Shown: in pieces, positions 1 through 64,000 of the stretch
How positions within the stretch are numbered: the stretch's first letter is position 1
How the letters are laid out: each line of letters starts with the position of its first letter
DNA from: Tetradesmus obliquus
Taxonomy: Eukaryota > Chlorophyta > Chlorophyceae > Sphaeropleales > Scenedesmaceae
Direction of reading: 5' to 3'
Length of the DNA stretch: 64,000 nucleotides
Assembly: GCA_030272155.1 (NCBI GenBank)
Contig: CP126206.1
Location: forward strand, 3,206,001-3,270,000
Position numbers and translations under genes: made by a program
Notes under the pieces: model-generated
Databases searched by the model: none
The model's input: only the letters and a program-made list of their open reading frames with translations
Told to the model about the DNA's origin: nothing

Positions 1-318
1 CAAACAGAGAAGAGCCAGCTTCCAGATGGGCCGCAGTACCCTGCTCAAGGTGAGGTTTTGGGGTTTTGATGTTTAGTCTGGCTTGTTCGAGGACTGGGCC
101 TGTTGGTGATGCAGGCAGAGCTCAGTCACGCAGTGTGGCAAACAGAGAGGAGCCTGCCTTTCAGATGGGCCGCAGCACCCTGCTCAAGGTGAGGTTGTTG
201 GTTTCATGGGTTCTATCAGGGTTTTGGAAGATTTGGGGTCATGCAGGCGGAGGCCATCCACAGTGTGGCCAACAGGGAGGAGCCAGCTTTCCAGATGGGC
301 CGCAGCACGCTGCTCAAG
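1..318 (+). repeat. Three tandem copies of an exon end with its donor (THOC2)
   Basis: The exon segment encoding NREEPAFQMGRSTLLK, each time followed by a GTGAGG or GTGAAC donor, ends at 49, 188 and 318. The spacing is about 130-140 bp and the segments between are intron-like. Only one copy is needed for the protein. Which copy is spliced cannot be told from sequence. Confidence 0.75.
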
Positions 319-502
319 GTGAACACATATCCTGAGTTACAGCAGCCAGGCTATCAGGTTGTCAGTTTGTTTGTGCACACGTGATAAGCAGGGGCTTACT
401 GGCTGTTCATTCAAGCTTCCTTGGCTGCAAAATGTAGCAGCTGCTGGTGCCGCTGGATGTGGTGATGGCTGATTTATAAACCTTCCGCCATTGCTTCTGT
501 TC

Positions 503-553
<51 letters not shown>

Positions 554-3500
554 CTGCAGGTGCTGACAGAAGGTTCCTCAGACCAGCAGCTGCTGGTGCC
601 GCTGGTGGTGGTGCTGGCTCAGCACCTGAAATGACTTGCTACTGCTGCTGCTGTCTGAAAACCACTGCGCAGTTGCTTACAGAGGGGTCCCCAGACCAGC
701 AGCTGCTCGTGCCGCTGGCTGTGTTGGTGGTTTATTTTTTCCAACCTTCCGCCATTGCTTCTGTTGTTGCTGCTGCTGCTGCAGGTGCTGACAGAAGGGT
801 CACCAGACCAGCAGCTGCTGGTGCCGCTGGCGGTGGTCATGGCTCAGCACCTGGACTGGAGCCTGTTCACGCTGCACACGCAGCACCTGAAGGAGCTGGC
901 GGAGCAGCATGATCGAGTGAACGAGATCTGCCAGCAGGTGTGTTACTCGTTATGTTGTTACATTGCATTGTTATATCATGTGTCGTTGGGCAGCACCTGG
1001 ACTGGAGCCTGTTCACGCTGCACACGCAGCACCTGAAGGAGCTGGCAGAGCAGCATGATCGAGTGAACGAGATCTGCCAGCAGGTGTGTTACGTGTTATG
1101 TTGTTACATTATGTTGTTACATGACATATTCGTGGGCAGCATCTGGACTGAAGTCTGTTTACGCTGCACACACATCATGATGCTGAAGCACTGCGTGCTC
1201 AAAGACCAGGAAATGAAACCCAACGATTATCACAGGCTGAAACACGGCTGCTGCTGCTGCTACTGCTGCAGTACATCATGATGCTGGAGCACTGCGTGCT
1301 CAAGGATCAAGAGATGGAGCTCAAAGACTACGCAGCAGCGCTGCCGCCACTGCACGTGCTTATCCGGCAGTATGGCGTTCACCCCGGCATCGCCTGGATG
1401 CTGTGGCGGCCCGTGGTGGCTGCGCTGGAGCCGCAGCTCATGGCACGACTCGAGGTGTGTTATATCATCTGATTATTATGTGTGCTTTGTTGCATTCTGC
1501 TGTGTGTTTCTGTGGTATGTATGGTGCGCACATTTGCATCACGGGACGTCGCACACCAATTGCATGCATCCCGTCAGTAACTCACAAGATGTCTGGAATC
1601 TTGACTGCTACAGGCGCGGGCGCTTGCTGCAGCAGCAGCAGCAGGCGAGGAGGGCGAAGAAGGCGAGGCAGAGGCACTGCCAGATGCGGCAGCAGCAGCA
1701 GCAGCAGCAGCAGATGGCAGCAGCAAGGCGCCTGCTGCTGCTGCTGATGGCGAGGAGGGGGAGCTGCCTGAGGAGGGAGAGGCCATGCAGGGAGCGGAGG
1801 GGCCAGGTGAGCGTTGCGTGCACAAAACATTTTTTATTATTTAGATCAAACTGGTTTAGAGCAAGCAATTTTGTTTTGTTGGCATCGCTGTATGGTTGAA
1901 TGCTCCCACTGCCAGAAGAGGGAGAGGCCGTGCAGGAATGGAGGGGCCATGTGGGTGATTTGCTCTTTGAAAAAAAACATGTCAAAAACAGCATCAGAAA
2001 CCATTTCTGTAGCAAATTATTTGCAATGACAGTTTGTTGGTCTTTTGCATTCACAACTGGTCATGTGTTGTCGTTGTATGGCTTGATTGCTCCCACTGCC
2101 GGAGGAGGGAGAGGCCATGCAGGGCGTGGAGCGGCCGGGTGGGTTGTTATTAAGCAAGCTTGCTTACAACACAGCATGAGCACCTGCATGGTTCTGCTAG
2201 GGACAGCGATGCAGTAGCCGCCAATCTGGCCCTGCCCTTTTCTATTTACATCACAGCCTATTCACAACACAGCCTCAACCGTTGTGCTGCTGCGTGGTGT
2301 GTGATACGCAGGCGCTGCCCGGGCTAGTGCTGCTGCTGCTGCAGCAGCAGCAGCGGCAGCAGCCGAGTCAGCCGCCAAGCTGGCCCTGCCGGACTCCAAA
2401 ACAGCATACACAATGCGGCGTCTATTTACTTAACCTGCTACATGCTGCGTGCTGTCTGGAATGTAGGGGCTGCGCGGGCCGGCGCTGCTGCAGCAGCAGC
2501 AGCAGCTGCGGCAGAGTCAGCCGCCAAGCTGGCTCTGCCTGTCAGCCTCGCTGACGTGGAGGGCAGCGTTGGACAAATCGATGAGGCGCTGTTTAAGACG
2601 CTGCGGGTGAGAGTCCTGGAATTTGGCATGCCCATAATCAACAAAACATTTGATCTGACCACAAAGCTACAATTCAGTCACCAAATCTTCTGCTCCCCTT
2701 GCTAATCCTCTTGCTGATGTGTTGCCTAGATGCGAGCTGTGTGCACTTGCATATCTGTCTGAGTCACAACTTAATGCACTCCTCTGCAGGCTGCCTTGGA
2801 ATAACATTTAGTCGGTTTGTGCCCCTGTGCCGCCTCTGCCGTCATGACAATGTCACATAACAACCAGGAGCCGCTGTACATCGCCTTCTGGAGCCTGCGG
2901 CCGGAGGAGATGCATGTGCCAACAGACATGTGAGCCCCAGCTTTGCTGCAGTCAACAGCAACTGCATGTTTAACTGTATAGACGCCGCGTGTCACAGCAA
3001 CCGACAAAACGTGCAGGCGCACAGAGACGCTATTGCTCCGTGCAGGCCCTTGCATTGCACATCATCCATTACTTTCATCTCTGCCCCTGCCTTTCTGTGC
3101 AAGCCCTGAAGTCTTCCTGCTGTTCATGCTGCTGCTACCGGCTGTTTGTTATTTTGTTAACGAACATGTCATGTAACAGTTATGACACCCGCATTGGCGA
3201 GATGGAGGCGTTCCTGCGCACCTCAGGCAAGGAAGCCAGTCAGCTGCAGAACAGCATCGACAGCGAGAGGAGGGGCCTGGAGCGGCTGCAGACAGCGCCA
3301 GTGCACGGCAGAGGCGGCCCCAGGGTGGGTTTCAGGGTAACGTTTCAGGGCTTTGTGTGTGAGGTCTGGGATCCTGGTGTGTCTTTGAAATCAGACAGCG
3401 AGAAGAGGGGCCTGGAGCGGCTGCAGACAGCGCCAGTGCATGGCAGAGGCGGCCCCAGGGTGGGTTTAAGGGGTGAGGTTTAAGGGCTCTCTGTGTGAGG

Positions 3501-6500
3501 TCTTGGATGCTTGAGTTTCGTCGAAATCAGACAGAGAGAAGCGGTGTTTGGAACGGCTGCAGACCGCCCCTGTGCACGGCAGGGGCGTCCCCAGGGTGGG
3601 TATTTGCTGTGTTTTGCTTTTGGTATAGGGTTTGGGGGTGCCATTGCGTGTTTTGCTTTTGGTATAGGGTTTGGGGGTGCCATTGCGTTCAGACAGCGAG
3701 AAGAGGGGCCTGGAGCGGCTGCAAACAGCCCCCGTGCACGGCAGAGGCGCACATATAGCCAGCGGAGTACCTAAACACTCCCGAAGTCATGTGGGAGTTT
3801 TGATTTTCAGTGGCTGGGAGTAGGCACCTACTCCCGCACCCCAACTCCCATGGAGTTGGGCCTGGAGTACCCCTGACTGGAGCACCCAGGAGTACTCCTA
3901 AAGTACTCCAAATTTGTTTTTAAACTCCAGGAAGTATGTGGGAGTACTCTGGGAGTACTTCGGGAGTGCTTCAGCACCATTCCCGCAGAACCCTCGACCT
4001 GCCTGGAGGACCACTCCGAAGTACTCCAGCTACTCCAGGCTGACCTCCAAACTCACGCGAGAGTGCAGATGCGCCGTTTGCGACAATAACAATAAGTTTC
4101 TATCATTCCGAACCTACATTCTTGTTCTGGCTGAGCTCACGCATTCGCCAAAAGTTCCTTCTGGGTAGCTTGACGTGGCAGTTCCTTCGGTGCACGCGCC
4201 TTTTAACAAACAAGCATCGACAAATATTGCAACGTGAACGATTGCACCGCGTGAGGGTGCAAAAGCCGAATTTTCTTCCCTCGGTCAACTCTATAGGCCC
4301 AGCTCGGTCACTGGTCAAACTCCCCACAAGAACAGCAGCTGCACCTCAGCACAGCAGTGCTCATGATCAGCATACACTGGAGGTAATCGAACGAACAGCT
4401 AAAAAGTGACATCAAACCCATACACAACAACAGGGACACGGTGCTGTTTTGTAGACTCGCAGTGAAGCAAGCAATTAGGTCTTGTCTGTCGGCGCCATGC
4501 TGTACACTGTACACCGCGGCAGTTGTGCAGCCAGCCAGCAGCAGCAGCAGCAGCGTGAGCACACGCCTCCTCCAGAAACATTAGACGCGACGTGCTGGGT
4601 TTGATTTAGGGTTCAGGGTGCAGGGTTTGGTTTAGGTGATGCGTGCAGGTGAGGGTTTAGGGTTTAGGGTATCAGTGCGGCGATGCGAGCGGAGCTAAAC
4701 CATAACCCTAGCCTCCTAAAACCCTAACCCTAACCCTAGGCCACTGCTAGGCCGTGCTTCCCTGTGGTGGTGTGCTGGCTCGGCCGCCCACAGCGGCCCT
4801 AACCCTAGGCCACTGCTAGGGTTTTAGGAGGCTAGGGTTATGGTTTAGCGTAGCCAGTACGCAGTTTAGGGTTCTGTGTGGGGTTTCGGTTTAGGTGATG
4901 CATGCAGGTGAGGGGTTTAGGGTAGTTTGCGGTGAAGGGTGCAGGGTCTGGTTTAGGTGATGCGTGTAGGCCTAAGCACCCAGGTGCTTTAGCTGCCCTC
5001 GCTTTCCGTTCATGCTGCACAACAATTGCACGCTATCAGAGCGTGCAAACAACATAGGGCTTGTTCATCTGAAGGCAAGCAGCAAATGACATTGTACATG
5101 CAGCAGCAGCAGTCGAGATGCAGCTACGCAGCATGCATGCCAGCTGATGACGCATCCTGCAGAAGATGCAGCAGGCAGTTGTGCTGCCCTCTGCTTGAAT
5201 GGGCTTGTGCTGTAGTGCGACAGAAATGTGCCATGCACCACTGCACAGTGCACTCATGTGTGCAACTCATACAGGATACACCGGGCACACGGCCTCAATA
5301 TGAAATAAACAAAGTGCTGTCGTGTATGCTGAAGTACTCGAGTGCTGTTCAGTGCAACCTGGTCAACAGTAGAACTACTTTTGATGTGGTGATTGGCACG
5401 CGCCAAGTGTCCTGCATTGAAAGCTACAACTACATATCTTCCCCTTTGTGATGTTAAGCAACGACGCCGCGCCGCTGGGCGGAAACCATCGCATCGCATA
5501 CTGCACGTGCACGATAAGTGAATGTCTGGCTGAAGTACAGCTGTTCACTCGGAATATATATTGACTTATAGCAATCACGTTGCTTTGAAATAATTTTAAT
5601 AAAATGCGAACGCTGGCTGACATGCTGAACTGCCTGGAGTAGCTGGAGTACTCCGGAGTGCTACTCCAGGGGCCTGCCTGGGTGAGTGCGGGCGGGAGTA
5701 GCGGGAGTACTCCGGAGTGCTACTCCAGGGCCGGTTAGTACTAGGCCAGTAACTGGAGTAGCTAGAGTACTCCGGAGTGCTACTCAGGGGGTTGGCTAGG
5801 GTAGGAGCCATCCCGGAGTAGCGGGAGTACTCCGGAGTGCTGCTCCAGGGGGGTAGGGTGTGTCTCTTGCTGGGAGTACTCCCTGGAGTAAAATGGGAGT
5901 CTTAAGGCACTCCGCTGGCTATATGTCCAGAGGCGGCCCCACGGTGGGTTTTAGGGTTGAGCACCTAGCATATAGGGTTTTAGGCTTTTGAGTTCAGCTG
6001 CAGAACAGCATCGACAGCAAGAAGAGGGGGCTGGAGCGGCTGCAGACAGCGCCAGTGCACGGCAGGGGCGGCCCCAGGGTGGGTTGTTTGTGTTTTGGTC
6101 TGGGGTGTTAGTCGTTGGGTCACTGGGGTATCAGCCTGTGGGTTTGGGTTGAGGTTCAGTCACTAGTCATTGGGATTGCAGTCTTCTTGTTGAGGACCTG
6201 GGGCCAGGCAAGGAGGCCAGCCAGCTGCCGAACTCGATCGACAGCGAGAAGAGGGGGCTGGAGCGGCTGCAGACCGCCCCCGTGCACGGCAGAGGCGGCC
6301 CCAGGGTGGGTATTTGTTGTGTTTTGCTTTTGGTATAGAGTTTGGGGCTGCCATTGCGTTCAGACAGCGAGAAGAGGGGCCAGGAGCGGCTGCAGACCGC
6401 CCCGGTGCATGGCAGAGGCGGCCCCAGGGTGGGTATTTGTTGTGTTTTGCTTTTGGTGTAAGGTTTTTGGGTGCCATTGTGTTCAGACAGCGAGAAGAAG

Positions 6501-9500
6501 GGGCTGGAGCGGCTGCGGACCGCGCCTGTGCACGGCAGGGGCGGCCCCAGGGTGGGTTTTACGGCTGAGGTTTTCTTTGTGTGGGCTTTGTGGCAACTCG
6601 TGTACAAGGACAGATTCACAGCTCAGGGTTTCAGACCTTGCTCAGTACACCGTGTCAGCTGGCCGAACTACTCCTTTACTGCCTCTGAATGACACGCCGC
6701 ATCTGCATTGCTGCCCTGCAGGACTTTGACCTGAACCGCATCATCGACAACATCACCGCCAAGCAGAACCAGCTGGCGGAGCTGGAGCGCAAGGCGGCAC
6801 ACTTCAAGGTGAGGGTTTGACATGGTTTTTAGGGCTTTGTGCTTGGGGTTTAGGGTTGTGGTGTGGAAGGAGAACATCACCGCCAGGCAGAACTAGCTGG
6901 CAGAGCTGGAGCGCAAGGCGGCACACTTCAAGGTGAGGGTTGTAACACATTTGAGGTTGAGGGCTCTGTGCTTGGGGTTTTGGCAGATCAATTCGTGCTT
7001 GAAAGTTGCATGCCATCTTTTTGTGTGTTGTGCGCTGCCCTGCAGGCTGTGCTGGTGCCGTTGAATGCAGAGCGCAACGAGCTGGTGGCTCGGCACCGGC
7101 ACCAGCCAGGATCCACACTGTTGTTGAATGCTCTTAGTCATCTCTTACCAGTATTATGTACTAGATGGTAACTAGTCGTTATGCCCGCTTTGTGCTGCGC
7201 TGCAGACCGTGCTGGGGCCGCTGCGTGCAGAGCGTGATGGGCTGGTGGCTCGGAATTGCATCGGCCAAGATCCACACTGTTGTTAAATGCACTTAGTCAT
7301 CTCTTATCAGTATATTGTATCAGATCACGACTAGATGATTTCCGCTTTGTGCTGCCATGCAGGCCGTGCTGGGCCCGCTGCGTGCGGAGCGTGATGGGCT
7401 GGTGGCGCGGCACAGGCAGGTGCTGAAGCGCATGGAGGCTGAGAAGGACACCTATATGGCAAAGGTGGGGGCGGTTGTTTTGCTTTCATTGGTGTCAACC
7501 TGTATCTGCAGCATGCCGATGTGATGCAGTAGTTGCCAGAGCTGGGTGGTGGCCAGCTACAAGCAGGTGCTCAAGCGCATGGAGGCGGAGAAGGACACCT
7601 ACATGGCCAAGGTGCGGTTCCTATCAGCTGATGTTGTCATTCCAACCACAACTATGTTATGTGGCGCTGCTGTCGCCATAACGAGCTGTTGGCGCGCCAC
7701 CGTCCGCTGCTGAAATGCTTCATTCCCAAACTTCCTGGTGCTTCTATCACGCAACTCACCCCCGTGCTTACACCTGGCATGTAGACCCTGTCACCTGCCC
7801 TGCAGAAACCGGTCGTCAAGCCGCTGGCGATTGCCTTCATCAGGCACTGCCTGGTGCCACGCCTCACGCTTGCATTCCTAAACCCCCTTGTGTGTGCAGA
7901 CCCCGTGTACCAACCTCAAACCTAATGCTACCCTGTGTAGATTTGTCCTGTTGTAATGCCTCTGAACCCTGCTGTTGGCCCTGCAGAAGCCTTTGGTGAA
8001 GCCGCTGGCCATTGCCTTCATCAGGCACTGCCTGGTGCCACAGCTCAAGCTCCCATTCCTTGTGCTAACCATACATTCTTATGCCTGAACCCTGCACTTG
8101 GCCCTGCAGAAGCCTGTGGTGAAGCCGCTGGCCATTGCCTTCATCAGGCACTGCCTGGTGCCTGGACACACTCACTCCTACAAATCCTGCACATGTGTCG
8201 ACATCGTGAAACAAACCCCAATGTTGACGTTCTGCTGAACTCTACATGATCCTTTCTTAAATCCTGCAGAAACCCGTGGTGAAGCCGCTGGCTATCGCCT
8301 TCATCAGGCACTGCCTGGTGCCGCGCCTCACGCGCAGCCTTGCTGACGCCACCTTCTGCCACCACTTCACAATGGCGCTGCACACCATGGACACGCCATA
8401 CTGGCCCGCAGCCTTCTTCTGGGACTACGTGAGTTGCAGTAGTGTTTCTTAGATATGTGGTATGCTGTGATGTGTGAGTTTGTCGCCATGCAACGTGCTT
8501 CAGCGTTTTTGTTGTGGAATTTGGTTTGTGGGCCACCTTCTGCCACCACTTCACGATGGCGCTGCACACCATGAATGCACCCTACTGGCCGGCAGCCTTC
8601 TTCTGGGACTATGTGAGTGACCCATGTTTTGAAACACTGTTTTCAGGCTTTTGATGGTGTGATCGTGTGATGGTACCCACAAAAATGCAGCAGTGTTTTT
8701 TTGCTGCATGTCTGTTTTGTGGGCCACCTTCTGCCACCACTTCACGATGGCGTTGTGCACCATGGACACGCCATACTGGCCCGCAGCCAACTTCTGGGAC
8801 ACGTGAGTTGCATTAGTTTTTGTTAGATATGTTTTATGCCTTCGAGGTGTGAGTTTTGTACAAATTGCATCAGCGTTTATGCATGGTATAGAAGAGCGGG
8901 TTCCTGGTGTAAATGCTGTTTGGTCTGCCATCTTCTGCAAGAGGAGGCCGATCAAGCGAATAACACCAGGAAGGCTGTCTCCTTCAGCACAATATGTATT
9001 TTTTCACCTTCTGCCACCACTTCACAATGCGCTGCACACAATTGCCGCGCCCTACTGGCCCGCAGCCTTTTTGTAAGACTATATGTGTGTTTTTTCTTTG
9101 TCTTGCAGGCGGTGACTGGCCTGACCAACATGATCCCAACAGTGACAGAGAAGGAGGCGCTCTGCGTGGGCGTGTTCCTCACGCTGCTGCTGCAGGACCT
9201 GCAGGTGAGTTTGACCGGGTTGACTAAGGTTTGACCAATGTTTGACCAGCGTTTGACAAATGTTTGACAACATCCAAAGTGTAGGAGTCAGCTGTACCTT
9301 GTGTGCTTGGTTGACCTATGTTTGACCAAGGGAGAACTTCACACTGTGCGTGCCCTATGCATTGACACTCAATGAACGTCAGCCTGCATTCCATGTGGAT
9401 GCTCTTAAACTTCTGCCCTGTTTATGCACTGTCCCTGCAGGTGTGGTACTTTGACGAGGCGCTACAAGTTGGACTGTGATCTAAACCCTAAACCCTAAAC

Positions 9501-11042
9501 CGCTCCTTTAGCACTTCTTCGTTACTCACTTGTCAGTCATTTTCCGCTTATATGTCACTCTTTTGTTGCCGCAGGTGTGGTACTTCGACGAGGCGCGCTA
9601 CAAGCGGGACTGCAATCAGCAGACCATGAAGTTCAGCGTGAGTGGCTGGCTGGTGTGACTGGTTCGGTCAGCGGTGAGGCAGGGTTTATTTGCAGGGTAT
9701 AAGGCAGGACTGCAACCAGCAGACTATGAAGTTCAGCGTGAGTGGCTGGCTGGTGTGACTTGGTTTGGTCAGCGGTCAGGCAGGGTTTATTTGCAGGGTT
9801 TAAGGCAGGACTGCAACCAGCAGACCATGAAGTTCAGCGTGAGTGGCTGGTGTGAATGAGCCCAGTCAGTGGTTGGGCAGGGTTACAGTTGTGGGATGTG
9901 AGTCGAGCCTACAGCCAGCAGACCATGGAGTTCAGTTTAAGCGGCTGGCTGGTGTGACTTGGTTCGGTCAGCCGTTCTTGCCACTTCTGCTTTTCTTTCT
10001 GTCCCTTCTGGCGCTGCTGCTACTGCTGATGCTGCTTTTGACCATGCACTTCAAAGTCGGCTTCTGCTTTTGTCCCGCGCTCTTGCTGTACTGTTGTTGC
10101 TGTGCAGGCCACCAACGCCACGCATGTCCACCTTTGCTCAGTTGCAGAAGCTGCTTAAAAAGTGGCAGATGGAACGGTTCGATCAGCGCACTTTTTCCTC
10201 AAAAGCGTACTTTGTCTGCTGTGTGTTTCAGCTGCCTTTGCCGTGACTTTGCCTTATGCTCTGCTGCTGCTGCCGCTGCTGCTATTTCCACACTGCAGGC
10301 CACCAACGCCACGCCTGCCACCTTTGCGCAGTTCCAGAAGCTGTTCAAGAAGTGGCAGACGGAGCTCTTCAAATCACTCAAGGGCTGCGCAGCAGGCGGC
10401 GAGTACCTGCAGAAGCGCAACGCGCTGCTCATCATGTCCAAGATGATCCAGGCAGCACCCGCAGACAAGCCGCCAGTGAGGGTTTGGACGGATCGTGGCT
10501 AGAATTTTGTCGTTGTGTGGGGTTCTTGATGAGGCGGTTGGCGAGGTCCTGCAGATGCGCAACGCACCGCTCATTATGTCCGAGATGATCCAGCTAGGAT
10601 GTATGTCTAGGCTGTCGCAGCCGGCTACTAAGTTTCTATGACGGTGAATGAGCAATGGTGCGCTGCTTGCTGCCAGGACAACCATACGCGCGCGTGGTCT
10701 GCCCATATGCTGCTGGCAGGTGTGGCGCCGTAACATGCTATCGTTGCCTTGTGCTGGCGCTGCTGCTGCTGCTGCTGCTGCAGCAGCAGACGTTCCCCAT
10801 ATGCAGCACGTATTGCGTTGAGAAGACAGAGGTGATGGAGGAGTCCCTCGTGCGTGATCTTTCCTTACTGCTGTTGCTGCTAATGCTGCTGCTGCTGCTG
10901 CTAATGCTGCTGCTGCTGCTGCTGCTGCAGATGTTCCCTGTGTACACCACGCACTGCGAGCAGATGAAGGAGGTGTGAGACGATTCCCCTCACACATGAA
11001 CATAGCACTCACTTCCATTGCTGCCGTGGCTGCTGCTTCTGT

Positions 11043-11094
<52 letters not shown>

Positions 11095-13932
11095 ACAGAT
11101 GTTCCCCGTGTACACCACGCACTGCGAGCAGATGAAGGATGTGATGGAGGAGATCCAGCAGAAGGACGCACGCGAGGACGTGAAGAAGATGGCCCAGGTG
11201 GGTTTTGTTACATTTGTGTTACAGTTGTTGCATGACATGTTACTTTGTCAGATGAAGGAGGTGATGGAGGAGACCCAGAAGAAGGACGCACGCGAGGACG
11301 TGAAGAACATGGTTCTGGTGGGTATTGTTACGTGTGTGTTGCATTTGTTAAATGACGTGTCAGTTTGTTTTGGATGCGAGGCAGCAGCACAGCCCCTGGC
11401 AGTTGCCGTTGGTGTCTTGTGTTGCTCTGCTCCAGCTGTAGCTGTTGCCCTGGTTGGAAGCACATGGATTTCAGCAACGATGTCACCAATGCATGTCAAG
11501 AGTCCCCTTACATAAGCGTCTTCTTATGCTGTTGCTGCTGCTGCTGCTGCTGCTGCCCTACAGGCGCTGGCAATCCAGCTCAGCAACAAGCTGGGCAAGT
11601 GCGTGCCCATGCCTCAGGATGCTGGCAAGGCCAAGCTGGGCTCACGCGGTGAGCAGCTTCTTTTGAAGTTGTCCAAACTATCGTCAAAACTATCGTCATA
11701 GCACACATGGTGTAGGTAACTTTGGTGCATGCTAGCATAATGACCAGCTGACAGGATGCTGGCAATCAGTTGGTTGTTGCGTACATACATGTAGCAGAAT
11801 GAATGTTGCGTCCTTTATTGCTGATTGAACGCTGCGTAATTCAAGCTGTTTCACTGTCAAGTTGAAGCTTGCTTATGTTGTTGCTGACTTTGGTTAATCT
11901 TCTTGTGCTGTTACCGCTCGCAACAGGCGCGCCTGTGCGCGGCCCACCACTCAAGCGCAAGCCGCCAGCGTCACCCGGCAAGCAGCCCGGCTCGCGCCCC
12001 TCCACGCCCCCGCCATCAGCAGCAGCAGCAACAGCAACAGCGAAGGCAGCAGTAGTGAAGGCGGAGGCTGACACAGCAGAGCCAACAGCAGAAGCTGCCG
12101 CGGATGCAGCTGCAGACAAGCCAGCTGCAGCAAAGACAGAAGAGGGGGGCAAGGGAGGCAGCAAGCCATACACGAGCGGTGCTGCCGGCGGCCCGCGTGC
12201 AGTGCGCAAGGGCCAGCCAGCGCCGAAGCAGCAGTTGCAGCAGCAGCAACAGGGCAGCAAGCCGCCTAGGCCAGGCAGCGCAGATGGCGAGCCTGCGCGC
12301 AAGAAGCAGAGAGTGACGCCGCCTAGTAGCAAGGCAGACGGCAACGCCACGGCAGCAACAGCAGCAGAGCAGGAGCCGGGGGAGGTGATGGAGTCGGCTA
12401 ATGCTGAAGGGGGTGGTGTTGCTGCAGGTGATGCAGGTGGTGATGGCAGCGCTGCAGGAGCCAGCAGAGATGGAGGAGCAGCAGTGGCTGGCGACGGCGC
12501 GGGTGCCAAGCCCAAGCGGGAGGCGGTACCCCGGCCGCCGAAGAAGGCCGGCGTAGCAGCAGTAGTTGCGGCAGCGGCGGCAGCGGCAGCACATGCGAGG
12601 GGCCGCAAAGATGGCAGCAGCGAGCTGAAGCAAGAGGAGCAGCCTGACGAGCAGCAGCAACAGCCGCAGCGGCAGCGGCAGGAGGAGCGCAACCGCCACC
12701 CCACGCCTGACCTCGCGCGGGGCCACCACTCACACCATTCGCAGCAGCAGGACGAGGCTGCCACTGCCTCTCCTGCTCGCAGCCACAAGGGTGAGAGGGG
12801 CGCCTCCCCTGGCAGTAGGGAGCAGCAGCGGCAGCCGCACGAGCGGGGCAGTGACAGAGACCGGGGCAGGGAGAATGACAGCGGCAGGGATGGCCGCGAC
12901 GGCGGCAGCAGGCACCACTCAAGGGACAGCCGTGAACAGCAAGACGAGGCGCCTGCTGCCGGTGGTGGTGGTGGTGGTGGCACGGGCAGCAGCAAGCGCC
13001 GGCGCGGCGGCAACGGCAGCGGTGGCACCGCAGAAAAAGCAGCGGAGGCGCCGCCTCAGCAGCAGCAGCAGCCGCGTGAAGACCGGGATAGGCCTAGCAG
13101 CAAGCCGCGGGACAAGGACAAAGACCGCGAGGGGGACGGAACGCCCGGCGGCGAGGGTGGCCGTGAGCAGCAGCACGGCCGGGGTGAGAAGGATCGGGAC
13201 AGGAAGCGGGAGCGCCGCGAGAAGAAGGGCGGCGGGGACCGGCAGCCACAACAACAACAACAACAACAGCAACAGCAGCAGCAGCAAGAAGACCGGCGGG
13301 ACAAGGGCTCTCGGGAGGGCGGCGGCAGCCGGTGAGTAGCGCGGGCCTTGTTCAGTGTTTGCAATGCTAGTTGCTCAGGCAGCATCGTATGTGCGGCTTC
13401 TTGCAGCCAAGGCCAAGACGGTTTCTGTAAGATGCTCTTACTTCAAATCAAATATGTCTCGTATGCCGCAAACAAATGCTTGATTGAAATTGCCCCTTGT
13501 TCAAGTACAGATCATCAATGAGTTGGTGGAAGACACTAGTATGCATCTAGTTCTGCTGACCGGCACCATGTGTGCACCATGCACTCGTGTTGCTGGCGTT
13601 TCCTTGCATGCAGGGACGAGCCTTCGGAGCCGTCAAAGAAGCGCCGCCTTGATGACGACCGCTCGGCAGATGGCGGCGGTCGCGAGCAACAGCAGCAGCC
13701 CAGCCGCCGCCAGCAGCAGGACAAGCAGCAGCATGAGCAGCGCCGTAGCGCCAAGCACACCCCCATCATGGCGCCAGCTGATGAGGCTAAGGCTGGTGGC
13801 AAGAGGGATGGTGGGGGTGGTGGATCAGGGGGAGGTGGAGCAGCGGGAGGAGGAGGGGGAGGAGGGGGAGGAGGTCATGAGAGGGGTGGTGAGGAGCGCC
13901 AACATGGTGGCGGAAGCAGCCGCAGGCGCTAG
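1..13932 (+). CDS. THO2: THO complex subunit 2 (THOC2/THO2), 5' end outside window
   Basis: THOC2 is the scaffold of the nuclear THO complex, which couples transcription to mRNP assembly and export. Exons that join in frame include 785-937, 1272-1454, about 1612-1807, 2461-2605, 2850-2929 (AFWSLRPEEMHVP, matching the FWSL block of the family), 3180-3324, 6722-6808, 7363-7464, 8270-8428 (FIRHCLVPR, ATFCHHF), 9109-9204, 9575-9637 (VWYFDEARYKRDC), 10299-10475 (FKKWQTELFKSL), 11099-11197, 11564-11648, 11927-13331 and 13614-13932. Order and spacing follow the family: FWSL block, coiled coil, C-rich FxxLCxxPR-like block, then KW and GEY blocks. The last two exons form the usual long charged, low-complexity tail (K/R/D/E/Q, poly-Q, poly-G). 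Exon 1612-1807 is an Ala/Glu linker. The gene is bloated by duplicated splice-junction segments and a transposon. The first exons lie upstream of the window. The assignment is strong; exact exon choice among duplicates is uncertain. Confidence 0.86.
440..1180 (+). repeat. Duplicated acceptor-side and donor-side segments around exon 785-937 (THOC2)
   Basis: The complete exon is 785-937 (VLTEGSPDQQLLVPL to VNEICQQ). Partial upstream copies of its 5' half lie at about 440-470, 560-620 and 672-722. Copies of its 3' half with the GTGTGTTAC donor lie at about 993-1083 and, more degraded, at 1136-1180. A truncated copy of the next exon (1272-1454) precedes it at about 1172-1230. Confidence 0.75.
1900..2605 (+). 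repeat. Decayed copies of the acidic exon end and the Ala-rich exon start (THOC2)
   Basis: The 3' end of exon 1612-1807 (LPEEGEAMQG...) recurs at about 1903-1947 and 2093-2138. The start of exon 2461-2605 (ESAAKLALP) recurs before it at about 2215-2240 and 2310-2390. Donor-side copies therefore lie downstream of their exon and acceptor-side copies lie upstream of theirs, all inside one intron. Confidence 0.65.
3890..4045. repeat. Left subterminal cluster of GGAGTACTCC-like palindromes
   Basis: Repeated GGAGTACTCC, AGTACTCC and GGGAGTACT motifs on both strands lie just inside the left end of the transposon. They mirror the cluster at the right end and are candidate transposase-binding sites. 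Confidence 0.6.
4610..4980. repeat. Telomere-like TTTAGGG/CCCTAA sequence in the transposon core
   Basis: Runs of GGTTTAGGG and AACCCTAACCCTA occur on both strands. A 32-bp inverted repeat has arms at 4695-4726 and 4817-4848. A direct repeat around CCCTAGGCCACTGCTAGG lies at about 4730-4752 and 4802-4820. The repeats are degenerate, so this is not a functional chromosome end. Confidence 0.7.
5636..5880. repeat. Right subterminal tandem repeat, four units of about 60 bp
   Basis: Four consecutive units each contain GGAGTACTCCGGAGTGCTAC and a variable spacer, starting near 5636, 5696, 5755 and 5815. They lie immediately inside the right TIR. Confidence 0.75.
6722..6931 (+). repeat. Exon 6722-6808 and a dead downstream copy (THOC2)
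   Basis: The exon end NITAKQNQLAELERKAAHFK with GTGAGG donor (ending 6808) is repeated at about 6869-6931. The copy has an in-frame TAG (AAC TAG CTG), so it cannot be coding. It keeps the donor and nearby intron sequence. Confidence 0.8.
7045..7611 (+). repeat. Copies of the AVLGPLRAERDGLVARHR exon start and the KRMEAEKDTYMAK exon end
   Basis: The main exon is taken as 7363-7464. Acceptor-side copies precede it at about 7045-7108 and 7206-7262, with intron flanks also similar (phrase around CTCTTA-CAGTAT). A donor-side copy follows at about 7558-7611. Confidence 0.75.
7804..9078 (+). repeat. Copies flanking exon 8270-8428 (THOC2)
   Basis: The exon start KPVVKPLAIAFIRHCLVP occurs at about 7806, 7987, 8110 and 8270 (the complete exon). 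The exon end HHFTMALHTMDTPYWPAAFFWDY with GTGAGT occurs at 8428, 8611 and 8802, and in degraded form at about 9008-9078. Acceptor-side copies all lie upstream and donor-side copies all lie downstream. Confidence 0.82.
9205..9330 (+). repeat. TTTGACC minisatellite in a THOC2 intron
   Basis: About seven near-repeats of TTTGACCAA/TTTGACAAA lie just after the donor at 9205. This is an intronic simple repeat with no other sign of function. Confidence 0.7.
9440..9940 (+). repeat. Copies around exon 9575-9637 (VWYFDEARYKRDCNQQTMKFS)
   Basis: A truncated, frame-shifted upstream copy of the exon start lies at about 9440-9478, followed by three CCCTAAA units near 9482-9503. Donor-side copies (NQQTMKFS then GTGAGTGGCTGG) end at about 9738 and 9839, with a degraded one near 9935. 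Confidence 0.78.
10108..10612 (+). repeat. Copies around exon 10299-10475 (THOC2)
   Basis: An acceptor-side copy (ATNATHVHLCSVAEA-like, after TGTGCAG) lies at 10110-10185. A donor-side, mutated copy of the YLQKRNALLIMSKMIQ segment lies at about 10545-10600. Confidence 0.72.
10745..11320 (+). repeat. Copies around exon 11099-11197 with CTG arrays at each acceptor
   Basis: The exon start MFPVYTTHCEQMKE appears at about 10791, 10931 and 11099, each preceded by an uninterrupted or nearly uninterrupted CTG array ending in CAG. A donor-side copy of the exon end (VMEETQKKDAREDVKNMVL, then GTGGGT) lies at about 11251-11318. Confidence 0.8.
11045..11098 (+). repeat. (CTG)16 array abutting a 3' splice site
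   Basis: Sixteen perfect CTG units (11045-11092) are followed by CTACAG and the exon at 11099. The array takes the place of the polypyrimidine tract. Confidence 0.85.
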
Positions 13933-14038
13933 TGGGCGCCATTTAACTCTGCAACCCGGATAGATTGGTGTGTTTCCCCACGTTTTTTTTGGCGGAGGTC
14001 CCCATCGTGCCCAGTGTTGTTTGGGCTTTATGGTTGAC

Positions 14039-14043
14039 TGTAA
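14039..14043 (+). terminator. TGTAA polyadenylation signal of THOC2
   Basis: TGTAA lies 107 bases after the THOC2 stop codon (13930-13932). TGTAA is the standard poly(A) signal of chlorophycean algae. It supports both the gene end and the taxonomic guess. Confidence 0.6.
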
Positions 14044-14529
14044 CAAGGCAACATCACATCACTATAAATCGTCAGGATGTGAGCTAGGTCCCATAATTTT
14101 ATTGTGATGGTACCAGGTCTGTGGGCTTGCATACCAACAATGACGTGCATGTGTTGCTTTGTGCACAATTTGAAACGATGAGACCGACGTCACCACCCTG
14201 TCAGAAATGCCGTGTTATTAATTGTACCATGCCAACATCAAAAGGCAGCACATCTAGATGACGAGATCTGATCACTGATCTATGCTAGCAAAAGCAACAC
14301 AAGCACGACAGCGTCATGCGCATGCCCATTGCGCTGCCGCGCTTGCCTGAAAGGCTACTCAGTGGAATGTGAAGCGCAGCTTTTACATGTTGCCTCGTGC
14401 CCTTTTCAAACATAGCGTCCAACAAAACACACAACGACAACATTAATCGCACCACAGCTGCCCTATCACACATTATGCCAATGAGTATAGCCACCACACT
14501 ATGGCACAACACGCATACCTGCACGCCCG

Positions 14530-14845
14530 CAGAACATTGTCACACTTGCGCCGCCCCAGCCCAACTCAGCTGTGGTGACCTTTGCACGTCTGTTTGATGG
14601 AACCTGTAAGATGGAATGGCACAAGCACGGTTGTAGGATAGCCAGGTGTGTGCGTGTTGATGTTGCCACAACGCAGGCGTGCAAGTGTGCGCAACAGCAG
14701 ACCTGTAAGCTGGCAGAACGTTGTCACACTTGCGCCCCTTCTGCCCAGCTCAGTTGTGGTGACCTTTGCACGTCTGTTTGATGGGACCTGTAAGATGAAA
14801 TGGTACAAGCACGGCTGTAGGATAGCCAGGTGTGTGCGTGCTGTC
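14530..14845. repeat. Two tandem copies of a dispersed repeat of about 130 bp
   Basis: Copies at about 14530-14656 and 14716-14842 share phrases such as GTCACACTTGCGCC, GTGGTGACCTTTGCACGTCT and ACCTGTAAGATG. A third copy lies at about 17708-17835, next to the 3' end of the LINE. This suggests a small dispersed element or a LINE-associated 3' tail. Confidence 0.75.
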
Positions 14846-17519
14846 ATTGCCGCACAGCAGGTCTACAAATCACTATGGCCAAGCCTGATCCACAAACCAT
14901 CCTCAAGTCGTCCACAGCGCCTGACTGGTGCATCCACAGCATGCTGCTGTGGATGACTGTTCAGTGGCTGCTCACAGAAGCTATAAATGATGCCGTGGAT
15001 GTGTTTTTAAGTGCATTCTATGGTTATTCAAGGACAGCACACCTGTGCAGCCGCAACAGTTGTACTGCAGGAGCCCCTCCTGGGGGGCCCCAGATGTCAG
15101 GTGCAGGTGCAGGCCTGGCAGGACACATGCACGGTAGAGGCAGACTATGCTACTTTCTTATTACTTATAATCGTTCAGCCGTGGTTGTTGTACTACTGCA
15201 GTTCCCTTGCAACCCTGCAGGACTGGGCTGAAGCACTTGGTGTGCCGATGGCACATCTTGCTGCCAGCACAAACTGGGCGCCCATTTGTAATAAATTTTC
15301 GAATCAAACGGTTTGTTAGAAGGAATGCGCCTGACAGCATTGGTCGCGCTCCTGACATCTGTTCAAACATCGTGGTTTGGAACTGACAGCCCACCCTAAT
15401 GCGGAGCACCCCATGGCTGATGCAAGCGCAACAAATGAAATTGAAGCTTTGACTTCAATGGACCTGCTTTCAACTGCGCCTGAGTAATGCCTGCGTACAC
15501 AGCATCGTGAGGGGTTGCAGCGTACCTGCCGGGCTGCTTTTACAGCGATTGATGACGACATCTTCACGCAAAATATCACGTCGTAGCGATTACAATGAGT
15601 ACAACAGGTTTATGCAAGTGACCAGCCCAGGATCAGCCAGATCAACAGTGCTGCTACCAACAGCAACCATGGCTGTTGTGGGTGATCCTGGGCCCATCAC
15701 TGTCGTGCGCCTGCTTCATTCGTTACTATATAAACATAATCTATGTTTCTAGCAGCGTTATTGCAGCGTTGACCACACTAGTGCCAGCTGATGCAGCAGG
15801 AGTTGCACAGCAGCAGGAGCAGCAGCAGGCATCCACAACATACATGCACGCCAAAGCACACATGTGTGGGCGGCAAATCCTGGACGCTGGATCTGCTATT
15901 GCACCAAACGTAAAGCAGCAGACAGCAGGTGAGCAAGCTGTGCAAGCCACTAGGCAGGTGGTGACATCAGCAGCTGACCCGAGCACAGCAGCGGACTGCA
16001 GTCCCTCTGCACGCATGTGCATCTTGTCCTGCAGGCAGTCAGCGGTGGATTTGTGAGGGGCAATCAGCCGTAGGGTCAACGCTTAGCCCGCAACAGCTTT
16101 GTCACGGTAGCGCAAGTGAAGCAGTGCTGTGTGGCATACTGAACATGCATGAATTCACATGTATGTTGTTGCGCATGCATGGCTTACGGATCGCATTTGT
16201 GCACATTTTAACACTGCGCAAAGGCTGCCACGGCTACATTCCTTGAATTAGATGCCAAGTTGTGAAGCTGCGCTGATGATGTCAAGCAACAACAGCACAC
16301 TCAGCGGCTGCAACAGCTTGATGCCAGGTGAGAGGATCTGCTGCCAGGTGTACAGCAGAAGCACAGGTTCAGCGACAGCTACATGACCCCAGAGGCAGTG
16401 CACAGCAACGACAACAGCTGGCAGTGGCTGCAGTAGCATGTGATGGCACTAGCTGCTGCAGCGGCTGCCCTGCATGCGCACGACATCACGGTAACACTGG
16501 CAGCAGAAGCAGCAGCAGCACCTGTGATGCATGTTGGCTTGGGTCGCACCACGGGGTGCCTGCAAGCATCAATGCAGTAGCAGCTGCCGTTTGCACAGCA
16601 CTCACCACACGTGATGGTTTGCTGCAGGTTCGTCCAGTGCATCGGGCTGTTTGCAGGCAAGCAGCCTGCAGCGCGACGGCTTTACTCGCGCACAACAATC
16701 TCACTGTCAACAACAGTCTGGCACTTGTTGACAGGTACGTGCAAGGTTGAGCATGCAGGGCGCCATCCAGGGTTCTGCAGCGCAACACAGATCGCATGCC
16801 TGCCTAGTGTCAGATCACCTCCGCAGCAGTAGCAGCGTCAGACTTGCGCCACATGTTGTGTGGGGTCTTGATATGCCAGTGCTTCTATGCTGAGAAGCAG
16901 CAGCAGCGAAGTTGTACAATTCCTGCATGGGGGTTTGACAGCAGCAGCGCTGCTGTAGCAGTTGCACGTACAACACAGACCCCTAAAACACTTTGCTGCC
17001 TTTGTTGTTGCTGCTGCTGCTACTGCGACTGCTGCTGACTTGCCCAGTGCAGTGCAAGCTGATGTGCAGGTTACCGAGTTGCATGCTATGTGTTGCTGCA
17101 GCAAGCAGGCATCGTGGAGCTGTCATTCCATCAAATGCACGGTTTAGCAGCAGCTTAGGGCCTGACACAGCAAGACGGGCTGCTGGAGTGGCAAGCAGCA
17201 TGCTACTGACTGAGCAGCATCAGACAGAACACAATGGTTCAGGTTGCATGTGGCAGGTCACAGCATGGTGTTGCGTTGCAGGGACATAGCACATCTTGCG
17301 GCATTCTTGTCTGTTTTTGTGTACATGTGGCCTGGTACTACAGGTGTAGCAGGAGCAGCAGTGATTTGGCCTTGCAAGCTTCGTACCTGCTGCTGCTTCT
17401 GTTGCTGCACGCTGTGCTCGCGTACCCGGCGCCAGCGCGACGCGAAATCATCGGTTATTGTTATATATCATTGTTGAACATGTTTAATCAATGATACGAG
17501 GCTGGTTTACGCTATCCAC

Positions 17520-17660
17520 AACTTCATCCACAAGTGTGCGAAGTTCATCCACACGCCATGTGGACCCAGACGGATGTGGATGGCCTGTGGATGGCCGTAG
17601 TCCGCTGTGGATGGCAGTGTGGATGACCTGATGTGGACGATTTGTGGATGAGTTGTGGAT
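17520..17660. repeat. GTGGATG-rich simple repeat
   Basis: Irregular repeats of TGTGGATG, with ATCCACA on the left side, make both an imperfect minisatellite and a possible stem. It lies between the intergenic region and the third copy of the 130-bp repeat. Confidence 0.6.
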
Positions 17661-17707
17661 GGGCCTTGACCATAGTGAATGTGCGTAGCAGCAGACTTGA
17701 ACGCTCG

Positions 17708-17835
17708 CAGAACATTGTCACACTTGCGCCGCCCCGGCCCAACTCAGCTGTGGTGACCTTTGCATGTCTGCTTGATGGAACCTGTAAGATGGAATGGCAC
17801 AAGCAGGGCTCTGAGAAAACCAGGCTTTGTGTCCC
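17708..17835. repeat. Third copy of the 130-bp dispersed repeat, at the LINE 3' side
   Basis: This copy matches 14530-14656 over most of its length and then diverges at the right. On the minus strand it follows the last recognisable LINE coding sequence, so it may be part of the LINE 3' region. Confidence 0.65.
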
Positions 17836-19940
17836 TGCAGTACTTGATTTCCACAACAGTATATTCGCGACGACGGGCCTTTCGATTCAAATCGTAGAGA
17901 AACGCGTCTGGTATGCTTTGTTTTTGTAGTTTCTGTCTGACCTTTTTGGGTATGTTCGCTGGTAGTGCCGATGCTGGGATGGTTGACGTCACCTCCAAGC
18001 TTGTTAACAAGCTCAACGTTGAGGCCCACATCCGCAGCTATGAGCTGGTGTCCTTTCTCTGCCATGTATATGGCTTCCACGATAATTGATCCGGCGTTGA
18101 TATGCCGCAACGTGGCTTTCTTCTACAGTTTTGCGCACCCGCTCAGTGCGTGATGTCCTCCGTCCTCCTGTCCGCACAAGGGGCAGAGGTGAGTGTCGGA
18201 CTTTTTGTACCGTTTCAGAAGCTTGCAGGTCGGAAGCAACCCATATCTGTACTGCAGCACGAGCTTCCTGAGGTGACTGGCCACAATTGTGCTGGTCATG
18301 AACAGGTGACTATAACGATGGTCAACTTTCTCAGCCATTCTCTCCCAACTTGCATGATACACTGTGTTGGTGTTTGATTGCCCCAGCTTGCACATGTTGC
18401 GGATGCGAGCCTTTAGGGACTCTTTCATGTTTGGTTCCGGCACAAGGATCGTGTTTGGTGGGTTGTTGTCCTCCGCACCCCCCATAGCAGCCATGACTGC
18501 GATAGACTCCGCTGCTTTACTGGTTGGCGCCTCCGCCTCGGTGTAGAGCCAGTACATGTCATGCCTGTTGTTGCTTGGATCTTTGTATTCGTTGAACGAC
18601 GAATACAAAGATCCAAGCAACAACAGGCATGACATGTACTGGCTCTTCACCAACCAACGGTTGGTCACGCCGTCATCTTGGTCCACCCCTTTGGAGACGG
18701 CTACTGCCGTTGCATCGGCTATTTCGTTTCCAGCGATGCCAATGTGGCTTTCCACCTTCCAGAAGTGGACTGTGTATATAGAGTGTGTTGTACGGCTTAC
18801 TATATCTTGAATCAGCGTGAGATGCTTGTGCTCCCGCATGTCTTGGGGCCGGGTCGTTGCCTTGCGCACTTGAAAGATCGATGCTAAGCTGTCCGTTGCT
18901 ATGTGCAATTCGGTGTCTCCGGTGGTTTCGCAGTTTTTTAGCCCAATTTTTACCGCGACTCTAATCGCCGCCAGTTCCGCCGTGTTGATTGTATTGACGC
19001 ACGCTGGTGCTCCTGGTTCACTCTCAAACCTGCAGTCGACCGCCACCGTCTGTTCTTGCTGTTGTTTACCCGGGTGTGCTGGAACGTGCACAGCCGCCCT
19101 GATCCCAGGAAATGCCTTGGAGTCTTTGTCAAGCACACTCCCGTCTGTGTAGATGAATTCCCGCCATTCATACCGGAGAGGGGGTGGTGTTGGGTGCAAG
19201 TCGATTAGGGCGTGCCTAGCTGCTCTCCGTGCCCTGGGTTGGGCACCTATCAGGGTGGGGTTCTGACGTGTTAGGTTGGCCAGACTTTGTGATCGAGGAC
19301 CGTGTTTGGTGTCAGACGGTCGCTTGGTAAAGGTATTGCTGGCTCTATTGGTGAACTTATTGGAGTCAGCTCCCCGTGCGCCGGCCGCCTTTGGTGAGGA
19401 GTCGCATGCGGTTGGTGGCGCCGTCCACCACTCTGCGTATTCATCATGTATTTGTATACTTATCTTCTGTGTTGCGTCAGATATGTGCGAGGTAATTGCT
19501 CCCTCAACAGCGTTTCTAAAGCTCTCGCCAGTGAAACCTGGCTGAGCTCTTCCAGTACGGCAGGTGTTGCGCAAACCCCTCTATGTTGCCCACTGCCACG
19601 ACATTGACGTTCCATTTCAGTCGTAATGATTGCGTTGGCTTCGTCATCGGGTTTGCTTCAAGCTGGAGTAGCCCGCGGGGGAGGGTGATGAGGTGTTTGC
19701 AACAGTTTGGATTGTCCCTTATCAGCCTCATGTATTTCTGAGTCATGACATCTTTAGAAAACGTTGGAAGTAGCAACAGTGTGAGTGTTGGTGCCGTAAA
19801 GCATGTGCCTCACAACTGAGGTAGGACAATTGGCCACGACACATAGGCCATGTCGGCCACATCAGATTGCAACAGGAAGTCCCGCCATGGCAGTGGCACT
19901 GCCGAGGGCGAGTGTCCTGTGGGAACACATACAACATCAG
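17745..19940 (-). mobile_element. 5'-truncated, decayed LINE with RNase H, CCHC and PD-(D/E)XK motifs
   Basis: The longest frame is 19574-18123. It shows the RNase HI catalytic series: YTDGS (about 19150), NTAELAAIR, IATDSLAS and GNEIADA (about 18735). At its end is CPLCGQ...HHALSGC (about 18185-18138), a C-x2-C-x7-H-x4-C motif. Beyond the stop at 18123, two other frames continue the protein: RHINAGSIIVEAI then ADVGLN (from 18110), and PDAFLYDL...VVEIKYC (about 17911-17845), which fits PD-(D/E)XK. A CCHC plus PD-(D/E)XK pair after the catalytic core is the restriction-like endonuclease layout of R2/Dualen-type LINEs. Dualen/RandI of Chlamydomonas is the nearest family I know. No reverse transcriptase is seen, so the copy is 5'-truncated. 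Frameshifts near 19580, 18120 and 17970 make it a pseudogene. Confidence 0.8.
18545..18646. repeat. Perfect 48-bp inverted repeat with 6-nt loop inside the LINE
   Basis: The arms are 18545-18592 and 18599-18646, exact reverse complements, with loop TGAACG. The 102-bp structure is read through in frame by the RNase H ORF, adding the strange segment MSCLLLLGSLYSSF before its mirror image NEYKDPSNNRHDMYW. It looks like a foldback duplication made by template switching (biological or in sequencing/assembly). Confidence 0.95.
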
Positions 19941-20380
19941 TGGGTGTAGGACGTATACAAAGCCGTCACTGACTTATATCCGGTGTCTCGGCGCTGATGT
20001 ATACCCGATTGCTGGCAGCTGAATAGTCAACTCCCAACTGTTGAAGACGGTATCAACAGAATAAATCACCGGCAACCAATACCATGCTGGCCAGGCAAGA
20101 AACCAATTCCTTCAGCATCAGATCGTAAGCCATTGCACGCTAAAACACACAGTGGATCAGGCAAAGTTTCCACTGACATATGGACACGGTGCAGTGCAGC
20201 GCACACCACTTCCGGTGACTGGAACTCAAAAACTTGTGAGAAGCAGGGGCATCAATGCTTTGGTAAACCAACCAGGCCATGACCCAGCATCATTCCATCC
20301 ATCGACATGCTCGCCGCATCGCTGAACTCGTATGAGTCATGCATGAATATGAAGCACTCATCTCGGACCAATTCTTCGGC
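19940..20380. other. Gap between LINE and purple acid phosphatase gene
   Basis: I see no gene. It should contain the 3' UTR of the phosphatase gene (minus strand). I found no TGTAA on the minus strand close to the stop. Confidence 0.4.
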
Positions 20381-21083
20381 CTAGCCGCGGTTGAGGCCTT
20401 TAGCGCTGTGGATCAGCCTTGCAATGTTGTCCACCAAGCTTGCAGGGCCTTGGACTGTAGCAGTGCTCTGGTCAGAAGCAGTACCCTGGTCTGTGGCAGT
20501 GCTTTGTGCTGCAGCAGTGCGCTGAGCTGAAGCAATGCCCTGAGATGAAGCAGTGCTTTGGTCTGAAGCAGTGCTGTCGTCTGAAGCAGTGCCTTGGTCT
20601 GAAGCAGTGCCCTTCACTGAAGCACATGTGGTGGGCTGCCCCCTGTTGAGCATCACCTTATCCATCGACACTCCCGGAGCGTCACTGTTCCTATAGAACG
20701 TCCACTCGGCGTGCGTGGCATTCAGAATGTCCAGCGTTCCGTGGCCAAACACGGCAGTCCGCACAGCACTAAAGTCTGGCTGGCCTTTGGACCAGCAGAA
20801 GCCTCCCAAGTGAGGCTGGACTGTTGGGCAGTTGCCTACAGGGCCGAAAATAGTGGGGTTCTTGGCCATTTTGGCCACCCAGGCTGTGGCGTTGTTGAAG
20901 GGGCTGGAGGCACACGCTGCAGCAGCAGCAGCAACAGCAACAGCAGCAGCAGGATATGCAGTGTGTTGAGTTTGCCTGCAGGGTCTCAAATCATTTTACA
21001 CCGGGTGGGGTTAATGGCAATCTTGGCCACGTAGGCTGTGGCGGTGTTGAAGGGGCTGGAGGCACACGCTGCAAAGTAGCAGC

Positions 21084-21147
<64 letters not shown>

Positions 21148-24100
21148 GCGGCGGCAGCAGCAGCAGCAACAGCAGCATGATTGGCAGTAGCTGATTTTGC
21201 CTGCAGGGTCAAAGGTGGTGGGGTTGTTTGCCATCTTTGCGACCCAGGCTGCGGCATTGTTGAAGGGGCTGGAGGCACACGCTGCAAGGTAGCAGCAGCC
21301 TGCCGCTGAGCAGCAGCAATGTGGCAGTCTTTCTCAATGTGAGTACAGACAGCCATGTTGTCACCCAGCATGATTGGCGCGATGCATAATGTTGAATTGG
21401 AGGGCGGCGTGAAGCAGCTGCTTCATCCTCCAGGGTGCGGCTACCACTGCACGAATCCAGAGCTGGTTAATGGCAATGCGCATATGTGTCATGTGCATAT
21501 GTGTCATTCACCAGTGCATATGTGTCATTCTCCTTGCCATGCTGGCGAAACCCAATTGCTGAGTTTGCACTCACCATCTTCGATGGTCGTTGTGTCAAGG
21601 GCGTCTTCTGGGCTGCCAGGCTTGCCCCCATTCCCAATGGTGACGTGAGTTGTGCCGCAACCCAGCAGACCAGAACAACTAGGCAACATCAGCTGCTGAT
21701 AAACACTGCCAGACTGTCACAGTGTCACGCGGATGAAAGACACAGTGTGACACAGTAGCACTCACCGTCTTCAATGGTTGTTGTGTCAAGGGCGTCCTCC
21801 GGGCTGCCAGGCTTGCCCCCATTGCCGATGGTGATGTGAGCTGTGCCGCAACCACCAGGCAACATCAGCTGCTGATAAACACTGCCAGACCGTCACAGTG
21901 TCACACGGATGAAAGTCACAGTGTGAAGCAGTAGCACTCACCATCTTCAATGGTTGTTTGTGTCGAGGGCGTCCTCTGGGCTGCCAGGCTTCCCCCGTTG
22001 CCAATGGTGATGTGAGTTGCGCCACAACCCAGCAGACCAAAACAGCAGACCAAAACAACTAGGCACCATCAGCTGCTGATAAACACTGCCAGACTGTCAC
22101 AGTGTCACACCGATGAAGGACACAGTTTGAAGCAGTAGAACTCACCATCTTCAATGGTTGTTGTGTCGAGGGCGTTATCTGCGCTGCCAGGCTTGCCCCC
22201 GTTGCCGATGGTGATGTAAGTTGCGCCGCAACCAGCAGACCAAAACAACTAGGCAACATCAGCTGCTGACGAACACTGCCAGACTGTCACAGTGTCACAC
22301 GGATGAAAGACATAGTGTGAAGCAGCAGCACTCACCGCCTTCGATGGTTGTTGTGTCGAGGGCGTCCTCAGGGCTGCCAGACTTGCCCCCGTTGCCGATG
22401 GTGATGTAAGTTGCGCCGCAACCCAGCAGACCAAAACAACTAGGCAACATCAGCTGCTGATAAACACTGCCAGGCTGTCGCAGTATCACACGGATGAAAG
22501 TCACAGTATGAAACAGTAGCACTCACCGTCTTCGATGGTTGTTGTGTCGAGGGCGTCTTCTGGGCTGCCAGGCTTGCCCCCGTTGCCGATGGTGATGTGC
22601 ACAATGCCGCAATCGTTCATCGTGTAGTTGTAGTTGGGGTACATGCGCTCATACCTGCAGACACAGCACAATGATAGACACGTGCGGTTTCACAATCAGG
22701 GATCACAGTGGATGGTTGAGACCATTGGGTTCATCGTGGGGTTGTAGTTGTGGTATGTGCGCTCATACATGCACAAGAGGAACCACACAGGAACACGAGT
22801 GTCGTCAATCAGCCTGTTAATGCCTGTCAGGTATGACTGAGCACATGCTGTGGTGTCGCAACATGCAACGTGAGCGGTTTGAGACGCTGCATAGGAGGAA
22901 GCCAACTCAAGCAGATGTGACTTGAATAGTTGCTGATCACACACTGAACCCAACATGCTGTCGTGTGCTAAACATTTGCCACAAGCTATCTACCATCTGA
23001 ACAAAGATGTTCTCAAGCAGCTAAAGCAGCAGATACTCACGCGTGGGTGTGGCCGTTGAAGAAAAGGTCCACATCAGCAGATGGCACATGACTATGGTTT
23101 GCTGTCTACAAGCTGACTTCAACATGCTGTCATGTGCTTTGATATAATTACTTTTTCTTATTATTTTTGATCCTAAAGGAGGTACTCACGCATGCGTGTG
23201 GCCGTTGAAGAAGAGGTCCACGCCGTGCTGCAAAAGGTTGCAGAGGCGCAGCCGCAGGAGCAGCAGTAGCACAGCAGTCGATCAGCACAGGGTCATGTCG
23301 TTCACGGCGCCATCATTGTGGTGTGTTTTGTTTTGTAACGTTATCTGCACATGCATTGATTACAAGAAACAAAGCCATGAACCATGTGCTCAGCCTCACC
23401 TTGAACAGCAGGGGCTCATACCGTAACGGCGTTAGCGGCATGCACTCAGCGTCTTTGAAACTGCCCTCCCAAGAGGTGACCAGCCTAAGCTGTCACACAT
23501 ACAGCCAGCTAAGCATACCAAAACATGCACCGCAACAAACCTTGAGCATGGAACATCCTTGACGCTGGCTGGCTGGGTGGTCGCTCCTGCTGTCACTGTT
23601 GCTACTGCTTTTTTTTATGCGATTACGAAGATAATAGTCCGTACCTTGAACAGCAGCGGCTCGTATGTCAGCTGCATGCACTCTGCGGGCTTAAAGCTGC
23701 CCTCCCAAGAGGTGACCAACCTCAGTTGCCACACATACAGCCAGCTAAGCATACCAAAACATGCACCGCAACAAACCTTGAGCATGGAACATCCTTGCCA
23801 AGGAGCTTCGGAAGCTGGCTGGCTGGGTGGTCGCTGCTGCTGTCGCTGTTGCTAATGCTGCTTATTTCTGGTGATCACAATGATAATAGTTCTCACCTTG
23901 AACAGCAGCGGCTCGTATGTCAGCCGCATGCACTCAGCGTCTTTGAAACTGCCCTCCCAAGAGGTGACCAGCGGTGCGTGCATGTGCACGATCAGCCAAG
24001 GCGTAGCCTGCAAAGGAGCAGCAGCAGCAGCAGCAGCAGCAGACCATGCAATGTGTGCTTGTCAGTGCCGAGCAGTGCTGAGCCAGAAGCGGGACCAGCG

Positions 24101-27100
24101 GTGCGTGCATGTGCACGATCAGCCAAGGCGTGGCCTGCAAAGGAGCAGCAGCAGCAGCAGCAGCAGCAGACCGTGCAGTGTGCGCTTGTCAGTGCTGAGC
24201 AGTGCTGAGCCAGAAGCGGGACCAGTGGTGTGTGCATGTGCACGATCAGCCAAGGCGTGGCCTGCAAAGGAGCAGCAGCAGCAGCAGCAGACCGTGCAGT
24301 GTGCGCTTGTCAGTGCTGAGCAGTGCTGAGCCAGAAGCGGGACCAGTGGCGCGCGCATGTGCACGATCAGCCAAGACGTGGACAGCAACACATCCCAGGT
24401 TCACTGTGCTGCGCTGCACTGCACATGATATGTGCCCCACGTGCCAATGCAGGTGCACTGCAAATAATATGCGCCCCACGTGCCAATGCAGGTGCACTGC
24501 ACGGCGGCAACATCACAGCCGCAACATCATTGCAGAGCAAGCAGCAGTGCGGAGTAAGAAGCAACGCAGGGCAAGGGGTCCTGATCGGCTTGATCTGCCC
24601 TCGGCTTGATCTGCCCTCATGACGTGTGCTGCACACACTTACTGTCCCAATTTTCAGGCTGGCACTTTGAAAATGCAATACCAATTGTGCAGATGCAACG
24701 CATCCCAGGTTCGCTGCGTTGCGCTGCACCACGATGTTTATATGCCCCAGGTGCCAATGTTTATATGCCCCAGGTGCCAATGTTTATATGCCCCAGGTGC
24801 CAATGTTTATATGCCCCAGGTGCCAATGCCCACCCCGTGCCATGCAAACACGCCGTACATAACATCATGGGTTCAGAATGACATTCATTTGTAAGACATT
24901 TCAGCCTCACCTTGCGGTTGACAGTTGCCAGGTCAGCAGCCAGCCACTTGTATGGCGCAGTGTCGCTGCCCAGGTGTCATACATGCACTGTAGTCAAGAG
25001 CATAGGCACAAACCTGCATTGTTTTCGAACAACGTAGCACACCCAGCCTCACCTTGCGGTTGACGGTTTCCAGGTCTGCAGCTAGCCACTTGTACTGCGC
25101 TGTGTCTGCGCCCCAGGTATCATAGGGGATGTAGTTGGACAGGAACACCTGGCAGCAGCAGCAGCAGCAGCAAATGAGAAAACATGTTGGGAAGCCTGTT
25201 TGCAACGCTGGTGTCAGGTGTGCAGCTGCATTGTGCAGGTAACAACCAAATAAAGAACATGCCGTTGTGGTATACAGCCAGCCTATGCACATGTTACCGC
25301 TGTTCTTCGGTAACACGATACATTCAACCGAACATTGGATCTATGTCGCACCATGTGTGCAATTCCCGGGATGTCAAAGGAGTAGTACATGTTGATCGGA
25401 TCCTTCAGGGGCTGGCCATCAGCAGGCATTGCCAGGGGCTTGATGCGCGGCAGTCCAGGCAGCTGAGGTACGGGGAAGCGCGTGTTGTAGGCTGCAAAGA
25501 CGGTTCCATCAGGCTGGAACTCCAGCTCATGGTCTGGTGAGAAAGGCGACAAACACAAGCAGAGAGCATGAGCAGTACAGCAGCGCAGTGCAGCAAGAAA
25601 TGCATTCTGCGTCAGCATGTGCTCTAGCTGCTTAGTAAGAAGATATGTTAGGTAGTTGGTGGCTTGTTTCTTTGACTGGGTCATATGCAGTGACTGCTGG
25701 TCGATTATGAAGGCAAGCATGAAGGCAAGCATGATGCTTACACCGCGGCCGCCGCCGCCGTCGCAGCAGCAGCAGCAACAGCAGTTGCCGCCATCCACTT
25801 CCTAGCATCACTGATGTTTGCCCCTTCCCCTTTAATCATGCTCCCTGCCAGCTGCTGCAGCACACACATCACAGACTTACATACTAAGATTCCAACACGT
25901 CCAGGGTAGCCTTCTAGTCACTTTCCGGCATCACTGCCATGGGCACACTCCCTGCCAGCTGCTGCAGCATGTGGCCGTTCTGGTCCCAGGCCGCCTGGTA
26001 GCTCAGGTGGTACTTGCCATTGCACATTCAACTTAATCAAAAATTCCCAACTGCACTCTCTTACCAACGTTGCTGGCAGTGACCAGCTCCAGGCCAGCTG
26101 CGGCAGCACATGCCCCACACAATGCCTCCTAACACACTCAATACTTCAGTGATTGTGTAGTATACAGTAGGCAGGTTTACTCACTTCCTGGCATCACTGC
26201 CATCGGCACGCTTCCCGCTAGTTGCTGCAGCATGCGGCCGTTCTGGTCCCAGGCCGCCTGGTAGCTCAGGTGGTACTTGAGTCCCTTTGTCATCAGGTAC
26301 TTGTATTCAGGGGCGTAGTAGGTGCCATTCGGGGTGTAGGTGTCAGCTGCAGGGATAAGGAACAAAACAGCATCACAGCACTGTTAGTAACACGATGTGT
26401 AGTGCATCAGTGGTAGCTCAAATGATACTTCAGGCCCTTCGTCATCAGGTATTTGTACTCGGGGGCGTAGTAGGTGCCATTTGGAGTGTAGGTGTCGGCT
26501 GCAGAAATCAAGGTAGCACGTGGAGAGCAGCACCGACAGTAACAACATATGTGTCAGTTCTGAGAGCTCAGATGGTACTGCAGCCCCTCGGATGTCAGAT
26601 ATTTGTACTTCGGGGCAAGTATCTAATGCAAGTATATATTTGTACTCTGGGTCACCGTTTGAAAAGCATGTTTAGATGCACTGTTGTTACTGAACAAAGT
26701 GGGTAGTTGATAGGCAGTATTGTAGTGGCTGCCACATGGACTGCGTCTTTATTAACGGGCGGTAACGGTAACGGTGGTAACAGCTTCTTCCTGTCACTTT
26801 ATGCTGCCTTGCATGCGATGCACAAACCGTAGCACGGCCCGTCACACAATTAAAGGTTACCTTTACATGACTGAAGTACCTTTACATGACTGTAGTTCTG
26901 GGTTGAGGAAATTTTCATATATCAGGTGCAGCTCACCGTAGCTGACGTCGCCCATGTGGCACACAAACTTGGGCTTGCTGGCAACCATGTGCTCCACCTG
27001 CATGGCAGCAAACAACACAGGCAAGGCAAAATTGTTATCAGTAGAAGCCGTTCCAGTACAAGGCAGATGATCTTAGGCAACAACAAATGGCGCTTCAAGG

Positions 27101-30100
27101 CAGGTGACGCTGCTAAAAAGTAAAACAATAACCTCGGCATTCTCACCGTGGTGCTGGCGTTGTAGCTGTTGCCCAGGTCGCCCATGTAGCCGATACGGAA
27201 GGGGAACTGCGCCTTCCGAGGCAGCGTGGTGAAGTTGAGAGGGGCACTCCATGGTCCGTTAGGGGCAGCCGCCACTTGGTAGAAGTAGGTGGTGCCGGCT
27301 TCCAGGCCTGCAACAAGAGAGGAGGCAGTTCAAACCCAGGGTGCAAGAAGTTCGTCAAAATAGGCAGTGTGATGAAGTTGAGGGCGGCACTCCAAGGGCC
27401 GGATGGCGAGGCAGCCACCTGGTAATGATATGTGGTGCCAGCTTCCAGGCCTGCGGCAGTTCAAGTCCAGGATGCAGCATTTGATTTTTTGAGCTGGGCA
27501 GCGTGATGAAGTTGAGGGGGGCACTCTAAGGACCATCACGGGAGGCGGCAACCTGGTAGAAGTAGGTGGTGCCAGCTTCCAGGCCTGCAGCAAAGTTAAA
27601 ATGGCAGTGTGAACCAGGATATAGTGTGTAGATAGCGAGGGGCAGTGTGGTGAAGTTGAGCGGGGCACCCCAAGGGCTGGATGGCGAGGCAGCCACCTGG
27701 TAGAAGTAGGTGGTGCCAACTTCCAGGACTGCAATGCGAGCGGCGGCAGTTCAAGCCCAGGGCGCAACTGTTTTTTATTGTCAAAAAAAGGCAGTGGTGA
27801 AGTTGAGGGCGGCACTCCAAGGGCCAGTAGGGGCAGCTGCCACTTAACATTGATATGTGGTGCCAGCTTCCAGGCCTGCGGCAAGAGAGGCGGCAGTTCA
27901 AACCCAGTATCCAAAACAGAGCTGTGCAGCATGGGGTTTGAAGCAGATCTGATACTTGTAGGGGCTGTGCCAACATCAAACAGAACAAAAATATGAACTT
28001 AATTGCTGCGGCAGCAGCGCTCACCCCCCAGCAGCACATGGTGGATGTGGCCAGGCACCCGCCGCGAGCAGCGCACACTAAAGCGCAGCAAAATTCCCAC
28101 AAACAAGAGAAGAGATAACAGCAGCGCTCACCACTCAGCAGCACGTGGTGGATGCGGCCAGACACGTAGCCCTGAGCAGCAAACCTCAGAGCCAGGTGCC
28201 TCCCACGATGCTGTAAACGACAGCAGACCTTAACCTCAAGCCAATGTGAGTGACAAGAAAATTGTGAGCAGTACCGTACTGCGCGTGCAACACTCACCTC
28301 GCAGCAGCACGTGGTGAATGCGGCCTGACACGTAGCCCTGCGTGTAGGGTGATGCCACGTGATCGGCGGTCTCGTTGTAGCTGCAGGCAGCATAAACAAG
28401 GTGCAGCACAAGTTTGTGTGAGATGCAAATATCACATGTGACATGTCCGGGCATTCTGTGTGTAGGGTGATGCCACATGATCTGCGGTCTCATTGTAGCT
28501 GCGTGCAGCAGACGCAAGGTCACAGCAGAGTGCGTTGGGACGTGTGAATGCCACATGCCGCACGTATGCACATGCTTTCAACTTCCGCACAAAGGATATG
28601 GTGATGGGCCCATACTCGCGCTTTACCGCCAGCAACCATTGTCACAAGTCACAAGAAAAGCAAAGTGTCACCCGCAGCTGACAACCTGACGCTTTAAGCT
28701 GGTGCACACCCATGCAACTGTTGCACGTGCCTGCGTACATGCAGCGGCTGCAGTACCTGTTCTGCGGCGCGCACGCCAGGTGCTGTACGTATAAACCACG
28801 GCCTGTGGACAACCCACATGTGTGTGTTCACTCACTTGTCGTTCTGGATGTAGTCGAAGGTCATGTTGCTGACCTGGGTGCTCTTCGAGTTTTGTGCCTG
28901 TCTGCCTAAACTCTCCACCCCAAACATACAGCCACAAGATCAAGCCCTGTTCACAGCAGCTCAATCCACTCACTTGTTGTTTTGGATGTAGGCAAACGTC
29001 ATGTTGCTGACTTGGGTGCTGTTCAAGTTGCGGGGGCTCTTTCCGTACTTCACAAAAGCCCTGACGCCCTTCAGTTTTGGCAGGTCTGCGTTAGTAACAG
29101 GGCTGGGTGACTGCTTGGGCAGGCCGGTGACAAAAGACACCAGCATGAGGCTTGGCTGCTTCCAGTAGGTCAGGTGGATCTGCTGCGGCAGTGGGTCGTT
29201 GTCCGGCTGGTTTGGCTGCGATTGCAAATACATTGAAAGCAAGCAGCAGCATGGTATTAGTTTGGGGCAGGCAGTGCATGCATGCAGCAGCAATGGATGC
29301 CTCCGCCTGATGGCTCGTTGGCGGCAGCAGGATTCAACAGAGAACAGCATTGTGAGTTCAGTAGCGTGGGCAGGCCAGTGACAAATGACACCAGCATCAG
29401 GCTTTGCTGCTTCCAGTAGGTCAGGTGGATCTGCTGCGGCAGCGGATCGTTGTCCGGCTAGTTTGGCTGCATCAGCAAAAAACAAGCAACCAAGCGGCAG
29501 CACGGGGTTGAATGGGGGGCAAGGTAGTCCACATCTGTGCCATGCGGCATGCTGGTATAACTGCAGCCAAATTGTGTCAGACAGCAGCAGTGCTGTGAGT
29601 GACGATTGACACCAGCGTCTGGCAGGGCATCCTCCAGTAGGTGGGGTGGATGTGCTGCGGCAGTAGCTGGTCATCTCGCTCGCTTGGATGCAGATAAGAC
29701 GCAGCAGAGATACAGCAGCAGTACGTTGAGCGGGTAGGCGCGCTAGTTGAGGCAAGGGGTCGGCTGCATGTGTGGCGATGCGGCTGCCAGCCGCACGCGG
29801 CGTGTGTAGCATGTCACGCTGTGATAAGCACCAGCACCACGGTGCTTATCACCAGGCTGCTGCTGCTGCTGCTGCTGCTAAGCTGTGAGGCCCACCCACA
29901 GCAGCGCAGTCCAGGCAAATTTTTGCGTCTCTACCACTGGCACTGCCAGCTGGCAGCTGTTGCAGCAGTACCATACTGCCCACCTGCACAGGGCCGTATC
30001 ACCGCCGCTGCTGTTGCTGCTGCTGCCGCTGCTGCTGCTCAGCAGCAGTGCTGCAGCTGCTGCTGCTGCTGCTGCCGCTGCCACTGCTGCTGCTGCTGCT

Positions 30101-30280
30101 GCTGCCGCTGCCGCTGCTGCTGCTGGGCAGCACTGCACAATCTCAGCGCAGCTGGTCTGTCAGTGTGCTGCAAGTTACACGGCTGCTGCAGCAGTACCCG
30201 TACCGCCCACCTGCACAGGGCCGTATCAGTGCAGCTGCTGCAGCCACTGCTGCTGCTGCCGCTGCTGCAGCTGCCTCTAC

Positions 30281-30319
<39 letters not shown>

Positions 30320-30764
30320 AAAGCAGCACTGCACATTGTCAGCGCAGCTGGTCTGTTAGTGTGCTGCAAGATACAAGGCTGCTGCAGCAGTATCCGTACT
30401 GCCCACCTGCACAGGGCCAAATCACTGCAGCTGCTGACGCTGCTGCTGCGGCTGCCGCTGCTGCTGCTGTTGCTGCTGGACAGCACTGACCAGTGTCAGC
30501 GCAGCTGGTGTTACTGCTGAGCAGTACCGTATTGCCCACCTGCACAGGTCCGTAGTTCGTCTCATCTGTCACTCCCGGCTCCGTCCTTGGTGGTCCGGAA
30601 GGGTCTACCAGCATATCAGCAGCAGCCAGGCGCCTGAGAAGCTTCAGGTTGGACGCTGCTGCTGAGCGCTGCTGCAGCAGGATACGGCTGGTACTGTCTG
30701 TGTGTTGCGCAGCAGCAATGCTGCAGCACAATGCTATGCACAGGAGCATGGTACAGAACTTCAT
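20381..30764 (-). CDS. PAP: Secreted purple acid phosphatase
   Basis: Purple acid phosphatases are binuclear metallohydrolases that release phosphate from organic esters. Secreted algal and plant forms serve phosphate scavenging. The start at 30764 gives a signal peptide (MKFCTMLLCIALCCSIAAAQ). Main exons, in order: 30764-30540, 29215-28974, about 28382-28300 (YNETADHVASPYTQ), 27308-27146 (FN3-like start, then GDLGNS), 27000-26934 (GDVSY), 26346-26185, 25536-25352 (GNHE completed across the junction), 25149-25054, 24010-23892 (VHMHAP), 23231-23189, 22655-22527 (GHTHAYER across the junction; THI(T)IGNGG), about 20920-20381. These are the five metal-ligand blocks GDxG, GDxxY, GNHE, VxxH and GHxH. 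The C-terminal FGHGTLDILNATHAEWTFYRN block is typical, followed by an unusual hexapeptide-repeat tail. Exons join in frame. Almost every intron holds decayed junction copies. Confidence 0.93.
20455..20630 (-). repeat. 18-bp coding repeat, TASDQS-like tail of the phosphatase
   Basis: About nine 18-bp units encode a hexapeptide of the form T-A-S-D-Q-S/G near the C-terminus, after the conserved phosphatase domain. Such Ser/Thr tails in secreted algal proteins are often glycosylated; that is inference here. Confidence 0.75.
20880..21300 (-). repeat. Three copies of the CASSPFNNATAWVAKMA exon start, with CAG/CTG arrays
   Basis: The acceptor-side unit (CTG array, CAG, then the exon start) is present at about 20920 (main), 21075 and 21290. 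A long CAG-type array with GGC interruptions fills 21079-21177. The stretch after each copy (TGCAGGCAAA or similar) is shared as well. Confidence 0.8.
21570..22640 (-). repeat. Six units of the TIGNGGKPGSPEDALDTTTIED exon end, about 190 bp each
   Basis: The main exon is 22655-22527. Donor-side copies with GTGAGT follow at about 22410-22335, 22220-22145, 22010-21940, 21840-21762 and 21650-21575. Intron sequence between copies is repeated with high identity, so the whole exon-end plus intron unit was amplified, apparently recently. This is the cleanest tandem array in the window. Confidence 0.88.
22715..22772 (-). repeat. Upstream copy of the YERMYPNYNYTM exon start
   Basis: An acceptor-side copy (YERTYHNYNPTMN) of exon 22655-22527 lies before it in transcription order. 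It carries substitutions that would alter the conserved segment. Confidence 0.7.
23038..23231 (-). repeat. Duplicated VDLFFNGHTHA exon
   Basis: The main exon is 23231-23189 (GHTHA, metal-binding). A second copy at about 23075-23038 reads VDLFFNGHTHA with GTGAGT. It could compete as an alternative exon. Confidence 0.75.
23400..24390 (-). repeat. Copies around exon 24010-23892 (VHMHAP ... EGSFKDAECMRLTYEPLLFK)
   Basis: Acceptor-side copies (CAG array, TTTGCAG, then PWLIVHMHAPLV) lie upstream in transcription order at about 24390-24330, 24267-24205 and 24140-24085. Donor-side copies (EGSFK to LLFK) lie downstream at about 23725-23645 and 23480-23405, with about 80 bp of following intron also copied (near 23480-23560 and 23720-23800). 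Confidence 0.85.
24734..24825. repeat. Perfect 23-bp tandem repeat, four copies
   Basis: Four exact 23-bp units (core TTTATATGCCCCAGGTGCC) occupy 92 bp within a phosphatase intron. Related CCCCACGTGCCAATGCAGG phrases lie near 24432-24493. Confidence 0.9.
24908..25149 (-). repeat. Duplicated KWLAADLETVNRK exon end
   Basis: The main exon is 25149-25054 (VFLSNYIPYDTWGADTAQ...). A donor-side copy of its last third lies at about 24975-24910, followed by GTGAGG. The sequence between them is repeated in part. Confidence 0.75.
25918..26640 (-). repeat. Copies around exon 26346-26185 (phosphatase)
   Basis: Acceptor-side copies (ADTYTPNGTYYAPEYKYLMTKGLKYHLS) lie at about 26505-26405 and, degraded, 26635-26565. 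A donor-side copy (YHLSYQAAWDQNGRMLQQLAGSVPMAVMP) lies at about 26020-25920, and a fragment near 26105-26085. Confidence 0.75.
27146..27880 (-). repeat. Five copies of the GLEAGTTYFYQVAA...GPWSAPLNF exon start
   Basis: The main exon is 27308-27146. Acceptor-side copies lie at about 27452-27360, 27585-27490, 27732-27640 and 27875-27790. Several have lost the reading frame or the acceptor. Spacing is about 130-150 bp. Confidence 0.82.
28020..28505 (-). repeat. Copies around the YNETADHVASPYTQGYVSGRIHHVLL exon
   Basis: The main exon is about 28382-28300. A copy of its start lies at about 28502-28455. Donor-side copies (GYVSGRIHHVLLSG, then GTGAGC) lie at about 28175-28128 and 28070-28022. Confidence 0.78.
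28833..29690 (-). repeat. Copies around exon 29215-28974 (phosphatase)
   Basis: A donor-side copy (STQVSNMTFDYIQNDK, then GTGAGT) lies at about 28890-28837. Acceptor-side copies lie at about 29470-29370 and 29690-29605. The 29470 copy has an in-frame TAG where the main exon has CAG in NQPD, so it is dead. Confidence 0.78.
29965..30545 (-). repeat. Four copies of the exon-1 donor junction embedded in CTG arrays
   Basis: The end of exon 1 (GPVQ, then GTGGGC) at 30540 recurs at about 30405, 30215 and 29987. The spacing is about 135-230 bp. Each copy is surrounded by CTG/CCGCTG arrays and the shared phrase CAGCGCAGCTGGT. Confidence 0.8.
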
Positions 30765-31904
30765 CGTGGCGTTTGTGGTGTTCTGAGGAGCAGGGGCACC
30801 GGTGTTGCGACAGTGACTGCGTGTTCAGTGCAGCAGCAACAGCTATTTCGCAGCTGTGTGGCACCAGCCTCTGCGAGTGCCCCGCTCGCTATATAAATTA
30901 CAAAATATATATTCCTGATCTTAACAGGATGCAGGTGGTCTAGTAACGGGGTGACTGAGGGTCGATTTGATCCGAATTTCACGGCCAGGTGCTCCTGCCT
31001 GCTGAGTTTCCCTCAGAGGATCGGCTGCTGTTGCAATAAGTATTAACACCGCGACCACTGAAGCTCTTAAAGCTGCTGCTCGTTTGCGATCTATGCTTAA
31101 AATAAGTGATGCCCTAGCTTACCCTTGCATTTGGTAAGAGTAACACTTCACGGGATCGGGCCTTGCAACAGGTGATATTAAGCAAACGTCAGATAAAAAG
31201 CTTACCGTGATCAAACTAAATGTTTGTCTGTGTCTGAACCGCCTTGCCCACTCTCCTTCAATGAGTTCGCCGGTGGAATGTGCACAGGGCGAATCATTTC
31301 TGCGCACAGAGTAATGATAATATTTTAAAGTTGAATATTTGAGAAACTATGTCAGCGGTGCTGTCCTCGCCGATTTCGCGATGCAAACAAATCAGTTTGC
31401 AGTGGGGCAGCTGCGTGGAGAAGTCACACCATCACAGCTTGCTGCCGACGCGGTTGACCTTGCCGCGATACAGCTGAAACGTTTTTTGCAACTCTTAAGC
31501 TACTATAATTCTCACCGCTGACCGGAAAGCCGAACTTATATAAAGGAAGTTGCCGGTTGCCAATGATTCACGAACTTCTAGCAGAAGTCTGCCGTTGGTC
31601 GGAAGCACGTCTTGCAAGTGAACTGCAGCCGGTAACACACCTCATACCCTTATAAGAACAAATACGCTGCTTCCATGACCTATATGTTCTGCTTCTTGCC
31701 AATGCCGGCCCATCATGGGCCAGATTGCTGCCTTGTAGATGCTGCTGCATTCAAAACATGGCCCCCAATCCAGCCACAGCCATGATTGGTCCAGGATGCA
31801 CAATATGCTGCCATTTGCATATGCAGGGGCCAGCTGCCAACGCCTCCCCACGGCACATGAAGATCTGGACAGACATGTCACCAGCAGCGGCGGACATGCC
31901 GCGG
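30765..31904. other. Intergenic: phosphatase promoter and SEC8 3' flank
   Basis: The stretch is less CAG-rich and more AT-rich than its surroundings, especially at 31040-31560. I recognise no gene or RNA. It should hold the upstream region of the phosphatase gene and the SEC8 3' UTR, both transcribed leftwards. Confidence 0.45.
30889..30898 (-). promoter_or_regulatory. TATA-like box upstream of the phosphatase gene
   Basis: ATTTATATAG on the minus strand lies about 125 bases before the start codon. The position is plausible for a core promoter with a short 5' UTR. Confidence 0.35.
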
Positions 31905-32810
31905 CTACTTCTCGCTCCCACTCTTGCCCTTGGTGGCTGCCGCTGCAGCAGCAGCGCCCACGCTGGTTGCTGCCTCGCTGACTGATGCTGCTGCTTTGTT
32001 GATGAACACGACCAGGGCTTGAAGCGGCTGCCGCCCACCGCAGAAGCCATCACTGTGTTACTTGTGACAGACAGTATGCTGCAGCACTGCACACACTCAC
32101 ACACCAGCATGAACTTGGGGCGCGGGGCTGATGGCGTTGATGCTATGGCTTGATGGGTAACGTGATGATCATGACCAGCTCGAGCCAGTACTGCCCGGGT
32201 GCTGCACAGAACCCAACCACATGGTGCAGCTGCAGTGCTACTTCTCGGCCTTGCCCTTGGTGGCTGCCGCTGCAGCAGCAGCACCAACAAGACATGTCCT
32301 GCTGACCCTATGCAGCAGCATTGCAAACCTACAGCAGAACTGCTGCTGCTGCAGCACTGCAGCACATGCAGCAGCGCTTCAACAATGTTGCTGCACAGGA
32401 TGCAGCTACTTTTCGTTCCCAGTCGTGCCCTTGGTGGCTGCCGCTGCAGCAGCAGCTCCCACGCTGGTTGCTGCCTCGCTGACTGATGCTGCTGCCTTGT
32501 TCAGCAGGGCTTTAGCCTGGCTGAAGCCGCCCTTAAACCCTGCTGACACATTGCCGGTGAAGTTCTGCACTGGGGCCTGCAGCAGCAGCAGCGGCGGCAG
32601 CAGCAGCAGCAGCAGCAGCAGCAATAATCAGGGCTTTAGCCTGGCTGAAGCCGCCCTTGAACCCTGCTGACACGTTGCCAGTGAAGTTCTGCACGGGAGC
32701 CTACAGCAGCAGCAGCAGCAGCGGCAGCAGAAACAAGCAGGTTTCAGCTTGGTCAAAGCCGCCCTTAAACCCTGCTGACACATTGCCAGTGTTCTAAACA
32801 GGGGCCTCCA
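31905..32810 (-). repeat. Copies of the SEC8 terminal exon, three with their own stop codon
   Basis: The exon start APVQNFTGNVSAGFKGGFSQAKAL occurs at about 32577, 32703 and, degraded, 32808. The exon end (AATKG..., then stop) occurs three times: TTGNEK-stop at 32406, KAEK-stop at 32238 and KSGSEK-stop at 31905. The short C-terminal tails differ, so alternative last-exon use would change the C-terminus. Confidence 0.82.
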
Positions 32811-34655
32811 GCAGCAGCAGCAGCAGCAGCGGCATCAGCAGGCACAGCAGCAGCAGCAGCAGCAGCAAGGGCAGCAGCAGGAGGCAGCAGCATACAAGCG
32901 TGTTGGGGGGTGTGCTGGCTGGCCCGTCACTGCCCAACAACCCACCAACCGCCGTACACATGCACCCTCCCACCTGCAAGTTTAATAGGACCCTACACCA
33001 AAACAACATAACACAACCTTACGCCCCGTTCCCTAAACCTTCAACCCACCTGCACGCTTGTAACAACGCCTTCGAAGAACTCTGCCACACTCTGCCCTCC
33101 ACGTGGAGTGCACTGAGGTGGTAGTGCTTGGCCATCTGATCGCGCAATGTCTGGTTCTTGCTGACCAACCTTAAACACCCTAGAACCCTCACACATTGAA
33201 CCCACCTGCACGCTGGTCACAACACCTTCGAAGAACTCGGCGACCTTCTGCCCTGCGCTCAGGTGGTAGTGCTTGTCCAGGGCTCGGTGCAACGCAGCCA
33301 GCTGCCGCTCATCTGCGGTGCGCCCTGGGACGTGCACCTGCATGGCAAAAAGTACACAGCATTCCACATTCTTTGGGATCTTTGACAGCAATTTTGTGTG
33401 TGCTGCGAGCAAGGAGCACCACTATCTACTGGCAGCTGCCCGCCTCTCTTATCCCAATACACCCTGCAACCAAACCCTGAAGCCCTGAAGCGTCCCATGC
33501 CACGCAACCTTCATCACACCGCTCACCAGCAGCAGCACCTGCCACTCCGCCACACCACTCCTGCCACTCCGCCCCGGCCTGTCCCCTGCCAGTCGCACCA
33601 CTTCCTCTGCTAGCAGCCCCATCCTCTCAGTCACCTAAGCCCATAAATTGCCCACAGCCACTAGTATAACACCAAACCGTATGGGATGGCAGCCTTCACC
33701 ACACCACTCACCAGCTGGTGAGCAGCAGCGCCTGCCACTCTGCCACACTGAAGCCCCCAGGCCTGTCACGCGCCAGCTTGATAACTTCCTCCGCTGCCAG
33801 CCCCACCGCTTTCTATAAAACAACCTAAGCCCATTTTTTTCCCAACAGCGACCAAACCCCAGACTATATAATTACAGGGATTTTGCAGCTCCTGCTCACC
33901 AGCAGCAGTGCCTGCCACTCCGCCACGCTGAACCGCCCTGGGCGATCGCCAGCCAGCCTGACAACCTCCTCCGCTGGTAGCCCCACAAGCGTGTAGTACT
34001 GCTTGGCGCGGTCATACGCCCTTGACACTTCAGCAGCACCGCCTGCGGCAGACCAGGATACATATGCAAGGGTTGTGAACCACACCGCGCTTTGAAAGAG
34101 CAGCTGGCAGCCCTATTAGCGTGTAGTACTGCTTGGCCCTGTCATACGCGCTTGAGACTTCAGCAGCACCGCATGCGGGAACAAGGATACATATGCAAGG
34201 ATTGTGAAGCACATTGCGCTGTGAAGGAGCAGCTGGCAGCCCTATTAGCGTGTAGTACTGATTGGCCCTGTCATATGCACGAGACGCCTCTGCAGCACCA
34301 CCTGCAGAGAAAACCAGAACACAGGGAAAGAACCAGGAAAGAAAAGCCCGACTCAAGTGTGCTGTTTAGTCAGGAGCACACGAAAAAGTAATGATAGACA
34401 GCCGCTGGTGCACGTGCGATGCATGGTGTGGTTGAGGGCATATGGCGTGCTCATCAGTATCTGCCAGTGCTGCTTGACCCGCACCTGCCGATGCTGGCTT
34501 GGCTTGCATAGGGCATTGTGTACACACTGAACCCTGACGCTTAGAACACAAACCAAAACTATCAACCATTGTGTTGCAGCCCCAAACCGCACCTGCTGGT
34601 GAGGGCGAGCTGTTGGTGCCTGGCAGCAGCGCCCCTGGCCCACACAGGTGGCCCT

Positions 34656-34687
<32 letters not shown>

Positions 34688-35014
34688 GATTGTGGAAAAC
34701 ATCGTGGCAGGGTGGAGACAGCTTGCCAAGTGACATAACATGTGACATGATTTTCAGTAATCATGTATGTCTCAGTTTGATGCTGATTACCATTCCTAAT
34801 GTTATTTTCACAATACTACTGAATCTAACATACCCATTACTACTATAATTAATTATTATTAGATTTATTATTATTATCATTATTATTATTTCTCACCTGC
34901 AGCAGCGCCAGGCTGCGTATCATGCGCTCCACGCCCATCGCGTTCATCTCCCCAATGTCCTCCAGCACCCACATCAGGTACCGCGCAGCTGCAGCAGGGA
35001 GTAAAGAAGGAGGT

Positions 35015-35054
<40 letters not shown>

Positions 35055-35144
35055 CAGTGGTCGGCAGTGAGCAACCTCGGGGGGTGTCCTCCAGCACCCA
35101 CATCAGGTAGCGCGCAGCTGCGGCAGGAAAACACGAGAACATCG

Positions 35145-35195
<51 letters not shown>

Positions 35196-35300
35196 CAGCA
35201 GCAGTCGGTTATCTGCAGTGAGTGAGCTCGCAGTTGCAGATCCCCTCCAGCACCCAAATCAGGTAGCGCACAGCTGCAGCAGGGAGTAAATAAAGGAGTA

Positions 35301-35342
<42 letters not shown>

Positions 35343-37169
35343 CAGTGGTGGGCAGAGAGTAATCTGGCAGGCATCCGGTCGGCATCCTCCAGCATACACA
35401 GAGTGCAGAGAAAATACCATAACCTTGAAAGCAGCAGAAGCAGCAGCAGGTGCTTGGGGGACGATTGATAGCAACATATTCATCACCACTGTGAAGATTT
35501 ATCACTCGTCTCACCAGCTCCTGGTATTGGCCCGAACACGTAGTTCATCTTGCAGCTGCTCAAGTGGGGTGCCAGCTCACCTGCACAACACTGATACATC
35601 TGAAACTACCGCCGCAAGGCTCACCTGCGCCAGGTATGGGCCCGAACACGTAGTTCATCTTGCTGCTGCTCAGGTGGGGAGCCAGGTCCTCCGCTGCACG
35701 CGCTGCCAGGCGCGCCAAGCCGCCGATTGAAGGGTGCGCCTGCAGCAGAAACAGCAAGCAGCAGGCAGCATGCCGCTAACAGCAGTCATGATGAAAATGA
35801 ATGTTGTGATTACATATTGTAAGGCGAGAGACCAGACGGCATACACCAAACAACAGCAGCTGGTGCTAATGATGCTATGTTGGTGGGTGCGGCAACAGGT
35901 CCTCCGCCGCGTGCGCTGTCAGGCGCGCCAACCCGCCATTTGAAGGGGGCTCCAGCAGCATAACCAGCACACAACAGGCAGAATGCAGCAAAAATGGTGA
36001 TGACGAAGAGAGACTTACCTCTGAAACATCCCAAGGCGAAAGAGCAGCAATCAGCTGTTGCTGAAAGGGCTAGCATTGAGGTGTGCAAAGCAAGGTTTGC
36101 CGCCACATACACTGCCAAGCGTGCCAATCCGCCAATTTGCTGCGCCCAGCCGCCGACTCTTTAGATTCAAGGTACTAAGAGTGATCACAATCCAGGATTA
36201 AGCACCTCCATGACGCATCGAGGCGTACGGTTGGCACATGATCTACACGTCGGTGAAAAAGATCAATCGACGACATGGATTGCACACGTCCATGACGCGT
36301 TATCCCCCTCGCAGATGTGGCCGGCGGCATCGGGGCGAATAACTGGCGCACAATCCTGATCAATTTCAAGTCAGTGTAAAAAATGTAATCACTAACCATG
36401 ATTACGCACCTCCATGACGTCATCCTCTTCACAGATGTGGCTCACAGCACTCAGCGCATACAGCTGGTAAACAACCATCGTCTTTTACGGGTGTTGCAAG
36501 AGTCATCACCGACATGGGTTACGCACCTCCATGACGTCATCCTCCTCGCAGATGTGGCTGACAGCACTCAGCGCATACAGCTGCCGGGCAGCCACTTAAA
36601 ATTTGTAAGCCGGTGTAAAAAGAGTAATCATCGACATGGACTATGCACCTCCATGCCGGCATTCTCCTCGAAGATGTGGCTCACAACACTCAGCGCGTAC
36701 AGCTGGGGCAGCCACTTCGTTTTTTGTAAGCTGGTGTAAATGGGTATCACTGACATGGATTACGCACCTCCATGACGTCATCCTCCTCACAAATGTGGCT
36801 GACAGCACTCAGCGCATACAGCTGCCGCGCAGCCACTTAAAATTTGTAAGCCGGTGTAAAAAGAGTAATCATCGACATGGATTACGCACCTCCATGCCGG
36901 CATTCTCCTCAAAGATGTGGCTCACAACACTCAGCGCGTACAGCTGGGGCAGCCACTTCGTTTTTTGTAAGCTGGTGTAAATGGGTATCACTGACATGGA
37001 TTACGCACCTCCATGACGTCATCCTCCTCACAAATGTGGCTGACAGCACTCAGCGCATACAGCTGCCGCGCAGCCATCAGCAGCAGGTCCAGCCTCAGGG
37101 CCCGGCTGCAGGCACCAGCAAAGCTGCGGTACCTGTGAGTAATGCAGCAGCAGCAGCAGCAGCAGTAGC

Positions 37170-37229
<60 letters not shown>

Positions 37230-40140
37230 GACAGCAGCAGCAGCAGCAGCAGCAGGAGTAGAAGTGTCAGCAGCAGGTCAAGCCGCAATGCTCGACTGCA
37301 GGCCCTTGCAAAGCTGCGGTACCTGCAGCAGCAGGTTGCAGCACATGATTCTGTCCAGGTGAAAGTTCAGACTGCCAACAAGCCAACAAGTACGCGACTG
37401 ATAAAAGTTAATCGAGTGAAAGCAAACAAGCTTAGTCAATGCTGGCTGCCTGGCTGGTGCTCACCTATCTGCGAGCTGCTGCAGCACTCCAGCAACAGCA
37501 GCAGCCTCCTCAGCAGCAGCAGCAGCACCACGCGCCGAGCCGCCGCCAGCCCTGCTGCTGCTGCTGCTTCCAGGCGAGCCCCCTGCTGCTGCTGTGTGTT
37601 TGCTGCGGCCTGCTGCTGCTGCTTTGCGGCGGCCGAGCCAGCTGCCTGCTGCCAGCTGGCCACCTGGATGCAGAAGAACATGCAAACAAAAATAGGAGAA
37701 TAAATCGAAATCAAGCATCCATTTTGAGTGCCATCAAACACTGACAAGACAAGTGGCTAGTGCCAGCTGCCTGCTGCCACCTGGCCACCTGCAGCATAGC
37801 GATGCACACGGCAAGACAAAGGCACTAGTTCAAGTGATGGCTACCTGCAGCGCATAGCATGAACAGGCAACATCTGCATGCAGCACATATACAGGCAGTT
37901 GGGCCTGTGCAAACGGGCCTTGCTATCTAGCAAGAACAAGTAACACAAAGCCTGTACCCTTGGGCAGGCAAGGTTACGCACCTGCAGCAGCAGCTGCCAT
38001 GCTTCTCAGGCAGTCAGCAACCCAGTCGCAGCTTTCAGCTAGGGCCGCCAGCTGCACTAGCGCAGCGGGCCTGCTGCCCACCAGCAGCTGGTTAGGGCCA
38101 AAACCTCAGCAAGGTGCAACAAGCATAAACCATCAACAAGTAAACCCTGATCCTCACCTGCTGCTGCCGCCGCCATGCTTCTCAGGCAGTCTGCCACCCA
38201 GTCGCAGGATTCTGCTAGGGCTGCCAACTGCACCAGCCCAGCGGGCCTGCTGCCCACCAGCAGCTGGTCAGGGCCCCCTGGCCGCTCCCTTAGGGTGAAC
38301 AGAAGAGCCTCCTCGGCTGATGCCTCGCCCTCAAGACCAAAACCCCGGACCTGCAGTGAAAGGTTGAAGTAAAGGAGTTCAGGGTATGAGACAACATAGA
38401 TTGTTAGGGGTCTGCCTATGTTGAAGGGGTTTTCAGGCCGCTCTCGCAGAGTGAACAGCAGTGCCTCTTCTGCTGATGCCTCGCCCGCTGATGCCTCGCC
38501 CTCGAGCCCAAAACCCCCGACCTGCAAAGACAAGACGTGCAACACAGGATGACAAGATGGAAAAAAATGAATTCAGGTACGTAAGCGCTTCCAAGAACGA
38601 GAGTTGTGACAAGGGCTCCAGTGGCCACGCCTGCAGCCTGAAAAGCAGCTCTTCTTTTGCTGATGCCTCGCCCTCAAGCCCCAAACCCCGGACCTGCAGA
38701 GGAGCAAGGACCAGCAGGGGCACGATGCAATTATAACGTTGGGGAAGAAACAGCAAAAGGGGTTTGAGCGTGCCAGATAGGCTGGCAGGCCTGCTGCCCA
38801 CCAGCAGCTGGTCAGGGCCCCCGGGGCGCTCTCTTAGCGTGAAAAGAATTGCCTCCTCTGCTGATGCCTCGCCCTCGATCCCAAAACCCCGGACCTGCAA
38901 GGCCACGATGCGCAATACAGGACGTCAGAATGGAAGAAATAAATCCAAGCATGTAAGCGCTTCCAAGAACGAGAGTTGTGAAAAAGGCCCCAGCGGCCAC
39001 GTCCACAGCTTGCAAAGCAGCGGTTCTTTTGCTGATGGCTCGCCCTCGAGCCCAAAACCCCGGACCTGCAGAGGAACAAGGATAAGCAGTGGCACAATGT
39101 GGTTGTAATGCGACACAAAAACATGAAAGTTGCGTTTGAAGTGTGCCACATAGGCGGGTGGGCCTGCTGCCCACCAGCAGCTGGTCAGGGCCCCTGGGGC
39201 GCTCCCTCAGCGTGAACAGCAGTGCTTCTTCTGCTGATGCCTCGCCCTCCTCAGCGCACCTGGCTGGCTGTGAAATGAATGGAGGCGAGGGCTCCACATT
39301 CCAACCTTATTTCTAAGCCATACATGCTTTACATGTGCAGCTGTTGCACATGGCTGCTCAACGCACCTTGAGCTGTGGTCGGAAGAAGCCAGGCACCAGG
39401 TAAGGCTTCTCTGCAGCAGCAGCAGCAGCAGCAGCAAGCAGGTCGCATACCTATATATGAAAGCAGGGAGTGCGAAGTTGTTGATTCTATTCTTTTTGTG
39501 CATGAGCAGCAAGCATCATCAACAATGCCACCCTTTCTGTTGACATCTGTTTCAACAATTTGTATCTGCATTGCAGTGTGTACTAGTTGTGCAAGCCGCA
39601 CCTGCCGATTTCAGCGCAGCCTGAAAGCCGCTGCAGTCAAACCCGCGAGCGTGCGACCAGCAGCCAAACCCTAAACCGCTGCCACTGTCCCCGTAGCCGC
39701 CAGCAGCAGGCGGCACATAAAACGCAACAGGGTCTTCATGAGGCAGCAGCAATGCATCTGGCTCTGTTGCCATGAGCAGTGACAGCTGCGGCAGTAGAGC
39801 AAGGCGGCCCGCTTTGGTGCCTGCGGCGGCAGCAGCAGCAGCAACAGCAGCAGGGTTTTAGGGCTGAGGGGATTCGGTTTCAGGAATGTGGGTCTGGATC
39901 CTCATGTGGTAGCAGCAGTGCATCTGGCTCTGTTGCCATGAGCAGTGATAGCTGCGGCAGTAGAGCGAGACGGCCTGCCTTGGTGCCTGCAGCAGCAGCA
40001 GCAGCGGCAGCAGCAGCAGCAGCAGCAGCAGCTGCAGGGTTGATAAGGCTCAGGGGTTAAGTTGTTGAAGGTTCCCTGGCTCTGTTGCCATGAGCAGTGA
40101 CAGCTGCGGCAGTAGAGCGAGACGCCCTGCCTTGGTGCCT

Positions 40141-40175
<35 letters not shown>

Positions 40176-40277
40176 GTTGATAAGGCTCAGGGGTTAAGTT
40201 GTTGAAGGTTTCCTGGCTCTGTTGCCAAGAGCAGTGACAGCTGCGGCAGTAGAGCGAGACGCCCTGCATTGGTGCCT

Positions 40278-40330
<53 letters not shown>

Positions 40331-40434
40331 GTTGATAAGGCTCAGGGGTTAAGTTGTTGAAGGTTTCCTGGCTCTGTTGCCAAGAGCAGTGACAGCTGCG
40401 GCAGTTGAGCGAGACGCCCTGCCTTGGTGCCTGC

Positions 40435-40497
<63 letters not shown>

Positions 40498-43400
40498 GTT
40501 CAGGAATCAGGAGTCAACAGGCCTTGTGCAGCTGCAGCAATGTAGAAATGCAGAAATGCGTGTCTGGCGCGGCTGATGTGAGGCGATCAGCATGTGGCAG
40601 CAGCAACATAATACAATTCAATACATCTCAGGACCAAAACCTGCCTCATGCACTAGCCCAGCGAGCCGCTACTCCGCTCATGAGGGTGATAGTACTTGTA
40701 CCCAGTCTTTGCTTTGTTGGTTGGGCGGTCGAAACCACCCGCACAAGTCCAGCAGTGTTGTGCTCGCAACTTAAACTGCTGGTAGTTACATGACTGCTGG
40801 TAGTTACATGACACAACACAAGCTGCAGGCATCACGCGAAGCTGCTGACTTGACGATACTCCAGTAAAGCTGCCATTCAAGCTGTTGGTTTGCTTGTGAG
40901 TCTCACCTGCCAGGCAGGCTGCTGCTTGTGCTGTCATCGCCTCCAGCACTTGGCTCAGGATGGCATCCAGCACACCTGCACATTGCACAGACATGGGCAA
41001 AGCAGGGATCAAAGGCGGAGTGAAGGTAAGACTTGTGCTGTCATCGCCTCCAGCACTTTGGCTCGTTATGGCGCCCAGCACGCCTGCACACACAGATACA
41101 TGCGCTCACATTGAAGAAAACATCTGCAAACCCCATCCCCACCCCCAAAAAACACTAGGCATAGCCTAGGCATAGCAGACAGCGCGCACGTGAGATAATT
41201 GCAGCAGCAGCCACACGGCATGACCCGAAGGCACCCCATAACCAGCAGCACTTGCACATATCACCCTAAAGCCAAACCTCTGAAAATCAGAACACCAGGG
41301 TAAATGCACACACCTGAAAGTGTGCCAGCAGCAGTGACAGGCATGGCAGGCCGCCAAGCCATGACTTCCTGCAGCACCTGCACTGCAAACCCTGCTAAGC
41401 CCTAGAAATCCAAAACGCACAGGAAGCTACAACCCTAAAAGAAGCCTAAAGGAAGCCTGAGGACACGTAAAGGAGGCCTGAACAAAGGAAGCCCGAAGCG
41501 AGCCTAAACATGGCAAAAACTCGCACCTGACAGTGTGCCAGCAGCAGTGACAGGCATGGCAGGCAGCCAAGCCATGACCTCTTGCAGCACCTGCACTGCA
41601 AACCCTGCTAACCTCTAAAACTCTGAATTGCACATGAAGCCAAAACCATAAAAGAAGCCTGAAGGAACACTAAGGATGTTTATAGGAAGCCTGAACGAAA
41701 GAAAGACCAAGGGAAGCCTAAACATCACAAAAACACGCACCTGACAGTGTTGCAGCAGCAGTGACAGGCATGGCAGGCAGCCAAGCCATAACCTCCTGCA
41801 GCACCTGCACTGCAAACGATGCAGCAGCAACAACACAGCGCGGCGGCTGCGGCAGCGCTGCTGCTGCTGCTGCACCTGCTGCTGCTGCTGCTGGGCGATG
41901 GGCGACTGCAGCTTCGCTGCTGCCAGCAGCAGCAGCAGCGGCAGTGCTGCTGCTGCTGAGGAGGCCTGTGGTGCCTGCTGCTTGCTGGGGCCTGAATGCT
42001 TCTGGATCTTCCAGGGCAGCAGTGCACCTGCAGCGAAGCAAAACACATACACTTGAGGATCAGTATATGTACAACAAAAGATGATTGCCACAACAATACT
42101 TGCGGCCTCAAAGCCTCTGGGTCTTCTAGGTCCACGCAGCTGCCACTCAGGGTCCTGAAACCTGCGGCAAGAACCCTTCCACAACCCACTCCTCCACACT
42201 CTACAACAAACCAGGTACCAGCTGAACCCCCAACCCTAAACCATGAAACAAAACCTGAACCACTCACCTGCCGCGTAGGTCGACCCAAACCTGAGGCAGA
42301 AACCCTTCCACAACCCACTCCTCGACACTCTGCCGCAGCCAATCACCTCCTCAAACCCTGAACCCCAGCAATAGAGCATAACCCCTGAACCACAGCAACA
42401 TAGCATAAACCCTGAACCCCACCAAAAGAGCACCAACCCGGAACCACCCACCTGCCACGTAGGTCCACCCACACTTGTGGCAGAAACCCTTCCACAACCC
42501 AGGCCTCCACACTCTGCCGCAGCCAATCACCTCCTCAAACCCTGAACCCCAGCAATTTAGCTTAAACCTTGAACCCCACCAATAGAGCACCAACCCGGAA
42601 TCACGCACCTGCCGCGCAAGTCCACCCAAACCTGAGGCAAGAACCCTTCAACAACCCACTCCTCCACACTCTGCCGCAGCCAAGTGCTGTTTAGCCGAGG
42701 ATCTGAAAGCACTAAACCCTGCTGTGCCTCGGCCTGCTGATGCTGAACCCCAAACCCTGAGCCGCCGGCTGCTGCTGCTCCTGCTGCCGGCTTCTGCTGC
42801 TGCTGCTGCTGCTGGGGCGGCGGCGGCAGGGCGAGGAGTGACGCGTCGGAAATGACGATCAGTGCGTCAGATACGAAATTACTGACGGCTAAAAAGACAG
42901 CTGGCGTGAGGTAGGGACCTCCTGCAGAACCGCTGCCTAAACCGCGCTTGACCAGCGCAGCATAAGTAACAGACTCCTTGCCAGGCCCTACAGATAGCAC
43001 ACCAGCAGCAGCAGCAGCGCCGCCGCCGCCGCCGCTGCCAGCACCGCCGCCACTCGTCAAGCCACCTCCAGCAGCAGCAGCAGCAGCACTTGCGGCACCA
43101 GGGCCAGCTGTCAGTGCCGGCACCAGCTCTGCAGCTGTCAGTTCAAAACTGAAGCTCAACTTTGAACCCTGACCAGATCCGCCAAAAACCCCTGCAGGGT
43201 TCAGCGCGCCAGATGCACCAGGACTGAACCCTTGCATCCCAGGGACACTGCTACCGCTGCTGCCAGCAGCAGCAGCAGCAGGGCCTCCCATGCCCAGTGC
43301 GCTGCTGCTGCTGGTGCTGCTGAATGAGGACAGAACTTGGCTAGCTGCCAGGCTAGTACTGCTGGTTGCTTGCAGCAGCTGGCCTCTCGCTTTCTCTCCC

Positions 43401-46167
43401 AGCTCGGCAAAATCAGCCAGCCAGCCGCCTTGCCTGCAGTCCAAAACAAAAGTAAGGTGACAGTACAAGCAGCGGTACAGTCAGCCGTATAACAGCTGGT
43501 GCTGCTGGTTGCTTGCAGCAGCTGGCCTCTTGCTTTCTCTCCCAGCTCAGCAAAGTCAGACAGCCAGCCGCCTTGCCTGCAATACAATCGGCAGTACAGT
43601 TGGCAGTTCATTCAGCAGTACAGTTGGCGGTGCAGTTGGCAGTACAATCACCTGGCCTGGAGCTTTCTCCCAGATCTGCAAAATCTGCCAGCCAGCCGCC
43701 TTGCCTGCAGTAAAAGTGGCAGTACAAATGGCAGTACAATCGACAGTGAAATTGGCAGTACAATTGGCAATAGAGCTTTCTCTCCAAGCTCAGCGAAATC
43801 TGCCAACCAGCCGCCTTGCCTGCAGTAAAAGTGGCAGTACAAATGGCAGTACATTCAGCAGTGCGATCGGCAGTACAGTCAGAGTACAGTCAGCGACCCC
43901 CGTGCTTTCTCTCCCAGCTCAGCAGAATGTGCCAGCCAGCCGCCTTGCCTGCAGTATCACAGTATTAAAATCGGCAGTACATTCGGCAGTAATCTTGACA
44001 GTACAGTTGGCAGTACAGTCATCTGGCCTGGAGCTTTCTCTCCCAGCTCTGCCAGCCAGCCGCCTTGCCTGCAGGACGATCTGCAGTACAGTCAGCAGTA
44101 CGGTCAGCAGTACATTTGGCAGTACAGTCAGCAGTACGGTCAGCCGTACATTTGGCAGTACAGTCAGCAGTACATGCACATAAGCACCACAAAGCATGAC
44201 GAAGAAATACTTCTCTGCTGATAACTGGCACCAACCTTGCACCCCCGCTGCGCGACGCACCAGCAGCAGCAGCAGCAGCAGCAGCGGCACTGCCGCTGCT
44301 CAGCGATGCTCTCAGCAGCTCCCTCAGCAGCAGCAGGGGTGGCAGATGCCCACAAGACCACAAAGCGCAACACAAACCACGCAGTACTTACAGCATTATA
44401 AACCCACCTGGCACTCGCATTCTGCGCCGCAGCAGCAGCACTGTTGCCGCTGAGTGAAGCTCTCAACAGCTCAGCTAGCAGCAGTAGCAGATCACAAGAA
44501 GACAAAAAGTGCAACAAAAAAAATAGAATAAGTTGAACCCACCTTGCACCCCCACTTTGCGGAGCAGCAGCAGCACTGCCGCTGCTCAGCGATGCACGCA
44601 GCAGCTCCGCCAGCAGCAGCAGCGCTTCCTCCTGAATCTCATTCCACACATGCCCGTACTGAACCCTAAGGTACTCCACAGGATCTTTGGTCTCCAAAAC
44701 CCCAGATCCAGGCACCGCCCCTAAACCCCCGGCGGCCGCGCCCGCTAAACCGCCGGGCGCCCCCGCAAGCGCCAGCAGGTTTCCAGAGGAGTTGATCATG
44801 CGGTTTAGGCCGCCGCCTAAACCTCCGATGAAGCTCCCAGCAGCAGCAGAGCTTGCAGGCAGAAGTTCACTGTGCACTCCGATGCTGCTGCTGCTGCCAG
44901 CAGCAGCAGCAGCATACTCGGCTGCAAGGTTGCTGCTGCTGCCGCCGGCAGCAGCTAACAAGCTTGTGCCTCCGCCACCCTGCTGCTGCAACTGTTGCTT
45001 CAGCAATTTCAAGCCGCCGGCCGCCGGCGGCTGCACACTCCCTGCTGCTGCTGCTGCTGCTGCTGGTTTGCTTAGGCGGCTCTTCCTTGGATCTCTGCTG
45101 CTGCCGCTGCTGCTGCTGCTGCTGGCTTCTGCGATGTCGTGCAGCAACCCTCCTAGGTTTGAGAGTGCTCTCAGGCAGGCATCAAAAACTGCAGATAATA
45201 GCCGCTGCGCTGACAGCTGCACAGACTGCTGCACCGCCCAGCTCTGCTTGCTGCTGCTGCTGCCGATGCTGCCGGCTGCTGTGGCTGGGTGTGTGAGCGG
45301 AGCAGCAACACATACAGCATGACATGTGTGTCAATTTGTTGAGCACTGTATGACTTGCATGGGACGCATGTGGCACATAACACTAACGGCGACTTTCCCT
45401 GCAAACTAACACGTGTTTCAACATGGTTTGGCGGCAGCAGACAAAGTTTGAAGGGGCATCAAGCAGCAGCTGCTCGTGTATCCCATGTGCATAAACCATA
45501 CCTGTGTGTGCGGCATCATCACTGCCCGCCCGGACCAGCCCTTGCCAGCAGCGCCACAGGCGGAGCATCCAACAGCCGCAGCCAGTCAGCACACACAAAT
45601 CATAATAAACCCTACCTGTGCCGAAGGCCTGTGTGTGTGGCATCATCACTGCACGCCCGGACCAGCCTTGCTAGGCAGGCCGAGCAGCAGAGCATTGAAC
45701 GAACAGTGGCAGGCAGACGACAAACACACAAAAAAAAACCCAACACCCCAACATCCACTTTTGCCGAAGGCATGTGTGTGTGGCATCACAACCGCATCGC
45801 CAGAGCAGCCTTTGCCAGTGAGGAACATGAACGTGCCTGAAAGTGTTTGTAAGTCACAGACAGCCAGTCAGCACACACTCAACAAAGACAGGCCCACCTG
45901 TGCCAAAGGCGTGTGCGTGTGTGTGGCATCATCACTGCCCGCCCTGACTAGCCGTTGCCAGACAAGCTACAGGTGCAGAGCATTTAGAAACAGTGGTAAC
46001 CAGTCACCACACAGTTATGGCTTTACATAAACCCCTACCTGTGCCGAAGGCATGTGTGTGGGGCATCATCACTGCACGGCCAGACCAGCCCTTGCCAGCA
46101 GCGCCCTGCTGCTGATGCTGCTGGGCCTCCTCCTGAGCAGCCCACGCCTCCACTACCTGTCAAGAGC

Positions 46168-46204
<37 letters not shown>

Positions 46205-47198
46205 GCAGCAGCAGCAGCGGCAGCAGCAGCAGCGGCATGCTCAAGTTCAGGTCACCCATAGGTGAACCTCCTCCTGCGCAGCAAATATGATGTCGGTTCC
46301 TTCATACGTCAATTAGTTCCGCTGTTTTGCTTTTTTTCACTTATGTACAACTGATTCTACTTTACAACTCACCTCCAGCACCATGCGCGGTATGGCAGCA
46401 CGCGCCTGCAGCAGCACATATATTTTTGCATCTTCCAATGCATCCAGCTGCTGCAGGCAGCCCACCAGCTCAGAAATATTGGCTGCCCTGGCCCTAGATT
46501 TCAAAATTTTATATTTTTTCTTTCCACATGTTTTTTTTGCTATTCTGTATTTGTTGATAATACAGTATACAAATCACCTCAAGCACCATGCGCCGGATGC
46601 CAGCGCGCGCCTGCAGCAGCAGGTATACTTTGGCATCTTCCAATGCATCAAGCTGCTGCAAGCACCCCACCAGCTCAGCAACATTGGCTGCCCTGGCCCC
46701 ACTTTTGCCGCCCTTGCTGAATTATCTTCTACATGATTTTTTGTTGTTTGGTTTTGAATCTGCATAGGTTCAACAAGGATTTAACAACTCACCTCGAGCA
46801 CCATGCGCCTTATGCCAGCACGCGCCTGCAGCAGCAGGTATACTTTTGCATCCTCCAAAGCATCAAGCTGCTGCAGGCACCCCACCAGCTCCGCTACATT
46901 GGCTGCCCTGGGCCCCTGCTGCTGCTGCTGCTGGTCGTGCTGCTGCTGCCGGCTGCTGCTGCTGCTGCTGCTGGGTGCGTCCTGCAGGGCCTCAACCACA
47001 AAGGCTGGCATGACGGACGCGGAGAGGTTGGGGGAGGAGCCGCCAGCAAGGCGCGAAAGCCCCTGCAGCAGCAGAAGAAGCAGCAGCAGCAGCAGCAGCA
47101 GCCAAGGAATGACTGTGAAACCAGGTGCTCAACAAAGGCTGGCATGACAGAGGCATAGAGGTTTGGGGAGGAGCCGCCAGACAGGCGAGAAAGCCCCT

Positions 47199-47232
<34 letters not shown>

Positions 47233-47346
47233 ACGTTCGGCGGTAGACTCATGCAAACTGCAAGCAGCAGACAACGGCTGGCATGACTGAAGCAGAGAGG
47301 TTTGGGGAGGAGCCGCCTGCTGCTGCGGAGAGGCGGGAGAGGCCCT

Positions 47347-47386
<40 letters not shown>

Positions 47387-47904
47387 CAGAAGCAACAGGG
47401 ATGTTCTGCTTGTGATAACAGAGTGACATCAACAAAGGCTGGCATGACTGACGCAGAAAGGTTGGGGGAAGAGCGCCCGGCGGCAGCTGAAAGGCGAGAA
47501 AGGCCCTGCAAAAGCAGCAGCAGCAGCAGTAGCAGCGAAGTGTTGCTGGTGACACCAGGTACTATCAACAAAGGCTGGCATGACAGAGGCAGAGAGGTTT
47601 GGCCAGACAGGCGAGAAAGCCCCTGCAGCAGCAGTAACAGCAGCAGCAGACATTTGGTGGTTCAAGCAACCACCCAAGAACCCCCCTCACCCGCTGCTGC
47701 TGTGCCTTGAGCTCATCCATCACGCTCTGCCCAGCAGCACTCCCCGGAAAGTTCACACCAGGAGAACCGGGAACTCGCGGTGAACCCCGTGGTGAACTCA
47801 TACTTCTCAGCGGCGATCCCGGGCCTTGTGGTGAATTCATACCGCGAGGTGGCGTCTGGTACCTCTGCTGGTGTGGCGAGTGGGGTTGTGCTGCCTTGCT
47901 GTTG

Positions 47905-47939
<35 letters not shown>

Positions 47940-48825
47940 TTGTAGTGCTGTACTGCTGCTGGCATACACTTTGCTGTGCAGCTCTTCCAGCAGCTGCACT
48001 TGTATGGCTAAGCTGATTGCCAGCATGTCTTGCCGCAGCTTGCGCACCGCGCCAACCTGCAAAAGTAACAAAATAACACACACGTAACATGAACAATAAC
48101 ATGTCAGCTGCTGTGCAGCTCTTCCAGCAGCAAAGTCCACGAGGATGAGACTTGGAGGTTGGTGCAGACGCATAGCAACGACATGTTCGGCTGAGCCACT
48201 ACTGCTGTACTGCTGCTGCTGCTGCTGCGTACTGTTGTGACAGGATGATAATGCAAATAAGTGACAAAAACATCAGCCAAAGTTCAAGGCGGCTGCCACC
48301 ACAGTCACCTTGGCCAGATCCTCAGTGGCCAGCTTGCTGCAGGCCTCCAAGGCTATGCTGCTGAGCACATGATTATTGAGCACGCGACTTTTGGTATGTG
48401 CTCACAACGCACATACCTAGTGTGTATTCAGGTGCCGCAGACACACAGCTGCACGTACAACAAACACCTTGACTGTACTGCTGCAGGAAACAACAACAAG
48501 AGAAACAAAACAGTGCTAATACATGCAGCCACGCACCTTGGCCAGCTCCTCAGTGGCCAGCTTGCTGCAGGCATCCAAGGCTAAGCTGCTGAGCACACTT
48601 TGTTTGATGTGTGCTCACAACGCACGCGTCTAGTGTGTATTCAGGTGCCGCAGACACACAGCTGCACGTACAACAAACGCATGTGACTGTACTGCAGGGG
48701 ACAACAATAAACACACAACAAACCAAAATTTCAAGCGGATACAGACCTTGGCCAGCTCCTCAGTGGCTAGCTTGCTGCAGGCCTCCAGCAGCAGCTGCAC
48801 GGCAGCAGACCAGTCCTGGCAGCAC

Positions 48826-48887
<62 letters not shown>

Positions 48888-49616
48888 ACAGTCAAGGCAT
48901 GTTGTGGGTGCCACAGCCGCGCTGGTGGCAGTTGCTGTGCGGCTACGCTGCAACAGGCACGTCACCAGCGCCAGGTCGGAACCGCTACCTCATGCAACAA
49001 ATAGGTGACTCAAAGTATAACAATGCATGTAACTGATAAAAAACCGTGTAACATAACAACCCTCACCTTGGCTGCAAGAGCTTCGTCAATGCGGTCCGGG
49101 GCATCTGCCACCAGCTGGATGTCATCCGCCAGGCAAATTGCCAATACAGACGGTGCAACTCATGTGACTGGTTTGTAACAACATGTGTAACAACACTATT
49201 GATTACATCAGTAACAGTTTCTAGAATCATCAGTAACAGCCCGCACCTTGGCTGCAAGGGCCTCATCAATGCGGCCCGGGGCATCTGCCACCAGCTGGAT
49301 GTCATCCAGCAGGCCCAGCGAGCACTCCAGTGCCAGGGTTTTGCGCCACTGCAGCAATGTTATAATGTCACAATTTGTGTTACATGGTTAACCTGACATT
49401 TGAACCTCTCAGGTGCAGGATGAGCCTGCTGCTGCTGCAGGCAACATGTACGAGAGCGTCCCTGCTGCTACAGCCGCCTTCACAGCGCAAGGTGCCGCCT
49501 AGTGTTTGTGCTGGTTGTGTTTGCTGCTGCTGCTGCTGCTGCTGCTGCGTTGCCACTTGACGAACGTCGTGCTGCTGGGTTCTGCACACCGCAAGGTGCT
49601 GCCTGGTGCTAGATGC

Positions 49617-49647
<31 letters not shown>

Positions 49648-51313
49648 GCCACTTTCCAACGCACCTGCTGCTGCAGGGTCCTGCACAGCGCAAGGTGCTG
49701 CCTGGTGCTAGCTCTGCCTGCTCCTGCTGCTGATGCTGCTGCTGCTGCTGTTTGCATTGCCGCTCAACGCACCTGCTGCTGCAGCGTCCGTGACTGTGCA
49801 CTGAGCTGCCTGCTTGCATCAGCCAGGGCCTTTTTGAGCCCATCCACCTGCAGGCACAGACAGTGCAATCAAACAAACAACATAGGCAGAGTAGCTCCTT
49901 CCTGTTGCCGCTCCATTGAGGCGCGGGGCCGATGGCGTCGATGCTATGGCTTTATGGGTAACATGATGATGAACGTAGACATAGTAAAGCATCAGCAGCA
50001 GCGATCTTCTGAAACAGCCGCTCAATGTGGCATCTGCAAGGGCCTTCTTCAGGCCATCCACCTGCAGCGGCATAAAGACACCAACAGCAGCAGCAGATCC
50101 AAGCCAGAAAACTGTTATGTGCAACTGTTGCTGACATGTAGCAAGGGTGCAGCAGTAAGCTGATGTGGCAGAAGGGCACACTGTGCCTAGCCTGAGGGAG
50201 GGGCATGAGCAGCAGGTGTGTGCATGATTCCTGTGTCCACCATATATAGCATGGTATAGCGGGTGCTTTCGCACATTTACTAAGATCTGAACGGCAGCAT
50301 GTTGAGACTCCTGCTTGTGCACGCAGTCATGCGTCCCAGTCAATGCTGCTGTTGTTACTTGTGTTAGGACTGGATTAGCAGTCGGTTAGTCCATGCTATG
50401 AGACTATATAAGCTGTGCATATCTTATGACAAACACAAACAAACTTGTGGGTGCACGCCGGAGCAGGCGTCTGGTGCGCTGGGAACGTATGTCCCTTGTC
50501 GGCTTGAGTCTAAACAAGCCCCTGTACAATCCACCCTATCTTCTTCTTCTTGTGGGTGTACAGCTTTGGGCAGCTGCTTTGGGCAGTTCTGCTGATTATA
50601 CGGCAGCTGGTGTCTGCTGCAAGGTAGTTTCCTGCAAGGGCAGCGGTGCCGCTGCATCTGTTTCTTGCATGGCAGCTGGTGGCAGCTGGTGGCACGGGCA
50701 GTTTTTGCAACCGCTGAGAAATTCCGGCGTGAATGGCTGCAGAGATTGGCAGCTGCAACAAATAGTCCGCAATGTATAAAAATCCTGCAACGGTGCCACT
50801 TGCTGCGTATGCCAGCACTACTGCACATGGCGGGTACTGTACTGCTGCTGCTGTGGCACAGCTCGGTCCGTAGTCCGCACTTCCCGCACTTGAAGCCAAC
50901 ACGCAACTGCTCAATAATCACCTGTTCTTTTGCGTCTCCGAAAAGCTGCAAGATTTGCGAGTAGTTCTGGATGGACTTGGCGAAGCCCGAGTGGTAGCCC
51001 TGCACCATCTGGTCCACCAGCGTGACCAGTCGCTGCTCCTGATCCCGCAGCTGCGGTCAAACATCGATACAAGTAACAACAATGTTTGTAGTTGACTTCC
51101 ACGCAGCTGTCAGCACGCGAGCAGGCCGGGCAAGCTACTGCTCCCTGTCCTGCAACTGCTCACCTGGCCAACCATGCCCTGCGGGTTGCTCGACGTGAGA
51201 ATCTCCACGACATGCTTCAAAGCATAAAACTTTGGGTCCTTGAAGTCCTGAGGCACACGGTCCAGCTCCGCATCAACAATCTTCCAGTTCACAAGCCCCT
51301 GGGAGCCTGCCAT
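31905..51313 (-). CDS. SEC8: Exocyst complex subunit SEC8 (EXOC4)
   Basis: SEC8 is a subunit of the octameric exocyst that tethers secretory vesicles to the plasma membrane. The start at 51313 gives exon 51313-51164 (VDAELDRVPQDFKDPKF, ALKHVVEILTS) and exon 51050-50922 (GYHSGFAKSIQNYSQILQLF), the N-terminal signature of the family. Later exons in order: 49852-49775, 49350-49244, about 48818-48747, 48058-47694, 47064-46792, 46170-46035, about 45250-44540, 43435-42610 (WVVEGFLPQVWVDLRGR), 42028-41742 (LEDPEAF), 40979-40907, 39830-39602, about 39413-39366, 38351-38156 (LAALAESCDWVADCL), 37668-37465, 37131-37003 (FAGACSRALRLDLLL), 35742-35628 (MNYVFGPI), 34989-34897, 34657-34590, 34045-33898 (YYTLVGLPAEEVV), 33341-33206, 32577-32406. 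Family order is kept. The middle carries long A/G/S/Q inserts absent from usual SEC8. Terminal exon copies end at 32406, 32238 and 31905. Confidence 0.88.
32112..32172. repeat. 55-bp dispersed repeat, copy 1
   Basis: The segment around GCGCGGGGCTGATGGCGTTG to GTAACGTGATGAT matches 49916-49970 in the same orientation with few differences. Its identity is unknown; it may be a short non-autonomous element. Confidence 0.7.
33045..34300 (-). repeat. Copies around two 3'-proximal SEC8 exons
   Basis: For exon 33341-33206 a donor-side copy (VAEFFEGVVTSVQ, then GTGGGT) lies at about 33090-33047. For exon 34045-33898 acceptor-side copies (YDRAKQYYTLIGLPA) lie at about 34180-34108 and 34300-34237. Donor-side copies (EEVVRLAGDRPG...WQALLLV) lie at about 33815-33705 and 33620-33520. 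Confidence 0.78.
34780..34895. repeat. AT-rich TTA/ATT microsatellite in a SEC8 intron
   Basis: An island with repeated TTATTATTA contrasts sharply with the GC-rich, CAG-rich surroundings. It lies directly downstream, on the minus strand, of an exon donor (34897). Confidence 0.8.
34915..35400 (-). repeat. Copies of the RYLMWVLED exon start, separated by CAG arrays
   Basis: The unit (CTG array on the minus strand, then AG, then RYLMWVLED) recurs at about 34989, 35120 and 35278, with a remnant near 35390. CAG arrays at 35017-35052, 35147-35193 and 35301-35340 separate them. Confidence 0.82.
35510..36165 (-). repeat. Copies around the MNYVFGPI exon (SEC8)
   Basis: The main exon is about 35742-35628. 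A donor-side copy (KMNYVFGPIPG) lies at about 35560-35520. Acceptor-side copies (GLARLAARAAEDL) lie at about 35955-35890 and, degraded, 36150-36105. Confidence 0.7.
36200..37325 (-). repeat. Seven or more copies of the LYALSAVSHICEEDDVMEV exon end, about 120-bp period
   Basis: The main exon is 37131-37003. Donor-side copies lie near 36950-36885, 36830-36765, 36710-36645, 36590-36525 and 36465-36405, with older ones near 36320 and 36235. The two copies spanning 36600-36740 and 36840-36985 are nearly identical, so a two-unit block of about 241 bp was itself duplicated. An acceptor-side copy lies at about 37325-37285, beyond a CAG array. Confidence 0.87.
37141..37257. repeat. Long CAG array with interruptions in a SEC8 intron
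   Basis: An almost continuous CAG array with GTAGCAG and GACAG interruptions abuts, on the minus strand, the acceptor of exon 37131-37003. Confidence 0.9.
37975..39262 (-). repeat. About seven copies of the GEASAEEALLFTLRERPGGPDQLLVGSRP segment
   Basis: The main exon is taken as 38351-38156. Related segments lie near 38095-37978 (donor side), 38525-38435, 38697-38640, 38898-38785, 39066-39000 and 39262-39150 (acceptor side). Intron pieces such as TAAGCGCTTCCAAGAACGAG are shared between 38580 and 38955. Confidence 0.85.
39770..40500 (-). repeat. Five exon-start copies (RLALLPQLSLLMATEP), each preceded by a growing CAG array
   Basis: The main exon is about 39830-39602. Copies lie near 39990-39935, 40140-40075, 40275-40205 and 40435-40375. 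The (CAG)n blocks between them lengthen away from the main exon: about 39832-39852, 39990-40032, 40141-40173, 40279-40329 and 40437-40496 (20 perfect units). Confidence 0.87.
40885..41600 (-). repeat. Copies of two short SEC8 exon ends
   Basis: The GVLDAILSQVLEAMTAQ exon (40979-40907) has a copy at about 41085-41025. The QEVMAWLPAMPVTAA exon end recurs at about 41590-41525 and 41390-41310, downstream in transcription order of the main exon 42028-41742. Confidence 0.75.
42098..42625 (-). repeat. Copies of the SVEEWVVEGFLPQVWVDLRGR exon end
   Basis: Donor-side copies lie at about 42520-42455, 42345-42280 and 42215-42165. The flanks repeat the phrase AACCCTGAACCCC, a degenerate telomere-like motif. 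An acceptor-side copy of the next exon start (LEDPEA) lies at about 42130-42098. Confidence 0.8.
43435..44190 (-). repeat. Exon-start copies interleaved with a GGCAGTACA microsatellite
   Basis: The QGGWLADFAELGEKAR exon start recurs near 43580, 43710, 43830, 43950 and 44075. The gaps are filled with 10- to 15-bp repeats of the type GGCAGTACAGTC. Both components appear to have expanded together. Confidence 0.82.
44225..44620 (-). repeat. Copies of the LLLLAELLRASLSSGSAAAA exon end
   Basis: Donor-side copies lie at about 44490-44400 and 44335-44230, downstream of the main exon end near 44540. The Ala/CAG tract length varies between copies. Confidence 0.75.
45490..46100 (-). repeat. Five units of the KGWSGRAVMMPHTHAFGT exon end
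   Basis: The main exon end is near 46035. Donor-side copies with GTAGG or GTGGG lie at about 45975-45895, 45815-45755, 45680-45610 and 45560-45500. Confidence 0.8.
46370..47640 (-). repeat. Copies on both sides of exon 47064-46792 (SEC8)
   Basis: Acceptor-side copies (CTG array, CAG, then GLSRL...NLSASVMPAFV) lie near 47200-47135, 47350-47275, 47507-47435 and 47625-47568. Donor-side copies (LEDAKVYLLLQARAGIRRMVLE, then GTGATT or GTGAGT) lie near 46680-46565 and 46480-46370. Confidence 0.85.
48300..48885 (-). repeat. Copies of the ACSKLATEELAK exon end plus a (CAG)19 array
   Basis: The main exon is about 48818-48747. Donor-side copies lie at about 48590-48535 and 48352-48305, with about 100 bp of following intron (ACAACGCAC, GTGTATTCAGGTGCCGCAGA) repeated as well. 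(CAG)19 at 48829-48885 abuts the acceptor. Confidence 0.85.
49065..50062 (-). repeat. Copies around two 5'-proximal SEC8 exons
   Basis: For exon 49350-49244 a donor-side copy lies at about 49130-49067. For exon 49852-49775 donor-side copies (SRTLQQQ, with CTG arrays) lie near 49700, 49590 and 49485. An acceptor-side copy (VDGLKKALADA) lies at about 50062-50022. Confidence 0.75.
49916..49970. repeat. 55-bp dispersed repeat, copy 2
   Basis: This copy matches 32116-32170 in the same orientation. It lies in SEC8 intron 2, between an acceptor-side exon copy and the main exon. Confidence 0.7.
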
Positions 51314-52379
51314 GCTGCTTTCTGCTACTGCTGCTGCTGCTGCTCAGCACAGTTGCTGTGCCGGCCTGCTGCTTGATCTAGGGTCAGCTGCTGTGCAGTA
51401 CGGTGGTTGTTTCAGGGGCTGAAGCCAAGGCTGCCCATTGCGAGACGGCACACAGAACAATGCAGACAGCGCGCCAGTGTTCGCGACTGGTCTGCTCTGC
51501 ACTGGCAGCACCAGGCAACTACGCGAACGGGCAAACACGTAATGTTGCTTGTAGCTCCAGCTATCAGAAGTCTTCTATCAAGGCCATGATATGCACTTCT
51601 CTCCTGCTGCAATCTTGTACTTGGCCACAGTTTATAAATGCTGTCATTGCAGTGTTACTGACGATGGTACAGCGCCAGTGACAGGCAAGCATGTACCAGT
51701 CCGCAAACTGTGCTGCTGCGTAGCTTGCCAGCCGTGCAGTGCAAAAACAACTGCGTGTGTCATGACACCAACAGAAGCATGCAGAGTGTCAGGCCACTGG
51801 CGTTGCAACTTGAATTCATTGCATGATCAGGAGGCTGCTGCTGCTCTGCTAGTAAGAGACTGCTACTGCTTGCTTTCAGTTGTTTACTGTGCTGCGTCAG
51901 CCTGTCATCAGGTCCGTAAACATGCAAATTGTTACTGTGCTGTGTTCGCCTGTCAACGGCCTCATAACCAGGCAAAGTTACACATTCACGCTTCAACATC
52001 TGAGAAGCAGCAGCACGGATCTGCACTGCAGTGGCACTGCATGTTGCAGGAGTGTGTGCACCAGACAGGCCTGCATGCGCAACCCAACAGCACAGCAAGC
52101 TGCAGCAGCGGCTGCATTGCTGTTGTGCTGGGTCTATGGCGCACGAAGATGCCGCGGCAGCTCATGGTAATGTATTGTTTGGTTTTAACAAATAGTAGTA
52201 ATAGGTGTAACAACGATGAACAATGCCGCATAGTGGCTCTTCAATGCGTGCCAGTGCTAGCCGGCATTACGTGCAGTACACCTATGGTGCAGCAGTTGGA
52301 GCATGACAGAGCATGACATGATCATTGCAACTCCGAGCTGTGCGCAAATTCCAACCCCTGCTGCAAGTACTACCGGCAG

Positions 52380-53195
52380 CCACAGCTTGCAGCACAACAA
52401 ACCCCCTCCATGCAATGCAGACAAAGCAATGCGCTCCATCACCCACCCACAGCAGATTTGATGCAGTAAGCACGCAAATGCATGCCGTATGATGCAACAA
52501 AGGCGCTGCAGCAGCAGCAACCAGGCAGCACCGCCATAGTGCTGTCTGGAAGTGCTGCAGGTGCAGGCAATGCAGTGGCACAACAAAAGTGTTCACAACA
52601 TGACCAAAGTGTGACACCATGCAACTGCCCGCGCAGCTGCTGTTTTGAAAAGAGCGAAGCATGATCACTGCACAAATGCCAGCAGTGTACATGTGCAATC
52701 CCTGTCGCAGGCAATCACAACAAGCTATCAGCACTCTTACTGCAAGCTCCCTGGCAATGCAGACAAAGCAATGCCCTGCAGCACAAACTCTGTTTTCTCT
52801 TCGACAAAACAGCATTCAGCGATTCGCCACCATGGGACATGTCTGGCCATACAGCCTGTCTGGCGCAAGCCTTCATGCTGCTACGGTCGCTGCAGGTGAA
52901 TTGCAGCATGCACGTGAATGCATGCAGTACGATGCACCTGAAAGGCTGCAGGGGCAGCAACTGGCCACCACTGCATAGTGCTGCAGGTGCTGCGGGTGCA
53001 GGCGATGCAGTGGCACATCTGTTGCTGCTGCTGCTGCTGCTGCTGCAGGTGCTGCTGCTGCTGCTGCTGCTGCAGGTGCTGCGGGTGCAGGCGATGCAGT
53101 GGCACATCTGCTGCTGCTGCTGCTGCAGGTGCTGCTGCTGCTGCTGCTGCTGCAGCTGCTGCAGGTGCTGCGGGTGCAGGCGATGCAGTGGCACA

Positions 53196-53260
<65 letters not shown>

Positions 53261-53360
53261 GGGTGCAGGCGATGCAGTGGCACAACACAGGGGTCAGCGG
53301 GTGTTCAAAGTGTGACACCATGCAGTGTACACGCACAACTTTGCCTAACCAGCACCCAGT
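52380..53360. repeat. Duplicated segment, one copy expanded by CTG-containing minisatellite units
   Basis: Segment 52380-52640 resembles 52880-53340: both share GTGCAGGCAATGCAGTGGCAC-like and AAAGTGTGACACCATGCA phrases. In the first copy the core unit occurs once (about 52551-52583). In the second it occurs four times (about 52978, 53074, 53160, 53256), separated by CTG arrays, the longest at about 53196-53262. Confidence 0.75.
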
Positions 53361-53689
53361 GCAATGCGCGCAAACCCCAGGTTTCACCGCATGCAGCAGC
53401 ATCTGCTGCTGTTGCTGCTGCTGCTGCAGTGCATGTATCACTGCACAGTGCGGATCCTGCAAACACTGGATACGCCTGTTCACAGGGCACCGCACGAAGT
53501 CCTCAGCAGCGTGTCTCGCAGTGCAGGGATCTGCGGGATTGACCAAGTTGGTCAACCTTCGTCATGTTGACCAAAAAAGACTGGCATCCGGTGCAGTCTC
53601 TGCTCCAAACAAAGTCGCCTCAACTGCTCTAGCAGCGATTCGTGCCATGCTGCCCCTCTGATCACTGCAAACACTGTTGTCGGTTCACA

Positions 53690-54250
53690 ATTCAAAGGTG
53701 CATGGCGGCTCATATGATCATATGCCACGCATCTTTGCATTAAGCACTGCACAGGCCAACAATGCTCATGCTATGCACCTGTCTTCCTGCAATGCACCGA
53801 ATTGCAAAAAGCTGTTGTCGCTTCCAGGCTCAAAGGTGCATGGCGGTTCATATGCCACGAGCCTGTGACTGCACAGGTTTGGCGGTTCAGGGCGTTGGAC
53901 AGGTCACCCTTAAATTTAAAAATGCACCTGCCATGCACCTGCCATGCGATATACTACACACATTTTTTGCTCGAGGTTTCAAACACGAAGGTGCATGGCA
54001 ACTCAAATGCCACACGCGTGTGCCTCCAAACACTGCTCAAGTTTCAAGATTCAGGGCAATCCACAATGCACCCTCAAGGCCCAAAAAGCACCTGCCATGC
54101 ACCTGTCTTTCCACAGTGCACCAGACTTGCAACACCGACAGCCTTAGGTTTGAAGGGGCATGGCGGTTCATACACCACGCATATGCTCCCCCAAACACTG
54201 CACAAGCTTGGCGGTTCAGGGTGTTGAGCAATTCAGACGCAACCAACCAC
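53690..54250. repeat. Imperfect tandem repeat of about 120-150 bp
   Basis: Phrases such as AAGGTGCATGGCGGTTCATA, CCACGC and TGCACCTGTCTT return near 53695, 53832, 53980 and 54150. The units are degraded. Confidence 0.65.
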
Positions 54251-55454
54251 CCTGCAGCAGCAAGCCCGCTTGAAATGATGCCGCACATGCAGTCCGACGC
54301 CAGCCATCAAAACCCAAATTGACCATCAAAACCCTAAACCCAAAATGAAGCTGCGCATGCAGCCCGACGCCAGCCATCAAACCTGTGCCTCCATAAACTG
54401 CAGGGCGCTGCGAAAATGAAACAGCTGAAAAACGACTACAAGTGCAGCCGCCACCAACCATGTCAGCTGCCAAGCTGCAGCCACAGCAGGACAGCCTGCA
54501 GCAGCCATGTAGTTGGTGATTTGCAGCACACTGCTGTTGCTGTGTCCTGCTTAGTGGTTGCTGAACCCTGCACCACCATATGCCCTGCTATGAGCCAGGC
54601 TACAGCCAGCATGCTTGCAGGCCAGCCACCAACCGTGTCAGCTGCCAAGCTGCAGCCACAGCAGGGCAACCTGCAGCAGCCATTAGCCCCTTTCAGTCCT
54701 GTGTGCTCAAAACATGTTGGGGTGCAATTGCACTGCAGCGCAAATAGCAGCCATTACACTCTTTCACAAGTGTGATTAAGCAGTTCAAACGCAGCAAACA
54801 AACGCCCCCTCAAAATAAGCCCGCTGACAAAGGGACACCACATGCAGCTATCCAACAGCAGGGGCATAAACCTAAACCTAAACCAAGTCTGAATGCAGCC
54901 GTAGTAGCAAAACCTGAAGCACTCTCGCCTGTCCTGTGCACAGTAGTGGTGCAGCAGATCCAACAGCAACATCAGAAAACAGCAACAGCAACAGCAGAAA
55001 ACAGCAACAGCAGAAAACAGCAACAACAACAGCAGAAAAGCCTGCATTGTACAGCACCTCAGCAATAGGACCTGGGCCATAGCAGCAAAGCCTGAAGCCT
55101 GGCTGATAAGCCTGTCCTGTGCACAGTAGTGATGTAGCGTAGTGATGTAGCAGCTCTAGTGAATCCTACCTGCACATGAAGCACATCAACAGGATTCCAT
55201 GCCGTAGCAGCAACGCCTGAAGCGTGACTGACAAGTAGCCAACACATCGTGTGCAGGGTTCGCACCAACGCAGTCGGGATTCCGGCAAAATAGTAGTATG
55301 CTGTGACAGCACGTGACGTAGTAGCAGAGAAATACAAACCAAATGATGCCACCACAAGAACAGCAGGGCCCTAGCAGCAAAGCATGTACACTAATTATGA
55401 CAATAAGAAAACAACATGTGACGGGCCAGCGTTACCGGCCAACACACTGCCAAA

Positions 55455-55595
55455 GCCGGGGCACAAAGTGCCAATCAACCGTCAGTCAACTTTCAGTTGC
55501 TTGCCAGTCAACTGCCAGTCAACCGCCAGTCAACCGCCAGTCAACTGCCAGCCAAGTGCCAGTCAACTGCCATTCAACCGCCAGTCAAGTGCCAC
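55455..55595. repeat. 10-bp tandem repeat (CCAGTCAACY)
   Basis: A run of ten-base units CCAGTCAACT, CCAGTCAACC and CCAGTCAAGT covers about 140 bp. Confidence 0.85.
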
Positions 55596-55744
55596 CAACG
55601 TGCCTACTATCACCAACCCAATCATGATGTAAATTGCACATCAAGCTGACATCCTCTGTACACTAAGTGACTTAACCGAACCGGGACCCCTGAACATAAG
55701 TCCCTTGTGCAGCCGACGCAAATCAGCAGTTCTGATCCCTCTGA

Positions 55745-56545
55745 AACTGCTGCTATTCGCTAAGCCAGTGCTACTTGCCACCGACCTGGTAGCCAGGAAC
55801 CCAAACACGTAGCGCGGGCACTACTGCAGATCAAAAGCAGCAGCAGCAGCAGCAAACACACAACAACAACAGCGGCCGGCCTGACACAGCTGGAAACTGC
55901 ATTGTCGATGATACCACTGAAGAGCGCAGCAATTGATACTACTGAAGGGGGCAAATGACACCACTCAAGACAGCAAATGATACCATTGAAATCAAAGCAC
56001 CCTTTAAAACCGTTAGTAACGCCAGCTAGCCACAGATACGGCCTACTTGACAGTATCAGAGACTGAAAAGTGCTAGCGGCATGAGAGCTGCAAGTGACTA
56101 GACCACACCACGAACCCTGATTTTTGCACCCTGTTGCAGCCGACACAGCTACTAATTGGACCTGCCCTGCAGTCCTAATCCCTATGTGAATGAAGCTGAA
56201 ACTACTGCTATCCGCTAGGCCAGTGCTGATTGCCACCAACCTGGTAGCCCAGAATCAAAATACATTGCACAAGCAACGCTGCAGATCACATGCAGCAGCA
56301 GCAGCAGTCCACAAAACCAGCGGCCTCGTTGAGATGCAGATAGTGACAAGGTCGAACACAAACTCAGCGTTGATACCATCTGCAGCCGACACAGGCAGTA
56401 ACTGAGTGGGTCTTACGCCAGCTGGAACTGCCTACGATTAATAATCCATTGCTGATCGCCACGAACCTGGAAGCCAAAAATCAAAATGCGTTGCACAAGC
56501 AACGCTGCAAATCACATGCAGCAGCAGCAGCAGCAAACACATCAG
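55745..56545. repeat. Three dispersed copies of a segment of about 100 bp ending in a CAG array
   Basis: Copies at about 55749-55862, 56205-56315 and 56448-56542 share GCCAGTGCT, TTGCCACC, ACCTGGTAGCC and CTGCAGATCACATG(CAG)n. Confidence 0.75.
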
Positions 56546-56923
56546 ACACCGGCCCAGCAAAGATACAGACAGCATTGCAAATGACACTAACATAGAGCAA
56601 AGCAGTATTCAAAACACAAGCAGTCTTTTAGAGCTACACCCTACATGCACAGCGACAGTATTGAAGAATGGCCATTGATAGTGGCATGCCTAGAAGGCCC
56701 AGGGGCAGCACGTGCAAAGCAACAATCATGCTGTGGTGCTGCTGCAGCAGCAGCGATGATGCTGTAGAGCCCCAGCCTCAACAAAGGGTGCTGCAACCTG
56801 GACTATTATGAAAGGGGATCTACCTTTCAAGCGCAATCAACACGCCACATCAACACGCAGCAGCAAATTCGCTGCCTGGCAGCAGCGGCAAAGTCTGCAC
56901 TAGTCGAGGCACAGCGGAGATTG

Positions 56924-57155
56924 AATTCCTGCAAGTGGGCATGAGGTGCACCAATTCCTGCAAGTGGGCATGAGGTGCACCAATTCCTGCAAGTGGGCAT
57001 GAGGTGCACCAATTCCTGCAAGTGGGCATGAGGTGCACCAATTTCTGCAAGTGGGCATGAGGTGCACCAATTCCTGCAAGTGGGCATGAGGTGCACCAAT
57101 TCCTGCAAGTGGGCATGAGGTGCACCAATTCCTGCAAGTGGGCATGAGGTGCACC
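56924..57155. repeat. 29-bp minisatellite, exactly eight copies
   Basis: Eight head-to-tail 29-bp units (core TGCAAGTGGGCATGAGGTGC) differ by a single base (ATTTCTGC in the fifth unit). The near-identity indicates recent expansion. On the minus strand all three frames stay open through it because 29 is not a multiple of three and no frame of the unit has a stop. Confidence 0.93.
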
Positions 57156-57458
57156 AACAACGCAAATCAGCCCAACACAATCCTCATCTGAGTAATCACT
57201 GGTGCAATGTGCCAAGGATTCCAGCTTGATGCCAGCACCCTAACAGCAATGTACCGCTGGCAACTGCTTGGAACTGTTGGTTCTGTTCCTATCATACTAT
57301 GATCCTTAGTTGAGTGGTAGTACCACTCAATCAAGGAGTGGTAAACTGCGCAAAGGCATGCAAGAATTGCACAAACCATCTGGTGGCAATGCGCCAATGC
57401 TGATCCCAGGGCCGAAAGGCTGTGGCAGCTGCACCAGCATGCAGCCGGCTGAGCCATA

Positions 57459-57489
<31 letters not shown>

Positions 57490-57548
57490 GTGATTCACTC
57501 GGCCAGCTCACACAAAGACCAGCTCCCACAAAGTCCAGCTTCCAATCA

Positions 57549-57599
<51 letters not shown>

Positions 57600-57720
57600 C
57601 ACTCAAAGCGCATGCTGCCGTCAGCACGCAACTTTGGGACCTTAGCGGGCCTGCCGCGGCTGCCTTGAACCCGGCACTGCTGCTGCTGCTGTTGCTGCTG
57701 CTGCCGGCCGCTACTGCTGC
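57600..57720 (-). repeat. Partial copy of the 3' end of the Q-rich gene
   Basis: Minus-strand 57715-57602 encodes poly-Q, then PAKVPKLRADGSMRFE and a stop. The gene itself ends PANVPKLRADGSRRFG-stop at 57721. It is a tandem copy of the terminal coding segment just beyond the stop, as in SEC8. Confidence 0.8.
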
Positions 57721-57796
57721 TTAGCCAAAGCGCCTGCTGCCGTCAGCCCGCAGCTTTGGGACATTAGCTGGCCTGCTGCTGCTGGCTTGAAATCGG

Positions 57797-57831
<35 letters not shown>

Positions 57832-58405
57832 CTGTGGTGTGTCAGTGAGCCTGTGCGAATCACTGCCGCCAGCAGGGCCATCATCGCCTGACCAGCTGCG
57901 CTTGCCTGCCAGCTGTCGCTGCTGCTGCAGCCGACTCGCCTGTCGCTGCTGCTGCTGCTGCTGCCGCTTCTGCTGATCTGCTGGCAGCCCTGCTACCCAC
58001 ATTGTTGCAAGCATTGCGGCAGCAGCAGTGCTGCTGACGTCAGCAGGGCTGCTGCAGCTGCTGCTGTTCCTCTTGCTTTGGTGACTCAGATATGCAGCAG
58101 AAGCAGTAGCAGCAGCAGGGCAAGGCAGCAATCCCAGCAGCTGCTGCGTGGCAGAACCAAAAGGGGTGCCGCCCCTGCTGCTGCTGCTGCTGTTGCTGTG
58201 TGGCTGTTTGTTGCTGTTGCCAAGGCACCGCCTGGTGCTGCTGCTGCTGCTGGTCACTTGACCAGTCAAAAGCAGTAACTGCTGTGGCTTGGGTGGTGGC
58301 ATGCTGCCTACTGCTGCTGCCGCTCCTGCTGCTGCTGCCCCCTTTGCTGCCGCAGCTGCTGCCAGTGCTGCTGCGCGCCCGGCTGCAGCAGCATCACCTT
58401 GCCAC

Positions 58406-58437
<32 letters not shown>

Positions 58438-58495
58438 AGGTTGCTTTCTCAGCAGTCGTCCCAAAGAGCTGCAGCACATGTCATCTGACACTGCT

Positions 58496-58536
<41 letters not shown>

Positions 58537-59244
58537 TGCTGCTGCTGTTGTTGGATCATGCAACTGCTGTACACCGCTTGCAGGGCTGCAGCGTTGTTGT
58601 GCAGCAGCGCTGCTTACTTGAATGGCTGAGCTCAGGTATGTGTCAAGTGCAGCAAACAAGCCCTCTGGTGTCTCTGCTGCTGCTATCGACTGCAGCATGC
58701 CATCTGTGGCATCTGTGTCAGCACTGCCAGTTGCAGCAGCAGCCGGGCGCTGCCGCTGCTGCTGCTGCTGCTGCTGCTGGTGGTGGTGGTGGTTGAGTGG
58801 CGGCTGCGCAACTGACAGCAGCTGCTGCTCAAGGTCTGATGCCAGCTGCTGCCGCTGCTGCTGCTCCCAATGGGCTGCAGCCATATTGGCAGAAAAGAGG
58901 TTTGGGTCGCACAGCAGCAGCTGCGGCTCATTTGTGGCGGGCTGCTGCAGTCCAGCAATTAAGCTGCTGCTGTTGCTGCTGCCGTTGCTGCTGCCGTTAC
59001 TTGTTTGCGACGCTGCTGCTGCTGCTGGTGTGTAGGGCATGCCCATGTTCAAGTCAAAGCTGGAAAACGGCGCCAAATCCACTGGCGGCAGCAGCTCGGC
59101 AGTGCTGAAGGCGCCTGATTCGAGTTCAAATTTGAATGTCCCCGACTCAAATTCAAATGACGGGTTGCAGCTGGCCTGCTGGTGCAGCCTTGTGGGGCCA
59201 TTGCAGCGGAGGGAGGTGCTCTGCTGCATGATGAGATGCCTGCC

Positions 59245-59295
<51 letters not shown>

Positions 59296-59363
59296 AAGGC
59301 CTCCAGTTTCGCAGGTCCAGTCGAAACTGCCTGCAAGCAGCAGCTCCCATTCATCCTGGAACA

Positions 59364-59400
<37 letters not shown>

Positions 59401-59496
59401 AAACTGCTGCTGCGGCTGTTGCCACGGTCCGGTTTGCGGCATGTCGCAGGAAGCTGGACCAAGAGGATACATCTGTCCAATGCACCCTAGCTGCAT
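57721..59496 (-). CDS. Q/A/S-rich protein of unknown function
   Basis: A single open frame of 591 codons. It has long poly-Q (four or more tracts), poly-A (including one of about 15 Ala), poly-S, an HHHHQ tract, a hydrophobic/acidic patch (FKFELESGAF, LPPVDLAPFSSFDLN) and a basic C-terminus (NVPKLRADGSRRFG). No catalytic or DNA-binding domain is visible. Composition resembles transcription-regulator activation regions, but that is only inference. Upstream exons may exist; M at 59496 is the first Met. The non-repetitive islands and the duplicated, stop-terminated C-terminal segment argue for a real gene rather than a triplet-repeat artefact. Confidence 0.5.
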
Positions 59497-60482
59497 TGGT
59501 CAACCGTGCCTGCGGCTCGCTGCGGTCAACAGCAACCTCCGGGAGTCTTGGATTTGTACACTAGGTCAAACCCAAACTCGAAGCCTGCGCAGCAGGCAGA
59601 GCACAAAGTTATATATATCAAAGGTTACTGCAACCATCGGAGCCTCCAAGCCATCCTATTGGTGAGGCTGACAAGAGAGCCCTCACCCGACACGTAGCTA
59701 CTGCTCCGCCAAGCTGTTGGGAAGCCCTATGCTTTAGCTGCTTTGCCTCAGTCAATTAATTGTTTCAGCAACAAAACAAAACGCTTGCGCAGCGACTGCA
59801 ACAGGTGCAGGGAAGTGCACAGGAAACTACACGATGGGCTGCTCAGCCATGTCTCACGGCAGCGGACTGCATGCGATACTAATGAGCCGCTAGTTGATGT
59901 TAGCCGATTTATGTGCTCACCTTTGCTGTAAATGCTTTCTGCACAGCTCTGGCCAGGCTCCGCTAAGCGATCTGTGTGGTGCAGCAGTGATTCGTTCACT
60001 TGATACGGTAAGGTATAATATACTTACCAACCTGGGTGGAAATAGGCTGTGCTGGCTTGCTAAGGGGCGTGCAGCTGTCTGTGCGTAATGCCTCGTGACA
60101 AGTTGTCAACAGCCTCGTCATTCGAGGTTCGCAGTCGGCACGCACACGATTGAACTACTTTTTTGATTCACATTGTTGCAGTACAAGCGATGCTGCCAGG
60201 GCTGCCGGTCAACACACTGTGGTGTGCACCAACTTGGTGGCAACTTGGTGTACTTGGCAAGTGCAGCAGTCTAACTGCTGCTGCCCAGCTGCTCATTTGC
60301 GTGAATCACAGGTGTTAAGCACAAGGGGAGCAGCCACCGGACGTGCTGCGGATGCATGTCTTCGCTCAATATGACGCATTGCGTCCGTTTGACCCACTCA
60401 CTTGAAGTTCAAATTTGAACTGTGGGAAGACAGGAAGCATACAACTCGGCAACAACTTGTATACAACCGATTTTGACCCACT

Positions 60483-60705
60483 CACTTGAAGTACATCCCT
60501 GCAGCTGATGAAGACGCAGATGATGAAGATGACGCCATGGCTGGCCTCAAGGAAGAGGATGAGGAGGTGGATGCAGCAGAGGCAGCTGCAGAGGCAGCTG
60601 CTGCAGAAGCAGCTGCTGCACTGGCAGCAATGCGTGCGAGCAAGGCGGCTGCCCGCAAGGAGGCAGCAGCGGCTGCCCGCAAGAGGCAGCAGCACGGTCA
60701 GCAGT

Positions 60706-60707
<2 letters not shown>
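60483..60707 (+). CDS. Possible terminal exon of an acidic, Ala-rich protein
   Basis: After a CCCTGCAG acceptor-like site (about 60500-60507) the frame reads ADEDADDEDDAMAGLKEEDEEVD, then Ala/Glu-rich helix-like sequence and a basic end (ARKRQQHGQQ), stopping at 60705-60707 just before a CAG array. The charge pattern looks like a real protein end. No upstream exons were found. On the opposite strand an ORF ending MYFK before GTGAGT, with a second copy of the CTTCAAGTGAGTGGGTCAAA junction at 60391-60410, is an alternative reading. Confidence 0.25.
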
Positions 60708-60738
<31 letters not shown>

Positions 60739-60974
60739 AGAAGAAGCAGAAGCTGCAGGTCACAGCAGGTGCACCCGCCACATGGCAAGCACGCACGTGT
60801 TGTGTTACCACCGACACCGCCTGAGCAGCCTGGCGCTCAGCGCATCAGCAGCAGGGAGCACCACCCAAACCCGAGATACATGGATGAGTAGTAGTGGTGG
60901 CAGAGTGGCTGTTACAGCTCGTGTGTGTGTGTATGTGTGTCTATAATCCTTTCTTAGGTCGCTGGTAAATGGCT

Positions 60975-61130
60975 TACAACATTGCTACAACAGTGCTACA
61001 ACCGGTTTTTCACAACACTATACTATTTTCCACTTTCTTACAACAATGATACAATTTCCAGCTTACAACTACCCTACAACCACCTTACAACTTGCATACA
61101 ACAAGGCTTGTGGTTGTAAGCTAGTTGTAA
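60975..61130. repeat. TACAAC/TTACAAC-rich degenerate repeat
   Basis: More than ten TACAAC motifs at irregular spacing, followed by the opposite-strand form GTTGTAAG at the right end. It could form a weak stem. Confidence 0.6.
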
Positions 61131-62482
61131 AAAACTGCAGTGGTCAGAGTGAAAAGCAACACTGGTACTGGAAAGTATGGCTGGGGGCCGTGCACAGCAA
61201 GACCTGCAACATGATGATTTGAATGAAAATCTCATTATGTAAATTTTGTCATTGCGTGAAACGCAGTTTATGTACTGCTAGACATACATACAGCAACACC
61301 CGGTGTTTGAGTCAAAGATGACTCGAAAACCTCCACTGTAGCAAGGGCTTAGCCCCAGCATACCTGCACGTTCACATGTATGTGTGAGAGAGCCTCGCTA
61401 CAGCTGTCACAATGTGTGATGATCACGCGTGCGATGAGGTCAGCTGCATTGCATGGCGCCCACTGGGCCAGCCATTGTACAATGAAATCAAGACGCCAAA
61501 GCCATACACAATTTCACTATCAATCAATTCCTCATGAATTAGTACTGGTATGCTGCTGCTGCAACAGCTGTGCAGGCCCTCACTGAGGCCCTGAGGGCCT
61601 CAGAGGGGTGTCACCATGGTGGCCAGCTAGGTGCTGTTCCGCACCCCAGCTAGTCACTGCACATGCTGCTGCTGCGGCCGCACCGAATTGCAATATCATC
61701 TACCACCGACCATGTTAAGTCTGAAACGCACCGGTTGGCACTTACGCTAAACCCTTGTGCAGTTCGCTGGAAGGCAGGTGGCCTGGTCGGAGGAAGGGCG
61801 CTCTCCAAGAGACCCCGCTACATGCAGCTCGTACTGTGCCTGCACTTGTTATCGAAAGTACATTTGGCTGCTGATTCACTTTGCAAGTCCTGCCCCTGCT
61901 ACCTCCACGTGTCGCCAGCTGAGCAGGAGCAAATCTCGCAATCTTCTATGGTGGGTGGATAGGTTGCTTGCTCCAAGTACATGCGCCATAGCTTACAGCT
62001 GAGCAAACACATCCGAAACTACTCTGCACTGCAAGGAATGTGTGGGAGCAATGCATGCTGACTAGCACTTGCCGGGTGATTATTCTCACAGCGCCTGCGA
62101 GCGTCCGTGTTCGAATCAGGGCCGCTATCCACACGTTAACAATACATTTAGAGCGTTTCAGGATGTGGACGAGCCTGCTACGAAGCGAACAAGAACTTCA
62201 ATGAGCTGCAAGCACGTGGAAATTCGCACAGTGTCAATCGCAGAGCTCACCAGCGCTTGCAAATCATGCCTTAATTGACAACATAAGTTGCACGCACCAG
62301 GTCGGTTGAGGGGAGGGTGTGTAACGTGGAGCACCCATTTCTACACTGCTGACACTGCTGCTGCTGCTGGTGCTGGTGCTGCTGTCGCTGCCGCTGCTGC
62401 TGCTTGTTCGTGGGTATTCGCAAGTAGCTTTACTCTGCTGCTTGCAGGCCGCTAACGCGTATCGTGAATCTTCAAGCCAACA

Positions 62483-62606
62483 ATGCAGCCACCAAGGCTT
62501 GTGCCAGCAGCTCTGCTGTTGCTGCTGCTGCTCCTCTGCAGCAGCAGCAGCACACCTGCAGCAATGGCACGTTCGCTTGCACAGTCAGAGGGCGCTGAAG
62601 GAGAAG

Positions 62607-62642
<36 letters not shown>

Positions 62643-63479
62643 CGGCAACACCGCTAGCTGATACTGAGGCGATATGGGCCCCTGATGCTCTTGCTGCTGA
62701 TGACGAAGGAGGGGCAGCAGCTGCAGCAGCAGAGTCGGATGAAGTGCTTGTTGCTGCTACGTCACTGGACAGGTGGGGTTTTAACACGATGATGATGATA
62801 GACAGGTGGGGTTTTGTGTTTGATGTTTGCTGCGGTGCAATGGCTGTTGCAGTGATGCTCATGCTGTTGATGATGGAGTGGCAGCAGCCGCAGCAGCAGA
62901 GCTGGACGAAGTGCTTGCTGCTGCCACATCCCTCGACAGGTGGGGTTTTGTAATTGAGGTTGGGCGCTGTGCAGTTGTTTCTGCACTTGGTGTTGAAGGA
63001 GTGGCAGCAGTTGCTGTGATTGCTGCAGCAGCGGAGCCGGATGAAGTGCTTGCTGCTGCCACATCCCTCGACAGGTGGGGTTTTGTAATTGAGGTTTGGC
63101 GCTGTGCAGTTGTTTCTGCACTTGGTGTTGAAGGAGTGGCAGCAGTTGCTGCGATTGCTGCAGCAGCGGAGCCGGATGAAGTGCTTGCTGCTGCTACGTC
63201 GCTGGACAGGTGGGGTGCTGCGTTTGATGTTTACTGCGGTGCAGTGGCTGCTGCACTGACGTTCATGCTGATGGTGATGAAGGCGTGGCAGCAGTTGCTG
63301 TTTGAAGCAGTTGCTGCTGCTACGTCACTGGACAGGTAGGCGCGTGGTCATGGTGGTTACAAAGGTAGCAGCAGCTGCTTGTCTTGCTGCTGCTGACTTG
63401 CAAGGTGGCCGTCCAACCCGTTCCTTCACACCAAGCAAGCTTGCTGCCTCAAAACTGCTGCCGCCGCCGCCGCTGCTGC

Positions 63480-63513
<34 letters not shown>

Positions 63514-64000
63514 TACTGCTGCTTTGCAGGAAGGTCTCCCCAGTCCCTGCCTACAGCTTTGACGCGGTCATTGCAGCCCAGCCCGCAAACAAGGCAGGCG
63601 CACAGATGAAGAAAGTGTTGCAGGTGAGCGACCTGCTGACCCTTGACTCGCTGACACTGGTGACACTGGTGTCACACAGTCGCTAGAAGTGCTAGTGACG
63701 CAGTGACACAGTGACACCGACACCGACATATGCAAACTCCCTGTGAACAGTGACACAATGACACAGTGACACCGTCATGTCAGATCAGCCTGCCAAGGCA
63801 GGCTCGCATATGAAAACGTGCTGCAGGTGTGTAATGGTACAGGTTGAATAAAAATACATGCATTATAGACCCTTCTGTGTGTGACGAGCCAGGAATGGTG
63901 CATAGCTGATGCAGTCTGCTGCTGTGCCTGAGATGCTGTACTGAAGGCCCCGCATCCTCTGCCACACCCGCTGAGCACTGAACTTCAACCACGCCCAAAA
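62483..64000 (+). CDS. Unrecognised gene with a signal-peptide-like start, 3' end outside window
   Basis: Exon 1 (62483-62772) starts MQPPRLVPAALLLLLLLLCS, a typical secretory signal or anchor, then an Ser/Ala/Glu-rich region and DEVLVAATSLD. The donor is GTGGGG (62773). The next in-frame exon is 63530-63623 (KVSPVPAYSFDAVIAAQPAN, then KKVLQ) after a CTG array and TTTGCAG, with donor GTGAGC. The phase (two bases plus one) is consistent. The gene runs off the window. I do not recognise the family. The same splice-junction duplication is present as in the other genes, which supports that these are real exons. Confidence 0.55.
62890..63340 (+). repeat. Four copies of the DEVLVAATSLDR exon end
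   Basis: The source junction is at 62772. Donor-side copies ending before GTGGGG or GTAGGC lie at about 62938, 63074, 63208 and 63337, with a period of about 135 bp. The copies at 63074 and 63208 share nearly identical intron sequence. Confidence 0.83.
63690..63780 (+). repeat. GTGACAC(A/C)-type microsatellite
   Basis: Irregular repeats of CAGTGACAC and ACACCGACA lie in the intron after exon 63530-63623. A weaker run is seen at 63635-63680. Confidence 0.7.
63795..63829 (+). repeat. Copy of the second exon's end
   Basis: A segment resembling NKAGAQMKKVLQ followed by GTGTGT repeats the end of exon 63530-63623 about 205 bp downstream. Confidence 0.65.

Follow-up and report, generated by a model that had tools for sequence, protein, structure and literature searches.

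The window analysed, a stretch of 64,000 bp from contig CP126206.1 of Tetradesmus obliquus (positions 3,206,001 to 3,270,000), carries a THOC2 gene on the plus strand, a purple acid phosphatase gene and a Sec8-containing gene chain on the minus strand, and a further plus-strand gene at its right end. The THOC2 model was compared with PDB entries 7znk and 7apk. Pfam matches in the window corresponded to purple acid phosphatase, Sec8_N and RNase H, and no Pfam match was obtained for the right-end gene at an E value of 0.01. A PDB search with the joined exons of the Sec8 chain gave no entry at E 0.01, although Pfam Sec8_N was matched. Scans of the window for tRNA and Rfam gave no matches. All gene models are predictions from a self-trained gene finder, whose training included all 20 sample loci described below; a first training drifted to triplet repeats and was therefore discarded.

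Self-BLAST revealed numerous tandem arrays along THOC2 on the plus strand. Donor-side arrays are located at 1-322 (exon end, donor and intron start, period about 138 bp), 845-1177 (period 146 bp), 6746-6983 (two copies, period 124 bp), 8348-9089 (downstream of the predicted exon 8270-8428, period about 184 bp) and 9604-9975 (period about 100 bp). Acceptor-side arrays were found at 528-853 (period about 110 bp), 7031-7412 (about 160 bp) and 10752-11143 (141 bp), and acceptor-side copies at 7785-8333, upstream of the predicted exon 8270-8428. At 11129-11368 a THOC2 donor is crossed by a clean 120-bp duplication with its two copies head to tail. Copies of an exon end with its donor (peptide TAPVHGRGGPR) form an array with a period of about 123-136 bp, identified by self-BLAST and gene prediction and divided into a left half at 3259-3749 and a right half at 5928-6560, the latter including the predicted exon 6004-6078. 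An element with terminal inverted repeats (3750-5927; arms at 3751-3782 and 5895-5926, 91%) lies between both halves, and an 8-bp target duplication, CAGAGGCG, was recognized by eye in its flanks at 3742-3749 and 5928-5935. The insertion point of this transposon-like element is within an array copy not called as an exon.

On the minus strand, the exon end and donor of the phosphatase gene at 26178-26279 are copied over 102 bp at 25915-26016, at a distance of 263 bp, and in this pair (25915-26279) the homology stops just past the donor. The same gene includes an acceptor-side array at 27219-27907 (period about 140 bp) and, at 28829-29692, the exon 28974-29182 accompanied by a donor-side copy (28829-28891) and acceptor-side copies (29364-29505 and 29599-29691). 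The Sec8-containing chain shows an acceptor-side array at 33973-34305 (period 130 bp) and, at 49054-49314, an exon end plus donor with a copy 180 bp downstream. Other minus-strand arrays are a donor-side one with about six copies at 36251-37076 (period about 122 bp) and two acceptor-side ones at 39730-40484 (about 137-166 bp) and 46998-47649 (about 135 bp). In the right-end gene, a plus-strand array at 62683-63340 (period about 135-170 bp) extends over several predicted exons. Arrays without predicted junction are a plus-strand two-copy array of 185 bp at 14504-14861, an array at 52979-53284 (period 89 bp, about 95% similarity between copies) and a minisatellite at 56924-57157 (period 29 bp, about eight nearly identical copies).

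The self-BLAST of the window yielded 231 direct versus 28 inverted repeat pairs, and 179 of the 231 direct pairs were spaced at 100-1000 bp; 149 direct pairs of at least 50 bp lay closer than 1 kb, each pair of an array being counted on its own. With regard to introner elements, which would appear as related intron sequences in many unrelated genes, the window pairs separated by more than 3 kb seem from their positions to be largely triplet tracts and copies internal to THOC2. Of 147 exon edges (up to 60 bp) that could be tested, 94 had a significant local copy, 48 of 74 on the donor side and 46 of 73 on the acceptor side; the same was true of 78 of 140 intron-interior 60-mers away from exons (copies of exon edges included) and of 4 of 65 intergenic-like 60-mers. 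An intron-side copy crossing the junction with at least 75% identity was present at 43 of the 122 well-predicted window junctions (donors 20/61, acceptors 23/61), so the exon-end copies carrying splice sites that had been noticed in a previous sequence-only reading do exist. That reading placed them in nearly every intron; the count for local duplication of any kind is 45 of the 58 window introns between well-predicted exons, amounting to half their total length, and junction copies occur in fewer introns.

The sample loci were taken at fixed, non-random places (1.0 Mb on each of 17 contigs and 2.5 Mb on three). One of them is satellite-like (L019, 59% duplicated) and another is a large repeat (L020). 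All 20 loci entered the per-locus duplicated fraction and part of the 60-mer copy test. L020 was excluded from the duplicated fraction by position and from the donor-end, frameshift, synonymous, adjacency and first exon-part divergence counts, and both L019 and L020 were excluded from the periods, family classes, placement calculation, odds ratios, GC-matched divergence, junction-copy and array counts, twelve-setting family simulation, array simulation, intron content and triplet-end test. An earlier family simulation with two settings took exon and intron lengths from all 20 loci. Junction-crossing copies were found at 42 of 319 junctions in 18 loci (donors 24/158, acceptors 18/161), with 12 of the 18 loci containing at least one. 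The pattern is thus genome-wide (104.7 Mb genome), dense in the window and weaker in the sample loci, as far as the genome check proposed with the earlier reading could be carried out on 18 loci. The duplicated fraction falls from.63 (window) and.22 (loci) at exon edges to.11 and.05 at 100-200 bp inside exons. Outside gene spans it is.08 in the window but.17 in the loci (L019 included), so that a confinement to genes is at most putative.

The duplicated units are mostly segments of 90-280 bp. Primary periods in window and loci peak at 110-140 bp, with 10 families at 40 to 90 bp, and are similar in junction families, intron-only families and the nine families outside genes. The median exonic portion of a junction copy is 65 bp long, roughly half of one unit. 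The copies are adjacent, head-to-tail and on the same strand, cleanly only in part: the alignment covered at least 0.9 of the period in 46 of 156 adjacent pairs, 0.5-0.9 in 33 and less than half in 77, a number that counts against simple tandem duplication; clean examples are 11129-11368 in the window and 758-942 in locus L028. Exon-only families were 3 of 161, against 12.6 expected under uniform placement, and their periods (156, 240 and 240) are each divisible by 3. Between 18 and 23 of the 94 arrays in gene spans lack a predicted junction. The previous proposal that the junction itself is the unit is not supported by this segment size, by the exonic median or by the intron-only families of similar period; in addition, donors and acceptors are about equally affected, and arrays simulated by random duplication plus a coding filter lie near the observed ones.

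This last comparison was made by simulating random duplication and keeping the coding-neutral events. The share of arrays with a junction was 71/94 or 76/94 depending on the exon threshold (.76-.81), and.66-.72 in four simulated settings. For the period families of compact gene chains, a junction was included in 75/90, 71/89 or 63/79, again by exon threshold, compared with simulated shares of.52-.73 in twelve settings and.46-.50 in the two earlier ones; this family excess goes beyond what the random model gives and counts against it. The junction odds ratio relative to uniform placement was 1.6-1.9 in the window and 2.4-2.75 in the loci, versus 0.6 in the simulation, in a test whose intron category includes gene-poor DNA. 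The simulated array and family pipelines are close to the real ones and not identical, since triplet masking is absent and the true exons are known. A simple placement calculation (.57-.61, or.67-.71 with an ad hoc detectability factor) was once considered a full explanation of the junction share; the forward simulation gave lower values, and therefore closeness is claimed for arrays only.

Taken together, the pattern is probably the result of frequent local tandem duplication, near-random within genes, followed by a coding filter and then by mostly neutral decay, and a junction-specific mechanism seems not to be needed. Local DNA segments with a preferred length of about 110-140 bp, mostly 90-280 bp, would be duplicated in tandem at more or less random places inside genes. 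The filter would be selection: a duplication confined to an exon, or one that takes in a complete exon or intron, would alter the protein and mostly be lost. A duplication across a single splice site would be silent, since the old exon could still be made with the outermost copy of that site and the extra copy would become intron. Duplications inside introns would be silent too, and each single event of these kinds would thus be neutral. The copies would then decay mostly neutrally, and introns would fill with exon ends and splice sites. The favoured molecular step may be a duplication during repair or replication, such as staggered-break fill-in or template switching. Local same-strand copies with clean head-to-tail cases, a preferred size, near-symmetry of donors and acceptors, rarity of exon-only duplications, closeness of the arrays to the simulation and, in a gene whose protein is known, an acceptor copy that is not used were all observed.

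Decay with stops and frame errors, as anticipated from the sequence, was confirmed in copies not called as exons, with in-frame stops in 14 of 97 (window plus loci) and frameshifts in 9 of 59 pairs in the window and 12 of 37 in the loci. Together with the junction copies in the sample loci, this supports a process that lengthens introns by decaying exon-end copies, elsewhere in the genome too. Differences between exons and copies were 365 synonymous to 271 non-synonymous, a fraction of.574 (bootstrap.51-.635) against a neutral value of.43-.47; this excess counts against the neutral-decay model. The fraction was.623 in the window and.494 in the loci (interval.40-.57). Between pairs of dead copies the fraction was.413 (interval.33-.48), within the calculated neutral range of.27-.43. 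Divergence of the exon and intron parts between exon and dead copy was.126/.202 in the window and.118/.208 in the loci, and.114/.159 and.106/.148 in the simulation, so that the observed exon-over-intron ratio is lower, also against the model. In pairs of dead copies the exon part was the less diverged in 24 of 26 cases in the window and 10 of 11 in the loci, versus 18 of 33 simulated. When dead copies are compared at matched GC above 50%, their exon-derived and intron-derived parts show similar divergence (.161/.175,.153/.140 and.133/.128). GC explains the lower exon-part divergence only in part; below 50% GC the exon-derived sample comprises 214 columns. The conserved dead exon copies had first looked like selection, an interpretation abandoned when matched GC above 50% removed their advantage.

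Exon-derived parts could be kept similar by gene conversion that still takes place between exons and their intronic copies, and this is suggested by intron-side homologies of very different lengths and by the region 3505-3837 of locus L017, where an older and a younger step are seen and the exon parts appear by eye more alike than the intron parts. Nevertheless, the alike GC-matched divergence argues against conversion, which by reasoning would alone leave the synonymous fraction unraised, and we regard it as unlikely. It is also rather improbable that duplication is steered to splice junctions, or that copies are retained as spare splice sites, in a genome-wide engine growing introns from exon edges. 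Concerning the steering, a splice-site-tied process (for instance template switching or breakage where junctions are transcribed, or pre-mRNA copying) that preferentially duplicates exon ends with their splice site would agree with the family excess, the odds ratios and individual cases with abrupt homology ends. In the window, 14 of 63 donor homologies end 4-8 bp past the donor, but this peak is missing in the loci (2/61), and a specific end at +4 to +8 was dropped. The array share near the random simulation, the similar periods of intron-only and outside families, and the youngest arrays (at least 93% identity), with a junction in 13-16 of 21 and thus no richer than older ones, also make junction-directed copying doubtful.

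Functional copies, acting as alternative or spare exon ends under selection, would account for the synonymous excess and for the lower divergence of exon-derived parts between dead copies, and the gene finder calls many in-frame copies as exons. Against this stand the stops and frameshifts, the transposon-like element within one copy, the loss of the divergence advantage at matched GC above 50% and the synonymous fraction of the loci, which fits neutrality. The D1 protease gene in locus L028 is also contrary to it. Its product is identical to PDB 1fc7 in 237 of 239 residues, and this protein matches the copy at 852-942; directly upstream and head-to-tail, 758-851 is an acceptor-plus-exon-start copy with 76 of 90 aligned bases identical. 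An acceptor copy thus lies directly upstream of the acceptor that the protein requires and is unused in the known protein. Selection for function therefore seems equally doubtful. Slippage between triplet arrays was put forward as a candidate in the sequence-only reading. Such slippage, or recombination, between CAG/CTG tracts is very improbable: these tracts are abundant in the window and the acceptor motif learned by the gene finder looks similar to one, but of 204 array ends 46 fall within 15 bp of a tract, no more than among random gene positions (1782/7600). The pattern is no assembly artefact, a practically negligible alternative for which no supporting evidence was found, since differences of several percent to 30% separate most copies, 12 of the 18 sample loci have junction-crossing copies, and the D1 protease copy is diverged while the exon matches an experimental protein.

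These copies likely mislead gene prediction and RNA alignment, as happened with our own gene models, and false spliced alignments between repeats are the subject of the EASTR paper (PMC10632439). Numerous junction-crossing duplications that differ in age are available within a single genome; given strains and long-read cDNA, the splice choice among similar sites, the death rate of copies and the lengthening of introns could be measured, and the preferred unit of about 120 bp calls for a mechanism.

In classical tandem exon duplication, exon sequence is duplicated within a gene. Duplication of the whole exon with both splice sites does not describe the present case, in which most copies are partial and only 20 of 85 cover at least 95% of the exon. 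This pattern was not described in the titles and abstract openings of a mostly open-access literature, nor in the intron and tandem-repeat passages of the Haematococcus genome paper (PMC7617258). The earlier statement that no described mechanism exists was nevertheless too strong, considering the junction-crossing duplication of potato (PMC4974935) and the intron-end repeats of algae (PMC3887541). According to passages of the latter paper, the tandem repeats of Chlamydomonas and Volvox accumulate at intron ends and introns are the richest in repeats; these are also green algae with repeats commoner near intron-exon junctions, but the repeats in those passages are short motifs, and no duplication of exon ends together with their splice sites is mentioned there. 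The repair of staggered breaks with fill-in by CST/Pol alpha-primase, as outlined in PMC8355091, produces small tandem duplications and is similar in being local, head-to-tail and independent of mobile elements; the insertions reported there are short, under 100 bp, whereas the mode in the alga is 110-140 bp. The potato gene, in the part of its report that also cites the AGGT model of Rogers (PMC4974935), carries a tandem duplication crossing an intron-exon boundary, which likewise copied the acceptor and the exon start; in potato one event made a new intron, whereas in the alga many events appear to lengthen existing introns.

Self-BLAST of the window (G000:C16:3206001-3270000, in a genome of 104,662,953 bases on 17 contigs) has revealed 231 direct versus 28 inverted repeat pairs, with a spacing of 100-1000 bp in 179 of the direct pairs, and Tandem Repeats Finder gave 142 rows, in which units of 100-370 bp were frequent. 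Exon edges were taken at up to 60 bp; 147 were testable, and a local copy was found for 94 of them (donor 48/74, acceptor 46/73), for 78 of 140 intron-interior 60-mers and for 4 of 65 intergenic-like 60-mers from the window; random 60-mers drawn from 20 sample loci elsewhere in the genome had one in 50 of 290 cases. When the copy was required to sit on the intron side and to cross the junction, 43 of 122 window junctions were positive, as were 42 of 319 from 18 of these loci, 12 of which had at least one such copy. Junction, edge and intron counts share the weakness that in-frame copies are often called exons by the gene finder. The copies of exon edges and splice junctions in introns described in the sequence-only reading were partly confirmed. 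Locally duplicated DNA accounted for 50% of total intron length in the window against 17% in the loci, and at least 35 bp of it was present in 45/58 and 33/140 introns, respectively. Since junction copies and duplicated intron DNA also occur in the loci, at lower levels, the duplication acts across the whole genome, with the window as a dense region. Outside gene spans, the duplicated fraction was.08 for the window and, with satellite-like L019 included,.17 for the loci, and therefore confinement of duplication to genes is not claimed. Profile matches suggest repeated exon parts in further genes, for instance at C7:5449444 and C7:5449606, which match AAA positions 1-34 and 1-35, and at C16:3539956 and C16:3539688, which match Peptidase S41 positions 40-118 and 82-118; the latter of these two contains a stop.

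Gene models are predictions of a small gene finder trained on the window and the 20 loci, which learned CAG|GTGAG donors and GCTGCAG|G acceptors. The joined THOC2 exons matched THO complex subunit 2 in PDB (query residues 68-509, E 3.2e-23), and Pfam supported purple acid phosphatase, Sec8 N-terminal domain and RNase H; the Pfam search gave no match at E 0.01 for the right-end gene. The RNase H domain (18479-19029, minus strand), between THOC2 and the phosphatase gene, is probably of retroelement origin. A transposon-like element of 2.2 kb (3750-5927), presumably hAT-like, carries 32-bp terminal inverted repeats, subterminal repeats, an 8-bp target duplication and, at 4694-4849, telomere-like AACCCTA sequence that includes a perfect inverted repeat of 33 bp. 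One THOC2 array copy not called as exon seems dispensable because this element is inserted in it.

When self-matches were counted for each offset in turn, primary periods became frequent from about 90 bp upward, were commonest at 110-140 bp and thinned out toward about 280 bp, with 10 families between 40 and 90. The junction had been proposed as the duplicated unit, which was not supported: families at junctions, those confined to introns and the 9 lying outside predicted genes were similar in size, junction copies contained a median of 65 bp of exon, roughly half of one unit, and at least 95% of the exon was present in only 20 of 85. The unit looks like a length of DNA rather than a junction. 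Other arrays were a very young donor minisatellite at L017:5798-6157 (about 9 copies by eye, 37-42 bp unit holding CTTCAG|GTGAGT); a young acceptor-type array at L017:3505-3837, with 129-bp units, two copies nearly identical and an older first copy, its intron part much more diverged by eye; satellite-like arrays at L019:1-3959 and 4086-6039 (periods 274 and 351 bp); a long open frame (336 aa) of the same kind recurring every ~4.28 kb at L020:573-1581, 4855-5863 and 9137-9998, probably a larger tandem repeat; and a 185-bp two-copy repeat after THOC2 (14504-14861), of which a third copy lies some 3 kb from the pair (17680-17841).

The duplicated fraction drops steeply toward the exon interior, and exon-only families numbered 3 of 161 versus 12.6 expected under uniform placement; their periods (156, 240 and 240) are each divisible by three. 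With random unit placement on exon-intron chains, 21% of events fall within exons only, 26-30% within introns only and 39-41% over a single junction. A duplication over one junction could be silent, because the outer copy would keep splicing as before, and its copies would be left in the intron, where the earlier reading had located them.

Random duplication was simulated under this coding filter, together with substitutions, deletions and small indels. The array junction share was.66-.72 in four settings, close to the real share (76/94 or 71/94 by exon threshold). Period families in compact chains have a real share (75/90, 71/89 or 63/79) above the simulated one (.52-.73 in twelve settings,.46-.50 in two earlier ones). 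Odds ratios versus uniform placement were 1.6-1.9 (window) and 2.4-2.75 (loci) in real data and 0.6 in simulation. The family excess could stem from exons being called too freely in duplicated DNA, but may also be a real effect.

Comparison of exons with copies that the gene finder had not called as exons gave 365 synonymous against 271 non-synonymous codon differences (.574, bootstrap.51-.635; loci.494, window.623), the calculated neutral-copy expectation being.43-.47; among dead copies the synonymous fraction was.413, within the neutral range. Divergence was lower in exon-derived than in intron parts, in exon-versus-copy and dead-versus-dead comparisons alike, and with GC matched above 50% no difference was left in dead copies. 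Without GC matching, the gap was larger in real data than in simulation, and the milder simulated exon-versus-copy ratio counts against random duplication with neutral decay, a reading that we nevertheless consider rather probable. In families without exon parts (window and loci), copy divergence depended strongly on GC (.20 below 40%,.03-.09 above 60%). We conclude that copies are in mostly neutral decay, with a synonymous excess in the window that this does not account for.

As a control, L028 was identified as the photosystem II D1 protease gene, with four joined exons and 237/239 residues identical to PDB 1fc7 (1fc6 gave the same score). We take the 1fc7 protein to be from Scenedesmus (Tetradesmus) obliquus. 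An acceptor and exon-start unit at 758-851 lies directly upstream of its partner at 852-942 (76/90 aligned bases identical), and the known protein agrees with the downstream copy, not with the upstream one. Values published for T. obliquus in PMC5966456 (GC 57%, mean intron 462 bp) fit roughly here.

Slippage between triplet arrays, suggested earlier as a candidate, was not supported, array ends being no nearer to CAG/CTG tracts (46/204) than random gene positions (1782/7600). Small tandem duplications can arise from repair of staggered breaks, according to PMC8355091, and we infer that a similar route may operate in Tetradesmus obliquus.
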